A stretch of 64,000 bases of DNA, taken from contig NW_026570381.1 in the NCBI RefSeq assembly GCF_019649055.1, positions 1 to 64,000 on the forward strand. Reading direction: 5' to 3'. This document shows positions 1-64,000 of the stretch, in pieces. Under the pieces are notes generated by a model that saw only the letters and a program-made list of their open reading frames with translations, did not search any database and was not told the DNA's origin. The first letter of the stretch is position 1; each line of letters begins with the position of its first letter. The translations under genes were made by a program, and so were the position numbers. This DNA comes from Paramacrobiotus metropolitanus (Eukaryota; Tardigrada; Eutardigrada; Parachela; Macrobiotidae).

Positions 1-1054
1 TCTTGGGACAATGGAGGGAATGGAAAGCTTGACTGAGATTTTGTTGTTATAATTTGTAAAAACATGTATCTGTGTTACTGAATGAATGTTCACTCACGTA
101 AAATTACATCCGTGCTTTGTTATAATAAATCAATTCGCGTACAGATACAGATATAGTTATATCAGGCGGCAAAGCGATTCCAGTATTAATGGCACACTGG
201 TAAATCCAGTTGGCAGGTTATAATATTATCGAGATAATCCAGAGAATGGCCACGATGCAGTGTATTAATTTATTGGTTAACCGTTACTAAGATGCAGCAG
301 TCAACTAACCGGCACCGGGCGTTCCATATATTATAACAAATGCTACACACTTCGTTAATGGACAATTTTTGGCAGAAGCACGTTGTTTCTGTTTATGTAC
401 TATCGTCTGATCAGGTGCTTTCTGACAAATTGTGGTGGTGGTGGTGCTACTCCAGATGTTGGTGTAAACAGTGCACCAAAGTCCGCTGAACGGACAAACT
501 CACTCACGCTGCTGGATAATTGACCGGCCGGTACCGTATGCAGTGCCCAGCCGGGGGAAAGACCGCGGCCCGGGCTGCCCGTGGGGTTGGTCTATCTACC
601 AGCACTGGGGCCTGGATACTCATATATATATTACGCTATTCTGCGCCGGGACTTATTAGGAGAGCGGGAGTCCGGCAGTGGGCATGGTGGACAATAAAGC
701 GCCGTGCGGCGCCTTCGTACGAGTCCTCTAAGGGTGCGCCTGTTATGCCGTCACATGACGTATTTCTGAATTTTCATGTAAATATCATCCAGCAGGAGGC
801 CGGGGACCGTCGGATGCTGCACGCGCAATCCTGGCCTTTGGTGGTGGTCATGTTCAACGGCGCTGGTTCGTGGGCGAACACCTCGTTGGCGTGCGTGATC
901 CTGGGCAGCAGCGAATAACACTGCCTGAGGGCTACCCGTATGGCGTATGGTCGTTTAAGTGAAACACCCGAAATAACCTTTTCCACAAATCGGTTTTCTT
1001 ATGGTTTTTTTTCTCATACGATTAAACAGGATGTACCCTTTACAGAGTACTTTA
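1..1054. other. Intergenic, no gene recognised
   Basis: Open frames here (for example around 520-918 plus and 774-986 minus) overlap each other on opposite strands, start arbitrarily and show no domain I recognise. No RNA gene or clear mobile element is visible apart from the neighbouring MITE copy that follows. Confidence 0.4.
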
Positions 1055-1464
1055 AGTTTTTACACCGATCCACGTTTCTAGCATGTTTTTAAATTTTAAA
1101 ATGAATTTCAAAAATTTTAAAATTCATTTTAAAATCTGAAAAAAATCAAGAAAGTCTGGATCGGTGTAAAAACGATCGTCATACTCATGTGTATTTATGT
1201 GCAAAATTTGAAGGAGATCAGTCCATAATGAGACTTTTAGTACTTACGTATACACCGGAATGCATTTAAACCTTTTAGAATTTTCTAACAGCCATAACTC
1301 CCGAACCAGATGTTGCGCGCACAAACGGTTTTCAAGCCAGTGTATACAAATCATCTGACTATAGAATGTCAAAAAGCAATTCAAAAAAGTGTTTGGAAGT
1401 GCGCGAGAGCGAATAATCCCGTCAATGTAGATGAATTTAGTACTATGTACCGGCCCAAATCCCT
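1055..1464. mobile_element. Truncated copy of an inverted-repeat MITE (same family as 8,378-9,059)
   Basis: The right arm ends in CCCAAATCCCT followed by TA and matches, with divergence, the right arm of the intact palindromic element at 8,378-9,059. Shared stretches include the 'ataactcccgaaccaga', 'aaaaaagtgtttgg' and 'tgtaccggcccaaatccct' segments. The left arm is short: only the segment around the AT-rich centre (about 1,055-1,130) is paired, so the copy has lost its left terminus. It has no coding capacity. Confidence 0.6.
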
Positions 1465-1749
1465 TAAGCTTTGCAGATGAAATTATTTTTTAAGCATACT
1501 GATGTAGTTTTCTTCTACCTTTGACACTCCGGTCCCATTCACTCGGTATATTACCAATCCACGCTACCGTTCACTCGGTGCACTACCAAAGGTTTATATA
1601 TACCATACTTAAAATATTTATCAAGTTCTAGATCTTTTTTACCGCTTACCAAAGAAATTTCATACACCAGTGCCGGTATCCCAGGCAAAATCACCAAAAA
1701 CCACTGCTCTCTTCAGAAAACCCTTGTTCTAAAACGCGGCCATACAGTG

Positions 1750-2760
1750 TTCGTTTTTTTTAAAAAATGCGTCAGAGCGACCAAACAAATCATCTCAATC
1801 AAGCTGGTTCTGTCGTATATACTGTAGTTAAGTACAAAGGGCCAACCAAAAGTAGGTTTCCCTATTTTGCCAGGTTTCCATTTGAAACGACACATCAACG
1901 ATATAATTTTTGTTACGTAATTTATTCTCTAACCTATCGAGAAAAAAAAGAATTTCAACTGTCGACGAAGAACTGTCCAGACGCCAGACGGAAAATCTTC
2001 TAGCCGGTGCTGGTTCGGGCAGCCTCACCACTGTGCTCTCCAAAAAATTAGTTCTTGTAATGCCACTTTACTCTTCCTCAACAGTTTTAACTGACTATGA
2101 TTTGCGATATTGATAGGTAATAATAACCGTATTTTTATATTTTTTATTTTTATCCGGATTTGAAAACGTTTCGAAACCTTCACTGAAAAAAAATTATCAA
2201 GTTTTTTGGTACAACGCAAATTTTCTCATTTTTAACTTTCCTATCTCTTCAAACTTCCGATTGTTTTCAAAAATAAAAAGTGTCTTTCTGGATGACTCCA
2301 ATGCGCCTTGGTTCAGAGTTAAATTTTCGCCAGGCAGTGGATGACAAATTTTTTTATTTCGGCATCCGGTCGAGACCAGTTTTTAAAATTTTTTTTCAAA
2401 AACCGTTAGAGGTTTACTTTTTCCTTTCTGAATTTGTGGTGCAAGAGAAAAGAATTCGAAACATAAAATCGGATTGCGGTTCTCGGGGAAATTGACAACA
2501 ACACAATAATGCTGCGAGAAGACCACAGGAGAGGCTAGCATGCAGAAACTGAGTGTACAACAGTCTTTTCGGGGAATCTCCTCAACCTTATCGAGCACAC
2601 CTAAATTAAATTTTCTGATGACTAGTCGATAAATAGTATAAGTAAATTCGTGGAAAAGAAAAGTTGAAAGAATCCGTGGGACAAGATAGAAAAAATAGGG
2701 AAACTTACTTTTGGTACGTCCTTTGTATCTGTACATCCATACTTAAGAATATAGTACGTC
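1750..2760. repeat. Foldback (inverted) repeat
   Basis: The segment around 1,826-1,862 (containing CCAAAAGTAGGTTTCCC) is found again in reverse complement at about 2,689-2,726 (GGGAAACTTACTTTTGG). Imperfect pairing continues on both sides. The two arms are about 0.8 kb apart. No transposase is visible, so this is probably a degraded foldback or MITE-like element. Its exact ends were not determined. Confidence 0.5.
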
Positions 2761-4902
2761 GGTACATATTGTGTCGGTCGAGATTGTGCATTTAATTTTA
2801 CGCGTTGGCGTTTGCGGCAGACCTTTGTACAGAAAATGAGATTTTTCTGAATTTGGCGCGACGCTATGTGCCCTGGGTACATTCTACAAAAACTGTGAAA
2901 GGCAAACATTTCCGATTAGACTCATCTTTTTTGTATACATAAGAGCGTCAACAAAATTCTTGAATCAGTTGTTATGGGAGAAGCGTTCCCGGCGCTGATG
3001 ATGGGTCCGGGTCCAGCCGAATTTGAAACGGGTCAGTTCTGGTTTTTGTTTCGTTCTGAATCGAAGCGCGCTCTCGACGTGGACACCCCCAGCGCAGACG
3101 ACGGGGATCACATACGGTAATCATATAAAAATGGTGCGAGCTAATTATTTTTTGATGGACGGCCTGTGGTTTATTTGCGAAAACTTGCACAAACTTGGCG
3201 TATCAGGGCAGTTTTTCGAAAACTGAAAACAGTTACTCGGAATTTTCTAAAACGTTTTTCTATAATTTGACAGTTTTATCCATTTGGGACTCCGCTGAAA
3301 TTAAATAAGTGATTACCTAATTCAAAAATTAGGCTGGGGTCTCCAAAATTATTTTGGCAAACTTCTGTTTGAAAAACAGCACTGTCCTGCCATTTCTGGC
3401 AGTTCCAAAAATTCGTCTGCTTCTACCAATTAAGTCTAAAAGTTTTTTTAAAAATTTTTTGCATGATAGCTCTTGTTGTGTACCACCTTTGGTGATTTTG
3501 TTTCTTTGCAGAAAGCAGCACAGGCACAGCCGCACAGGGACTGAATTTTCATTTTAAGTCTTTTTTCAAAAATCGCACTACTTAATAAAACATAATCATG
3601 TTTTTTTTCGGCGGAAATTTAAAAGCTGGAGGAGGTTGAAAACTATGAAGTGGTACCTTGGTTTTCTGATGGTTCTTCCCACATTCCGCTTAAGCACCTA
3701 AATCATGCCCAATGGGATCAGCGTTCTAGGCAACCGCATTCCCCTTTTGAAACGTTTTTATGATACAGTCCTGTGTCAGGTGCACCTTGTTGTGAGGTCA
3801 CCTCGAGCGCTGATAGAGTCCTCTATGTTAATCCCTAAAAGACACCCTTCCAGTTCTACGTCACTCAACAGTTTTGGAAAGGGTTCGCGCATGAATATTT
3901 GCTGGCGCAATTTTAACAGGTCCAGTTATAGGCCTCCAAAACTCGTCATCACCCCAAACCCCTAATATATGGCTCGTTACCATGTCAAACGATTACAGTT
4001 CCAACACTGTTGCAATTGCAACTAAAAGTTATACTAAAAAAGTGAAGAAAAAAACAAAAACAAACTGGCGCACGCGAATAATTCGTAATGTATTTATTTT
4101 TACGCAACTGCCCCAACTTGGCGCGACACCCTCATATTTGCCAGAACAGGAGCAGTGAACGGAGATGGTTACCCTTAACTTCTAAATCACGAAAACCACA
4201 TAACTAAATTCAATAAAATTAATTTTGCTTTTCGTGTACTGCGTATCTGCACTTACGAGAAAGGAATGGCGAGCATCCTGCTGCCATGAACGGCAGCAGG
4301 AGCACCAAAGGCATCGGCGTACACATTATTTTCCAGAGGACCCGAGCTGAAAAAGTATTGCGGGAATTAGTATGCTCGTACGATAATTATGGTTCTGTTC
4401 AACAGCAAAGAGATGGTAAATGCGGATAGACACGATTTTTAATAAAATATTCTTACGCTTGGACATCCTGTATACAACAATAATTCTATGATTAGGCCTG
4501 GGACTTTGTCGAACAAATCTGTACAAAATACACTGCAGTTTGTACGCATAAAAACTGATATCTTTGATTGAACGGGATGTATGGGTTCGCAGAGAGCAGT
4601 ACAGTGGTTATTTTGATTTTTCCGTAAACAAATTCTTACACTGTGAGCTCGGCGGGGCGTGACAAGATAAACAAAAAAATATGAAAAATCCACGGGTAAA
4701 AATATAGCATCAAAAGGGCAAAAAAGAGGGAACAGCCGGGAATGGAAATCGGGACCTCCTCTACCCGAAAAGAAATCATACCCCTAGACTACTTTTCGCT
4801 GGTAGCCTTATCAATAGAAAAGTTTGCCAACAACAACCAGTTATTTTGATTTAGTCAATTTGTGCGCAAGTCAGTGTCATAAATTGATAAGTACCCGCTT
4901 GC
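2761..4902. other. AT-rich intergenic DNA, no gene recognised
   Basis: Only short overlapping frames without recognisable domains are present. Parts resemble degraded repeat DNA. No tRNA or rRNA was seen. Confidence 0.35.
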
Positions 4903-5075
4903 CCTTTATGTACCTATTGTACTTAATGTACAAATGTATTAATGTACAAGTGTATTAATGTACAAAAACAAATGTACGAATGTATTAACGTACAAGTGTA
5001 TTAATGTATCAATGTATTTATTGTATTAATGCTATATTGCCCTTTATGTACCTGTTGTACTTAATGTACGGGATG
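4903..5075. repeat. Degenerate minisatellite of AATGTACAAGTGTATT units
   Basis: Successive units such as 'aatgtacaaatgtatt', 'aatgtacaagtgtatt', 'aacgtacaagtgtatt' and 'aatgtatcaatgtatt' follow each other. The block is flanked on both sides by near-identical 'ccctttatgtacctRttgtacttaatgtac' segments (about 4,902 and 5,040), so the flank itself is duplicated. Confidence 0.75.
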
Positions 5076-5391
5076 TACTGTGTAAACGTTTCCGCTATAA
5101 ATGATGGTTGAATCACGTATGTAGTATCGTTAGCGTTCTGCAGTGTGTGAATCCGGTGGTCAAATGAATGTAGTAGCGCCATTAGCGAACTGTAGTGCAC
5201 ATGAATTGACCTTTTCTAGTGCCATGAGCCAAATGTTGATGTGGATAGCCTTTCAATCACAGCGCAAACGCAGGGGGTGGACCCGTGCCCGCCAGATTAC
5301 AAAGCTCACTAAGCGACTGGATATTAGTCCTCTGTCGATATCAGCCAGCGTGGTAACTGCCACTGATAGCATACAGGGAAAAAACAACTAC

Positions 5392-5558
5392 CCAGGTACT
5401 GAATGATGGATCTGAGATGCGGCAGCTCGTGGCGGATCTCCATGATCTGCTGCACTTGCGTGTCAACATCGGAGACGATCATGTTGGCGCGTGAGTCGGA
5501 GGCGTCCCATAGACAGGCTCCCGCGGAGTTGGTCCCATAAATTCCCACAGCCAACCTG
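5392..5558 (-). pseudogene. Orphan exon of a bubblegum-type very-long-chain acyl-CoA synthetase
   Basis: On the minus strand a frame bounded by a splice-acceptor-like TTTTGCAG and a donor-like GG|GTAGTT encodes about 55 residues. These include AVGIYGTNS, then ANMIVSD, QIMEIRHELPHL and IIQYLG. The order and wording match the part of ACSBG/bubblegum acyl-CoA synthetases just after the ATP-binding P-loop region, where family members have a VGIYTTNS-like stretch and a 'RDQLPHLKAIIQY'-like stretch. These enzymes activate very-long-chain fatty acids with ATP and CoA. I found no other exon of the gene in the window, on either side or strand: the next minus-strand gene upstream is an F-box gene. It is therefore probably a duplicated exon or pseudogene relic, unless the rest lies outside the window. 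Confidence 0.6.
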
Positions 5559-5640
5559 CTGCAAAATGCCAAAAAATCAAGAAATCGTACTTCAGTTATC
5601 CAGTACAGTAATCGATGTAGTTCATCGAAACATGGCTGCA

Positions 5641-6175
5641 TATCGATAATGCTACAGAAACACTATTTTAGCAAAATGTGAAAATTTTATTATAAAAAAC
5701 AATAATTTCTATATAAAATAATAGTCGACCGAAGCGTAGCGAAGGTCTTCTATGTGCAGCGATCATGGAAAAAACAATTTAAATAAAAAAGAAAGTAATG
5801 GTGAATAATACAGCAAGAAAAACGACAAAAACGTCGGAATTGAACCCGAGATCTTCTGGACCCGAAACAGGAATCATACCGTTACAGTCTTACTCACCTA
5901 GACTCTTTACCGCTGTTAGGCTTGATAAATATTAAATTTCCCGAACAACGACAACCAGTTATTTTGATGTAACCAATTCGGTCCGCTTTCCAGCGCACGC
6001 CTGATTTAACCAATATTTTCCAAATTATCCCAATTACCACACTATAAGAAAAATAGCCACATTATTGATAGACTGTATATTTCAATACATCGATTGGCTA
6101 ATGAATACAAGTACTATCCGTCGCGTGACGTATCAACCGTACGCTGATATACGTGCGCAATGTGTCTAATAGCTC
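5641..6175. other. Intergenic, no gene recognised
   Basis: AT-rich DNA between the orphan acyl-CoA synthetase exon and the end of the F-box gene. Nothing beyond weak homopolymer runs was seen. It could include the 3' UTR of the F-box gene. Confidence 0.35.
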
Positions 6176-7133
6176 TCAATACAGGTATGGGCCGCGAATT
6201 ATTTGGTCAAGCTTAAAACTAATAATAAAAGCGACCATAAACGCTTCACGTGTTAATATTAAGCGGAAGTGAAATAATCTCATTTCCTGCCTTACCGACT
6301 TAAGGAAGCCCACTTTGTACGGCTCCTTCTCTACGCAGTCCCAAATCACAGCGGCAAGGCGATCAAAATCCTGGTGTTTCCTCCAGATCAGGTTACGCTC
6401 CACTAGGTTCCATAGATCTTGCAGAGCAACCGAATTTGGATCGATAACGGCGTACGGAATACGCGCCAACACTACCGAGTCAGGAGAACTCACAAAGGAA
6501 CAGTTTTTCCAAACAATGCTCCCTATTCGCTTCTCCACCGATGCATGGACAGTATGCGTCACAGGCAGGAGCGCCCGCATGGCTATCTCACCGAATACAC
6601 AGCGATGGAAGAGTACCTGCTTGATGGGCGGGAGCTTGATGCTGTCGTCACCAATGAGCATGAGGACTGGGTCGTACCCGTACGGTGCCCATCCGGGTTT
6701 CGCGTTCTGGATCGCAATGCATTCGGTGCCGGGTACAAAGTACTTCAATAGACAGTTGAGGATATCATAATGGCAGTGTGGATCCGCTGATATTAAGAGA
6801 TCCTTACAAAGGGGTCGCGAAGTCAGAATGGAGTTCCACAAGAAACACGTGCGACGGCAACGCTGCCGACCGATAGTGTCCAGGCACTGGAAGACCACCG
6901 CCATGAGCTCAACAGGCAACGGAATACCTCGCTCGCAGTTTCCATCCATCTGCTCCAATGGTTTCTTGGGAAGCTTGGGCGGAATGTTGCAGGTTGCTTC
7001 TTTCTCTTCTTTATCTCCGTTTTGCAGATTGTCTTTCACAGCTTCCGCAAACATTATCTGCAACATTATCTGCCGTGATAAGGCGTAAGCGTTAGGTTCC
7101 AAACAAGCACAAGAGTGACAGACCATTTCCAAA
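6176..7133 (-). CDS. F-box protein, 3' exon
   Basis: This open frame of about 318 codons on the minus strand ends in a stop at 6,176. Around residues 70-115 it contains an F-box-like segment: IPLPVELMAVVFQCLDTIGR, then RRTCFLWNSIL. This has the LP-x-E-L opening, the CL/D position and the C-x-x-W-N ending typical of F-boxes, which bind Skp1 in SCF ubiquitin ligases. The rest has no leucine-rich or kelch pattern I recognise. A short Cys-rich start (CHSCACLEP) precedes the F-box. The frame opens after a TTAG acceptor-like site at about 7,134, and the nearest ATG is at 7,126. The two upstream minus-strand coding blocks (7,364-7,781 and 9,140-9,350) are read as 5' exons of the same gene. The phase at the 7,364/7,133 junction does not fit as I drew it, so one boundary is wrong or this block starts its own gene. 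Confidence 0.6.
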
Positions 7134-7174
7134 CTAACGGATGAACTTGTTATAATAAATTTAGTTCATAATTA

Positions 7175-7263
7175 CAATGGACTTCATAAATGTGGTTACA
7201 CTTAAAGCCGATAGCGCTATGCATACGGTTGGCTATATGTAACCACATTTATGAAGTCCACTG
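7175..7263. mobile_element. 89-bp Tc1/mariner-like MITE (hairpin)
   Basis: Terminal inverted repeats of about 27 bp (inner part TGGACTTCATAAATGTGG at 7,178-7,195 and its complement up to 7,260) flank a short loop and are bordered by TA on both sides (7,173-7,174 and 7,264-7,265). A TA duplication with CARTGGAC-type ends fits a non-autonomous Tc1/mariner derivative. It sits in the presumed intron between two exons of the F-box gene. Confidence 0.7.
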
Positions 7264-7363
7264 TATATCAGTTCAAATACAATAATAACAAAATCAAATT
7301 GCATAATATTGGGTTAAAAGTGCATTCATCAATAATAAATTTTCCTGACTTCCTGTCGCTTAC

Positions 7364-7781
7364 AATTAGGTTGTCGTGCAGAGGTTTACCGTTCTCCCGC
7401 GTAAAATAAACCAGCCGTCCGCCCGTTGTCGACATGATGCGAAATTCGTGGACTAGCAAGCGGTCAATCAACCAATCAACGCACTGCTGATCGACCGCTG
7501 CACTGTTATGCAGCGGCAAACTGGCTTCGCGAACGATGAAATGACTGCGGTTCAGGCGTCGCCGGGTCATTTCCTCGGCCGACGGTGTATAGCGGATCTG
7601 GCTGGGCGGTAGCACTGCCCGAATCGTTTGCCCGTCCACAGTAACCTCCACGACAACGTAGTGGAAATACCGTCCGATACAGAAAGCGCACGTTAAGAGT
7701 CGGGCGGGATACCAGATCCAGGGACGACCGGGATGAAATCGCATTAACGCCTGGATAGACGGGTTCTCGGGGATTAGCGGC
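7364..7781 (-). CDS. Middle exon of the F-box gene
   Basis: This minus-strand frame is bounded by an acceptor-like GATAG (7,782-7,783) and a good donor, ATT|GTAAGC, at 7,363. It encodes about 139 residues, including PGRPWIWYPARLL, YVVVEVTVDGQTIRAVLPPSQIR and REASLPLHNSAAV. The pattern (WVWYPARV-like, then a VEV...LLP-like stretch) is the kind I associate with large, lineage-expanded F-box families of small invertebrates; that recollection is weak. Without introns, the frame runs on to a stop at 7,268. The function of this N-terminal region is unknown. Confidence 0.55.
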
Positions 7782-8377
7782 CTATCACATAGAATTTAGT
7801 GTGATAGATAATCAGCGCTCTGTAATGTTGTTCGGCAACCCGTAATGGTACGCTCCGTGACGATACTTACAAACTTACAGTATGCAAAGCCCACGCCCGG
7901 GGGTCATTCAGTTCAATTGAGACATTTTCTTCACCATAAACCAATGAGCTGGTTTGTGAGCCGCACTCAACACATTAACTTTTAAGTACTAGCATACACA
8001 GTACACTTGTACGGAAAAACCGTCCGGACGAGTCAGCCATTCTCTACACGCGATTGCCTGCAGGCCAACAAAACCAGGCACCAGTCGAACAAACTTCTGC
8101 CGCAAATTTAACCCACTCAAAGTTTTTGCAAATTCTGAATTCGGACGGTTTCCGGGAAGATGTGTCCAAAAGACCTGATTAATTAAACTATCCTTGTCAA
8201 AAAGGTGTCAAGGTTAAGGTGGCAAAAAGACCTGGTTAAGGCATATAATATTTGTGGAGGTCACTGGATTATCTTAGGCGTATTGTTGTAACCATTATTA
8301 ACGAAAAACCCCTTCGAGCATAGTCGACACAATTTACTTTCTATGAAGAACGCTGCGCTTAAAAAATACCAGCTTTA

Positions 8378-9059
8378 AGGGATTTGGCCCGGTACATGGT
8401 AACAAATTCGGGTACATACACGGGAACTTTCGCTGTCGCGCACTCCCAAACACTTTTTTGCATTGTTTTATGATATTTTGTAGCCAAAAGATTCATATAC
8501 AAAGGCGAAAAAACCGTTTGTGCGCGCAACATCCGGTTCTGGAGTTATTAGTGAAATAAAATTCCAAAAGTTTAAACGTGCGGAAGTGTACCACAAGTCT
8601 CATTATGAACCGATGCTCTTCAAATTTTGCAAGAAAACGCACATTACTATGAAGATCGTTTTGGTCGCGAACCAGCTTTCTACCTTTTTTCAAATTTTAA
8701 ATTAATTTTTAAAATTTTTGAAATTTATTTTAAAATTTGAAAAAAATGGTAGAAAGCTGGTTCGGTACCAAAACGATCTTCATAGTAATGTGTGTTTTCG
8801 TGCAAAATTTGAAGAGCATCGGTTCATAATGAGAGTTTTGGTACTGTACACTTCCGCGCGTTTAAACTTTTGAAATTTTATTTTACTAATAACTCCCGAA
8901 CCGGATGTTGTGAGCACAAACAGTTTTTTCGCCTATGCATAAGAATCCTTTGGCTACAAAATATCATAAAGCAATGCAAAAAAGTGTTTGGGAGTGCGCG
9001 ACAGCGAAAATTGCCGTGGATGTATACAAATTTGATGCTATGTACCGGGCCAAATCCCT
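8378..9059. mobile_element. 682-bp palindromic MITE with TA target duplication
   Basis: The two halves are inverted repeats of each other nearly from end to end. The left end is AGGGATTTGGCCCGGTACAT and the right end its complement, with an AT-rich centre near 8,718. TA flanks both ends (8,376-8,377 and 9,060-9,061), as for Tc1/mariner derivatives. There is no transposase. It lies in the intron between the first and second exons of the F-box gene. Truncated or diverged relatives are at 1,055-1,464 and possibly 10,868-11,030. Confidence 0.8.
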
Positions 9060-9139
9060 TATTAATTACCAGCACCAAAGAAGCCGTATAAACTATACTG
9101 TTACGTACGTCAGAAAGAGATCTAATTCCATGAAATAAA

Positions 9140-9350
9140 ACCACGTCCAGTTCTCCTTGCGCCACAATCCACGCCCGGAACAATCATAGATATTCCCAAA
9201 TTCCACGAATACCAACTCCGCATTCGGCAGCAGGAAGTCAATCAGCAGACCATCGGGCAGGACATGGCGACAGTAGCCCTGCTGCAATAGGCCGTCCGCT
9301 AGGACATTCACGCTGTCCCATGCGCAAACGCCTCCCGGGAAGATGTACAT
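9140..9350 (-). CDS. First coding exon of the F-box gene
   Basis: This minus-strand frame starts at ATG 9,350 (residues MYIFPGGVCAWDSVNVLADG). It continues with GYCRHVLPDGLLIDFLLPN and VFVEFGNIYDCSG. These two short blocks look like a small beta-rich, Tudor/SH3-like repeat, and they precede the WYPARL block of the next exon. The frame is open a little upstream of the ATG, so the start could lie earlier. The donor is not certain; GT candidates lie near 9,150 and 9,165. The intron to the next exon holds the 682-bp MITE. Confidence 0.5.
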
Positions 9351-9365
9351 GCCTGTGGATGACAC

Positions 9366-11375
9366 TCGGAAAACGAGACGCCGGCTGGAATGTTATGATC
9401 GGTCCTGATGGGATAATGGTAAGGCCGGAGTCAGAACACCCGAAGAACGAACCTTAATATTAGTCAGACAGTTGTCGTCTGAATATTAGGCATTTTATCG
9501 TATTTAAGTGTGGAATAATCAACGATGAATCACAAATTAGTGACAACTGACAGCAATCAGATCAAATTTGTAGAAGTGTCTGGTTAATGGCTATACCCAT
9601 GAGAATCGTGAAATGAAGCTAAAAGTTTTATTGACAACTATCCGTGCCATGGCTTTGTTACCTGATAACGTATCGGCAAACCTGTCATCGCGACATACAC
9701 AATCAACTTGTTTAGCCTGCTGCAATAACAAGCATCCGTATTATCGTGCAGCCGGCAAAACCTTACATACTGGGCGGAAACGTTTTGGCCTAACATTTGG
9801 TCGTGGGGACAATTCGTCAAACGCTTGGCGGCAGAAGGTTCGGTTATACGGTTATTTCCTTTTAAGGACAAGTTGCTTTTGCAGCAAATTGAACCTAACG
9901 TTGGTTGCCCATTTCATTATTCTCTAATCATGACCCCCAAATGTGCCGCACCCCAATGTCACGTGACGAAACGACTGCGCAGCGAATTGTCGCATAACGA
10001 ATTTCCGCTACGAAGAAATCGTCGAGATGCCCTGCTACCAAATGGGCTGTCACGGCTATATGATTGCTTTTTTACTGGATTTCGGGGGTGTGGGGCGTTG
10101 TGGTACAAATGCTGCGTCATTTTTTCCGTATTCTTATTCCAATAATCCAAATTAACTTAAGTTGTTTCATGTACTATGTTTTTCTCGGGTTTTTATTGTA
10201 CGTTTTTATTTAAGCGGTTTGTGAGGCACTGAAAAGGTGAACGCATAATTAAGTTTGGAATTTTTCTGGTTTTAATTTCATAACAAGAAACCGTTATAGG
10301 CACCCCTTAAAGCCCCCGTTTATAATAGGCACCCCTTTTCGCACCCCGTTTATTATAGGCACCCATCCTGAACTAATATTATCAAGGAAATAGATCTATA
10401 TTATGATCGGCCGCCCCGTGGAACTTGGCTAGAAAAAACCGCTAAGCAAATTAAAAAACCGATTTCGCCATTAAACTCAGCATGTCCCAAAAGGGTCCCA
10501 CATGCATTTTGTTTTCAAAAATATCTGCCCTGGACCATCGCTCGGATGCCGGTACCGGTACAGGCATCAGTTCAAGGTGACCTTGAAAACCTTTTGCATA
10601 AACACTGTTGCGTGGAGCAGCTAATATTCAAACGCAGAGTATGTAGTGTAATAAAAAAAACTGTAATTTTTTCAAATAAACTTCGAAAAATTTTTCAGCT
10701 TTGTCACGTTTCAACAAAACGCTCTAAGGCGAAGAAATTTTCTTTTGGTTTTGGAACCGGAAAGCGCGTTTGCACTGGAACGTTTTAGCTTTTTCGCGTT
10801 CTTATACATTGTTCTTATACATTACAAAAAACTTAGATCTACAATAAACAGAAAATTTAAAAATAACTTAAATACCAAAGACGTTGTCTGGTTCGGTAAC
10901 GATCTTAATGGTATACTCTCCTTATAAATTTGGGATAAGAATAATGCATAAGGATAGAATTACGTGAATGCTATGAAACGGAAAAAGTGTTTGAGGGTGC
11001 GAAAGCGAAAGTTTGCTAACGTATTCCTATTTACCTGCATACATTCCTTTACATATTAGGTAGAAGGACTTCGTCCACTCGGTGGTAGTGAGAAAACAGG
11101 CAGTGTCTAACCATAGTTTGCAAGCGAAAGTTAACTGACCGTGAGTTTTCCTATGCAATGAAAAACTCACTAACCAGAGCGGCATATGAGAACGGAACCC
11201 AACGGAACCCTTGCCCAGTACCCACTGTTCGAGGCTAACAAAGTTCTTGAGCTGCCGAATGAACAGAACCGCACAAAGGTTACACTATCCACTAGCACCG
11301 TGGGAAAGAGGAAGAATGCTGACGTGGGATGTCACCTGCGTCTGTACGGTGGCATTATCGCATATCGTGGCAACA
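9366..11375. other. Intergenic DNA with small repeats
   Basis: Around 10,290-10,375 a 'ataggcacccc' phrase recurs three times within about 80 bp. Around 10,868-11,030 the text (for example 'tggttcggtaacgatctt' and 'aaaaagtgtttgagggtgcg') resembles a diverged copy of the palindromic MITE at 8,378. No gene was recognised in the overlapping short frames. Confidence 0.4.
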
Positions 11376-11654
11376 TCCGAGCGAGCTGGTGCAGCGGCGG
11401 CAAAGGCTGAACAGGATAAGGTAACCAAGTACCAGAACATCACCCCGGACTACCTGTTCAGCGCTCTGGGCTTTGAAACGCTAGGACCAAACGGACCGGA
11501 AGCTTCCCGTCTGCTGACGGAAGTGGGTAGAAGGGTACGGCAAGAAACTGGCGAGGCAAGAGCACCGGAATACCTGCGCCAGCGTATCAGCATAGAAATC
11601 CAGCGCGGGAACGCGGCCTCCGTTCAGGAACAGCTCCACCGGGAGCAAATTTAG
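11376..11654 (+). pseudogene. C-terminal fragment of a non-LTR-type reverse transcriptase
   Basis: The plus-strand frame ending at 11,654 encodes ITPDYLFSALGFETLGPNG, then ASRLLTEVGRRV and LRQRISIEIQRGNAASV. This arrangement is the extreme C-terminus common to many metazoan retroelement ORFs: a phrase like 'A-E-T-L-G', then 'L-x-E-L-G-R-R', then 'L-x-Q-R-x-S-x-A-x-Q-R-G-N-A'. No upstream reverse-transcriptase core is present in frame, so this is a 5'-truncated relic, as is usual for LINE-type insertions. The exact class is not determined. Confidence 0.6.
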
Positions 11655-12375
11655 ATCAGTTGTTCTCTGTTCTTAGACCTCCCGAGGCTGTTTTCTGCTG
11701 ATTGAGTGTACTGCGTTGTGATGTTAACTGCTGTGTATAAGCTAAATGTATGATTATGGCTATTATTCCATTACATATGCAAGCAACAAGTTAAGTTAAG
11801 TTTAAAATTAATAACTCCACTAACCAGACGTACTGAGTTACAGGAAACATACAGACCTGTACTGACCGTCGATCAGGCCTGTAGAGTGAACGAAAGCTCA
11901 AGTTTTAGGGAAGGGATATAATTTTAGTGTTAGTGGCTTAGACCAGATAAGAGCAGAACCGTTATCATTGTCCCTTGAGAATCTGTCAGAACTCAAGCGG
12001 GCTCACCAAACACCGTAAGGAGAATGAACCATACAATTAAATCCTGTTTAAAGCTCCTCCTTAACAATCCGTTTAACGCGCAATACTGGAGCCGCCAACC
12101 AATGCACTGAACCTGCGAGGATGTATGTCATGACGATCACCATGAAACCGTACAATCTTCGAAAAGGGAACCGGACCATAATCAAGGCGAAAGCAAAGAA
12201 AAAAGTCGGCGAAGCAACCTTGGCTTGGAAGCTTAATAAAATGTGGAAATTTTTCGTGGATTCTAATTCTTTTGATATTTTTAGTGTTCGATCAGTTGGT
12301 GCGTTTAAGCATGCGTTGCGCAGTGTAAATTTTGTTTAAGCGTGCTGGGAATTTCTCTGTGCAGTTACTGGTTGG
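11655..12375. other. Flank of the giant element, no recognised gene
   Basis: It includes a plus-strand frame at 12,121-12,339 (72 codons; basic, starting MYVMTITMKPYNLRKG) with no recognised domain. This may be 3' sequence of the same LINE-like relic. The giant LTR element begins directly after the target site. Confidence 0.35.
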
Positions 12376-12379
12376 CCAG
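12376..12379. repeat. 4-bp target-site duplication (left)
   Basis: CCAG directly precedes the left LTR, and the same four bases (37,975-37,978) directly follow the right LTR. Four to five bp is the normal size for Ty3/Gypsy integrases. Confidence 0.85.
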
Positions 12380-12739
12380 TCTAATGCTAGATCCAACTGT
12401 GATCCAGATACGGAGACAGAAACGGAATCTATCCCGTGGAAGCGAGCGATACGATATGGATCGCGAGCTATGCGGAAACACAAACGTCGCACCGTAAATC
12501 GCTGACTTTTAATAATATTGAAAGTCTGTGCAACAGAAATCAACAAGTGATCGGCACAGCTCGATCGTAAAACGTAGAGCCCGTTCAACAGTGTGCAACA
12601 CCGTGCAGCACGTGCTATGCCGCGCCCACTATCAAAACGCAAGCCAATCAGAAGAGACACAACACAGACACGTAATCCTAAGGCGTAGCGCCACAGGCGT
12701 AGCGCCACTGACGTGAACGCTAGTGATCCTGGTCTCACA
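12380..12739 (-). repeat. 3' LTR of the giant element
   Basis: This 360-bp repeat reads, on the minus strand, from TGTGAGACC to CATTAGA. It matches 37,615-37,974 except for one base. The outer end starts with the usual TG, but the inner end finishes in GA instead of the usual CA. No convincing polypurine tract precedes it: the minus strand there reads ATCCCCCCAGAGGCA. Confidence 0.93.
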
Positions 12740-14139
12740 TGCCTCTGGGGGGATGCCGAGCTCCTGTAAGGCTGGACACACTCCCGAATCCACGAGAAGA
12801 CGACGGTCGCCAGTGTCTGTGCGTGCTCAAAAACATCAAATTCTCTTATTCCATTTTATCACATCAATTCCGTAAAGGCACAATTCCATTTAATACAATG
12901 TGGAATAAAGAGATCCAATTATAAAAATACTATCAAATCATTAGGAACAGATCAACAGTAACAGATCAACAAAAGTATTAATCAAATTGTAGACTAGGAT
13001 CCTCCATTTCTGACTCGCAAAGGTCACAGGTCCCGTCCACCGTTTTCCGCACTTTTAATCCATTCCGCTCCGTTGAGCCTGCGCATCCGTAATGCGACTT
13101 CATCACAATCCGCTTGAGAATCAGGTGCGTATCAAGTACGACTTAGGAATACTGCTTCATCTTTGGAATAAGGTGCGTATCAATTGTACGACTTCAAATG
13201 AGATCCATAAAGGTCATGGAGGGACGTCTTTAAGACAAGCGTAGTTCGCTTCCTCCCTGGTAAAGGTCATCCTTTGTTGAGATGATCCGTTGAGATGTGC
13301 GACTCATTTTGGGTTAATGGTCCCAAAGGTCATGCGACTTCTCTTCAAATTTCCATTATAGGTCATGGAGGAACTTAGCCAATTTTCTGCGGCCTTCAAG
13401 CACTTCTTCGCTTGCCTCCCTGGTAAAACTTGCAGTTTGACCTTTCCGTCGCACATCCAACTTCAGTATGCCTCGAGCGGCCAGAGTGCCGGCAAGTTTA
13501 CCGTAACATCTCTGATGGGGCCGGCTAGTTACCGCATTAAGTTCACCCCATGAAATTTCCACATTTTAATCTTTTACTCTTGTTCGCCGCTTGTGGCTAA
13601 CATTACTACGAGAAATCCGGCTTGGTTACCGTAGTTTTTCTCGTTTTAATTTGGACACTGAATCGCTTAAAAAGAGTGCCGGCACAGTTTACCGTAACAA
13701 CTCTAATGAGGCCGGCTGGTTGCCGCATTAAGTTAACCTCATCAAATTCCACCTGTTGTCTTTCTCCTTTTCGCCGCTTGTGGCCCACTTTCGTCTTCAA
13801 GAGATCCGGCTTGATTACCGTTGCTTTCTCTTGTGCATTTATGACACTGAGTCGCTTAGAGAGGAGGGCCGGCTAACTGCCGTAGCAACTCCCTTGGGGC
13901 CGGCTTTATAGACCGAATCAATTTCAACCCAATAGTATTCCACATGATTTCTTTAGGCAATTCTGTGCTATAAATGCTGCAAACAACAAATACACAAATA
14001 CAATTATTGTTAACATGTCACGTGTCACGCCCTTTATACAACACCATTTTTTCATCTCTGTGACGTACCGACAAAGTGCCGTAGACGTCTTTTTAATAGT
14101 GTGATCCTAAAGGTCAACACTATTCCCCTAAGGTCAACA
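12740..14139 (-). other. 3' untranslated region of the giant element with ~190-bp tandem repeats
   Basis: Between the last ORF and the 3' LTR lie 1.4 kb without a gene. From about 13,380 to 13,960 a unit of roughly 190 bp recurs two to three times. Its marks are 'gtgccggc', 'gtttaccgtaacaactct', 'gccggctggttgccgcatta' and 'cgccgcttgtggc'. Pieces of the same text (cgccgcttgtggcccac, gactgccgtagcaac) recur in the 5' leader near 37,190-37,290. AAAGGTCA copies lie near 13,018, 13,209, 13,262, 13,324 and 14,108. Confidence 0.7.
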
Positions 14140-16875
14140 CTATTCCATTTCATTTGAATCGCCCTCGCCATCTCTTGGCGGGCGCTTCTTAGCACTTTCG
14201 GGTTGATTACGGTCAGATGTTCGATCGACCGGTTCAGTTGAATCAACTTCCATGACCTTTGACGGGTCAACTTCTCGCTGGCCACGACCTTTTCCTTGAC
14301 GGCTCCGCTTGACCGCCTCAAGTCGATGACGCGCGTCATTTTCTTCCAGTCGTAATTTTCGGTTATTAGGGTCATTGGCCAATCGACGTTGCACATCAGC
14401 GAGATTATCCCGAAGCTGCTGGTTCCGTATACCGCGTCGTCCCATCTGATTAGGGGCGCGTTCCGGGCGTCGGTCGCTTTTCTTCACCAGGAATTCATCG
14501 ATGTACGTTTCAACTCCGTCTACTGGTTCGACGTAGTCACTTCCCAGGGAATCTTTGATCTTGTTGACCCTTTCTTCAACTTGGGAGGCATGGCGCTGTA
14601 TCAAGTTGCCCTTTTCCATTCGTGTCTTACACTTTTTCAGCGCCTTTCGAGCTGTGTGCGCTATGCTGATATGTTCCATCGGTTGTCCCAATTTAGCGAC
14701 ATGAGCTCGGAAGAACGGTGGAATGTCGTCCTTCATAGTATTAGACACCAATTGATTCTGTGTCTTGTAATGTGCCAGTCTCGCGGCAAAGACCTTTTGC
14801 CCCATCCTTTTTGCGGCATAGTCCTTAGGATCCACCTGTAGTCCTATCGATGCTCTTGCTGCAAGCAACTTGAAGGCTGGGTTCACATGTCGTAAAACGT
14901 ACTGAGCCACATATTCTTGTCGCTCGGGATAATCTGTGTAATAAAATTGTGTCATCCCAATTGGGTCAGTCGTATCCAGCGGCACATCCAATAGACTCAA
15001 ATCCACTAAACTGTGTAGCCCATTCCGTCGGATAGGGAGATAACAATCTCGCGCAGAGTCGCGAGGGATGTATAGTCGATGGAATTTTCCTTCTTCCACT
15101 CCCTGTTTAATCTCTCTCGCATATCCTGAGTCAAGTAAGAATTGGCGCAGCTGATTCAGTATCGTACCAATCTTGTTAGCTTCGGCCGAATCCGACTCTA
15201 TTCCGAAGTATCGACAAATTTCAACTGTTTGCTCGTCAATATCATTCATATTATATTCCATATCGATGATATCCGGTTGTCGGTTATTGAATCTGGAGTT
15301 CTGTCGCTGTTCAGCCTGGCGACGATTATCCGGTTCACGATGACCTTCTGATTCACGTCGATCTCCTGATTCGGGCTGCGACGGTTCGTTACTCGCCGGT
15401 GTAGCCGGTTGAAGGTCACTATCCAGAATCACATTTCGTCGATGGGTCACGTTTTCTTGAGACGTTTCCGCAATCGAGCTGGTCCCTTCCATCAAGTCAT
15501 CTTCTTGTACGACACTCACAATTGGATCCACTACATGAACCATTGACTCCACCCGCTGATACTTTGGGGGTGAATCTTCCCTTTCCGCGCTCGATGACCT
15601 TTTACTCGCGCCAGATTCAAAACTCGCATAATACTTGGTTCGTTCTTGCCATCTCTTATCGTGTGGGTCTGGTGTTCGGTTTCGCGTATGTTCGCGTCTT
15701 TTATCCCATGACCTTTCAGGTGTTGACATTCTGACATTGCGGTTACGGAATGCAACTCCCATCGGCACCTGATGCCCTTGCTTTTCAGGTTCCGTACGGA
15801 ATGTCTCCGCACGCCGTTTTTCTTCTCGTTCCCTTGTAGCTGCCAGAATCTTGGCTGTATCAATCTTCCGCTGTATGGTCATTTCAGTTATTTCATCTCC
15901 GTGGCGCACCCATCCTCTTCCGCCACGGTAATCTCGGTCGCGGGAGCGTTCGCGTGACCTTTCAGTACGGTACTCACGTGTCCTTTCACGAGAGTGTTCA
16001 CGTGACCTTTCACTCCGTCTTTCAGAAGTCCGTTCATGTTCACGTGAATGTCCGCGTGACCTTTCTCTATGCGGAGGTGATCGAGGTCGGATAAAACCTT
16101 CATCCCGTTTAAAACCTCTGAGTGCTTGGAGCACGTCACTTTCAGTTTGGCAAGATTTACGTAAATCGTTCATACGTCTTTCGACTTCCTTCTTGATGTA
16201 CGGTGCAGGTGCAAACCCGTCTTGCAGTCGTTTTTTCTCCCGCAACAGCACTTTTAATAACTCGTCTGGCATAGCGGCTGGATCTTTCATTAACGTTTCG
16301 ATTTGGATGATGAGGGATCGACGTGTCAGCTGCACTTCCTCTTCGTTTAGGCTGGCTGTGGGTACGGCTGAACTCGATGTGCTGGGCAGCGTCTCTCGTG
16401 CAGCCTGTTCACTTGCTCTCTTGTTTTCCGCATTAATTTTCGCGCGGATTTCATCCTCCATTTGCTGAACTCGCATCTTCTCTTGATCTTCTTCAAACTT
16501 CTTTCGATACGCGTCTGTTTGTGGACACTTCAACGGCTCCAGGGTATCATCCCAGCCGGGTTCATTATTCCGGATCGCTTCTCGATAACGATCTTCGAAT
16601 AGCATTCGCTCTTCTACTGGGATGCTGCCGTAATTCCTTGCGCTTATGAGATTTCGAAAGACATCCAAGTTCCCACGTTTGGCTTCCATAATCCCAACAA
16701 GCGTAACGACATGTGGGTCTTCCAGCTTGTGAATACAAGTGTAGCAAGGGAATTTCTTATCAACCTTTTTGTTATTCCGTAAGCAGTCCGGACACTTTGG
16801 ATTATAGCCCGTAGACCGATCAATTTCTGACGTTGTTCCTGAACGTTTGGAAGTGGCTTGACCTTTCTGTGCCAT
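14140..16875 (-). CDS. Accessory ORF C: zinc-ribbon and Arg/Ser-rich protein, 911 aa
   Basis: The frame is intact and starts at ATG 16,875. Near the N-terminus four cysteines are spaced C-x2-C-x12-C-x2-C (residues 28, 31, 44 and 47), as in a zinc ribbon or treble-clef knuckle. A Glu/Lys/Arg-rich, probably helical stretch follows. At about residues 265-325 there is a dense Arg-Ser/Arg-Glu region (repeats like ERSRERSRD), resembling SR-type splicing or RNA-binding proteins. The C-terminal third is mixed, with basic and acidic blocks. It is the last gene before the 3' LTR. It has no transmembrane or signal segment, so it is not an Env. Many of its Glu-Arg-Ser and Lys-Gly-His phrases are encoded by copies of AAAGGTCA. 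I recognise no homologous family. An RNA- or chromatin-binding role is only an inference from composition. Confidence 0.8.
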   Translation of the reverse strand: MAQKGQATSKRSGTTSEIDRSTGYNPKCPDCLRNNKKVDKKFPCYTCIHKLEDPHVVTLVGIMEAKRGNLDVFRNLISARNYGSIPVEERMLFEDRYREAIRNNEPGWDDTLEPLKCPQTDAYRKKFEEDQEKMRVQQMEDEIRAKINAENKRASEQAARETLPSTSSSAVPTASLNEEEVQLTRRSLIIQIETLMKDPAAMPDELLKVLLREKKRLQDGFAPAPYIKKEVERRMNDLRKSCQTESDVLQALRGFKRDEGFIRPRSPPHRERSRGHSREHERTSERRSERSREHSRERTREYRTERSRERSRDRDYRGGRGWVRHGDEITEMTIQRKIDTAKILAATREREEKRRAETFRTEPEKQGHQVPMGVAFRNRNVRMSTPERSWDKRREHTRNRTPDPHDKRWQERTKYYASFESGASKRSSSAEREDSPPKYQRVESMVHVVDPIVSVVQEDDLMEGTSSIAETSQENVTHRRNVILDSDLQPATPASNEPSQPESGDRRESEGHREPDNRRQAEQRQNSRFNNRQPDIIDMEYNMNDIDEQTVEICRYFGIESDSAEANKIGTILNQLRQFLLDSGYAREIKQGVEEGKFHRLYIPRDSARDCYLPIRRNGLHSLVDLSLLDVPLDTTDPIGMTQFYYTDYPERQEYVAQYVLRHVNPAFKLLAARASIGLQVDPKDYAAKRMGQKVFAARLAHYKTQNQLVSNTMKDDIPPFFRAHVAKLGQPMEHISIAHTARKALKKCKTRMEKGNLIQRHASQVEERVNKIKDSLGSDYVEPVDGVETYIDEFLVKKSDRRPERAPNQMGRRGIRNQQLRDNLADVQRRLANDPNNRKLRLEENDARHRLEAVKRSRQGKGRGQREVDPSKVMEVDSTEPVDRTSDRNQPESAKKRPPRDGEGDSNEME

Positions 16876-17225
16876 TTTTCCGCTTCAATCTGCAATTATA
16901 AAACAGTCCATCATAATAACCTTTCCACGTTAATCTTTCCCATTTCTATCCGTTATCAAGGCTTTCTATCATTTTTACGCCTATTCCGTTACTGAGCTGA
17001 GACTTTCCTAGCTCCTGCTGGCTTTTCTATCACTGTAACGTGGTGACCTTTCTCACGTTATCAGCACTCTCTGGCTACTGTGACCTTTTCTATTAGTCTT
17101 ATCACTGTTCAAGTTAAACTCTTCCCGTTCCCTTCCCGTAACACTTTCTCTTTCGTTTTGTACTGTTTATGCTTTTTCTGTAATATGCAGGGTTCATTAC
17201 TCGCTGCATATTACACTCGTCCCGT
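16876..17225 (-). other. Spacer between accessory ORFs B and C
   Basis: About 350 bp without an ORF, rich in pyrimidines on the plus strand. It holds AAAGGTCA copies near 17,043 and 17,080. It may contain the splice or initiation signals for ORF C, but no clear site was identified. Confidence 0.5.
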
Positions 17226-18890
17226 TTACTCGGATTCCTTCGCCGGTGGTTTGTACGGCTTAAAGTCGATTCGACCATCTGGTTTAATATGAAGCACTTC
17301 GTCTGCGATCAAGGCTTCGACGGCGTTCTTAATCCACTCTTTATCACTTTCAATATTCAACTCTCCCAATTCATAATTGACGGCCATGAAGTTCGAAAGG
17401 TCATTCCATGACGCTCCATTGGTACCGCCAATGGCGTCCAAAGCCACGTCTGTGATGGCTATCTTCCAGGCCTCCAGTTCCATTTTCAGTCTGGGCGTTC
17501 GTTCCTGACCCTGTTTCGGAAGGTAGTAGACGACTTTGTTGTCCTTGTTGTATTTACATCCCAACTTTCCTTCCTTATATGCTCGTTTCAGGGCTCGTTC
17601 AGTCATGTTGAGTGACGACCTTCCGTTCGTATTTATTGCCACTTGTCTTTTCAAGTCTGTACCGAGCATTTCTTTTTCTCGAATGATCTGGAGCGCAGCC
17701 TGGACTTCGTTCCATGTACGATTGTTCACGTCCAATGCTGGTCCTAGCGTGTAATCTGTAGCCTCCTTTCTTGGCGTACCGCTACTCTTCTGGGAGGATG
17801 CCGAATCCGTTGGGTCAGTTGTCGCTGTTTCGTCAATCCTCAGCTTTGCCAATGATCCTGATGATGACCCCGCTGATTTTGGTTCTGCTGTCTTCTTTTC
17901 CTCTTGTGGCAAAGTCTCATGACCTCCCACTTCACCTGCTGACTTCGATCGCTCTTTCTCGAAGACTTCCTTTAGTGGTATGAACAATGATTTCTGAAAC
18001 ACCTGGCGCGCGGAGGCCGCTTCTGCTTCTGCCGCTGCTTTGTCCATCGGGAGCATGACCTTTTCTTTCTCCCGTTTATCTGAAGTCTCATGACCTTTCG
18101 GTTGATCTTCTGCGGTAGTTCCAGATGTCTCTTGACCTTTCGACTGTTCGTCTTTTTCTGTCGCAGGTCCAGAAGGAGCCGTTATTGTAGTATCGTCATC
18201 ACTTCCCGATTCCGAGTCCATTGGTCCTTTTTTCCTCGACATTTTCGGGGCTTGTGATTTCAGCCTCGCCGCTTCTTCTTCAGCCGTTTTCTGTGCAATC
18301 TGATTCAATATCGGAGTTGACGGGTCTCCGCTCAATGGAACTGTAACCTTTTCCATATCCTGGCTGTCAGACATATGACAGTGGATCTGTCTTTCCGGTG
18401 GTATCAAACCAACTCTCGTGTATCGGATTGGATGTCCTTTATTTGCGTTTGTTGTAGCAAGGACATTCTGTTTAATCAGCTTTGGCAGTACGCGTTCGGT
18501 TGCCGTGTCGATCTCCTTTATCATCCCGTTCCCATCATTCCAAACTGCGTTAATATATTGGCTAATCCGATGGCTTGTTGATCCTAACGGACTTGTCATT
18601 CCTGCGATTGCCCTTTCTACTCGCATTGGGACCGCTTCATTCGGAGTAGTCAGCGCTTTGTCCGAACTGGCAGGTCTGAACAGCTTGGCCTTATACGAAA
18701 AGTTTGGGTGCTTCTGGATAAGTTTCCCTGCACTCCGTGCGAATTCCAATACAACGTCGAACTTTCGTTTAGTGAGCTGCGACACTGTTTCTTCAAATAA
18801 GTCTTCAGGCCCGCTTTGAATTTCGATGTCACCGATGCTGTTCTTATTCGTGTGAAATTTTTCTCAGCTCCGTTATACGCGTTGATGATT
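17226..18890 (-). CDS. Accessory ORF B (C-terminal part): linker-histone-like multi-winged-helix protein
   Basis: The open frame runs at least from 18,785 to 17,226 (519 codons) and continues upstream in the same frame to about 18,890. Three folded segments are separated by low-complexity acidic/Ser/Thr linkers. The first (about residues 53-125: RVERAIAGM, GSTSHRISQYINAVW, TERVLPKLIKQNVL) and the last (about 443-515: AITDVALDAIGG, GASWNDLSNFMAVNY, IKNAVEALIADEVLH) follow the pattern of the H15 globular domain of linker histone H1: A-I-x-x-x-G-S-S/T, then I-x-x-Y/F-I-x-x-x-Y/W, then helix 3 ending L-x-x-x-x-x-L. The middle one (about 355-430: TWNEVQAALQII, MTERALKRAYKEGKL) is also winged-helix-like. 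H15 domains bind nucleosomal or linker DNA. The frame upstream is continuous in sense with 18,650-19,288 only through a frame change near 18,860. Confidence 0.65.
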
Positions 18891-19963
18891 TCCTCGACCG
18901 TGGTCAAATTGTCGTCGCCTGAACCATCGAATTCTTCATCTGAGGTGAAATCCAGTTCACTCTCTCCATCTGGTTCAGTGTAATTGATCATTGCCATTGC
19001 GTCGACCTTTATGGCTGTCTTGACCTTTCCTTTTGTCTTAACGGGTTTGCTCTTTGCTTTTTGCCCTTTATCTAGTGCGTCCGCTAAGCTTCTTGGTTCA
19101 GTAGTCCTTGATCGTGTCGTTTTCGAATCCGTATGTGACCTCGCACTAACCGTCGAAGTGCTTGGAAGGCTCACTTCCGATGCCTCCGATTCACGCGACG
19201 TCTCCCGTTTCGCTTTTTCGCGAATCTGTTTGTCCTTGCGCTCTTTTGGCGTGGATGCGGAGATGACGATGGGGACGACTTTTTTCACCGCTATGACCTT
19301 TCCTTTGGTTTTTAACGGCTCTGCTGTAGCCGATTGAATAACTTTCTTTAATTCGTAGGTGTCGATGACCTTTCTTCAACTTCGCCGACTGATTCGTCCA
19401 ATATCTCAACATCATGAGACGCTGGTTCATCTCTTTTCTTTGATCCTTCTCTTTTCTTCTTCCCGGTGCTTGTGCTATCGCTTTCATCACCGCTTTTTTT
19501 CTTCTTATCTTCTTCCTCCTGTCGTTTCTTCTTCTCTTCTTCTTCCCTTCGTTTTTTGAGAAAGTCACCTTTCTTAACCTTTTCACGGTTCATAGCTTCT
19601 TCCAATTTAAGCGCTTTCCTCGGTTTGACTTTTGAGGGCTTTACTTTTGAGGGCTTTTTATGCTTGTCGGCCGTTTCTTCGTCTGAGCCTTCTTCTTCCT
19701 CAGCTGAGTCCTCATCTTCCGACTCTGGTTCATCGTCACCAGGTGGATTACAATGGGCACAGTTTGGTTCATCACACTGAAGGTGCTCATGACTTCCTTG
19801 GGCAATCTCGAATACTCTTTGTAGCGAACGTCTGGCCCCTCCTGTTTCAGTTACATTTGCCGACGTGCCCTGCGCCTCTTCCGTCTCTCCGGCTCCGCCT
19901 TCTTGTGCCGGGGGGATGGGTTCTGTCGCTGTCTTTCAGCTGTCCCTGTGAGGCGACCTCCCA
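18860..19963 (-). CDS. Accessory ORF B (N-terminal part), frame-disrupted, charged low-complexity protein
   Basis: Two minus-strand frames carry coherent protein-like sequence. One runs from about 19,945 to 19,348. It has a small Cys/His cluster (C-D-E-P-N-C-A-H-C-N near 19,750), then an acidic stretch, then KPSKVKPSKVKPRK, then a Lys/Glu-rich coiled-coil-like run. The other runs from about 19,370 to 18,860, with Ser/Thr-rich and basic sequence. The frame changes by -1 near 19,370, at a copy of AAAGGTCA, and again near 18,860 at an in-phase A-AAT-TTC heptamer leading into the H15-like part. Upstream it abuts the nested hAT element. The composition suggests a nuclear, chromatin-type protein, but I recognise no family. 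It may be one protein with ORF A before the hAT insertion. Confidence 0.5.
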
Positions 19964-20804
19964 CAAAGGGTTAGAGCCCTGCGCGAGCGCTAAATGATTG
20001 CTTCACGCTCGCTCGTGGTAGTTTAACTTTCGCAAAATCATCTTCAGCTCGCTCGTGCCATTTCGCTTGCTCGCTCGCTCGGCTCGTTTCGGCATGTCTC
20101 ACTGCTCAGATCGCTCGGCTCGTAAACCAAATCGGTTTTTCTGCTCAGTTAACTCGAAAGCAACTTAATAAAAAATTATGCATTTTAATGTTTAAATTTT
20201 CAGTCAGATAAAGTACTAATACAGATAGTATCAGGCAGCGCAGCCAGCTGCAGGTATTTTGTCATCATGTGGATATTGCAAGTATTGTCAGTTTTCATAA
20301 TTTTCATATCCTGAATGTATCATTTTATCGGTTTCGATAAGATACTCTACAGTCAAAACTTTATGACAGGCAGAAGAACCATAGTGTATTATTAATTTAT
20401 TCATACGAGTAAATCCAGCAGAGGATACAGACCAACGGCAATGGCGTAATGAGATGATGTGAAAATAATGGGCACTTTTCGTAGAAATTGTTCAAGGCCG
20501 CGTCTAATAGCGCAGACGCTACTGGTCACTGCAGAGTAGAACTAGTAGCGTCACCAAGTATGTGGCAGATTTTGCCGAGTAGTGCAGTTTTTCAAGGGCA
20601 GCACGAAATGTATTGCTCAGCTCGCTCGCGGTCCCTGAGGGCCGCTCGCTCGGCTCACTCGTTGGTCAATGACGAACAACTCGGCTCGGCTCGGCTCGTG
20701 AAAAACAGACAATAAAGACAACAGTTCGCTCATTCGGCTCGTGAGCGCCGAGCGCTCGCGAGCCGAGCCGAGGCTCGGCGCTCGCGCAGGGCTCTACAAA
20801 GGGT
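19964..20804. mobile_element. Nested hAT-type MITE (825 bp, 19,972-20,796) with 8-bp target duplications
   Basis: The insert begins TAGAGCCCTGCGCGAGCGC and ends with the reverse complement GCGCTCGCGCAGGGCTCTA. CAAAGGGT is duplicated at 19,964-19,971 and 20,797-20,804. An 8-bp duplication and TAGAG-type ends are the marks of the hAT superfamily. It carries no transposase. Both ends are rich in 'gctcgctcggctcg' phrases, probably subterminal transposase-binding repeats. It contains no AAAGGTCA copy, unlike the host element. It interrupts the accessory coding region of the giant element. Confidence 0.9.
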
Positions 20805-21237
20805 TCTTCTTAGCGTCGTAAAATACCGTTTTGTACGATCCGTCTTCCATTCGTCTTGTGAGTCGGAAATGTGCTCCATCGATCTCCGCTCGATGCCGCA
20901 TCATGCTGATCAGTGTGCTCGCTTGAACCACGGCATCTGTTCGGTCACTTTCAGGTATCAGATCCCATAACTGCTCAACGGCTGTCTGATTCGCATTTTG
21001 GGCGCTCTCTTCTGATACATCCCATGGGGCATATGGAATCGGGTCTCCTGTTATTGGGTCAACTATCACTGCAGTTATGGTTTCCACAGCTTCTCCATTA
21101 CCAGCGAAAAGTCTGAGGGTGACCTTTCTGTTTGTCGCCTCTGTATATCTTGGGATCGATTCATAATCATCTGACGATCGTTTCTTAGGGTCTGGATCCG
21201 CCGTCGGTTTTGAGCGAGTTCTCTCTTTGGTCAACAA
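20794..21237 (-). CDS. Accessory ORF A, second copy of the duplicated C-terminal domain
   Basis: This is about 147 codons in the same frame as the 609-codon block before it, separated only by an in-frame TAA at 21,238-21,240. It is cut off at its other end by the hAT insertion. Residues about 35-140 (TAVIVDPITGDPIPY, VEQLWDLIPESDRTD, ISMMRHRAEIDGAHFRL) repeat, segment for segment, the last 100 residues of the preceding block. The two are therefore tandem paralogous domains of one protein. No known family was recognised. Confidence 0.6.
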   Translation of the reverse strand: MLTKERTRSKPTADPDPKKRSSDDYESIPRYTEATNRKVTLRLFAGNGEAVETITAVIVDPITGDPIPYAPWDVSEESAQNANQTAVEQLWDLIPESDRTDAVVQASTLISMMRHRAEIDGAHFRLTRRMEDGSYKTVFYDAKKNPL

Positions 21238-23067
21238 TTAGCCATCCGTTGTGTATGTATATGCCAAGTGGTCATCATTTGTGCCCACTTTGATACGGAT
21301 CCATGCATCTTCTTCAGTCGCAACTTTAGATACCACGTGTTTCAGCATCTGAATGAGAACTCTTGGATTGTGACGTTCTTCTGGGGGAATAAACTGTAGC
21401 GCCTCGTTGACTACCGTTTTTGACTCTTCCCCAATGGCATCCTTAACTGACTTATCCGCGAGGGGATTATACGAGTCGATCTCTTTATTCGTTTTCTTAT
21501 CGACTATACGTGCCGTAACCTTTCGTTCCTTATGGTCTTCCCCAGTGTACTTGGCCGTGAAACTTCTACACTTCGGGAATCGAATCTGACCTTCTGTTCC
21601 AGCCGGTGTGGGTGGCGCACTCTTTCTACCCACTGGGACTGGGCCTTGTGGCTTTGCCAAATCAGCTGGTGTTGCTTTACCTGACGTGGCCTTCTTCGTT
21701 CGCTGCCCTTTCTTGTCAGTTTCTTTTGGGCTTATCGTTGGTGACCTTGCTCTTTTTCCACTCTTCGTGGCTCCGCTAGATGGTTCTGTAACCGAACTAG
21801 TGCGTCCACGTACTGATCCTGCGGTGGAGCTGGCCCGTGACCTTTCTGCTCGTTCAGTTAATTCAGCATCAATCTTCTTCTTTGTTGCCAAAAGGTCCTC
21901 ATCCGTCATTTCATCGACCGGGGCGTCTTTTTCAGCTATGAGTTTGGATGGTCCCGCGACGCTGGTAGTCGGCGTCTGTCTTGTTTCTGGGAACACCTTG
22001 AGATATCTAAGGATCTTTTCGACAGTCTCCGGCCACCTTCTACCTTTTATTGTCGGATGATATTGCCACATCGATGCAACTTGGATTGCGTATTCCTTGC
22101 GCTTTGCTTCAACCTGCTTCGTCTTATCTTTCATGGCAATGTGGCATGGTGTGATAACAGCTTCCAAGCTGATTAACTTTCCATACCATGCGTGTTCGTC
22201 TTCAACTCGCATGTGGATTCTGTAAAGGTCACGGCATTTCCGATTGAAGTCGCGGATGGCTTCTAAGTCGGCTTCCGTCAGTTTTTCCTTTTTATCCACT
22301 ATTAAATTCAGGTTCGGGTCATCATCTCTCAAGTCCAAAGGAAGCTTCGGTGCGTATTCATGTATTGAGGGTTCGCCTGGGGGCGTAAGCCGTAAACCAT
22401 CTGGTCCAGTCTGATCCAAATTGGGACCCAGTGACGGTAAAATGCCTCTTGGTCGCCTTCCTCCTCTGTGTGGCGAATTACGATGAGGGCGCTGTGCTCC
22501 AAGTTGCTGCGGTGTTCTCATGCGAGGCGCTCCGATGTCCGACAGTGACAAGCCTCGCGTCTCCGGAAAAGGCGGTAATATCGGGGATGACCTTTGTGAT
22601 CGCGCTGGAGTTACCATCATTCCGCCGAATCCTCCCTGTCCCGTAAATCGACTCGGTGTAGTCTGTTGCGGTGGCGGCATCAACATTCTTGCCGGTCCCA
22701 TTATCACCTGTGAGGGTCCCGACGGTGGGGTATACGATCCCGGGTACGGTTGATAAGGGGTGCCCGTTACTTGTCCCGAATACTGGGTTCCGGCAGGTGA
22801 GCCGTGGTGCACCCAGTTAACTGTGTCCTGGTAATTCGTTTGCTGTCCTGGATCGTGATACACGTAATACCCTTGGCCGCCGTAATAACCTCCTTGAACT
22901 GTTCCGGTTTCATTCTGAGCTGTTCCCATTGACGACGTCGATCCCTCACCGTATGAGGTGTCGTAACCGTATTCACCTTCCATTCTTATAGGTGTCGATG
23001 CTTTTAATGGGTTTCCAATACTTTCCGAATCAGAATTATCCGAGTTTTGCAGTTCCAGTCTTTCCAT
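21238..23067 (-). CDS. Accessory ORF A: unknown 609-aa protein, first gene after pol
   Basis: It starts at ATG 23,067, about 130 bp after the pol stop, in the position where env lies in other retroelements. No signal peptide, transmembrane segment or Env-like Cys pattern is present. The first 200 residues are Gly/Tyr/Pro/Gln-rich and likely disordered. A folded segment follows (about 235-370: LPLDLRDDDPNLNLIVDKK, WYGKLISLEAVITPCHIAM, VASMWQYHPTIKGRRW), then a Ser/Thr/Lys-rich linker. The C-terminal domain (about 500-605: TARIVDKKTNKEIDSYNP, VVNEALQFIPPEERHN, LIQMLKHVVSKV) is repeated after the stop codon. A donor-like AAG|GTAAGC lies just before the ATG. Function unknown. Several Lys-Val-Thr phrases coincide with AAAGGTCA copies. 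Confidence 0.7.
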   Translation of the reverse strand: MERLELQNSDNSDSESIGNPLKASTPIRMEGEYGYDTSYGEGSTSSMGTAQNETGTVQGGYYGGQGYYVYHDPGQQTNYQDTVNWVHHGSPAGTQYSGQVTGTPYQPYPGSYTPPSGPSQVIMGPARMLMPPPQQTTPSRFTGQGGFGGMMVTPARSQRSSPILPPFPETRGLSLSDIGAPRMRTPQQLGAQRPHRNSPHRGGRRPRGILPSLGPNLDQTGPDGLRLTPPGEPSIHEYAPKLPLDLRDDDPNLNLIVDKKEKLTEADLEAIRDFNRKCRDLYRIHMRVEDEHAWYGKLISLEAVITPCHIAMKDKTKQVEAKRKEYAIQVASMWQYHPTIKGRRWPETVEKILRYLKVFPETRQTPTTSVAGPSKLIAEKDAPVDEMTDEDLLATKKKIDAELTERAERSRASSTAGSVRGRTSSVTEPSSGATKSGKRARSPTISPKETDKKGQRTKKATSGKATPADLAKPQGPVPVGRKSAPPTPAGTEGQIRFPKCRSFTAKYTGEDHKERKVTARIVDKKTNKEIDSYNPLADKSVKDAIGEESKTVVNEALQFIPPEERHNPRVLIQMLKHVVSKVATEEDAWIRIKVGTNDDHLAYTYTTDG

Positions 23068-23194
23068 TAACTGTGCTTACCTTCTATAAAGATGAAACAA
23101 TAAAGGTTAACTTTTTGCACAGTGATGACCTTTCTTTTTGCCTTCCCAACTCCTATTTTTAATCTAGTGTGACCCCTTATTTATGTCTATGTGG

Positions 23195-26100
23195 TTATTT
23201 GTTCTCGCGTCCTTTAGTTATCCGATCAAGGAGTTCTTTCTCGGCTGCGTCCTCAGGTTCGCCTTTCTGGGTTAGCAGTTCCGTAGGAGTTGGTTTCTTC
23301 TTCTTCTGCTTGACCTTTCGCTCATTGATTGCTTTCGCTATATCGCGGCCCAATTGTTCTGCCTTTGTTTTGACCGCCTCTATTTCCTCATCTCTCTTCC
23401 TTATGAGGTCATTCTCATTGCCGGTAGCAGTGCGTGGTTCGAAAAAATTCGAATCGCGCTCTGATATTCCAGCGCCAACTTGCTGTTTCAAAAGGTCATC
23501 TTTGTCTCCGGTAGCAGTACGTGGTTCGAAAAAAGGCTTTTGATTCGGTTCGAAATCCTTTTGCGAAGCGCGTCCTGCTACTTCGATTTCTTCTCCGAAA
23601 GCTGGTGACCTTTCTGCCAAATTTCCAGCTTCTGCGTTCAACTTTTTTGTAACTGCTGTCTCGAAATCTTTGTCTTCTTTCCTGGGTCTTCCTCTCTTCT
23701 TCCTCGGTTTATCTCCACTCATATCAGGTAGCAGAGTGCGTGGTTCGAAAAATGGCTTTTGTTGTGTGACTGAGTCATTTTTCGGACTCCGCTCTGATTC
23801 ATTTTCTTTTCCGTTAGCTTTCTCCGTTTCGGGAAGCAGAGGTGGTTCGAAAAAATATTCTGCCGAGTCTTTTTGAGTACGCTCTGTTACTCGTTCTACT
23901 GTTCCTTGTTCTACTTCAGGTAGCAGAGGTGGTTCGAAAAAATTCGAGGTACGCTCCGATACTTTTTGCGAATCTTTTTCCTCAGGTAATGGCGGATGCC
24001 ACAGCTTTAATCGGTCGATCGAGACCACCTTTAAGTCTGCTTCGTTCTTAGGGTTCTGCTCAATGACCTCAGCTTCGTTTGTTCGCGGGAAACTCAGAAT
24101 CTTCCACACTTTATCGTATTTCGACTTAAAGTCCGACTGGTTTTCTTTCTTCCCTTGTTTCGTGTCCTTTGGTAATCGTATCAGTACGAGGTCGCCCACT
24201 TTGAAATTCGGCTCCGATTTCTTCTTATTGTAAATTTCCGCATTCTTCTCATAAGCGTCTTTGATGTTACATCTCGCCACTTCTTCGGCAAAGGTCAAGT
24301 TCTTTTTCATGGTCTCCACCCATTCGTCTGGAGTTCCATAATCATCGGGTATATTCGTTTTTGTAACCACATCTTCCGGCATTGTCATTTCTCTGCCGTG
24401 TAGCATATAGTATGCTGAATATCCCGTTGTGGCGTGCACGACTCTGTTCATTGCCGAGATAACGTATGGGAGATACTTATTAAATTTTCGTTCATTTCCC
24501 GCCTTCAGATATTGTGCCAAACCATCCGCAATTGTCTGCATTTGCCTTTCAACTTGGCCTTGACCTTCTGGATGGTATGCCGTTCCGAATGTGTGTTTAA
24601 TCTTAAACACATTGGTGACCTTTGCCAATACTTCAGCTGTAAAGTGTCGTCCACGATCCGTATGTAGGATGTGCGGTGCTCCGTGTACCAATATCACGTG
24701 CTTCACAAACACTTTGGCAAATTCTTTAGCCGTTGCCGTCTTCATTGGTACCGCAATCACGTATTTCGTCAGTTGATCAATGAACACCGCTATGTACTTA
24801 TATCCGCGTTTCTTCGTCGGTAGCAAAGGTCCTTTGAGATCAGCATACACCCGGAAGAACGGATGTCCGACTTTAATCTCTTGCAATTTTCCTGGCGGGC
24901 ATTTCCTCGGTGTTTTACGAAACTGACATCCTTGGCAGGCGAGAATGTAATTCTTCACATCTGTACTCATCCTGTCCCAGTAATATCGTAGTCGGATTGC
25001 AGATAATGTCTTTTCGAATCCCAGATGTCCTGCCGCCTTCTCGTCGTGCAATGCGTGAATTATCGCTCTTCGCATGGACAACGGTACCACATATGACCTT
25101 TCAAGTCTCCCATTTTTATCCTTTACTCGGTATAATATGCCGTTCCACAACTGGTAATGTACTTCAAATTTCGATCTTGTCTCCGCGTCTGGTAGATGTT
25201 CCAATTCATCTATAATCATTGCCAGATGGGGATCTTTTAACTGTTTATTCCGTAGCTGCAGATTTGAGTCATCCTCTTCTTCTTCATCTCCTTGTAGGTT
25301 AACGATGCGGACTGTCGCTGTGCTGAGTTCATTCCAATCTTTGATGACCTTGCAGCGTGGTAACGGTTTGTACCTCTTTTTCATTTGTTTTGGGAATCTC
25401 AGCAACTTAATCGGGCACTCATTTAACGCTTGTGCCACCTTATCCGTTTCCCAAAGGTCATCTTTCTCTGGTCCAACATTAAGTCCCGTGACCTTTTCCT
25501 TCTGTACTGTAAAATCCGCATCAAGTCCGGTGACCTTTAAGTCACTAACAGCGGGCAACCAGCTTTTCACTCGGTTCACTTGTACTTCGTTTTCAGCCGA
25601 CTCATTCGCCGTAGCTGAAGTGACCTTTAACCGTTTTTCTCGTTGTTCCACCATCTGTAGGAACAGCTGACCGATTTCGATTGCTGGTTCTTTCGTGTCA
25701 AATTCCTTCTTATAATCCTCGAAGTTTGGAATCTCATCAAATTCCTCCTCTTGACACGTCGGACCTTCAATTGGTGCTCTTAAAAACGCATCTGCGTTGT
25801 CACAATATTTTCCTGGTTTGTATTCGATTTTAAATTGATGACCTTGTAATGCCATTGCCCATCTTGTCAAGCGCGGGTTCATTCCGACTTTATTCGTCTC
25901 TGACCTTAGCAAATTGGTCAGCGCCTGATGATCCGTCCTTACGGTGAATTCTGCGTAATCGATATACGGCTTAAATTTCCTGACAGCGAACACTACTGCC
26001 AGACATTCCCATTCCGTTACACCGTAATTTTTCTCCGCTCCATGTAGGACGCGGCTCGCATATGCAATTGGATGTCCATCTTGTGACAGTACGGCCCCAA

Positions 26101-27337
26101 TTCCTTCTTTGCTCGCGTCGCATTCGATGACGGTCGGTTTTGCAGGGTCAAACTTTGCCAATACTGGACCTTCACATAACAGCTGTTTCAAGCTGTTGAA
26201 CTCTTCTTCATGTACTGCTGTCCAGTCTTTTTTCACATGTTTATCTTGTCTCAGCAGCTCATACAAGTGGCAAGTCTTCTGTGCGTATCCCATTATGAAC
26301 TTGCGGTAATAGTTCGCTAGTCCAAGGAATGACCTTAATTGTCTTTCAGTCTGAGGCCGTTTGAACTCGGAGACCGCGGTGACCTTTTCCGGGTCCATAC
26401 GAATTCCGTCTTCGCTGAGTATATGACCCAGAAATCCCATTTGTCTCATTCCAAATTCGCACTTGGTTGGTTTAATCGTGAATCCCGCTTCAACCAGACT
26501 CATTAAGACATTTCGCAGATTCTGCATGAAGATCGCCCAAGTCTTTCCGGCGAAGATCACGTCATCAATGTACCCGAAAACGCAACCCTTTCTTTTTGCT
26601 TTCGAGAGAACTTTGTCCATACACAATTGGAATGTTGCTGGTCCGTTGCATACGCCGAATGGCATTCTTTTAAATCGGTACATTCCATCTTGCGTTACAA
26701 AGGTCGTCTTGTTGATTGACGCTGGATCCATTGGGATCTGCCAAAATCCACTTTGTAAATCCATTTTTCCGTAATATTTGTTGCCTGCGCACGCGTCGAG
26801 CAACTCATCCGGATTTGGTAGCGGGTAATTATTCTTTCTCGTTAGCTTGTTAAGCATGATGTAATTGACGCAAAATCTTGTTCCCATTGTTCCGTCGCCA
26901 TTTTTCTTTACTGCCAATACGACTGGGAAACTCCACTCGGCGTCTGACGGTTCAATTACATCTTGTGCCAACATCTCTTCGATATGCTTTGTTATAAACT
27001 CGCGGCCTGTCCAACTCGTTCTGGCCGGGTTACATTTAACTGGCTTCGCATCTCCCGTATCAATTACATGGGTGACCCCTTTCACATCTCCATACGGTTT
27101 CTTGGATGTCGGTAAGACTTTCCAGAATTCCCAGAACGCGTTGTACACATCGTTTTTCTGTTCCTGGGTAAAGTCAGGTCCCAATTTCAGGTTTTCGATT
27201 ATCTTCTTCAATTCAGCTTTCGTTGTATCATCCACCTCAGGGTCTTCGAGTACGTTCTTTACTGTCCCTGCGTTGACCTTTACATTTTCCCTATGTTCAT
27301 ACGGCTCAACGTAGCCAAGAAGCTGATTTTTCTTCAC
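23195..27337 (-). CDS. pol: Pol: reverse transcriptase, RNase H, integrase, with long repetitive tail
   Basis: The frame of 1,380 codons ends at 23,195. Reverse transcriptase occupies about residues 85-330, with the catalytic YIDD box near 258 and FGVCNGPATFQ before it. RNase H follows (about 395-520), with IECDASKEGIGAV and TDHQAL. The integrase has an H-H-C-C zinc finger (HALHDEKAAGH, then CQGC) and the D, D, E core (YADLKG, HTDRG, GQVERQ). A chromatin-side GPY/F-like segment follows (VWKILSF, then VVSIDRLKLWHPP). The last 250 residues are a tail with five FFEP phrases (FFEPPLLPE or FFEPRTATG) and a KKRGRPRK AT-hook near 23,690. The gene order RT-RH-IN identifies Ty3/Gypsy. The frame is continuous with the preceding 102-codon frame except for one in-frame TAA at 27,344. 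Most Asp-Asp-Glu and YxDD residues are intact. Confidence 0.93.
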   Translation of the reverse strand: MKKNQLLGYVEPYEHRENVKVNAGTVKNVLEDPEVDDTTKAELKKIIENLKLGPDFTQEQKNDVYNAFWEFWKVLPTSKKPYGDVKGVTHVIDTGDAKPVKCNPARTSWTGREFITKHIEEMLAQDVIEPSDAEWSFPVVLAVKKNGDGTMGTRFCVNYIMLNKLTRKNNYPLPNPDELLDACAGNKYYGKMDLQSGFWQIPMDPASINKTTFVTQDGMYRFKRMPFGVCNGPATFQLCMDKVLSKAKRKGCVFGYIDDVIFAGKTWAIFMQNLRNVLMSLVEAGFTIKPTKCEFGMRQMGFLGHILSEDGIRMDPEKVTAVSEFKRPQTERQLRSFLGLANYYRKFIMGYAQKTCHLYELLRQDKHVKKDWTAVHEEEFNSLKQLLCEGPVLAKFDPAKPTVIECDASKEGIGAVLSQDGHPIAYASRVLHGAEKNYGVTEWECLAVVFAVRKFKPYIDYAEFTVRTDHQALTNLLRSETNKVGMNPRLTRWAMALQGHQFKIEYKPGKYCDNADAFLRAPIEGPTCQEEEFDEIPNFEDYKKEFDTKEPAIEIGQLFLQMVEQREKRLKVTSATANESAENEVQVNRVKSWLPAVSDLKVTGLDADFTVQKEKVTGLNVGPEKDDLWETDKVAQALNECPIKLLRFPKQMKKRYKPLPRCKVIKDWNELSTATVRIVNLQGDEEEEDDSNLQLRNKQLKDPHLAMIIDELEHLPDAETRSKFEVHYQLWNGILYRVKDKNGRLERSYVVPLSMRRAIIHALHDEKAAGHLGFEKTLSAIRLRYYWDRMSTDVKNYILACQGCQFRKTPRKCPPGKLQEIKVGHPFFRVYADLKGPLLPTKKRGYKYIAVFIDQLTKYVIAVPMKTATAKEFAKVFVKHVILVHGAPHILHTDRGRHFTAEVLAKVTNVFKIKHTFGTAYHPEGQGQVERQMQTIADGLAQYLKAGNERKFNKYLPYVISAMNRVVHATTGYSAYYMLHGREMTMPEDVVTKTNIPDDYGTPDEWVETMKKNLTFAEEVARCNIKDAYEKNAEIYNKKKSEPNFKVGDLVLIRLPKDTKQGKKENQSDFKSKYDKVWKILSFPRTNEAEVIEQNPKNEADLKVVSIDRLKLWHPPLPEEKDSQKVSERTSNFFEPPLLPEVEQGTVERVTERTQKDSAEYFFEPPLLPETEKANGKENESERSPKNDSVTQQKPFFEPRTLLPDMSGDKPRKKRGRPRKEDKDFETAVTKKLNAEAGNLAERSPAFGEEIEVAGRASQKDFEPNQKPFFEPRTATGDKDDLLKQQVGAGISERDSNFFEPRTATGNENDLIRKRDEEIEAVKTKAEQLGRDIAKAINERKVKQKKKKPTPTELLTQKGEPEDAAEKELLDRITKGRENK

Positions 27338-27343
27338 AATCCG

Positions 27344-27965
27344 TTATTTGCTGCTGTGATTCGCAATGACGATTTCAAAGTACTTTCCTCTGTGATCCGT
27401 TACTCCTGCCAATGGTTGCACTTCCGTTTCCACTTGTGGGACCGGTGTAAACATCAACTTGTTTTGGGCAGGTGCGTATTTTCCCATCTTGACCTTTACG
27501 CGTGTGCAATTGGACGGTTTCAATTTGATTCTTTGGTCACTGTAGACTTTGATCACGTCTTTCGACATCCTAGCCTTTTCCACTTTCAATCTTCTGACTT
27601 TAATATCCTTTTCTTTTTCCTCATCTACTTCGTCATCTTCATCCAAGTCCATTAAATCTTCTTGTTCTGAAAGGTCACTTACACCTGAATCTTCCGAAGT
27701 CGTTGAGTTATCACTTGAACTCGTCCACTCGGAGTCGGAGTTACTGCTCTCATATTCTTGTGCAGTAGCTTGACCTTTGTCAACTTTTTCAATTGGGCGC
27801 TCATCAACTCCTTCGTCTTCTGATGAAAGGTCACTTTCGTTTTCCCGCGAATCGCTAAGTTTTTCGCTTTCAAATTTTTGAGCAGAGGTTTGTCCCCTTC
27901 TTTTGCCTTTCGTCCGTTTCGTGCGGCGACTCTTGGGTGACTCCTTGCTACCCGAATTCTCGTTG
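27344..27965 (-). CDS. pol: Pol N-terminal connector before RT (stop-interrupted)
   Basis: This is the same reading frame as the RT frame, open from about 27,990 to an in-frame TAA at 27,344-27,346. It encodes an acidic, Ser/Asp/Glu-rich linker (DLDEDDEVDEEKEKD), then a conserved-looking stretch (IKLKPSNCTRVKVKM, FEIVIANHSSK). The latter is the small beta domain that lies between protease and RT in Gypsy Pol proteins. The TAA interrupts it eight residues before KKNQLLGYVEP. It is either a nonsense mutation or a readthrough site; TAA-CGG is not a known strong readthrough context. Confidence 0.65.
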
Positions 27966-28720
27966 GTGACCTTTCTGATTGATCGGAGTTTGACCTTTCT
28001 TCGTCCGATTTTGACTTTTCCAGTTCATTTATTTCTTCGGGGCTCGTTAATGGCTTTTCGGTCAACTCGACCGGCGGACATTCCTCACCGTTATCGAGTG
28101 ACATTTCCCCGTTTTTTGCCTCCGTTACTGGGTTTTGTTGTTCATTCGATATCCTCTCAACTTCCTCTTTGAACTTCTTCCACATTTCTCCTCTATCTGT
28201 TAACATCCGTGCGATGTCGAAAGCCGACTTTGAACTTTCTTCCGTTTCGTTCGATCCTCCTTCGACTATCTCTTCAACTGGTTCCTTTTTTTCCGCTTCT
28301 TTTTCGGTCCCTTTATCAACTTCATCCTGTTGGACTGTTTCGTAACCTTTAGGTCGTTTGGGACCGACGAAAATGCAGTTTGCCATAAGTTCTTCGGTGA
28401 CCCATTCATCATTCGGAATCGTTTCATACATGCACCACGTATCGCCACCTCGTTCTGGGTAGTCCACTCCATCTGGATCTTGTGCAAAAGTCACCTTTTT
28501 CTTTTGCATTATTCCCGGTAGCCTTCTTTTCCGGGTTACCTGTAGTTCTCGCATCTCTTTTACGTCGAATTTGGGGATTTCTTCTTCAAATTTATTCCAG
28601 TATTTTTGGAATACTTCTTCGTTCCCCTCTTTTAACGCGTTGTAATATACTTCGAGTGATTCGTAGACAGGCGTACCAAGTCCTGCCGGGAAAATAATCG
28701 TCCTCCCTTCACCTTTTATA
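27900..28720 (-). CDS. Pro-Pol connector, 291+ codons
   Basis: The minus-strand frame with protein-like sequence is open from about 28,728 (upstream of its first ATG at 28,554) to 27,679. Its last part, after about 27,950, is replaced in sense by the -1 frame that leads into RT. It begins with an aromatic/acidic segment (LEVYYNALKEG, FQKYWNKFEEE) and continues with TWCMYETIPNDEW and Glu/Ser-rich repeats containing ERS phrases. It is in the +1 frame relative to the protease ORF and overlaps its end by only about 18 nt. The preceding stop in this frame is a TGA just before that overlap. No domain was recognised. It is probably a disordered linker in a Gag-Pro-Pol polyprotein. Confidence 0.5.
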
Positions 28721-31700
28721 CATGTGGTTCACACGGAAGTCCCAGAAAAGGTCAACTCTCGCTTCTTCCCACATTTCTCCTTCTTCGGTCATCTCTTCTA
28801 TCTCTCTTTCAAATCTCTTTTCGGTTGCTACCGGATCAAGGGGATCTTGGATTCCTTCCTCGACACGTTGCAACCAATGGTTTAGCCATCTGCCTCTTCC
28901 GATTATAAAACTTTCCACACATGACAACCACGTTCGATATCTATTCCAATGATACCGTTCGATGTGTGGTTTCCACATTTCGTTTGTCCGCATGATGCTT
29001 TTCACTTCCTTTTGGGCATGACCTTCAAGGTCTGCTAATGCGGTGTTACATTTCGGCCATTCTGAAAGGTCATCTCGAGAGGCATTTTCACAACATTCCG
29101 CGCATTCCCATTGTGGTTGCACTCTGCACGGATCCTCAAAGTAACCGTGGTGACAACTCCCGGCTCGTTCTTCTGGAGTTAATGTCCTTTGACTCGCTTG
29201 AGGTTTAACCTGTTCCTGTATTGTGGTGTCTTCCTCACATTCGATCGGAGTCACGCTTTTATCCTCAGAGGATATTAGAATGACCTCTGGTTCTTTTTGT
29301 GTTCTGTGACCTTTCAACTGTTCGAGCGCCTTGTTGCGGATTTCGCTCGTAAACATCTGTTCCTCTTCAGTTATTCGTTTCAAAACTCGTAACCTTTCAC
29401 TCTTTTTATCCTTCCCCACTTTAGCCGTCTTTATTTCCAGTGCCTCTGGTACTGGGATAACTTTTTCAACACATTCTTTTTCTGTGGCTCCTTGCTTACA
29501 GTCATCTGCGATCATACTTCTCCCGTCCGGGAGAAATATGATCGCCTCATCCGTATCTGGCGCAAGCGGTTCCTTTTTCTTTTCGTTAACTTCTTTGACC
29601 TTTCCACTTTCTCTTTTCTTCTCCGGTGCCTCTGGTACCGGGATTATCCGTTGGCTAATCTCGTTCTGGTGTACTCTCGTCATTCCCGGTGCCTCTGGTA
29701 CTGGGATGACCTTTTCTCTTCCCTTTTGTGTCAGCATTGTCCGGTTTAACGTGTTTTCAATCTCCTGTTGAATCATTTGCAGCTGTTCAAATGGTGACAA
29801 TCCTTTTGGAAACATCTTTTTCTTTTCGTTCCCCGGTGCCTCTGGTACTGGGATTAGCGTTTTATTGGCCGTTTGACCATTTTCCTGTTTTGCAAGTTCG
29901 GTGACCTTTCCGACTTGTACTTTAGCAACTGGTTTCGGGTCATCTTCTTTTTCTTCTTCGCCTTCGTTATCCATCAGTACAAATTTCTTTTCCAAGAAGT
30001 CAAATCCCAATAACACCTGTACGTCGTCACACTTCGGTCGGACGTAGAAGGAATGTTCGCTTGTCTTCTTTCGTAAGGTCACCGGTGCTACACAGTAATG
30101 CGTCACCAAGAATCCTGACGTTCCACTAATTCCGTTTATCTTCACCAATCTGTCTGGTGGCAATGGGAGCATATGAAGTCCATTCTTCTCGCAAAACGGT
30201 TTGCTGATCAGCGACGTCTCAGCGCCGGTGTCCAACATTGCGTTGACCTTTATGTCTCCCACTTTCACCTCATGTGTGTACGCTTCAATTCTTTTGGGCA
30301 GTTTTCCATTTTGAATTTTCAACGTGTGAATCTTGCATTTTACAGGAATCAGCGATACTGGTCCCGGATCCATATCGGGAAGCACCTGTCCTTTTACTGA
30401 AGTGCTATGACCTTTCAGTATTTCGCTCAACTTATCAATCCTGTGTGGAACGTCAGTTCGGACATCGTAGTATTTTCGCGGCTTTTCTTTATTTGTTTGC
30501 TTCTGCATTTTCTGCACTTGCTCATTTGCTTTTGTGCTATCCTCGTGACCTTTAGTCACTTCATTTATCGTCTGATGAATCAGTTCCTCTTTACGGTTTT
30601 CATTTCGCTTATCTCGCAGCTTCTCGATGACTTCGCTTGTTATTTGGTCGGCTTGCTTCAGTTCGTCTGCTTCACTGTCTTTCATCTCATCTGGTGACCT
30701 TTCGTATGTAACCATGTCATATCCTTTTTCGGTCATCCATTGCATCACTTTTGCAGATACTTCATTATTCGTTTTCGTTGGGTCAACTTGCGAAGACATC
30801 CCGTCTGTTCGGGCTGGTGACTTGTCGTTAGCGTCCTTCTGTAGTGCTTGCGATAAGTCCCGTGACCTTTCGACTGCGTTACTCTGTCGCGTTTGCGCCA
30901 TCTCATTTGACCGTCCTTTTTGTTCATTTTGCGCTAAGTCCTGTGACCTTTCGTTGCGCTTCATGACAAATCCGCCGTTTGTCAGCTTTTGTATGGAAAC
31001 TTTTTCTCCGTAATTCGGCGGTTTATCCTGTGGTGGAGCATTACGTGAATAATTCCAGTCAGCGAATGTCTTCTTATATTCCTCTGGATTGAATACTGGG
31101 ACTGGGTTCGATGACCCTTGCGCTGGTTTCCCGGTAACCAACTCTTCCAGTCGCTTTCTTTCACATTGCGTTCGCAGCTGTTGCATGTCCCAGTAGTCCT
31201 CTTGTGACATTCTCGCTTTCTGCTTTGCTTTCGGCGTCACAGGTATCCACATCCCGTGATTGCCATTCGGTCTGTAGGCCACTTTTTGCCACTTCTCCTT
31301 CTGTTGCAGAGTTACTGCATCAACAAGTGAGTCTTCGGAGTCCTGTTGTGCCAGTTCGCTATTCTTCTGCTGCGCTGTCCGCAGTGTCAAGTCCGTTTCT
31401 TGACCTTTTAACACGGCACTTTCACCGTGACCTTTAGCGTTCGCACTTGCTCCTTGACCTTTCAGTTGGACTTTTCCCACAGAAGGTGACCTTTCATCTT
31501 TACTGTTAGTGATATTCTGCTCAATCCATTTTTGCCTTATCAACTTCTCTTCTTCGTCCTCTGAACAATTCCAGAACTTTGGCTTTATCTCTCCGTAACA
31601 GTCGCAACCTGGTTCATTCGCTTTATCATTTTCTGCCAAGTATTTCCGGAATTTCGCATGTTGCTCATTTTCTTCTTGCGCAGTATCGTTCTGCGGTTTC

Positions 31701-32431
31701 TTCTGATCCAGCAACGCCTGTTTAATCTTTGCGTTCCGTTGTGCGCGTCGTTGCGCTAACACTTCTTCGCTGCAGTACGGTGACCTTTCGTTTTGCTGCA
31801 CTTTTTGCAGTGTCGCGCTACCGTCACGACAATTTCCACTCGCAGTACCATTCTGCGGTGACCTTTGGTCCCGTTGCGCGTTTCCACTCGCAGTACCATT
31901 CTGCGGTGACCTTTTATCCACTTGAACATTTCCACTCGCAGTACCATTCTGCGGTGACCTTTTGTCCACTTGAACATTCCCACTCGCAGTGCCATTCTGC
32001 GGTGACCTTTGATTCTGTGACGGTATCCTTATAACCGTTCCATTCCCTTTTTGCGGTGACGGCATCCATATAGCCGTTTCTCTTCGCTGTGGCGGCATGC
32101 ATCTAGCCGTTTCTTGTGGTTGCGGCATCCATATAGCCGGTCCATTTTGCTTTTTCGCTGACGGCATCCATATAGCCGTTGCAGTGGTCACATTCACTGC
32201 AGTACCATTCTGCAGTGGTGACCTTTCCCTTTTATCCGGTGGTTTAGGGTCGGGTCGATCAGTAGGCTCACCGGTGCCTACTGATCTTGCCCGTTTCCCT
32301 GAACCGGCGCCCCACCTTGTTGCACGCCTTGCACATTTCCTTGCACATTTCCTTGTTGTTGTCCGATATCGTTTGCCGGGTTAGGATTCTGTCCGTTGCC
32401 ATTGTTGTATTGGCCACCACCCTGTTGGTAG
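28709..32431 (-). CDS. pro: Pro ORF: aspartic protease in a repeat-rich 1,162+ codon frame
   Basis: The frame is open from 32,431 (overlapping the end of gag by 154 nt in the -1 frame) to a stop at 28,709. It has no need of its own ATG, which fits expression by -1 frameshift at GGGAAAC (32,293-32,299). The N-terminal part carries five AIWMP-like repeats and four or five 16-residue repeats with RSPQNGTASGN. The retroviral-type aspartic protease is near residues 645-755 of the 1,162-codon part: AMLDTGAETSLIS with the catalytic DTG, and VQVLLGFDFL as the second conserved strand. After it come four copies of an IPVPEAPG phrase and, near 29,160-29,040, a Cys/His-rich segment (CHHGYFEDPC, CAECCENAS). 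Lys-Gly-His, Lys-Val-Thr and Glu-Arg-Ser triplets encoded by AAAGGTCA are frequent. Confidence 0.85.
31790..32010 (-). repeat. 48-bp tandem repeats in the pro ORF
   Basis: Units spaced 48 bp apart at about 31,857, 31,905, 31,953 and 32,001 read 'ccattctgcggtgacctttt' plus a variable part. Each encodes RSPQNGTASGN plus five residues. Every unit contains one TGACCTTT, the complement of AAAGGTCA. A 48-bp unit keeps the reading frame. Confidence 0.85.
32040..32190 (-). repeat. Tandem coding repeats (AIWMP)
   Basis: The plus-strand phrase 'ggcatccatatagccgtt' recurs with small changes about five times between 32,040 and 32,190. It encodes A-I-W-M-P repeats near the beginning of the protease ORF. 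Confidence 0.75.
32257..32299 (-). promoter_or_regulatory. Programmed -1 ribosomal frameshift signal (gag to pro)
   Basis: Read on the minus strand, the last gag codons are CAG GGA AAC. The heptamer G-GGA-AAC (32,293-32,299) is in phase and fits the X-XXY-YYZ rule; GGGAAAC is a known retroviral slippery site. Six nucleotides later a perfect 11-bp stem forms from GATCAGTAGGC and GCCTACTGATC (32,276-32,286 and 32,257-32,267) around an 8-nt loop. The gag stop TAG lies inside the stem. The -1 frame leads directly into the protease ORF. Loop bases GGTGA could also pair with a TCACC about 30 nt further on, which would make a pseudoknot (inference). Confidence 0.88.
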
Positions 32432-33729
32432 TTATCTTGGCCGCCTCCATTGTTCTGGCCTCCTCTGAAGTTTCCGCGGCCATAGCCTCTGTTCCTTCCT
32501 CTGAAGCCGCCGCGGCCGAAGCCACCACGGCCGTAGCCGCCATTCTGGCCACCGCCATTTCCATTTCCGTAGTTCCCGTTTCCATTCCCTTGTTGGTTTT
32601 GGAAGTTTGCTTTGTGCTGGTACCACTGGGTGATGAGGTCATATCCATTATTCACCGCTAGGCGCCAGCCGCCTGTGGCGCGCAGTCGTTGCCATTCCCT
32701 GAAGGCAAACAGATTCGGATTCTGTTCCGGTGGTGTATTGGCGAACTTGCATCCTTGTGTCTGATGATTGCCATACATACAGTACTGGCACATCTGCACA
32801 TTGTTCGCCACCCATCCGTCAATCATTTGAAATTTAAACTCTGTTCGTGACCCTTGATTCTGCTGAAGGTTATTTTGATTTCCTCTGTTTGGCTGGAAGT
32901 TGCCTTGACCTTGACCTTGATTCTGAAAGTTTCCTTGACCTCCGTTCCAGTTTCCATTTCCGTATCCATTTCCGCCGAAGTTTCGGTTACCCCCTCCTTG
33001 TTGTGGTAACCCGACATTCATAGGGGCCACATTCTGTGGTACTGGTGGAGCCACATTCTGAGGTACCGGTCTCACCTGAGCTGCCGCTTGTATCGCCGCT
33101 ACCATTGCGTACGTTATCGGTTGCCCCGTCTGACTGTCGATAAAGGTCACTTTTTCCGTGACCTCTCTAACCGGAGTCTCCACTCGGTATTCAACTGGTT
33201 GCTGAACTGGTGCAGCTGCCATTCGCTGTTGCGGCACATTTTCGACTTGGCCTTGGCGGATGGTCACGTACTCCTGGTTACGTTGACCTTTAGGCGCCTT
33301 ATATTTCTCTTCGCCGGTGGCCCAATGTCGAAAGAAATCCTTCACGTCCGCTGGCGTCTTGCACTTTTGTATACGCAGGGCTTTGTAGAGCTCATTGTCG
33401 ACTCTACATCCTTCGATTAAGAAGCCCACGGCCTGTTTCTCAGTAATGATTCTCTTTGCCTTAAACCGCATCATCGCTTGATAGTATTGGTCAAGCGATT
33501 CTTTTCCGAGTTCAAATTTCCTTGCGTAGGCCTCACGTAAGCCTAGGACTTCTTCATCTCGGTCACCGTATTCATCTTTAAATTTGTCCATCCATTCGGT
33601 TATTGAGTATTCAATTCCATCTTCTGCCGCGATGTCCTTTTCTCCTTCGAACCAGGTTTTGGCAGGACCTTTCACCGCACTGGCTATCTCAATCATGATT
33701 TGGTCGTCCGTCAGCTGGTAAGTCACCAA
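32278..33729 (-). CDS. gag: Gag, capsid and nucleocapsid part (483 codons)
   Basis: The first 150 residues have the retrotransposon Gag pattern (LTDDQIMIEIASAVKGPAKTW, YYQAMMRFKAKRI, GFLIEGCRVDNEL), as in the retrotrans_gag capsid domain. A CCHC zinc knuckle follows near residue 310 (CQYCMYGNHQTQGC, C-x2-C-x4-H-x4-C). The tail is Gly/Asn/Gln-rich with RGG-type repeats (GRGGFGRGGFRGRNRG), which would bind RNA. The frame has no ATG of its own at the beginning: it opens at 33,729 with TTG directly after a TGA. It is in the -1 frame to the upstream 803-codon ORF, which ends seven bases later. It ends in the frameshift signal into pro. Confidence 0.85.
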   Translation of the reverse strand: MVTYQLTDDQIMIEIASAVKGPAKTWFEGEKDIAAEDGIEYSITEWMDKFKDEYGDRDEEVLGLREAYARKFELGKESLDQYYQAMMRFKAKRIITEKQAVGFLIEGCRVDNELYKALRIQKCKTPADVKDFFRHWATGEEKYKAPKGQRNQEYVTIRQGQVENVPQQRMAAAPVQQPVEYRVETPVREVTEKVTFIDSQTGQPITYAMVAAIQAAAQVRPVPQNVAPPVPQNVAPMNVGLPQQGGGNRNFGGNGYGNGNWNGGQGNFQNQGQGQGNFQPNRGNQNNLQQNQGSRTEFKFQMIDGWVANNVQMCQYCMYGNHQTQGCKFANTPPEQNPNLFAFREWQRLRATGGWRLAVNNGYDLITQWYQHKANFQNQQGNGNGNYGNGNGGGQNGGYGRGGFGRGGFRGRNRGYGRGNFRGGQNNGGGQDNYQQGGGQYNNGNGQNPNPANDIGQQQGNVQGNVQGVQQGGAPVQGNGQDQ

Positions 33730-36089
33730 TCAGTTTTTTTCACCAATCGTGTCCACCCACTTACTGTGTCACGACTGCCGTCAAAGGTCATGAGTGGTGT
33801 TTTCCTGGCCATCGAGTTGAGTGCTTTTGTCAATTGCACCGCTGTATTTTCTGCTCTCTGGTCATCGTCTTCTTCGCTACTTCCATCATCACTTTGATTT
33901 CGTTTCGCCTTTCCATAACGGGATTTCCTAGGACGCTCCTGCCGGCTGGAGGGTCTGTCCCGTCGCCCTTCATCAATGAACACGTTTGTTTCAAAGTGCG
34001 AGGGAAATTGTGATGGGTCACCTCGACTCATATGCGGGTTACTTTCCAAAGGTGGCTCTTTGTCTTCTTTGCCCTTTTCTCCTTCTCGTTCCGCTTTTAC
34101 GCTTCCTTTACCGGTACCAGTTCGTTTTGGCACTTCAAAGTGGAAGCTTTTACCTGTGCCCGTTTCGTGCGCCTTGCTGTAACTGGGCGGCGGTGATTCC
34201 ACTGTCGCTGCTCTAACTCCGTGTTGTAGGAGCTGTTCATCTTTATGCTTGTTAGACATTTGAAGTGCTTTATTCTCATCTTCGAGACGCTTAATCCTTA
34301 AATCGGATTGTTCTTTTTCATTCTTCAAGTTCTGGTTCTCTTGGTTGACCTTCGACATGTGCTGATGTAACTGAAGCGTTTTGTCCTGGATGACCTTTTC
34401 AGTATCGTTTTCGACTCTCCTGATGTGTTCCGCCAACTGGGTCACATCTCGTTCCAATTTCGAATACTCATCGGCTGCTGCTTTCAGCTGGGTTTTTGAC
34501 TGATTGACCTCGTCTTCTCTCGTCATTGCCGTTTGGGTCATATCGATCAACTCCGTGTTGAGTTTGATGATCTCCTGTGTCTTCTGATGGACTGTCCGTT
34601 GCCACTCTTTATCTTTCAGTTCAAGTACCGTGACCTTTTCGTCCAAGAGGTGTGCCTCGTGCTCCCACCTCGCGCCTTGTTCTGCAATTGTCTTGGCGGC
34701 TTCTTTTAACTCTTTAATCTCATCGGTGACCTTTTTGTTGTCATCCTTCAACGCCTTGTTCTCTTGCATCACCTGTCTTATTTCGTTATTAAACCGTACT
34801 CCTTCGGTGGCTGTAAGATCTCGCAAGTCCTTTGCCACCTTAGCGGCTTCGTCAGCCCTCCTCTGGTGATCGTATGACTCCTTCTGAAGGGTCCCGATAT
34901 TCTCGTCGCGGAGCTTCAGGTCATTCCTAAGCTTGAAGACTTCAGTGGTGTTCGTCAACAACCGCTGAGTAGCGTCGGCGAGTTTGGTTGCGTATTCATC
35001 TCTTTTCGTTTCAGCTTCGGTGACCTTCATTTTCTGTGAGTCGCATTCGTCCATCAATTCCGCTAAGTGCCGTGACCTTTCGGCTGATTCTTCTGACATG
35101 CTCTCGTTGAGGTCACTGACTGCAAGATGACCTTCCATTTCTCTGTCATCCACCATCTTCAAGTATTCTTCCGCGAGTTCTCGTTGACGTTCGTATTTGA
35201 TTTTCCATTCGTCCGCTGCGCTCTCTAAGTCAACCTGTTGTTGTTCCAATACGTATATTCGGGCTTCCAGCGATGACAGTTTTTCCCGAATTTCTCTCAT
35301 TCGCTTCGTTGCCTGACTTTCCTTGGCCTCGAGTTCGTCTTCCAACTCTCTAACACGAGTTCTCAAAGTCGTTGTGGGGCTGTTCGGTGATGGTGGTCTA
35401 ACATTGATGACCTTTCCTGTTTTTGTCCGTTCGATGAGGTGCTCCGGTATGTCTTTGAATAGTATCGTCCCCTCAGCACGGTCGGCTTGTCTCATCGCGG
35501 ATTGGAAGGACACATTCATCGTCGTTTCATCGTCCGTGAAGTATGATTCATTTGATTCGTCTGACACCATTGGAGTGGCCCAAAGGTCATCGTCTACAGT
35601 CTTGTCATTCAATGAAAGGTCACTCAGTCCCAGTTCAGCAAATTCCTCTTCGGTGACCTTTGTCTTTTCCGTTTCCGATCGAGTCAGGTTCACCTTTTTA
35701 TCCTGCTCATTCGTTCCGCTGATGGTAGCATCCAGCTGTGATGCCCCCATTGCTTCCGCTCCTGTTTCTGTGGACTTCTCCTCCCCGGTGACCTTTATCT
35801 GGTTCATCGGATCACTTCCCGCCATGGATGCGGGAGTGTGCTTCTGGTCGTCACTGGAGCTTTCCTGATTGGCGACCGCCTCGAGCGCCTTCTGATAAGT
35901 GCTATCAGAGCCTCGTGAATCCTTCTTCTCGAATGCCTTGGGCGCTCGGGTATTCCGCTCATGTCCAACTGGACGTGAGTACGGGTACAAGTCCTTTTTG
36001 TACGGGTTCGGTGCGCTTTGCTGTGAGCTGCGGGAGCTTTTACTTCCCTGACTGCTGTTGGATGTCGGTTCCTCTTGGTCTTTGTCCAT
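33723..36089 (-). CDS. gag: Gag, N-terminal coiled-coil part (about 788 codons)
   Basis: It starts at ATG 36,089; the frame is open from 36,134 but a TAA lies just upstream. The first 250 residues are Ser/Thr/Lys/Glu-rich and disordered. About residues 250-600 form a long heptad-patterned coiled coil (for example LRTRVRELEDELEAKE, KALKDDNKKVTDEIKELKE). A charged stretch follows, then the first residues of a capsid domain (FDGSRDTVSGWTRLVKK), so the ORF ends inside the capsid domain that continues in the next frame. Such a long coiled-coil N-terminus is unusual for Gypsy Gag. Some N-terminal sequences carry Glu-Arg-Ser or Lys-Val-Thr at AAAGGTCA copies. The stop TGA at 33,723-33,725 is best read as a frame break or a frameshift site. 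Confidence 0.8.
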   Translation of the reverse strand: MDKDQEEPTSNSSQGSKSSRSSQQSAPNPYKKDLYPYSRPVGHERNTRAPKAFEKKDSRGSDSTYQKALEAVANQESSSDDQKHTPASMAGSDPMNQIKVTGEEKSTETGAEAMGASQLDATISGTNEQDKKVNLTRSETEKTKVTEEEFAELGLSDLSLNDKTVDDDLWATPMVSDESNESYFTDDETTMNVSFQSAMRQADRAEGTILFKDIPEHLIERTKTGKVINVRPPSPNSPTTTLRTRVRELEDELEAKESQATKRMREIREKLSSLEARIYVLEQQQVDLESAADEWKIKYERQRELAEEYLKMVDDREMEGHLAVSDLNESMSEESAERSRHLAELMDECDSQKMKVTEAETKRDEYATKLADATQRLLTNTTEVFKLRNDLKLRDENIGTLQKESYDHQRRADEAAKVAKDLRDLTATEGVRFNNEIRQVMQENKALKDDNKKVTDEIKELKEAAKTIAEQGARWEHEAHLLDEKVTVLELKDKEWQRTVHQKTQEIIKLNTELIDMTQTAMTREDEVNQSKTQLKAAADEYSKLERDVTQLAEHIRRVENDTEKVIQDKTLQLHQHMSKVNQENQNLKNEKEQSDLRIKRLEDENKALQMSNKHKDEQLLQHGVRAATVESPPPSYSKAHETGTGKSFHFEVPKRTGTGKGSVKAEREGEKGKEDKEPPLESNPHMSRGDPSQFPSHFETNVFIDEGRRDRPSSRQERPRKSRYGKAKRNQSDDGSSEEDDDQRAENTAVQLTKALNSMARKTPLMTFDGSRDTVSGWTRLVKKTDW

Positions 36090-37602
36090 GTTGATCGGAT
36101 AACTTGGACGCTCCTGCCAATTGTTCTCACACACACGTTATTGTATGGTTTATTCAGTTATCCTAAAGGTCACTTTGTACTTCGAAATTTTTTCCAAGTC
36201 CTTTGTAAAGGTCACTTTTCGGTTGAAAAATTTCGACTAAGTCCCGTTTTAAAGGTCACTTTTTCGATGAAAAGTTCGAGAGATTTGCCCTAAAGGTCAC
36301 TCTTCAGACAAAACTTCGAAGCCGTTCTTACGGTTCAGAACATGTTTACAAATGAAATCCTACAGCTGCTGATATCGCTGTACTACTATTCACTTCAATT
36401 TCACTTCGCTAAAGGTCACTATTGGTCGCTTTCAGGTCATAAAGGTCACGTAACTAAGTCAATTTGGTCAATTCTAACTTTTAAGTAAAGGTCACTTTTC
36501 AAAGTCGAAGGTCACGTTCTGATCTCAAAGGTCACTTTCCGACTCAATTCAACTCAAAAGGTTACTTTCCAACTCAGTTTCTGTTAAAAGGTCACTTTCC
36601 GACTCGATTCAACTCAAAAGGTTACTTTCCAACTCAGTTTCTGTTAAAAGGTCACTTTCCCGCTCAATTCAAGTTAAAGGTCACTTTTAAGCTCAATTCG
36701 ATCAAAGGTCACTTTTCCTTTGTCTCAACTCAAAAGGTCACTTTTCGTCTCAATTAACTTATCTCAAATCAAATTTCCCGTTACAGCTAGTGTTCAGCGG
36801 AAAATCCCCATTCGGTTTGTTTACTTCATTCCTATTGGTCAGCTGGCTCAAATTATTCAGTTCAAATCTCAACCAATCGCAGCTCAGATAACCGACCAAT
36901 CACGTTGCTCCTCTTAAAGTTTATATCAGCCTGACGTCACGGTCAACGGCCAGACATGCGCACCGTGTGCAAAACCCCGCCTACTTTTACGCTCAGCTCA
37001 GTACGGACCAATGGAAATTGTCAATTTTACCAACTAGCCAATCCCGTAATTAATAACGGTTTTTCTACCTGTTAACCGTCCGTTCCACGGGAAAGTGATC
37101 CAGATGATCCAATTCTTCTCCACCGTCCGTTCCCGCGCTGCCGCTTTTCCGTAGCGGTTGTGCCGCCCGCTTTTTATATGCTACTGTGCCGGCTGACTGC
37201 CGTAGCAACAGTAGTGGTGCTCTACTCCAGTTTGGAGCAGTCTGATCTGGTCTTTTCCGTGCGCCCCTTTTGGCGCTTCGCCGCTTGTGGCCCACGGCTT
37301 AGGCTTCGCTGAAGCCTTGCCGAGTAACAGTGACACCAGTGTGGGTCTTCGCTGAAGACTCCACACCGAGGAACACTGTCGACTGATCTCTTGGACTCTT
37401 GCACAGCTAAGGAAACAGCACGGTTCTTCGCTGAAGATACCGTACCGAAAACCGAAGCTGGAAATCCCCGTCAAATGAGGCAGTTCACCGCTTGTGGTGT
37501 TGCGCTTTGCTGTCGGATAGACCTGTGCCTTACTGGTCGGGTTTCACGTCAAATAACAGGCCAACTTTGCGTGACACAAATCAAATCAGAGAACCACTGT
37601 CG
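36090..37602 (-). other. 5' leader of the giant element
   Basis: 1.5 kb between the primer-binding site and the gag start. The half next to gag (36,155-36,745) is an array of AAAGGTCACTTT copies. The half next to the LTR has 'cttcgctgaag' palindromes at about 37,305, 37,347 and 37,427, and 'cgccgcttgtggcccac'-type text shared with the 3' untranslated region. It has no ORF with a recognisable product. Packaging and translation signals are expected here, but none can be named from sequence. Confidence 0.65.
36155..36745 (+). repeat. Array of AAAGGTCACTTT sites in the leader
   Basis: About thirteen exact AAAGGTCA copies, nearly all continuing into CACTTT, lie 20 to 120 bases apart, with further one-mismatch copies (AAAGGTTACTTT) between them. 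All have the same orientation (plus strand), opposite to most copies in the coding regions. Part of the array is a roughly 57-bp tandem repeat ('actcaaaaggttactttccaactcagtttctgtt'). Confidence 0.9.
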
Positions 37603-37614
37603 GCTCTGCTACCA
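37603..37614 (-). promoter_or_regulatory. Primer-binding site (initiator Met-tRNA type)
   Basis: Directly after the 5' LTR the minus strand reads TGGTAGCAGAGC. The first 11 bases are complementary to the 3' end of metazoan initiator tRNA-Met (ending CUCUGCUACCA). A TGG directly after the LTR is the usual mark of a tRNA primer site and confirms both the LTR edge and the element's orientation. Confidence 0.8.
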
Positions 37615-37974
37615 TCTAATGCTAGATCCAACTGTGATCCAGATACGGAGACAGAAACGGAATCTATCCCGTGGAAGCGAGCGATAGGATATGGATCGCG
37701 AGCTATGCGGAAACACAAACGTCGCACCGTAAATCGCTGACTTTTAATAATATTGAAAGTCTGTGCAACAGAAATCAACAAGTGATCGGCACAGCTCGAT
37801 CGTAAAACGTAGAGCCCGTTCAACAGTGTGCAACACCGTGCAGCACGTGCTATGCCGCGCCCACTATCAAAACGCAAGCCAATCAGAAGAGACACAACAC
37901 AGACACGTAATCCTAAGGCGTAGCGCCACAGGCGTAGCGCCACTGACGTGAACGCTAGTGATCCTGGTCTCACA
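37615..37974 (-). repeat. 5' LTR of the giant element
   Basis: This 360-bp copy differs from the 3' LTR by one base (37,687). On the minus strand it begins TGTGAGACC and ends CATTAGA, and is followed by the primer-binding site. It contains the short duplication 'ggcgtagcgccac' near its outer end. No TATA box stands out. Confidence 0.93.
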
Positions 37975-39808
37975 CCAGGTTTAAAATCCCATGCTAGTAT
38001 GTCACCCTAGCCGGAAATGGGCTACCTGCTCCACGAAGAGATAATACTAATAATTACAGGTAAGCTATCTATGCAATAACGCAACGTACAGAGCATAGTA
38101 AGTCCGCATTTTGTTGCTCGGGTGGCTGTCACAAGTTATTCGATTTTTATCATAAATTCGGCAAATACAGTTATCGAACACACTGCCGGCATTCCAGAAA
38201 CCTTCGTTTGGCCATCAGTATCCATACTGCGCGGAATGAATTTGTCGGCAAGATAGTTATAATCCAGCCTAACGGATTAACGGCACCATGCTTTGGAAAA
38301 TACCAGTACTGTATGGTGGACCAACTTGCCGTTAAGGCTTTTGATTTAGATTTTAGGCTTTAACTGTACATGTAGTTTGTACTCTGTAAGGCAAGAATGG
38401 TACGAGGACCGGTTTCCAATTTCAACGTGGCCATTTCAACGTTTCAAATTTCAACGTGGCTGTGCAGCTGAATGAGAGGAGCCGAAGGCATTAAATACTG
38501 ATGATCACGCTACAGTCACGACGCTATGCTGCGGAGCGGGCGCAGCCTGAGTTTTACTGTTACCATTTTCCATTCCGCGAGTTCTGCGCGAGTTCCGTTC
38601 AGTCTTATAGATTAAGGGATGATCATCGTTCTGCGAGTTCTTTAATTTTCTACGAAAACCTGGCAGTAGGTATCCTGCCGTCATCACCTGAGGACTAAAG
38701 ATCCCCGCTAGTCAGTCGGAAGTGCCCTAAACCCAGCACCATATGGTAACTTAATTGTACAAGTATCTCTGTGCTTTTTCGGGTATTACTTAATTTTTAA
38801 AACGAAGGAAGCCGATTCGTTTGCGATCTTTCGGTACTTTTTACTCGGTTCACGCCCCTTCGCACTACAATTAAACCGATAAACTAACAACTGAGAGTCT
38901 TTTTCCAACTCCAAAAAGATTTTCTACATCCGGAAAAAATCCCAATTTTTGACAAAACATTCTTCTGAAATTCCCGAATTAATTTCAAAAGAATTCAGAA
39001 TTTTCCCACTGAATCTAGGGGAACATTTTTAAATTACTTTTCGCTTTCCAAAATTCGTTTCAATATTTAACTTTTGGGTACTCTCTCAAGTTTCAGTGTT
39101 CCAATTATTTTCCAGATTGCAAATTTTGTTTCGACATTTTTTCCATGCTTCCAAAATTCCAAATGGTTGCTTTCTATTGGCAACTGAATACCAATTCAAT
39201 TTAAACTTTTGAAATCGAATTCAAAATTCGTAACTCAGTTTACGAATTCCTAATTTCATTTCCTAAGAATTAATAAATAAATGTAAAATAATATTTTTAA
39301 TCTTTTCTGATAATAAATTTGTTTTAAATAAGGGCTTACATTTTCAAGCAATTTTCGATTTATTTCCAAATTTTCGAATTACATTAATGTACTACTTTTC
39401 AAAAATACGTAGCTTTTCCTAGTGATGTCCATGGGTTCCCAATCCACCTATATCTTTTGAACTTAAAGTTATTTCTTTATTTACTAAAATTTCAAATTTT
39501 GAAGTATTTTCTAATGTTCAAGTTTTCAACTAATTTGTGATTTAATGCCTAAAAATCAAAATTATTTTTCAGTAATTTTCCTTAGTTATTCTGCTTTAGT
39601 GATTTAATCTCCGAATATTCTCCAAATTATTAATCACTTAGCACACTAAATTTTTAAATTTCCAAGGTATTTTCAAATACGGTCTGCAAATGACTAATTC
39701 TCCAGATTACTTTCCAAGTTCTCCAGATTATTTTCCAATTTCTAAGTTGTTTTGGAGTTCAACGATTTAATATGGATTATGGACTCCAAATGGAGAGGAG
39801 TATTTGAG
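37975..39808. other. AT-rich intergenic DNA right of the giant element
   Basis: It begins with the right target duplication CCAG. Short frames near 38,500-38,700 occur on both strands and have no recognisable domain. 38,900-39,780 is AT-rich text with many 'ttccaaattttc' phrases and looks like degraded repeat DNA. Confidence 0.35.
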
Positions 39809-40750
39809 TACCCTATTTTAGTTTTAACCATATTTGTTGGACTTAGAGAGCATATAAGTCCAACAAATATGGTTAAAAATAGAACAGGTACCTTTCGCGG
39901 AATAAAATTTTTTAGTGTCACAAGACGTAGTACGGTTTATTTAGAATGGTTAAAAATGGCTGTACGTCGTCTCATTATTTATATTAACATTCTTGGTGGA
40001 ATTACTATGGCTGTATGGCAGTCAAACTTTAAAAGTTCTGGTTGTGTTTTAGCAGTTAGCAATAATCGAACCGACTCGTTTTCATAGAACGTTATCGTTC
40101 ACTTATTCAGCAATAATCCTATTTATATGAGAGCTAATAAGCATAGTATAAGAAAAATGACAATTATTTCAAGCATACGCGTATAATTAGTAATAAGCAT
40201 AAAACCTTTTTGACCGAACGCGTCGTCGTCATGCAATAGTAATATTGCATACGTAGGTATAAAAACTGCACTTACTAACGGATATTTATAATTGCAGGTT
40301 TGACATACTGACGACTGACCATCATGTATGTCCAGTTGGTTTCCTTTGTGACAACTGGAGTCTGGACATACATGATGGTCAGTCGCTGTCCTTGTCCATT
40401 CTAGGCGGAAGGAAGGGATCGACGACGTCGACCATCCCATCCTTCCGCTCAGCTCAGGGTCGACCCTAAGCTTAGCGGAAGAAAGGGATCGACCACCCGC
40501 TAACCGGTCCCAGGGTGGCTTTTGTTCACTGGTAGCCAATTCACCGTGTTATCGGTGAACCTGGCCTCTTTGGAGCAACTGGTCCATTGGACAGGGGCCG
40601 TGGACCTTAAAGGGCTAATAGGAATATTAGAGTACCCGACAAATCCGAAAAGACCATTAAAAACAGAATTTTTAGTGGTATACATTTTTAGTACCACAAG
40701 AGTGACAAGACGTGATACTGAAAAATGTATTCACTAAAATTCTGTTTTAG
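39809..40750. repeat. Composite of inverted repeats
   Basis: A hairpin at 39,809-39,892 has arms containing ACCATATTTGTTGGACTTA and its complement. A second at 40,311-40,385 has arms containing GACCATCATGTATGTCCAG. A third at about 40,665-40,746 has arms around ACAGAATTTTTAGTG. The outer parts of the first and third share 'gacaagacgt'-like text. They look like nested or tandem non-autonomous elements without coding capacity. Confidence 0.6.
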
Positions 40751-40879
40751 TGGAGTACATTCCATTCCATTCCATTCTAAACTAGGGAAGTTCACTGTTT
40801 ACCATTAATGCCATGCGCTAGTGGATAGTGTAATGCGCGGCACACCGAAAATTCGCAGCCCACTGTCTTTCTGACCTGC

Positions 40880-41010
40880 AACTTGCTGATGACTTTTTGC
40901 GGACCGACAAAATATTTAATAGATAATTTGTTGAACACAAATCGATTATCAACAATTTGCTGAACACTAGTTGGCTCAACCCCGGAATTTTGCGGACGAC
41001 AACCAGTTGA
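40880..41010. repeat. Degenerate repeats of the 'acttgctgacgacattttgc' type
   Basis: Phrases such as 'caacttgctgatgactttttgc' and 'caatttgctgaacac' recur. The same text forms a longer inverted array at 48,990-49,410. Confidence 0.45.
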
Positions 41011-42055
41011 CTAACCCGTTCCCGACCATCCCTGTCAAATGGCAGGGTGGCGAACTTAATTCCTGCAGCGACCCACAATGCAGAAAGCTCGTAGTTAGTA
41101 ATTTTATTTCAGAGTAGGGATGTTGTAAGTCATTTTAAAAATTTGGGCACCAGATGCAGTATGTTTGGGGCACACAGCAAGTGGCCAAAGATCACCAAAA
41201 TGGCATCTTTGGGGTTCGCGGAGGTCTTGGCTGTACATACGGCCACCCCAGCACCCGATAATTCACATATAATTCCTTTAAGCCAGCCCTGTGGCAAACA
41301 CTGCAAAGGCATTGCATGGTCTGAAAAATAGCTGGACAGTGGACAAAGGTGGCCATTTAAAAATTTCCTGCCACGTTTGACAGGGATGGGCATGGTGCTA
41401 CTTTAACACTAAATCTTATAAATTCAATTTAAAATCGTACAAACATAATAAAAAACCGAATGTGGAATCAGAAAATTGAGAAAAAAGAGCAGTACGAACT
41501 CTAGTGTTTTGATGGTCGTCCAGATGACCAGTGGTCAGCAACCGAAAAAAATGTTTGAAAAATTCAGTTTTTGGGTTGTAAAACTGCGTACGAGTATAGT
41601 GTAAAGTGTAAACTATAAAAATTATCGCGAATTACCGAGATGAGAAATAAGTGGGCTTTTTTTGTTAATTGAGTATTGAAATTTTAGAGACTGGTCCTAA
41701 TTTAGATTCATAAAGCGAACGAAATGCGCACTTTACCTAGTCCGGCATATGGCCGAACGGTATCATTTAAATTAATATGAGCATGCTTTATGTAAAAACG
41801 TAGTTATAAAGCTTTTTGAAGTTGTACGTAGGTGTTGCATCCTGTCGGCGTACCAGCTTAATACGGGGTTGCCGAGCTATAGCAGCTGGTAGCGGAAATG
41901 ACCAGGCGGAAATGAATTATACAGTGCCAGTGTGCTGTACACCGGACACTGTTAGTAGTGGTGTGCGGATTGTTGCTGCGATTTTCGGTTCAAAGACTGC
42001 TTGTAGGCTGCGTAGCCTGTTACTGATATACCCTTTACTTACTTAAAGTCAGCTT
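41011..42055. other. Intergenic, no gene recognised
   Basis: The short frames (41,143-41,331 plus, 41,130-41,393 minus) overlap one another and have no recognised domain. Confidence 0.35.
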
Positions 42056-42172
42056 AGTCAGCAACAAAAGTAAGCGGCCACAACGTAGAGAACTCTCTTC
42101 GTTGTGGCCGCTTACTTTTGTTGCTGACTTACTTTTGTTTAGAAGTTATGCCTCGAGGCATAACTTCTAAAC
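42056..42172. repeat. Two adjacent perfect hairpins
   Basis: The first has 30-bp perfect arms (42,056-42,085 and 42,100-42,129) containing AGTAAGCGGCCACAACG, with a 14-base loop. The second is a 36-bp perfect palindrome at 42,137-42,172, centred on CTCGAG. The sequence between them repeats 'acttacttttgtt' from the first arm. Confidence 0.85.
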
Positions 42173-43042
42173 ACGCAGGTAAACACGCCATTAAGCGACA
42201 ATCACCGCAAATTCACTGGAAAGGATGCATTTTGTCGCTCTTTTCTGCCTTCAGAACATTCTAAACGGTTCTTTATTCCAACAAAGTGGACACTGTAGCT
42301 TTTCTAACAAGTGACCGCCCCGAAAAATTGAGTTTTCACAATTTTCTGTGTTACTGACCACTGGTCACCTCGATGACCACATTATCATCTCAGAAGTATA
42401 GGGCTTTTCAAAACCTTTCGTTTAAGTGGTCGTGCTCCTCAGTGCCAGCTTCCCACGGTTTTCTGTAAATTTCGGCGTGTGACCTGCCAAATGGCATGAT
42501 GCCCATCCCTGTCAGTTTGGCAGGCTATCGCCCTGCTTGACCTATGGTCACGAAAATTCCCCAAAAATTAATTTTTCTTAATTGGATTATTCTACTATGA
42601 AGTACCAATTTTCAATTTGATATTCGCATTCCTTCGGGTACCTGACTTTGGTAGGCTAAATACGAGTAAAACATGGAAAAACATAAGAAATCGTAACCAA
42701 GCATAATAATACATAAGGTTGACTTAAGAATAACCTAAGAAAAGAGAAAAATGACTTTTGAAAACGTCAGAAAACATAAGAATAACATAAGAAAGCATAT
42801 TATATCACGGAAACATAAGGAAGTATAAGAAAAAATGAGAAACTAATCAATATAAAAAGTACTTACAAAAGAACAACAGAAAATGTAAGAAATTAACACA
42901 GGGAAATGATGTACATAAACGCTAGAAAAAACACCAAAGAAGCTAGCTAACAGCTTCAACGAAAACCACTTGCTATTCCTGAGCCAAAAAAATACAAGGT
43001 GTACGCGCAGCTGCCACATCGCTAGCTAAACGGTGGCTCTGC
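42173..43042. other. Intergenic, no gene recognised
   Basis: The segment 42,700-42,900 repeats 'aacataagaaa'-type phrases. No coding signal was seen. Confidence 0.35.
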
Positions 43043-43555
43043 TTAAATCACGTGCAGGTAAGCTTCCTGCGTGATCCATTCGTCCAGGCGATCGTTGATG
43101 CGGAACCAGCACTCATATGGACCGGCGTGTTCCCAGGTGGCGCTGTCGATCTTCAAGGTGGCGCTGCACAAACAGGGATGTCGCGCACCAAACGAGAAGC
43201 GTCCGTTCAAACCCTCCCACGCCCCGGCCTTATCGGCTATTTGCGGAACGGACTCAGCAGCGAGCACATACGTTCCTTTGCGCCACAAAAAGCGGGTGTT
43301 CAGGGCGCCGGGAAGAAAGTTGAAGCGAACCGGGCACTCCATCTCCGCGGGCTGGCCGTAGCGGACGGTGAGGTTCTTCATGGGTGGATCGAAGACCTTG
43401 TCACGGTAGAGGGTGGCGCTGACCCAGTAGCGCTGCGTCACCACCAACTGCTTTCCGTCCGAGTGCAGGCACTCGTACAGGCCGGTGGCAGCGTAGGTGA
43501 AGTTCTCTAACTGGATAGTGAAGGCACCCGTCGTCGCGTTACATATATCGGGACA
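43043..43555 (-). CDS. Ig-domain protein, last exon
   Basis: The minus-strand frame begins after an acceptor-like GATAG at 43,556-43,557 and ends at a stop at 43,043. It carries the second half of one Ig domain (FTIQLENFTYAATGLYECLHS, with the Y-x-C of the F strand) and then a full V-type Ig domain. In the latter, MECPVRF holds the first cysteine, FLWRKG the tryptophan, and DSATWEHAGPYECWF the second cysteine. No transmembrane helix or GPI signal follows, so the product could be secreted, or the gene could be a fragment. The splice phase agrees with the exon at 43,900-44,084. Confidence 0.65.
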   Translation of the reverse strand, partial: CPDICNATTGAFTIQLENFTYAATGLYECLHSDGKQLVVTQRYWVSATLYRDKVFDPPMKNLTVRYGQPAEMECPVRFNFLPGALNTRFLWRKGTYVLAAESVPQIADKAGAWEGLNGRFSFGARHPCLCSATLKIDSATWEHAGPYECWFRINDRLDEWITQEAYLHVI

Positions 43556-43899
43556 CTATCAACCTGCGACTCACAATTTCCCCTTTTCTGATTTCCTTAG
43601 TGCAGTTACAGCAGTACGTCAGTTCGTCGGGTAGCTTCCTTGTTATACTGGCCTTTACAACAGCAACTTGTTCTCCGTTGTATCGGAATGCCGGGGGCGT
43701 CGTGATGTGAGACACCTGCGTGTTCAGTCATTTACTAACAAGCCTGAATTTAACGATGAGATGGATTCAAGTACTGTAAGTAAAGCCAGACCGGCTTCTA
43801 TTGGCGCTCAAAAAACAACTTTTGCTAGAAAACTAATAATTTCACCGCCAGAAATTTGAAGAGTATTCGCTGAATACAACCTCAACGTCATGTACACAC

Positions 43900-44084
43900 C
43901 TGGATGTTGTTGGGGTTGTTACAAGGAATGAAGAGCGTGCCGCCTTCTGGCGCTCGGATGATGTCCGTCTGCGGCGGCCATTCCGCTATCGGATATCTCT
44001 TGGACGTCGGACCACGCCCATACCCGAGCAAATGCATGACTCCGTTGCCCCTGCTTTCTTTAGCTTCATTCAGAATCTGATTCA
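43900..44084 (-). CDS. Ig-domain protein, internal exon
   Basis: This exon of about 61 codons lies between a TTTTTTTTTAG acceptor and a CAG|GTGTGT donor on the minus strand. It encodes RYPIAEWPPQTDIIRAPEGG, then TLFIPCNNPNN, the start of an Ig domain with its first cysteine. It joins the next exon in phase 0. The 5' end of the gene, including any signal peptide, was not found in the window. Confidence 0.6.
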
Positions 44085-46922
44085 CTAAAAAAAAAACTAC
44101 GGTTTAACGCAAGTCCATAATAAGCTGTGCGAAAGTGGGCGGCACACACCCATAGGCTAGAGCTGAAAAGGAGGAGCTGCTTGTTCCCTGAGCTACATGG
44201 ATGCGTCAAGGACATTAGTGACAGTAGTCAAAAATGCATACGCGGATACGCTATTATTTAATGAAAATTTAAAACCTTTTTGAAATTAGAAGTAATCTGA
44301 ACACTACGAATGCGGAACCGAATACGAACACTGATAGAAATCGTGTTCGTAAGTGCATCCGAGATCTGACTCTGCATTCGGACCGAACCAGATATCGAAA
44401 TGCCAAAGGGTTGGGTACCGATGATTTCGGCCACCACTCACATTCGACCACATCAAATTTAAGTTGAGTTTTACCAATGTTAATTATTAATAATTAAAAA
44501 TTTGCAAACATGCAGTCTAGTAAGAAGATTTCATGAATGCGTCGACGCATTGTTGCCAACTTTTATCGTTTACATAAAAACTCATCAATACTTACTTTTG
44601 TTAGGAAAGAAGCCAACAAATAAAGCTAATATCTATAAATTAAGCGTGTTTAATAAACACACATAAACACTGTTTATGTTGCGTAATGAAGCACAACTAG
44701 AATTTGTGTGACATGAGTTTTGTGTCTAGTTTTGTGTCTACTTGATAACAGATCACTTAATACTCAAAAAAGAAATAAACTAATTTGTTGGAACAGAACA
44801 CAGATTACCCCACGTTCACTTGCAGCTTCAGCTCACCATCAGGCTCACAATTCACAAAATTCACGTCACAGAAGAAAACCAAAGCATATAATCTGCGAAC
44901 CTAAAGATAACTAAAAAACCTAAGAAAACCGACAAAAACAAATAGTTTCTCTTTTTTAAAAAAAAACTAGAAAGTATGGAAGCCTGTTGTAAATTGTAAG
45001 TAAACAGTTTGCCTTTTACAATAAAACATTAAGTAACAACTTTGTGTCAAGTTGTAAAAGTCGAAATGTCATGCAGCCAAAATAACGGTGGCCGAATATA
45101 GTGCGGGGCCGAAGTGAGCATGTCGAAGTGATAACATAATTATGGCCGAAACATGAAGTGGTCAACCAAAACTACGTCAGACCGGAAAAGCTCAACCGCC
45201 CTGGTCGGCGACTGCCAGCTAACTAGATGCACTCGATCCAACTGTTTTTAGAATTTTCCTATTGGTCGGTAGAGCACGATGCGTATGCCTGTACGACTCG
45301 TACAATTTAAATTTTTTTTAACGTAATTTCGATTGCGATACCTTGTGTCAATCAAAAATCTGTTTTTTAATTGTGAAAAGAGTTTTCTAAAACTTCTTAG
45401 CCTCATAAAAAAGAGCAATGTTTTCTCTATATAAATTCCAAAGCAAACGGAATTCCATCAAGACAGACAGAATCGACAGCTATCCGGAGACACGTTACGA
45501 TTCAAAGCTTGTATTTCGTGCTTTACGGAAGGTTACGAAACGAAAAGGGCTATGACGTCTAAAAAAGGGGCGGGGATTCGTATTCGGAACCGTATTCGTA
45601 GTGTTCAGATTGCTTTCTATTATTATTTTACAGACAGACTTCAAAACATGTTTCAAAAGGGGTTTCCATAATAAGAGTTCCATCACTAGGAATCACAACC
45701 ACAACTGTCGAGATTGCGAAAAGGAGAGTGTCCCAAAGTTGGAAATATGGCTTTTAAGGAGATTTCGTTGTCATTGAAAATCAGGAACACCGCTAGGAGA
45801 TATGTTTCTCGCTTTCCGCTTGTTCTGACAGCATCGCCGTATCGCTAGTGGCGTGGTATCGGTATTGGTAACGCGCTATCGGTATGGGTACGCCGTATCG
45901 GTATCGCAGTATCGGACCTGTATCGGACCTATCGGTATCGTCGTTTCGGTAACGGCATCGGTTACAGTTGACTTAAAAATACAAGTATTGGTTTTCCCAC
46001 TGGTTCCGTGAAAGTGTCAGAGTAGATGACACATCGCGTGCAATTTCCTGCTTTCGATCTCCTCATCGGCATATCCGATCGAATCGAGTGGGCCCTTGGA
46101 TTGTTGAGATTATCGCATTATGACTTTTCCTTGATTTACGATTTTTCCCACCGCATTACCATTCGCGCAGATTTGTTTTCCATTGTTGTTCTTCCTAATG
46201 AATAAAACCGCGGTTTTATTCCCGTTAGCTTTTCCCTCTGTTAGCTTTATTCCCGTTAGCTTTTTCCCTTTTTTTTTATTCCCGTTAGCTTTCCTTTACG
46301 GGACTGTTATAACACGCCGCCAGGTGTAACACGGGGAACCGGGAACGCAAGCCTTTAGATGTTACCGTAGTGCATATGAAGCCTCGTATTACATACTTGT
46401 CTAAGTGTGGACAGTAGAGGTATTTGAAAGGGAACAGACCAAGAATATGTGCGGGACTGGCCCTTTGACCGCTTCCTCGCCGCCGTACCGTTTGCTTGTT
46501 TACTTAGTCAGCTCCGTTCAATGCATTCAGAGCTAAAATAGGAAAGACAGTAACGTGAGTGGCAGGCGGCAGCTACCTCCATCTTGCGTCTGCTGGTCAC
46601 TGTTATGTATATTATATGTCCACTGGTAGCATTTAAGTGAACAATACTGAGCAGACGATTCTAATCTCTGTCTGGTGGTATTGTAACTACAATAATAGCA
46701 CATTCTCGTATGCTATAGCTACTGGGTCACAAAAGTGATTACGTGTCTATGACTGCCATCATTACCATGCATTTGTTCATGAAATCGGTTTTGCCATTAC
46801 ACTGCAAATTAAAAGCTAGCAACGAAATAATTTTATGTTGTATGCAGTTTATTAATATATCGGGTCATAACAGCCATGCAAAATTTTGATTGATTTCATT
46901 TTTTGTGGTGGTGACGTTAAAC
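44085..46922. other. Intergenic with simple repeats
   Basis: At about 45,845-45,965 a degenerate 'ggtatc' array lies ('gtatcggtatgggtacgccgt' style). At 46,210-46,290 'attcccgttagctttttcc' recurs three to four times. The segments 44,270-44,460 and 45,500-45,660 contain text that is alike in opposite orientation (tgaacactacgaatgcgg / gaaccgtattcgtagtg), so they are copies of one repeat. No gene was recognised. Confidence 0.4.
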
Positions 46923-47180
46923 ATGGTGACGAAGTGTTTTGTGCTGAACTGTCCAAGCGAACAAGGTACGAGAACAAAGAAACAGTCGCTGGAAGTTGGG
47001 CAGTCGCCAAAGTTATCGTTTCATCATGTTCCTAAAGAAGGTTACCCTACTCGCAATTTATGGATCCAGTTTTGCGGTAACTTGCGTCTCCCATCAAAGC
47101 ATGATATTGTGTGTCGTAATCATTTCACGGAAGAAGATTTTGTACACCAAAACCACAGCGATTTTGTTGCTGTTACCTAA
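46923..47180 (+). pseudogene. THAP-type zinc-finger domain fragment
   Basis: From ATG 46,923 the frame encodes MVTKCFVLNCPS, then LSFHHVPKE, LWIQFCGN and IVCRNHFTEEDF. This is the C2CH zinc-binding pattern of THAP domains (C-x4-C, then about 50 residues, C-x2-H preceded by the F-P/W positions), the DNA-binding domain of P-element transposase and cellular THAP proteins. The frame stops just after the domain. The expected closing A-V-P-x-x-F motif is not in frame, although a similar KAVFPW occurs in another frame directly after. It is probably a degraded copy or a single exon. Confidence 0.65.
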
Positions 47181-48989
47181 AGCCGTTTTTCCATGGTCGG
47201 AATTTTTTGTTTTTGTTTGTTTGTCAGTGTGGTCGTGGCTTATTAATTTTATAAATAAAGGTAGTAATGGTAATTATTATGCAGTGATTTCCATATTTAC
47301 TTGAACCTAACAGCATAAATACCTAAATTATTTCATTATACAAAAGCATATAAGTAATTTCCCAATTAATAATACGATCACTACGAGTAAATACACTAGA
47401 TAGAATGTTAAGCATGGCGTAATGGACATACTTTTATGGAAACCATATTGTACAGTAACGACGAATTAGTCCAGTACAGATATACGAGTATATGTATATT
47501 GAATACCGACTCGTCGTTACGGTTTTATTAATGGCATGTGCACACGCTAGTATCGACCAGTAACAGTTTCCCTAATATGCCGCTGTTACAGACAAATGTT
47601 ACCATTGTTACACTTGTGCAAGGTAACAGGTTGCTGATTCGTCGGCTTCTATTTACTTACGAAGCGGCTGTTCCATGTTCAAAGCGGTAGGCCACGACCA
47701 CTGGTCCCGCACATGGTTAATTGTTTTATGGCTCTGTCCGCACTTAGACAAGTATGTAATACTGGGCTTCATATGCACTACGATGTTACCCTGTTTGGTT
47801 TGCTTTTGCTTATAAACTCGCAACGACGAATAATCGTAGGAACCACCATTGATTTATCCACATCGCGCAGTCTTATGCGTCCTCCTTTCCGATGTTACGT
47901 AATAACATATGTTATGTAATTTTACCAGTTGTGTTTCGCACCATTTCCACCAACGGAAAGTAACCACCGAGTCAGTACTGCGAAGGCTTCCGAGTTCCGA
48001 AGCTTGTTCCTTACATTCACGTATCGTCTGGGCCAGCGACTGTTTTATTATGATGACAATAATCGCGTACTGATATCAGTTTTGGCAGAATGAAATGCAG
48101 CTGGGTTTATTCTTCGAAAAAAATATTCGGTGGTGATGTTTTCCGATGGGAAAACCAGCAAGACTCAGCCGTTGGATCTCGAGGTGTTCGATCTGGTAAT
48201 GCTGCGGGAGAAGAAATTGTCAGTCGCATCCGTTGGGGTATGCGAAAATGGGCCAAGGTTCTTACACGTACAGATAAGTTTTACGCAGTGGGGAAAGTTT
48301 GACTTGGTCGAGACAGTATTCTTAAACGAAAGGAACGTCGCTTGCACAAGTGGCAGGCACATTTCGGCCACAACAGCGGTTGTGCCCTACCAAAACTGCC
48401 CAAACTAACTTTACAGTTTACAGTCACTTACTTCTCTCCACAGTAAGCCCGTGCTGAGCTGGACAGCTAAGGCTACCCTGCATGCAGAAAGCCAGAACAA
48501 CCACGACAGCTACCACGAGAAGATGACCCATTACCGATGATCTTATAAAAAAAAGGGGCAGAAATATGGAAAATCGAGTTGAAATTCATGGAGCGAGACT
48601 ATTAGCATTATTGGTTTAGGTGGCATGCGGTCACGGGCGGTTGCGCTATGAACCATTACAACGTAGAGTGGGTATCTGGACTCGGAAGTCTCGAGTACAA
48701 TAACGACTAAAATGCTTTCCAAATAAGCTTATTGATGCCACCTGCCCGGACACGATGGCCACGTCTCACATGTCGAAGACTTCACAGATTTGGAACAGCC
48801 GGCGCAGCTGTCTATTGCCGTGGGGGTCTGTGACTCTGTAGCTCGGGGAGGGTTTCTAATTGTAAGCCGGGGACGGTCACTAATTGATAATTAATTGAAT
48901 GATGGTGATTTTTGTACTCTTTATTATGATGGCAAACATCAATAAACTGGAGAGTTTTATTAGATTACTCTAACTGTAAGAAACAGAGG
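47181..48989. other. Intergenic with one unassigned frame
   Basis: A plus-strand frame at 48,130-48,408 (about 92 codons: DLEVFDLVMLREKKLSVASV, then FDLVETVFLNERNV) looks protein-like but matches nothing I recognise. No splice-consistent neighbours were found. Confidence 0.25.
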
Positions 48990-49410
48990 ACACAACGACA
49001 ATTCGCTGACCACTATCCTCCTGACCGACAACTTGCTGGCGACATTTTGCTGACCGGCGAAACGATGATCCGACGGTTTGTTGAAACGACAAATCGCTGA
49101 AGACTGCCTCGCTGAACGACTTTTTGTAAACACGAACAACTTGCTGACGACATTTTGCCCAAGAAACCTAAGAACGCTAAAGGAGCCTAAAGACCCTACA
49201 AACCTAAGATAAACAACAGGAGGTTAAGAAACTCAAAAAACCGAAAGGAAGTTGTCGGTCAACAAGAACATTTCGACAAAACGTCGGTCAGCAGTTTAGC
49301 AGAAAAGCGAAATATCGGGCAGCAGTTTGCCGGTCAGCGAGTTGTGTAAGTTAGCAATATGTCGGTCAGGAAACTGTTGGTCAGCGAATTGTGGGTCCCG
49401 GAGTTGACGT
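48990..49410. repeat. Inverted array of 'ccgacaacttgctgacgac' repeats
   Basis: The left half (48,990-49,165) repeats 'ccgacaacttgctggcgacattttgc'-like phrases. The right half (49,240-49,400) repeats the reverse complement ('gttgtcggtcaac', 'gtcggtcagcagttt', 'gccggtcagcgagttgt'). The whole array could fold back. The same unit occurs at 40,880-41,010. Confidence 0.65.
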
Positions 49411-50520
49411 GCTACCTACGAAATTGCGGCATTGCAAGAAGATCAGGATAAAAAAGAATTCGCCCAACAGAATCGCTTTAACACATACAGTAGTACACAG
49501 TACACTTCCTCATTCTTTTACCAATACAGAACGTTTCCGGTAAATGTCAATCGTGCACACACGCTGCGTTTCCACGCATTAACGCAATACCGATACCCGC
49601 TTCTACGCGCCGGTCCACATGCCGCTGGTTTATTTTCTTGCTGTTAATGATTATTACTGGTTGCTACATATAGTTAATTCTTGCGGGTTTAGTATGTTAT
49701 TTTCTGAAGTATTAAATTGTTTTTATTTAGTCTGCTGAATCTGTTCTTTAGTTTGCGCCGTTTCTTATTAGTATGTATAAACTCAATATCTGGCCATCAA
49801 GAATGAAAACAATCTGCTGTTCAGCGGCCTGATAAAATGATGAAATTTATTTTGGAAATCTGCAGCAAATTTTGGTTCGCTCATTTTCTTTCGTCTTGGT
49901 TGCGGTAAATTCGGGAAATAATTTTCAGTAAAGAAATATTGGAAGACACCTCTCACTTTAATTTCATTCCACAGAAAAATCAGCCGGTCGACAGAATACG
50001 AAGTTTATCCCCACGCATGATGCATCATTCATTCCCAAAATAAAATAAATTTCGTTTTTTTAACGCCAGCACAACATTTGGAAAAAGGTAAAAAACAAAT
50101 TAAATTACGTTTTCTGCCTTGTTTTGTTCGTGATATACGGTAACCGCAAGATAGTATTTTTTTAAATAAAAAATACGGAATTTCTAAACGAAAAATACCG
50201 TACAAAATGACTACCGGTAATTTCATATTTTCATTCCTCAAAAATCAGCACACGCCTGCAGAATTTGCGAATTTAATTCCCACGAATCATTCATTTCCAA
50301 AATGAAGCTAATTTCCTCTTTCTCTGACGCCCACACAACATTTGGAAAACGCGTAAATAAACAAAAAAAACCGGATAAAAATTACATTCTGATCACTGGT
50401 ATCCCATTTCCCCGCGGCAAAACGGATCCCCTAAGGAAAACACCGATTCTTCCCGATTTTTCAGAATAATCCCGACTTTTTCTGTATTTTTTCCGATTAT
50501 TCCCGCATTTTTCCCGATTT
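49411..50520. other. AT-rich intergenic region downstream of the FCHO gene
   Basis: No gene was recognised. Segments at 49,975-50,060 and 50,220-50,350 are similar to each other ('cccacgaatcattcatttccaaaat', 'gacgcccacacaacatttggaaaa'), so a repeat of about 250 bp is present twice. The FCHO 3' UTR probably lies in the right part. Confidence 0.4.
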
Positions 50521-52580
50521 TTATCCCACTTCACAGACGTAGCGTGCCGAGGCCACGCGCATCTTGACGACCGACACCTTAAACCCCGCCCCCAACAGCT
50601 GGAAGGCGGCGCGACTGAGCAGCGTCCCCTCGGCGGCGAAGGCGCACTGCACGGCCCCCTTGACGCGCCCCCGCGACTCCGGGGGGTGCTCGAAGCGCGC
50701 CTTGATGCTGCTCAGTTCGGCGGTGGGCGCGGGGACGCTCCATTTGGCGGAGGGCAGCGGACCGCCCGGCGTCCAGTCCCCGGCGGGGACGGAGGTCATG
50801 GAGGTGACCTCCACGTCGGGCTGGAAGGGGACGCTCAGCTGGCAGGGGGCGGCGTGGAAGGAGGGGTAGGCGGCGCTGCGGCGGTAGTCGATGCGCATGT
50901 CGGTGGTGCGCTCCTCCTCCTTCCAGTAGGCGATCAGGGAGATGGGCGCGGCGGCGGCGCCCGTGCCGCTAACCTAAGGAGTCGAGGGAAAATATATTAA
51001 AAATTATAAAAACACTTTTTTTTACCAATATTACCTGCAAAAAATGCTTCAAAATCATTACTACGTGCAATTATTCAGACCCAGGTCTGAATTTTGGTTT
51101 AATTCTAAGAGAATTAATCTTAAATTTAAACCTGACAACAAGAAAATCAAAAGAATTTTAAATTAAAACTACTAACAATATTACTAACGTAAAACAGATA
51201 AATATTAAATAAAAATTAGTAGGAAAATTCATACTAATAATTAAAACGAATGACAATAATAAAAGTAAAAAAAATAATACAGTACTTACTAATTAAAACT
51301 TATTGACGATTAACATTATTGAGAAAATTCTTAAAAAATACATTGCCGGAATTATTTTGTAAAATCAGTAATAATTAGCCTACACAATTAGTAAGTTGGA
51401 AAATAATTACCAATGTGCAAATGCTGAATTAACTGGAAAAAAACTATTAATACACTTCTAATGTTAAACGACATGTATTCAAAGTTTTGCACTCCAACTT
51501 TTCGCACCTGTCTATAAGCCACTACACTACGCCAACACCACCTTAATACGAGTAACAATCAATGCCTTACTGGATCGAAAATAGATAATAAAAAGCGAAG
51601 AAAATAATCGAAAAAACAGATACCATACTGTGTACATTTTTACAGTTCACGAACAAGCACCAAAATTGCAGTTTAATGATAAGTTTTTCCAGGCTTTACA
51701 TGGTACTTCATGACGGCGCTGTTCTGGTAGAGCTGCTGGCATGTAAAATAGCTCTTTCGATTCAAGTAAAAAAAAATAATTGTTCTATTGTACGAATTGA
51801 TTACACTAATTCGCAATAATTACTGCGATTTATTAAAAAACAATTACAAATAAATGTTTCGATTTCTACCACGTTTTCCTGATTTCTCCTTACATCGTAC
51901 TTCATGACAGGGAATTATTTAAAAATTAAATCGAAATAATTACTGCGATTTACTTAAAAATAGTTAGAAATATTTGTTCTGATTTCTGAATCCGGTATAA
52001 CTTCTGGCAATTAAAAATAGTTATTACGATTGATCTAAAAATTATCAGAATGCTGCAGTAACGGATGATTACAAATCCAAAGAAATTAATCTAATTTATT
52101 TAAAAAAACAATTAAAAATGATTTCTTCTGATTTCTAACTCGTTTTTTCCATTATCCTTACATGGTACTTCATGACGGGGATGTTCTGGTAGGGCTGCGG
52201 CTGCGCCTTGGCCTCCACCTGCTTCTTGAGCTGGCTGACCAGATTGAGCATGTTGACGGTGTACGTGATGCGGCCGTCGTCGATCTGCGTCTCCTGACTG
52301 ACCAGGTGCCGGTTGGGCAGGATGTTCTCCAGCAGCGACGTCTGGGTTAGGGCGAAACTCAGCGGCGGATGATGCGGATTGGCTAGTAAGGTCTGCAGGA
52401 CGCCGCTGGGGAAGGTCAGGATCAGGTCGCCCTCGATGCGCACGCGACACCGCGCTTCCTCCGCGCCGATGAAGGCCGCGGAGACCTTCTCCACGAACGC
52501 CACCGCCACGGGAATGGCCACGGTGGGCGCGGCGGCCAGGGGCGGGGCGACGGACAGGGGCGGTGGAAGAATGGAAATAC
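50521..52580 (-). other. FCHO: FCHO mu-homology domain block (exons 11-12)
   Basis: Exon 11 opens with a Pro/Ala-rich hinge and then IPVAVAFVEKVSAAFIGAEE and RVRIEGDLILTFPSG, the start of the mu-homology fold. Exon 12 contains PISLIAYWKEEERTTDMRID and ends with SVVKMRVASARYVCEVG and a TAA stop. In this family the domain binds cargo and endocytic adaptors such as Eps15 and stonin-like partners. The two exons join in phase 0 across a 1.2-kb intron that carries tandem near-copies of the end of exon 11. Confidence 0.85.
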
Positions 52581-55500
52581 CTGCAGAAATCCATTAAAAT
52601 ACGAATTCGAAAAAATTTAAATTAGTGAATTACAATTTTAAATTTGCTAACAGTTTATCGTTCGGATTTCTACCGAATAATAAATACAATAAAATAATTA
52701 ATTATTTTAAAACGAAATATAGTAAATTAATTACAGTAGATGAATATCAAATTAAACTACAAGGGCGGTGGAAGAATGGAAATACCTGCATTTAATCATT
52801 ATAATTTCTTACACATTTTTAATTAATTTTCAGTGTATTATTTTTCAAATCTAAAAATTACTTAAAAGTTAAAACTAGAGGTTAAATTACAAACATAATC
52901 CAGAAATTTTGGAATGTTTCGAAATCTGAAATTTTAATTTCGAATAAACATTGGAAACATTTTTTATTCGAATTTTGTCTGATAAATTAATATTTAGAAA
53001 TAAACAGATAATTAGGGCATTAAATTAACGAAAGTGCTATGCGCCCGGAAATTTTCCGGCCGCATAGTTAATTTGCTGTGCGCCCGGAAAATTCGGGCGC
53101 GTTGTGAAATGGGTGTGTGTGTATTAATTTCACGCACACGTACCTTCCTACAACAAAAATAAAAACTGAACTGAAAACTCTATATACAAATGGATTGATG
53201 AAATGATGAAATACGTTATTATGAATAATAACGTATACACATATCTTCCATTTCGTAATTCTTAACCAGCTGTGTACGTGCACCTAGCGTAAATTATTTG
53301 TTAGATAAAATTAGAAGTACTCAGTACTGTACTTATTTGCGCACAGAACTGACAGAAATGGTCTTTGTATGATTTTTTGGGCGCCTCGCTGTTAATACTA
53401 TTAGTGAAGTTATTAATTCAGACGTAAATTTTGAAAATCTGTTAATAACAATTAATGAGCTGTGCGACTGGAAAACGTCTGGTCAGCACTGATGCTGCTT
53501 TCAAATGCGCTCAGTGCAACCGGATGTCCAGAATTGTGATAATGTACAATATATGTTACCAACCTTCTGGAACATGCACATTCAACGTCCCACCCGGTTC
53601 AACGGCAAACAAATCTTTAATCTGCTTTACACTTCGTCTGATCACAACACGCCGTCTTTAGAACGGCATGTTTCATCGTACAATAATTATGGAGTCCATT
53701 TTCAAGTACATTTTCACGTTTAAAGTACATGGTTACGGAACTAATTATATAAGGTCCTTTAAAACTTATTTAGCTTAAAAAACACCCATCCTGAAAACAT
53801 CTTTTGGATGAAGAAAATATGAACGCTTTTTTCTAGAATAAAATCGGGCACATCTCAGAACTCAAGATCATGAAAGATTTACAAAACCAACGCGAAGTTT
53901 TAGCTTCAATAAAGCCTTAAAGCTGACAAATCGACTGATCCAGCGTAGAAGAATCCTTTAGTTATGCCTGGTTCGGTGGTTCTGAACTTCCGGTGCGATT
54001 CTGATTGTCACCACCATTTTGCGCAAAACTGCTTGCTGACGGCCTAGATACGCTTTTGAATTCGCTTTTGAATGTGAATTCTGAATTCGCTTTTGAATGT
54101 GAATTCTGAACTCGCTTTTGAAGCTGACACTTTAGTGACCTTAAGCGCTAAAAACGAAATTCTGGCCGGTGCTTAACGGGATATTGGATTTCGATTTCAG
54201 GTTATAGTTTGATTGGGCTGCCTGCTTTACAATTTTGAAAGTGAAAATTAGTAAGGACTTACAATTTCGGAACTTTGTAGTAATCTGCAGTTTCGCAAAC
54301 AAAACATATGTATCCAAGCACGTTACCTTGAAATACAATATTAAAAATTATGAAATATATTTGTAAGGGCATTTGGTGCTAGATTAACAAATCTGCATTG
54401 CCTTAAAAAATTTCGGCGACGAATTTCCGGGCGCATAGCAAATCGACTACGCGCCAAGAATTTTCCGGGCGCATAGCAAATCAACTATGCGCCCGGAAAC
54501 TTTCCGGGCGCATAGAAGTGACCTTAAATTAATCAATTTACACAGGTTACAACAAGGCCCAAGGGTATCGAAAAAAAGAGGTCCAGGTTAATCTGGAAAA
54601 TATTAATGGGTCTGGGACCGTATTTCGGTTGTTGTAAACAAAATAAACAATACACTTAATATACCAAAAAATTTCCCGCAAATATCGAAGAAATACTACA
54701 GCGTTTAGATTGCAGAAAAGCAGCTAACAGAGCGGCTGTGAAATGACTGATAAGAGGTGCACGCGAAGCAGAAATTGCCTCTATACTACAATCGCTACCA
54801 AATCTACTAATCCAATAGTATATCTAACAGGCAAAAAATCGCAAATATAAAATTAAATAAAATGATAATAAACGAACTAACAAACAAACTAAGCCTGAAA
54901 AAACGATAAAAATAGAAAACAACTTTCAAAATAAAAAAAACACACAAGGTAATTAAAATTCCAACTGAAATAAACAACCCACCAAATACAAGAAAATAAA
55001 TGAAAAAAAATAAACAAAAATAATGTCGATAAAAAAATCGGACAAATAAATTCAGATAACAAAAAAAAGAAAACAAATGATGACAACCGGAGAATAATAA
55101 AAAAAAATCGGCTAATAAAATAATCGGAAAAGAATAATAAGATAACTGGAAAACAATAAAAAATCAGCCATATTAAGATTCAGCGGCAAATAATATTAAA
55201 AACAAATAATTATTTGCCACCCACCTCGACTGATGGGCACCACGGGGGCCACCGGGGCGGCGCTGAAGGCACTGAAATCCGGCGTGGAATCCCAGGGATT
55301 GCTGGCCACACTGCCGCCGGTCTTCTGCGGCGGGATGGGCGGCCCCCCGGAGGCGGCGGCGTCCACCAGGGAGGCGCTGCTGGGCGAGGGCGGCGGCGGG
55401 AACATGTTGGAGGCCACGGAGGTGGAGCGCTTCATCATCTCCTGCATCTTCGTCGTGGCGCGCTTCCCGCCCGTGTACGAGTGGCCCAGATTGCCCAGCA

Positions 55501-58500
55501 TCAGCGATTTGGCCTGTTGGCGCAGTTCGTCGGTGCTGCCCACCGGGCCGGTGTGGTTGGGCTGCAGGGTGGCCGGTTTGATGACCACGTGCAGTTTCTG
55601 TGGCTTGTCGTCTTCTGCAAATTAAAAACATATTTGTATACTAATTTCATAATTATTCTGCAATTGTTTCATACTATTTACAGAGGTTGCGAAATTATTT
55701 ATTATCATCGCCAATTAATGCGAAATCATTTTCCCAGCGGCCAGCATTTACAGTCTATCATTTTCCTTATTTTTATTTTACGTAAAAGTGATTAAAAAAA
55801 TGTACGTTTGAAATAAGTACAAATTACAATGTAAAATTAATTCGGTTTATTTTGAATTTATTTTCACCACAATTACTTAATTAAAACCAGATCATTTTAT
55901 AGTTATCTACAGATAATTCTCAATTATCATATAATTTTCTTCATTTCCCTGATTGCCGTATTTTAAACTGAAATAAACACAAAAATCTGCAACAGAAAAA
56001 AGATCAACCAAAATCAATGTAAAATTATTTGATTTCATTTTAGTATTTATTTGTACTGATTGTGAATATGACTTCAATCTGTTCTGAGATTAGTTTTTAA
56101 TTAATTATCTACATCATTTCATAAATAAGCCTCAATTATTTCCATAATTAAGTGACAATTTTATATTCTCTTCTTGTGTATACGAGTATTATTCCAATCA
56201 ACTAATATTAATGTCAAAATTCTAAGTGTTTTATTATTTTCAACTTGTGTTTTTTTCGAATCTCACCGGATTCGGAATCGGTGGTGGATTCCTCGCGGAA
56301 CTGCTCGAAGCTGTCCTTGCGCACCTTCCGCACATCGTCCTCACTGGGCCGGATCATGAAGCCCTCGGCGTCCACCATGGGCGCGTGGTGGCCGCCGCCC
56401 GCGGGCGGGCCGTCGTGCGACGTACTGCCGAAACTGCTCTCGCTCTTGGCGTCCTCCCCGGCCGCCGTCGGCACGGCCATGGCGGCGTTGTTGGGCCCGT
56501 TCTTGTCCTTCTTCTTCTTCGCTTCCTTCTTGGCCTCCTTCTTGGCGTCCTTGTCTTTTTTGGTCTCCGTTTTATCACGGCGTGCGCGTAGGAACCCTAA
56601 TTTTTAATCAAATATTCCCATTAAAAATTATAACAAAATAAATACTAAATTTTGAGTGGATATGCATGAATTGCGGACAAATATCAACAATTAGGGAGAC
56701 ATAGAAGCCGACAATAAGCCCCGAAACACCAACACAGCATGCCGTCAACCCAAACCAAATTAAAAATAAATAACCAAATAATGGTATAAATAATTTAAAA
56801 TTATTGATCGATACATTTCGATCCACGAACTGTGTTGCGCGCTAAATCATTGTCCTCTGCACTGGACACATTGGTCGGAGTGAGATCACTGTGAGCGGAC
56901 GAGGAGGATTTCGGCTCCCCAGCTATAATATCAATAAAAGAAAATTAAACATTTCTTCACTTCGAATAATGCAGTATTTCCACAATATTCCACTAATTTT
57001 GGCATAAAAATTTTAGAATAAACTTTCCAAATTCCCTTAAATCTTAAATTCAGGCAATATTCAGAACGTTTTCCTCAGAATAGTATTCAAAACACTTATA
57101 AAATTTGCTCCATTAATTTACTCAATATAGTATTTCATTCAAACGATTGTATAAATAAACCAGTTTAATAAATTCACCATTCAATTAACAACATAATAAT
57201 TTGTTAGTAGTGGTTTAGGCAATTAAAAAGCATAAAAAATAATACTGTACAAAAATAAAATACTATACAAAAACAAGTTTTCAAAATTACTGCAGTATTA
57301 ACATTATTCAATGCTTATTACGTCACTCACAATACAACTCATTCAATTTACAAGGTTTACCTAAATAATTCTATAAAATAAATTTTTTCCGAAGGATCAA
57401 CAAGAAAATAATTTTTTTGGATGTCAGATACTAACAAAATACTCGTACACTAAACAATGCAGAAATAAAAGACTGCTAAAAATCTTATTTCTAAATAACC
57501 ACAGTCGTATATTCACCTTCGTTTGATTTGGATGAGAAGAGATTGCGCAGCGAGGAGAACTTGCGGCGCTGCTCCACAATGCCGTTCTCCTTGTCCCTGT
57601 CTTCGGCCTCGTGGTCGACCGGCCACCGGTCGGCGGCCACATCAACCGGGACACTGCGCCGCCCATCGGCCGCCCCCGCGTCCCCGTTGCTCAGGGGCTC
57701 GTGACGCGACGACCGGCCCAGCCGGTGCCATTTACTCGCTGGCTGCGTCGTCGAGGATTTCTCGTATTGCGACCGTAAAATGCCTAGTAATTAATTACGT
57801 AGATTTTTGCAATATTTTATGAAAAATCCCTTAAAAATTCGGCATCCCCAAAATCTGGACTGGCTTTATATATTAGGTACCCAATCTTTGGGAGGGTAAA
57901 GGAGGGGCCAAACCATCCATCTGTCATCAATTTATAAAGAATTTTCATTAAAGAAATTTGGATCTATTTCTGAATAAATGAGAGTCACTTCAACTGGCAT
58001 GCATTAAATTTTCAATAAACTACGCAAACGCTTGGCGGTTAAGACAAACACGTCAACAAGAATTAAACAATTATTAAAAATTAAAATCTAAAATTAATTC
58101 ATTCGTTTTCATTATTAGTAACTTTTTATTTTATCAGAGTCAAATAATTCATAAAAATTAAACCCGATTTTTTTATTTGGATTTTTTTTAGCTAGATTTG
58201 GATTTTTAACTAGATTTTTTTATTAGGATTAAACCCACTGCAATATCCGTTAGCACAAAAAGTCAACGAGATTTTTCACAAAAAATTGTTCGCTAAATGG
58301 GATCTTATAGCCAACGAATTAAATCGCAAGTTTTTATAACCCGCTGGAAAATCAGTCTGCAAATACTCGTACTGTAAATGTAAATCTGTAATGCAGCTTT
58401 GCAGCACTAAATACATATATCTAACTCTTAATCAAAAAATATTAATTTTAACAAAGTAAAATATTAATATAAATCAAGAGCATTATAAAATAAAAATTAC

Positions 58501-61500
58501 ACAAAAATTCGTTTTCTAAAAATATTTTTCAACAGTATACTTCTATAGTTGTACATGCGTCAGTGTCAAAAGACTACTCTAATTGGTGACGGTTTGCTGC
58601 AGGGCATTTTTACAATTACGGCCAAGTCAACCGCATCATACCGCCTCCGCGAATTTTCCACGCAATTTCCAATTCAAGAAAATAAATTACCGGAAAATAA
58701 ATTCCCAACAAAATGCGCAATCAACCCGAAACCAAGGACAGAATAACCCAAAGCAACCAAAAACTGGGGGAAAATAACAGCCAACACCGCGCGCGCGACC
58801 AAGCAAAAAATGGGGGGTTAGTGGGGAGAAAAGGGATAAATAAAAACAGGGGGATGCGCTCAAGCAACATAACAACTGAACTAACCTTCGCGTTTTTTAG
58901 GCGGCGGTGGGGCCGCCACCTCTTCCATCACCAGGGGCGGTGGCAGCGGCGCCGGGGCGGCCGGCGGTGGAAAACCGAAACCGAACGAGGAGTCACCGTC
59001 GAAATCCAGCAAACTGGCCGTGGTGGGCACCGGCGGCGGGATTAAGGGCGGCGGTTGGCTGGGCGCACCGGACGACGGGGCCTCCTCGAATTCGATGGGT
59101 GCTGCATTTTAAAAATTAATTATAAAAATGTTTTGGTATTAAAAATGATACATAAATATTCAAATAAAGACACAGCGAATTTTTAATTAAAAAATCCCAA
59201 TGGATTTTATTAAAGAAAAATAATAATGTTAATTAATATTTTCGTAATGAACTTATTAAAATACGACCGGGACTTCTCGATCTGATGGGTGCTGAATTTT
59301 AAAAAATTATTTATTAAAATGTTTTGGTATTAAAAATGATACATAAATATTCAAATAAAGACACAGCGAATTTTTAATTAAATAACCCCAATGGATTTTA
59401 TTAAAGAAAATAATGTTAATTAATATTTTCGTAATGAACTTATTAAAATACGACCGGGACATCTCGAATTGATGGGTGCTGAATTTTAAAAAATTATTTA
59501 TTAAAATGTTTTGGTATTAAAAATGATACATAAATATTCAAATAAAGACACAGCGAATTTTTAATTAAAAAATCCCAATAGATTTTATTAAAGAAAATAA
59601 TGTTAATTAATATTTGCGTAATGAACTTATTAAAATACGACCGGGCCTTCTCGATTTGATGGATGCTGAATTTTAAAACAAACTGTGTGAGATTTTACTG
59701 AATTAAAAATGCTACACAAATATAAAAAATAGAAACAACAGATTTTTATTTATGGAATTTCGTATTAAATTTTAAAATACGACAAGGATTCTTGGAATTC
59801 GCTGGGCGTTAAATTAGAAAAACGTTGCTGCAACTTTGCTCGCATTAAGGAATTTTATTTTGTTTTAAATTTTGTTTTAAATTTTTAAAAATGTTTGTAA
59901 TACATGTATACCTTGTAAGAAAATTATTAAGAACTTTTATTCAGGAATTTAATTTAATTTTAAACAAGAAAGAAACCAGTAACTTCTGCCAAAAATGTTT
60001 TGTAATAAAAATTTAAAAAATCATTACAGTGCAAAATATCAGAAAATAAATCACCTGGTCGATCGGTGCCGGTACTCTTGGCTTCCACGAAGATCTGCAA
60101 CAGCCGCTCGATGGTCAAATCACCGGTCTGTTGTCGTAGTTCGTTGCAAATCTAAAACCGCCAGAATTAATCAGAAACGTATGCCAACAGCAACAAATAA
60201 TGAGCTACAACAACGAGCCTATGAATTTCACACGAATTTATTACGAATTACTGATATAAATTCCCAGCAACTTTGTAAATCCGCCATTGCATAAACTTTT
60301 AACAAGTATAATTTTGTATATTCTTAATTTCTAAACAGCACCTATTTTAATTTCTTTCAGACTGGTTTTCAACTTCATACTTTTACATATTTCAGATTTT
60401 GCTGTCTACGAATGACGAGAGGCTCCTTTAAAATTTTCAGTATTAAGGTTTATAATATTTATGGAATTTCTTCCTTTTTGAACAGTGTGGAAAATTACTG
60501 GAATTTTTCAGAAAGCCTTTGTCGAAAGCAGAAAAATATTAGGAATAAAAATGATGACAAAACCAATTTATTAAAAAAAAATTATCATAAAAGAGTACGA
60601 AACAATAATTTCGTCTGCAAGTTGAAAATCGACAATTAAATTCCTTAACAAACAAAGCACTCTGCGACGATAGCAAAATTAGTAAGACAGCTACAAAATG
60701 TCTACAAAGATAAAAATATCATGACCGAAGAAAATATCAGTAATTTTTCCATGTTTAAAAAAAACAAGAAAATATTAGAAAAAAGTTAGAACATCATTCA
60801 TGTTCAAAAATCGTGAAAAAAATCGGCAACAGCATACGCTAATCGATTTACCTCGCGCAGATTATCGGCACAGTAATCCAGGACCTTATTGTAGCCGGTG
60901 GCAAACTCCAGCATCTGCTGGAGATGCTGCTCCTCCAGATCCTGGAAGTGCTGGCAGGTGTTGAGCATCTTGCGCTCAAAGTCGCCGCGAGTGGCGGCGT
61001 ACTTGTCCAGCTGACTGCGGTACTCCTCCATGGCCTTCTTCAGCCGCGTCTCGGCGCGCTCCACATCGCGCGGTCCGGCGTTGTCCTTCCGGCACTTCTC
61101 CAGCTCCACACTGCGCGTCAGATAGGCCTCCTTGGCCTTGTGCAGACTGCCCGTTACGCTCTGGATCGACTGCACCACCGTCAGCGTGTCGTTCTCCGCG
61201 TCCTTCATCTGCACACCGGAAATCCACAATTTCATGGAAAAACACGAATAAAATGCACAAATAAAAATACGAAAATATCCCGCATTAAGAAAAATTAAAT
61301 CCCAATGGGTTAACCGTCAATGTAATAAAAATACTGCGGTGCATTTGGCTGATATTGCAGTGTATTAATACATAAAAATGCACAATTATCTGGGGCGAAA
61401 ATAAATGGGAAAAACTGGAAAACTAAAAAAATTAAATGATGCCGATGAATATTTAAACACATTATTTGCCTGTCTTCTTTAGACGATAATAAAAAAAAGG

Positions 61501-63962
61501 AAAATCGTGCACTAAAATAAAAACTGAATTAAAATTGAAAATAAAAACTGCATAACAAATTAATGCGCCTGACACAATTTCTGCACGATTGAACGGTAAA
61601 AAAACACACAAGTATTCAATAAATTAAGCGGCACATGCTGATTTATTCGAACCAGAATGACATACTTAATTCGTAGTTATTTACTCATTTTTCCTGGCTT
61701 TTATTATCCGAACAATTATCAAAAATCAGGACGGAGAAGAAATGGAAAAACATCAGAAAAATCTCCAAAAATATGGAACCTGAACTGATGCATTTACTAA
61801 AATAAAAATTCAGCTTTTAAATTTATTTTATTAAAAAAAATAAAATAAAAATACCAAAAAAAGCCAAAGTCTAGCAAAAACGAATAAAATACCGTTTTAT
61901 GTTTGCGCGTCTGTTCATCCAGATATTTCTGCAGTTCTTTGAGCAGATCCTGCAGCCGGGTGACCATCTGCTGGTGCAGATTGGAATTCTTCTCCGTGGA
62001 CGCTTTGAGCACTTGCCAGTAGGGCGCAAAGGTGCTACACAACCGATAAAACACCGTGATTACCATCAATCAATTAATCAATGACGTCCTTATCGCACCG
62101 CACAGCGCAAACACTCGGAAACGGCCGAACTTCAAATACAGGCTGTACGACGGCAACGAGCAGATAACCCTGGTAATTCGCCTTTCCAGCTTTCAAAATT
62201 AATCACGCAGTAAATCAAGGGAGATTTTATCCCCGGGGTTACAACCGCACAATAATAACGAACAATGCAATGCGTAAATTCAAAGGATTTTCCGAATTAA
62301 TCAACCAACGTCATTTTGAAAGAAAATTCACAAATCATGTATTCTGCGTTTTATGGATGGAATAACATGAAAATAACGACGCTTCCTTTTAATCGGCTCT
62401 TTTAACAATTCAAAGGAAAAACATAATGATAATAGCCATTTATTAATATGAAAATATTTTAAAAATTCATAAAAAAATATAAAGAATACGCTGTCTGTAA
62501 AATGTTATACGGAAAACAAAGTTAAAATATGAAATATCATAAATTACACAAAAATTGCCTTTTACAGAAACTCGCTGCGACAACCAACAGTCAATTTATA
62601 TCACAATAATATGACGTGCTAATGGATAACTCGGGTTTTTCAAAAGAATAATCAACAATTATTGAATTTATTTCACCGTAAGAATTCAGCAAAAACACTT
62701 AATTCTATTTCCGAATAAATAAATCAGCCAAAAATAAATGCATCGGTACTACGCTGAAATTTAACAAGAAGATCCATAATTTATTTTTTATTAAAGTGAA
62801 ATTTAACAAGAAGATCCATAATTTATTTTTTATTAAAGTGAAATTTAACAGGAAGATCCACAATTTATTTTTTTTCATTTAAATAATAACTTATTGACTG
62901 AAATAATAATGCAGAAAAATCCAGGAAGATGCACGTAAAATCAGTAAAACGGTACCTACCCTTGCTGCGGATAGGCGCCGACTTTGGTGGACAATTTGCC
63001 CAGTTGTTTGGAATAATTCTCCTCCACCAGCATGCGCTCCTTGACGAACTCAATAAATTCACTGCAGGACTTCTGGCCGTGCTTCATGTTGTGGTACAGC
63101 ACGTCGAAGCCCAGACATTTCTCGCCCTGCAATCAGTCAAATTAATCAATAAATAGACCGTCCATAAAAAATTATTTTTTAATTAATTTTAACAAATTAA
63201 TCCACTTATCTGAAAGACTGCAAACATTTTATTGCAAAGCAGCTAACAAATTAGACTTTCTCAATAGCTAATTAATATATGTTTTATCGAAAACGTTTTT
63301 CATAAATTTCTGAAATTAAATTTTGTTTTCATAAGTAATAATCGATATAAAGGAATTACATCTGCAATTTATTCAAAATAAAACAATAAAAATCATAAAT
63401 CGAATAATAATAATTTTAATTGAAATATTTTTTATTGAAAACATTTTTTTATAAATTTGTGAAATTTTATTTTCAACAATGATACCTAATTGTTAAGGAA
63501 TTAAATTTGCGATTTATTCAAAATAAAAAAATTAATAATAATCGAATAATCATTTGCGAGTACTTTCCAAGCTGCGTCTCCTATTTCTGCCATGAAGCAC
63601 ACCATTCAGCTTTGCATAATCACGGCATTAATCCGAAATTCGTAAAAATAAACAACCACGTGCCAAATGTGGCAATCAAAATACAAGCGAGAGTGGAAAA
63701 AAACCGCTCGGAGCGAAAATTAAACGATTTTTATGACATAACCGAACGTGCGTTTTTGATGACCGTTCAATCCCCGTATCACTACTACGCTGCATAACTA
63801 GTACGGACAGGGAATTCCTGGACTCAGTCACGAATACCGTAAACATTCCAAAATAATTCACAAACTTATTTCAAAGTGGGAGCACGCAACCGGCCACAGC
63901 AGAAAATGTTACTGTGTTAATAAAAATTCACTTACCCAAAAGTTTTCCGAAAATCGGACCAT
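50521..63962 (-). CDS. FCHO: F-BAR and mu-homology endocytic adaptor of the FCHO family, 12 exons, 986 aa
   Basis: Exons (minus strand): 63,962-63,936; 63,126-62,960; 62,034-61,893; 61,208-60,852; 60,151-60,055; 59,101-58,886; 57,783-57,517; 56,922-56,827; 56,596-56,267; 55,614-55,225; 52,580-52,162; 50,973-50,521. All have AG acceptors and GT donors. The phases agree and the sum is exactly 987 codons. The start ATG stands in GCCACCATGG, a very good Kozak context. The N-terminal 263 residues are an F-BAR domain (FDVLYHNMKHGQ, EENYSKQLGKL, FQDLEEQHLQQM), which bends membranes. The C-terminal 280 or so residues are a mu-homology domain. FCHO/Syp1 proteins start clathrin-coated pits by binding PI(4,5)P2 membranes, Eps15/intersectin and AP-2. 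The weakest boundary is the donor of exon 8 (C|GTGGAT). A small alternative exon could have been missed. Confidence 0.9.
51681..52145 (-). repeat. Tandem near-copies of the exon 11 3' edge within intron 11
   Basis: The stretch 'catggtacttcatgacgg..tgttctggtag.gctgc' of exon 11 (52,161-52,199) is repeated at about 51,698-51,735 with its donor-like GTAAAG, and partly at about 51,894-51,912. The AT-rich text between ('actgcgatttattaaaaa', 'gttcgatttct') also recurs. The unit is therefore about 200 bp and takes in the last bases of the exon plus intron. Confidence 0.7.
52581..55224. other. FCHO intron 10 with repeats
   Basis: At 52,766-52,795 lies a second copy of the exon 11 acceptor and first 22 exon bases (gcggtggaagaatggaaatacctgca). 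Hairpin units with GCGCCCGGAAA and TTTCCGGGCGC occur at about 53,040-53,105 and 54,425-54,522. At 54,050-54,122 a 'gaattcgcttttgaatgtgaattct' repeat lies. No independent gene was recognised. Confidence 0.6.
55225..59101 (-). other. FCHO: FCHO central linker block (exons 6-10)
   Basis: Exon 6 is Pro-rich (PPPLIPPPVP, PPPAAPAPLPPPL) and ends in a basic KKRE. Exon 7 carries QRRKFSSLRNLFSSKSNE. Exon 9 has a Lys-rich run (KKDKDAKKEAKKEAKKKK) and VDAEGFMIRPSEDD, a phrase typical of FCHO proteins just after the F-BAR part. Exon 10 includes NPWDSTPDFSAFSAA, with short motifs like those that bind endocytic appendage and EH domains. The region is disordered and corresponds to the AP-2-activating linker of the family (inference). 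Confidence 0.75.
59101..59690 (-). repeat. Tandem 187-bp repeats carrying the exon 6 splice acceptor
   Basis: Three further copies of the exon 6 acceptor and about 33 bases of the exon (pattern TTCAG|CACCCATC on the minus strand) lie near 59,291, 59,478 and 59,665. They are spaced 187-190 bases, each with the same AT-rich intron text ('tgttttggtattaaaaatga', 'cataaatattcaaataaaga'). The unit ends inside the exon, so each copy gives an additional possible 3' splice site. Confidence 0.85.
61209..61892. other. FCHO intron 3
   Basis: AT-rich intron DNA with no gene or conspicuous repeat. Confidence 0.5.
62757..62880. repeat. Three tandem ~43-bp repeats in FCHO intron 2
   Basis: The unit 'gaaatttaacaagaagatccataatttattttttattaaagt' occurs three times in a row, the last with a few changes, about 80 bases downstream (in transcript sense) of the exon 2 donor. 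Confidence 0.85.
63127..63935. other. FCHO intron 1
   Basis: AT-rich intron DNA. Two related segments (about 63,255-63,385 and 63,420-63,540) share 'tttttcataaatttctgaaatt'-like and 'gaattaaatttgcgatttattcaaaata'-like text. No gene was recognised. Confidence 0.5.
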
Positions 63963-64000
63963 GGTGGCAACCAATCCCCGGGCAGATCAGCCCAGTGCCT
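63963..64000 (-). promoter_or_regulatory. 5' UTR of FCHO (partial)
   Basis: The bases upstream of the ATG (GTTGCCACC on the minus strand) give an almost ideal animal translation start. The promoter lies beyond the window. Confidence 0.5.

Follow-up and report, generated by a model that had tools for sequence, protein, structure and literature searches.

A giant Ty3/Gypsy retrotransposon of the tardigrade Paramacrobiotus maintains a dispersed AAAGGTCA octamer and is a putative NR4A docking array

In the current study, analysis of a 64-kb stretch of DNA from Paramacrobiotus metropolitanus (the window) revealed a giant Ty3/Gypsy LTR retrotransposon that carries 92 exact copies of the octamer AAAGGTCA, in genes as well as in non-coding parts, and selection on the element maintains these octamers as a dispersed DNA tag. 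The most likely reader of this tag is a host nuclear receptor of the NR4A type, and we would give an even chance to the fuller reading of a family with approximately 75–100 AAAGGTCA octamers that serves such a receptor as a distributed enhancer or anti-silencing platform. Tentatively, the whole internal sequence, proteins included, may be regarded as a putative NR4A docking array, in which codon choice and protein composition are bent to accommodate about 90 sites.

The element occupies 12380–37974 of the window (25.6 kb), is read on the minus strand and is bounded by 360-bp LTRs that differ by one mismatch. Its features are as follows:

12376–12379, no strand: CCAG, left half of a 4-bp target-site duplication with its right half at 37975–37978 (direct reading)
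12380–12739, minus: 3' LTR, 360 bp, no octamer
12740–14139, minus: 3' non-coding region, 6 octamers (5 antisense, 1 sense)
13019–36740, no strand: span of the 92 AAAGGTCA octamers (exact count)
14140–16884, minus: accessory ORF (914 aa), its 7 octamers all in sense orientation
17226–19935, minus: accessory region with a linker-histone-like (H15) protein, frames split in the window copy
20794–21237, minus: accessory ORF of 147 aa (ORF reading)
21238–23076, minus: accessory ORF of 612 aa, some copies being without a match
23195–27343, minus: RT-RNase H-integrase ORF of 1382 aa (Pfam RVT_1, RT_RNaseH, rve)
27344–28728, minus: linker reading frames from protease to RT (ORF reading)
28709–32380, minus: aspartic protease ORF with DTGAETSL (Pfam PF13975, 8.2e-8)
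32278–33729, minus: gag2 ORF of 483 aa, RGG-rich, one CX2CX4HX4C zinc knuckle by eye, 2 octamers
33723–36137, minus: gag1 ORF of 804 aa, 10 octamers
36138–37614, minus: 5' leader, 13 octamers, all antisense, mostly within AAAGGTCACTTT and some in 30/60-bp tandem repeats
37603–37614, minus: putative primer-binding site TGGTAGCAGAGC, adjoining the 5' LTR (direct reading)
37615–37974, minus: 5' LTR, 360 bp, no octamer

The LTRs are nearly identical, a target-site duplication flanks the element, the Pfam domains follow one another on the minus strand in the order protease, RT, RNase H and integrase that a Ty3/Gypsy element requires, and the named database matches of Pol are Gypsy-type Pol proteins. 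The putative primer-binding site is presumably of the initiator-tRNA-Met type. A Pfam search of the element ORFs returned no gag match, no known RNA family or tRNA was found in the window, and a single scan of viral contigs yielded no relatives of Pol. The H15-like protein matched PF00538 at an E-value of 4.5e-4 and 20.8 bits, which is below the curated cut-off of 22.4, and nine relatives, all of them proteins of this species, emerged from the 7995 candidates scored, those with most words in common. Its predicted structure (pLDDT 35) was too poor for use, and no solved-structure relative of this ORF or of the 914-aa ORF was obtained at E-values up to 1. Besides the integrase and the H15 match, Pfam identified no DNA-binding domain in ten element ORFs.

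Counted on both strands, the window holds 93 exact AAAGGTCA octamers, of which 92 lie inside the element (31 on the plus strand and 61 on the minus, or coding, strand) and one, at position 5207, lies in the other 38.4 kb. The dinucleotide-shuffled window contained on average 3.07 (maximum 8 in 100 shuffles), each of six permuted control octamers occurred once or twice in the element and zero to five times in the remaining window, and a second-order Markov model with the motif masked predicts 1.1; no 8-mer of the internal region is more strongly over-represented than AAAGGTCA (92 versus 1.91). The protease ORF (28709–32277) holds 22 octamers, some within 48-bp repeats, and the RT-RNase H-integrase ORF holds 12, few of them within catalytic domains. 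Tandem duplication lies behind some octamers (48-bp repeats at 31803–32042 and 30/60-bp repeats at 36527–36744), these being a minority of the sites. The distances between neighbouring octamers show no helical phasing (0.04–0.06 at periods 10–11), and the signal of 0.28 at period 3 is expected from codon frames and repeats. The 65 octamers in nine ORFs occupy all codon phases (sense phases 0/1/2, 10/22/21; antisense, 12), and codon shuffling of these ORFs, a control proposed in the initial annotation, left a mean of 5.3 (sd 2.3, maximum 14, n = 300). The same annotation had counted by eye about 89 octamers, located inside and outside coding parts and in all codon phases, with a single outlier near 5,208, all of which is borne out by the exact count; its statement that they are confined to the element holds for the window, to which that result is limited.

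Concerning the retention of the octamer, 12 other copies, which are all those with both LTRs among the 40 of 274 candidates that were scored, contain 73–102 octamers each, and AAAGGTCA is kept at 781 of 931 aligned places (0.84) compared with 0.46 for other 8-mers. The difference is larger in gag1 (0.93 versus 0.29) than in the leader (100 of 156, or 0.64, versus 0.41). With expectations derived from identical codons at other places of these copies, synonymous changes in octamer codons numbered 28 of 1483 against 310.8 expected, an 11-fold depletion, and amino-acid changes 95 of 1578 against 187.5. It had been proposed that selection acts on the nucleic acid and not on the protein, and that loss of octamers from copies in which the surrounding codons are kept would speak against this; retention and the synonymous test support the proposal, the opposite of such loss being observed. 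Amino-acid selection as the sole cause is rejected by the codon shuffle together with the synonymous test.

At sense coding sites, identity is 0.98–0.99 across the eight positions, with 0.85 at the preceding position and 0.96 and 0.87 at +8 and +9, and antisense coding sites are likewise conserved (0.95–1.00 per position, 133 cells), while non-coding antisense sites are less distinct (0.90–0.97 per position, flanks 0.74–0.97). Some octamers sit where other copies differ by three to six bases, and for the codons GCA, ATA, AGT, ACA and GGA amino-acid changes are more frequent where the third base touches the motif than at other places (10–29 cells each). Where the peptide permits an octamer it is used in 66–79% of sense and 80% of antisense opportunities (12 of 15 in the latter), and such opportunities are three to five times those in residue-shuffled proteins, a measure that is partly circular as motif selection itself creates opportunities. 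Variation shared between copies amounts to 0.044 at motif columns versus 0.192, and singletons to 0.098 versus 0.151, motif columns having been picked by majority, which favours low variation. Since most of the depletion lies in shared variation, selection is probably mainly on the replicating element lineage and not on host use of old copies. Leader motif columns have more singletons than the remainder (0.291 versus 0.198), and those of a small gap region (24 columns) more shared variation (0.167 versus 0.138).

A far relative on C1, with a gag1 that is 33% identical, contains 87 octamers where 1.2 are expected, and, of 55 coding sites aligned in it, 21 coincide in codon position with one of the 50 in the window, so that its octamer number is similar to that of the window while its sites are largely elsewhere. 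A sister family showed no octamer enrichment in its proteins or in the stretches of C1 listed below. Its proteins permit at most four (P0003) or six (P0004) octamers if the predicted proteins are exact, close to the 3.2 and 4.1 of shuffled versions; this protein test is weak, as an unrelated spider protein (P0010) scores 12 versus 5.8 and the RT-integrase ORF of the window 14 versus about 5. On C1, AAAGGTCACTTT was absent from both strands at 866374–1371781, 1371792–1787747 and 2599884–3737552, stretches that hold four members of the sister family, and plus-strand places of AAAGGTCAC were absent at 866371–946106, 1256697–1371781 and 1397788–1453276.

The octamers occur in both orientations and are conserved in both, which implies that the reader probably sees double-stranded DNA and not RNA. 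Across the 12 copies the first motif base is A in 1066 cases versus T in 65, G in 64 and C in 46, a strong preference which we take to match NR4A (AAAGGTCA) more closely than SF-1/FTZ-F1 (TCAAGGTCA) or ROR/Rev-erb. A T at −1 is not required, and the base at +8 is C at 81, T at 32, A at 24 and G at one of the distinct positions (C 43, T 28, A 14 and G 2 in the far relative); the reading of this preference, like the comparison of receptor classes, presumes the commonly described binding preferences of these receptors. Retention above background (0.72 versus 0.48) is also seen for AAAGGACA, a word without clear resemblance to an NR4A site. In the host, C45 has three matches (29, 49 and 32 residues at 86, 78 and 67% identity) to an NR4A DNA-binding domain used as query, all other host matches lying at 31–66%, and these three short matches suggest that the host encodes an NR4A-like DNA-binding domain. 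The initial annotation had named AAAGGTCA as the monomer response element of NR4A receptors, correctly: it is the NBRE (PMC6912296), and the 92 element octamers match it exactly. We infer a host NR4A-type reader because its response element is exactly this octamer.

Under this reading, a Ty3/Gypsy family has come to carry roughly 75–100 copies of AAAGGTCA followed by a non-G base across leader, genes and 3' region, which a monomeric host receptor of the NR4A type would read. Many receptors on each copy might then form a distributed enhancer and anti-silencing platform, through which a provirus of 16–25 kb could be transcribed over its full length in those cells in which transposition takes place; aid to the nuclear entry of cDNA would be a second possible benefit. 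Monomer receptor sites usually lie in promoters and enhancers. Simple promoter activation leaves some 90 sites, also deep inside genes, without explanation, and the LTRs, the expected place of a promoter, are without octamers, which counts against an NR4A platform.

Another host factor might read the octamer in place of an NR4A receptor, be it ERR, FTZ-F1, a further nuclear receptor or a non-receptor factor, with the octamers acting for example as an insulator in the manner of Su(Hw) on Drosophila gypsy, and this we hold to be unlikely while still the nearest competitor. The core AGGTCA is common to many nuclear receptors, the host genome has 63 zf-C4 matches, and the gypsy element offers a precedent in its Su(Hw) sites (PMC2374998). 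However, the first A is strongly kept (1066 versus 46–65 for each other base) and no T is needed at −1, which together would disfavour FTZ-F1 and ERR.

A protein of the element itself (Gag, a Pol tail or the H15-like protein) could recognise the octamer as a label of the DNA of its own element, serving cDNA condensation, nuclear entry, chromatin coating or self-recognition, an explanation that we consider rather improbable. A private tag would account for a motif found throughout the internal region, confined to the element within the window and kept in number in compact copies, and the element does encode a linker-histone-like protein with relatives in this species only among the 7995 scored candidates. 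It had also been suggested that this or a zinc-ribbon protein reads the motif, a suggestion weakened by five copies: C66 and C60 are without an H15 match and C136, C16 and C32 without the 914-, 612- and 147-aa ORFs, yet all remain within 77–102 octamers. Helper proteins acting in trans keep the explanation alive, while the ten ORFs having no Pfam DNA-binding domain except H15 and integrase, and the identity of the octamer with a known host receptor element, argue against it. The copies C136 and C16 have a diverged H15-like frame.

Use at the RNA level, as a small-RNA target array or sponge, a packaging signal or a splicing element, is highly improbable: 61 of the 92 sites are on the coding strand, but 31 are antisense, among them all 13 leader sites of the window, antisense coding sites are conserved (0.95–1.00 per position) and, given a permissive peptide, the two orientations are used at similar rates (the antisense sample being 12 of 15). 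Differences between the peptides that each orientation would encode can account for the strand bias. That the word spread without function, by common descent with duplication, biased mutation or gene conversion, is scarcely credible. Related copies and some sites in tandem repeats speak for it, but conservation in coding parts ends near the octamer edge while flanks diverge, synonymous change is depleted 11-fold, and the relative at 33% gag1 identity has similar numbers at largely other places.

In retroelements, binding sites for transcription factors have been described in LTRs and leaders, and a gypsy-type insulator blocks enhancers when its protein is bound. The 5' untranslated region of Drosophila gypsy contains 12 Su(Hw) sites (PMC2374998), and gypsy resembles the present element as a Ty3/Gypsy element with an array for one (here putative) protein in its 5' leader; in contrast, the tardigrade array spans the whole internal region and its genes with approximately 75–100 octamers of nuclear-receptor type. 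Burro of planarians, a giant gypsy-like LTR retrotransposon with an internal region of up to 25 kb, and plant Ogre likewise are giant Gypsy elements with extra coding parts (the tardigrade internal region is 24.9 kb), and the portion of PMC6431247 seen does not mention a dispersed motif in them. The tardigrade element differs in host, accessory genes and short 360-bp LTRs, and Pfam, at E-values up to 0.1, found neither Burro-type apoptosis- or ubiquitin-related domains nor Env homology in ten ORFs. The NBRE is identical to the octamer of the element, whose sites lie mostly within coding sequence, unlike the NBREs in promoters of target genes described in PMC6912296. Among the literature matches listed, neither this element nor AAAGGTCA arrays in a retrotransposon were reported. 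Bacterial DNA uptake sequences are short words that lie dispersed, in either orientation, in coding as well as non-coding parts and are recognised at the DNA level; the tardigrade case differs as that of a eukaryotic retroelement, with no uptake process known.

Selection for a single DNA word extends into all reading frames of a giant element's genes, with a strength that reduces synonymous change 11-fold and enriches peptides able to encode the octamer. A question that can rarely be put to the test thereby becomes accessible, namely by what means a retroelement of much more than usual size maintains its expression or recognition in the host. If the proposed platform is real, a coding genome doubles as one distributed regulatory platform, and if the reader is NR4A, a family induced in mammals by many stimuli including cellular stress (PMC7901948), element activity would be tied to a stress-induced receptor family in a stress-tolerant animal group. 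Synonymous retention, opportunity-corrected use and turnover in far relatives are tests that can be transferred to other giant elements.

Genome-wide, AAAGGTCA occurs 42,562 times versus 15,522 for the reversed word, AAAGGTCAC 19,414 times and AAAGGTCAG 4,042 times, totals that would be compatible with some hundreds of element equivalents on top of a background. The AAAGGTCACTTT loci L003, L004 and L005, picked because each held one octamer, have three, one and two octamers in 3 kb each and no similarity to the element. Seven AAAGGTCA octamers lie on the plus strand of C1 at 299727–310562, outside recognised copies.

The giant Ty3/Gypsy element occupies the minus strand of the window between two LTRs that differ from each other at 1 of 360 positions, and CCAG adjoins both of its outer ends:

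12380-12739, LTR of the minus-strand element
37615-37974, LTR of the minus-strand element

The initial annotation had proposed that some 90 octamers are confined to this element, and the enrichment proved stronger than claimed, as 92 copies of AAAGGTCA (both strands) were found in its 25.6 kb compared to a single copy in the other 38.4 kb of the window. Whole-window shuffles yielded a mean of 3.07 octamers (maximum 8), a masked Markov model predicted 1.1, and permuted control words occurred once or twice each within the element, while AAAGGTCA was the top over-represented 8-mer of the internal region. The LTRs carry no octamer, the leader is the densest part (13 octamers; 8.8 per kb), and few octamers lie in the RT/RNase H and integrase parts (two each). 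An 858-bp block (19936-20793) is also devoid of octamers; since five of the six copies retaining both neighbouring ORFs exhibit no similarity to it, and the sixth only 4%, it is probably an insertion specific to the window copy.

The earlier suggestion that selection acts on the nucleic acid is well supported. Synonymous-codon shuffling within each of nine ORFs left 5.3 octamers (maximum 14 in 300 shuffles) where 65 were observed. When copies were aligned in short pieces, window octamers were intact in 781 of 931 places as against 100,727 of 217,036 for other 8-mers, the kept fractions being 0.93 and 0.29, respectively, in the fast-changing gag1 and 0.64 and 0.41 in the leader. At sense coding sites identity was 0.98-0.99 at all eight positions, compared to 0.85 at position -1, 0.96 at +8 and 0.87 at +9, while the contrast was weaker at non-coding antisense sites (0.90-0.97 in the motif; 0.74-0.97 in the flanks). 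Codons were examined in the ORF914, ORF612, RT-integrase, protease, gag2, gag1 and part of the linker frames, and the expected numbers were taken from how these codons change outside the motif within each copy set. Where the third base falls in the motif, synonymous changes affected 28 of 1483 cells in which the amino acid was kept (310.8 expected), and amino acid changes 95 of 1578 (187.5 expected). Synonymous rates were ordinary for CGA, CGT, GTG, TTG and GCA in the motif, each represented by few cells, and amino acid change was higher inside the motif than outside for GCA, ATA, AGT, ACA and GGA.

A similar abundance was observed in other copies from the host genome assembly (169.8 Mb; 533 contigs). 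The 12 other copies, of 16-25 kb, that possess both LTRs among the 40 candidates scored out of 274 contain 102, 92, 94, 77, 73, 85, 86, 91, 95, 92, 98 and 81 octamers, and six control words occur 0-6 times each. Across all 13 copies the count is less variable (73-102) than the density (3.6-5.8 per kb). These copies hold 145 distinct octamer positions, 90 of them in the analysed window pieces; 30 of the 145 are found in one copy only, and some such octamers sit where other copies differ by three to six bases. A far relative at about 202-220 kb on contig C1, whose LTRs were not found, exhibits identities of 33% in gag1, 47% in gag2, 33-53% in the protease ORF and 85% in the RT part, and carries 87 octamers in 19.8 kb (1.2 expected). 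In the aligned coding parts it has 55 octamers and the window 50, of which 21 share a codon position, although at this low identity some shared ones may have been missed. Octamer number is thus maintained while many of the positions shift.

The octamer is probably read as double-stranded DNA. Its antisense coding sites are conserved, and all 13 octamers of the window leader are antisense. Within ORFs, sense opportunities for the motif are taken up in 10 of 13, 22 of 28 and 21 of 32 cases and antisense ones in 4 of 5 and 8 of 10, and the coding-strand surplus can therefore be explained by the peptides that each orientation encodes, this measure being partly circular as selection for the motif also creates opportunities. 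In each of the five classes there are more opportunities than residue-shuffled proteins offer (e.g. 28 versus 6.2), and the protein sequence thus appears to be bent towards the motif. At distinct positions the base directly after the octamer is C in 81 cases, T in 32, A in 24 and G in one.

Concerning the reader, a host nuclear receptor or a protein of the element itself had been envisaged. AAAGGTCA is the NGFI-B/NR4A response element (PMC6912296). The host genome yielded 63 zf-C4 domain matches, and on contig C45 three matches of 86, 78 and 67% cover successive parts of an NR4A DNA-binding domain and extend over the segment that follows the fingers; every other match in this search was at 31-66%. 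The first base of the octamer is A in 1066 cases versus 65, 64 and 46 for the other bases, a preference that separates NR4A from SF-1/FTZ-F1. Host NR4A is thus a candidate reader and a good guess, at roughly even odds. A copy of 16-25 kb must be transcribed in full, and receptor molecules occupying numerous sites could keep the element body open along its entire length. A reader encoded by the element is a weaker, though still plausible, candidate as some copies lack the accessory genes: those on C136, C16 and C32 (16-18 kb), without ORF914, ORF612 and ORF147, retain 92-102 octamers.

Variation common to several copies was 0.044 at motif columns versus 0.192 elsewhere, and singletons, the class enriched for post-insertion changes, were at 0.098 versus 0.151, figures biased by the choice of motif columns by majority. 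The leader runs opposite for singletons (0.291 versus 0.198), as does a small gap region for shared variation (0.167 versus 0.138). Low shared variation combined with less depleted singletons fits selection that acts on the lineage of replicating elements and protects the motif less, or not at all, once a copy has inserted.

Judging from proteins and match listings of the sister family, the motif seems to have been acquired in a single branch, since P0003 (47% identity, whole query covered) and P0004 (64% identity, one third of the query covered) exhibit little surplus of octamer opportunities, a weak test, and no leader-type words were among the matches listed around the four sister-family members on C1. 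Small groups of octamers also occur outside recognised family copies. Among the matches listed, seven plus-strand AAAGGTCA lie within 11 kb at C1:299727-310562, outside recognised copies, and eight AAAGGTCAG words spaced 90-91 bp apart, perhaps a satellite, at C1:2537724-2538368.

The protein order of the element runs from Gag-like ORFs through an aspartic protease and RT-RNase H-integrase to accessory ORFs including a linker-histone-like protein. The nearest proteins come from the tardigrade P. metropolitanus, with P0001 matching Pol ORF residues 1-960 at 96%. Protease, linker and RT-integrase lie in separate frames (23195-32380, minus strand), unlike some other family copies, in which one open frame of approximately 3000 aa spans the Pol match. 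The H15 (linker-histone-like) protein is encoded within the LTR retrotransposon at 17226-18863 (minus strand), and its relatives, nine proteins among the 7995 best-sharing candidates scored, are all named P. metropolitanus. A KRGRPRK stretch noted by eye in the C-terminal Pol tail (23195-24103, minus strand), and found too in P0003 and P0004, resembles an AT-hook. Contig C205 (124,849 bases) starts within an LTR of a family copy (positions 1-359), probably through an assembly break. Elsewhere in the window, the flank of the element carries what looks like a small mobile element (8376-9061 and 1266-1467), an inverted repeat whose arms measure 216 nt (90%), with another related arm approximately 7 kb away, and a 187-bp unit is repeated four times in tandem, 66-100% alike, at 59025-59776.
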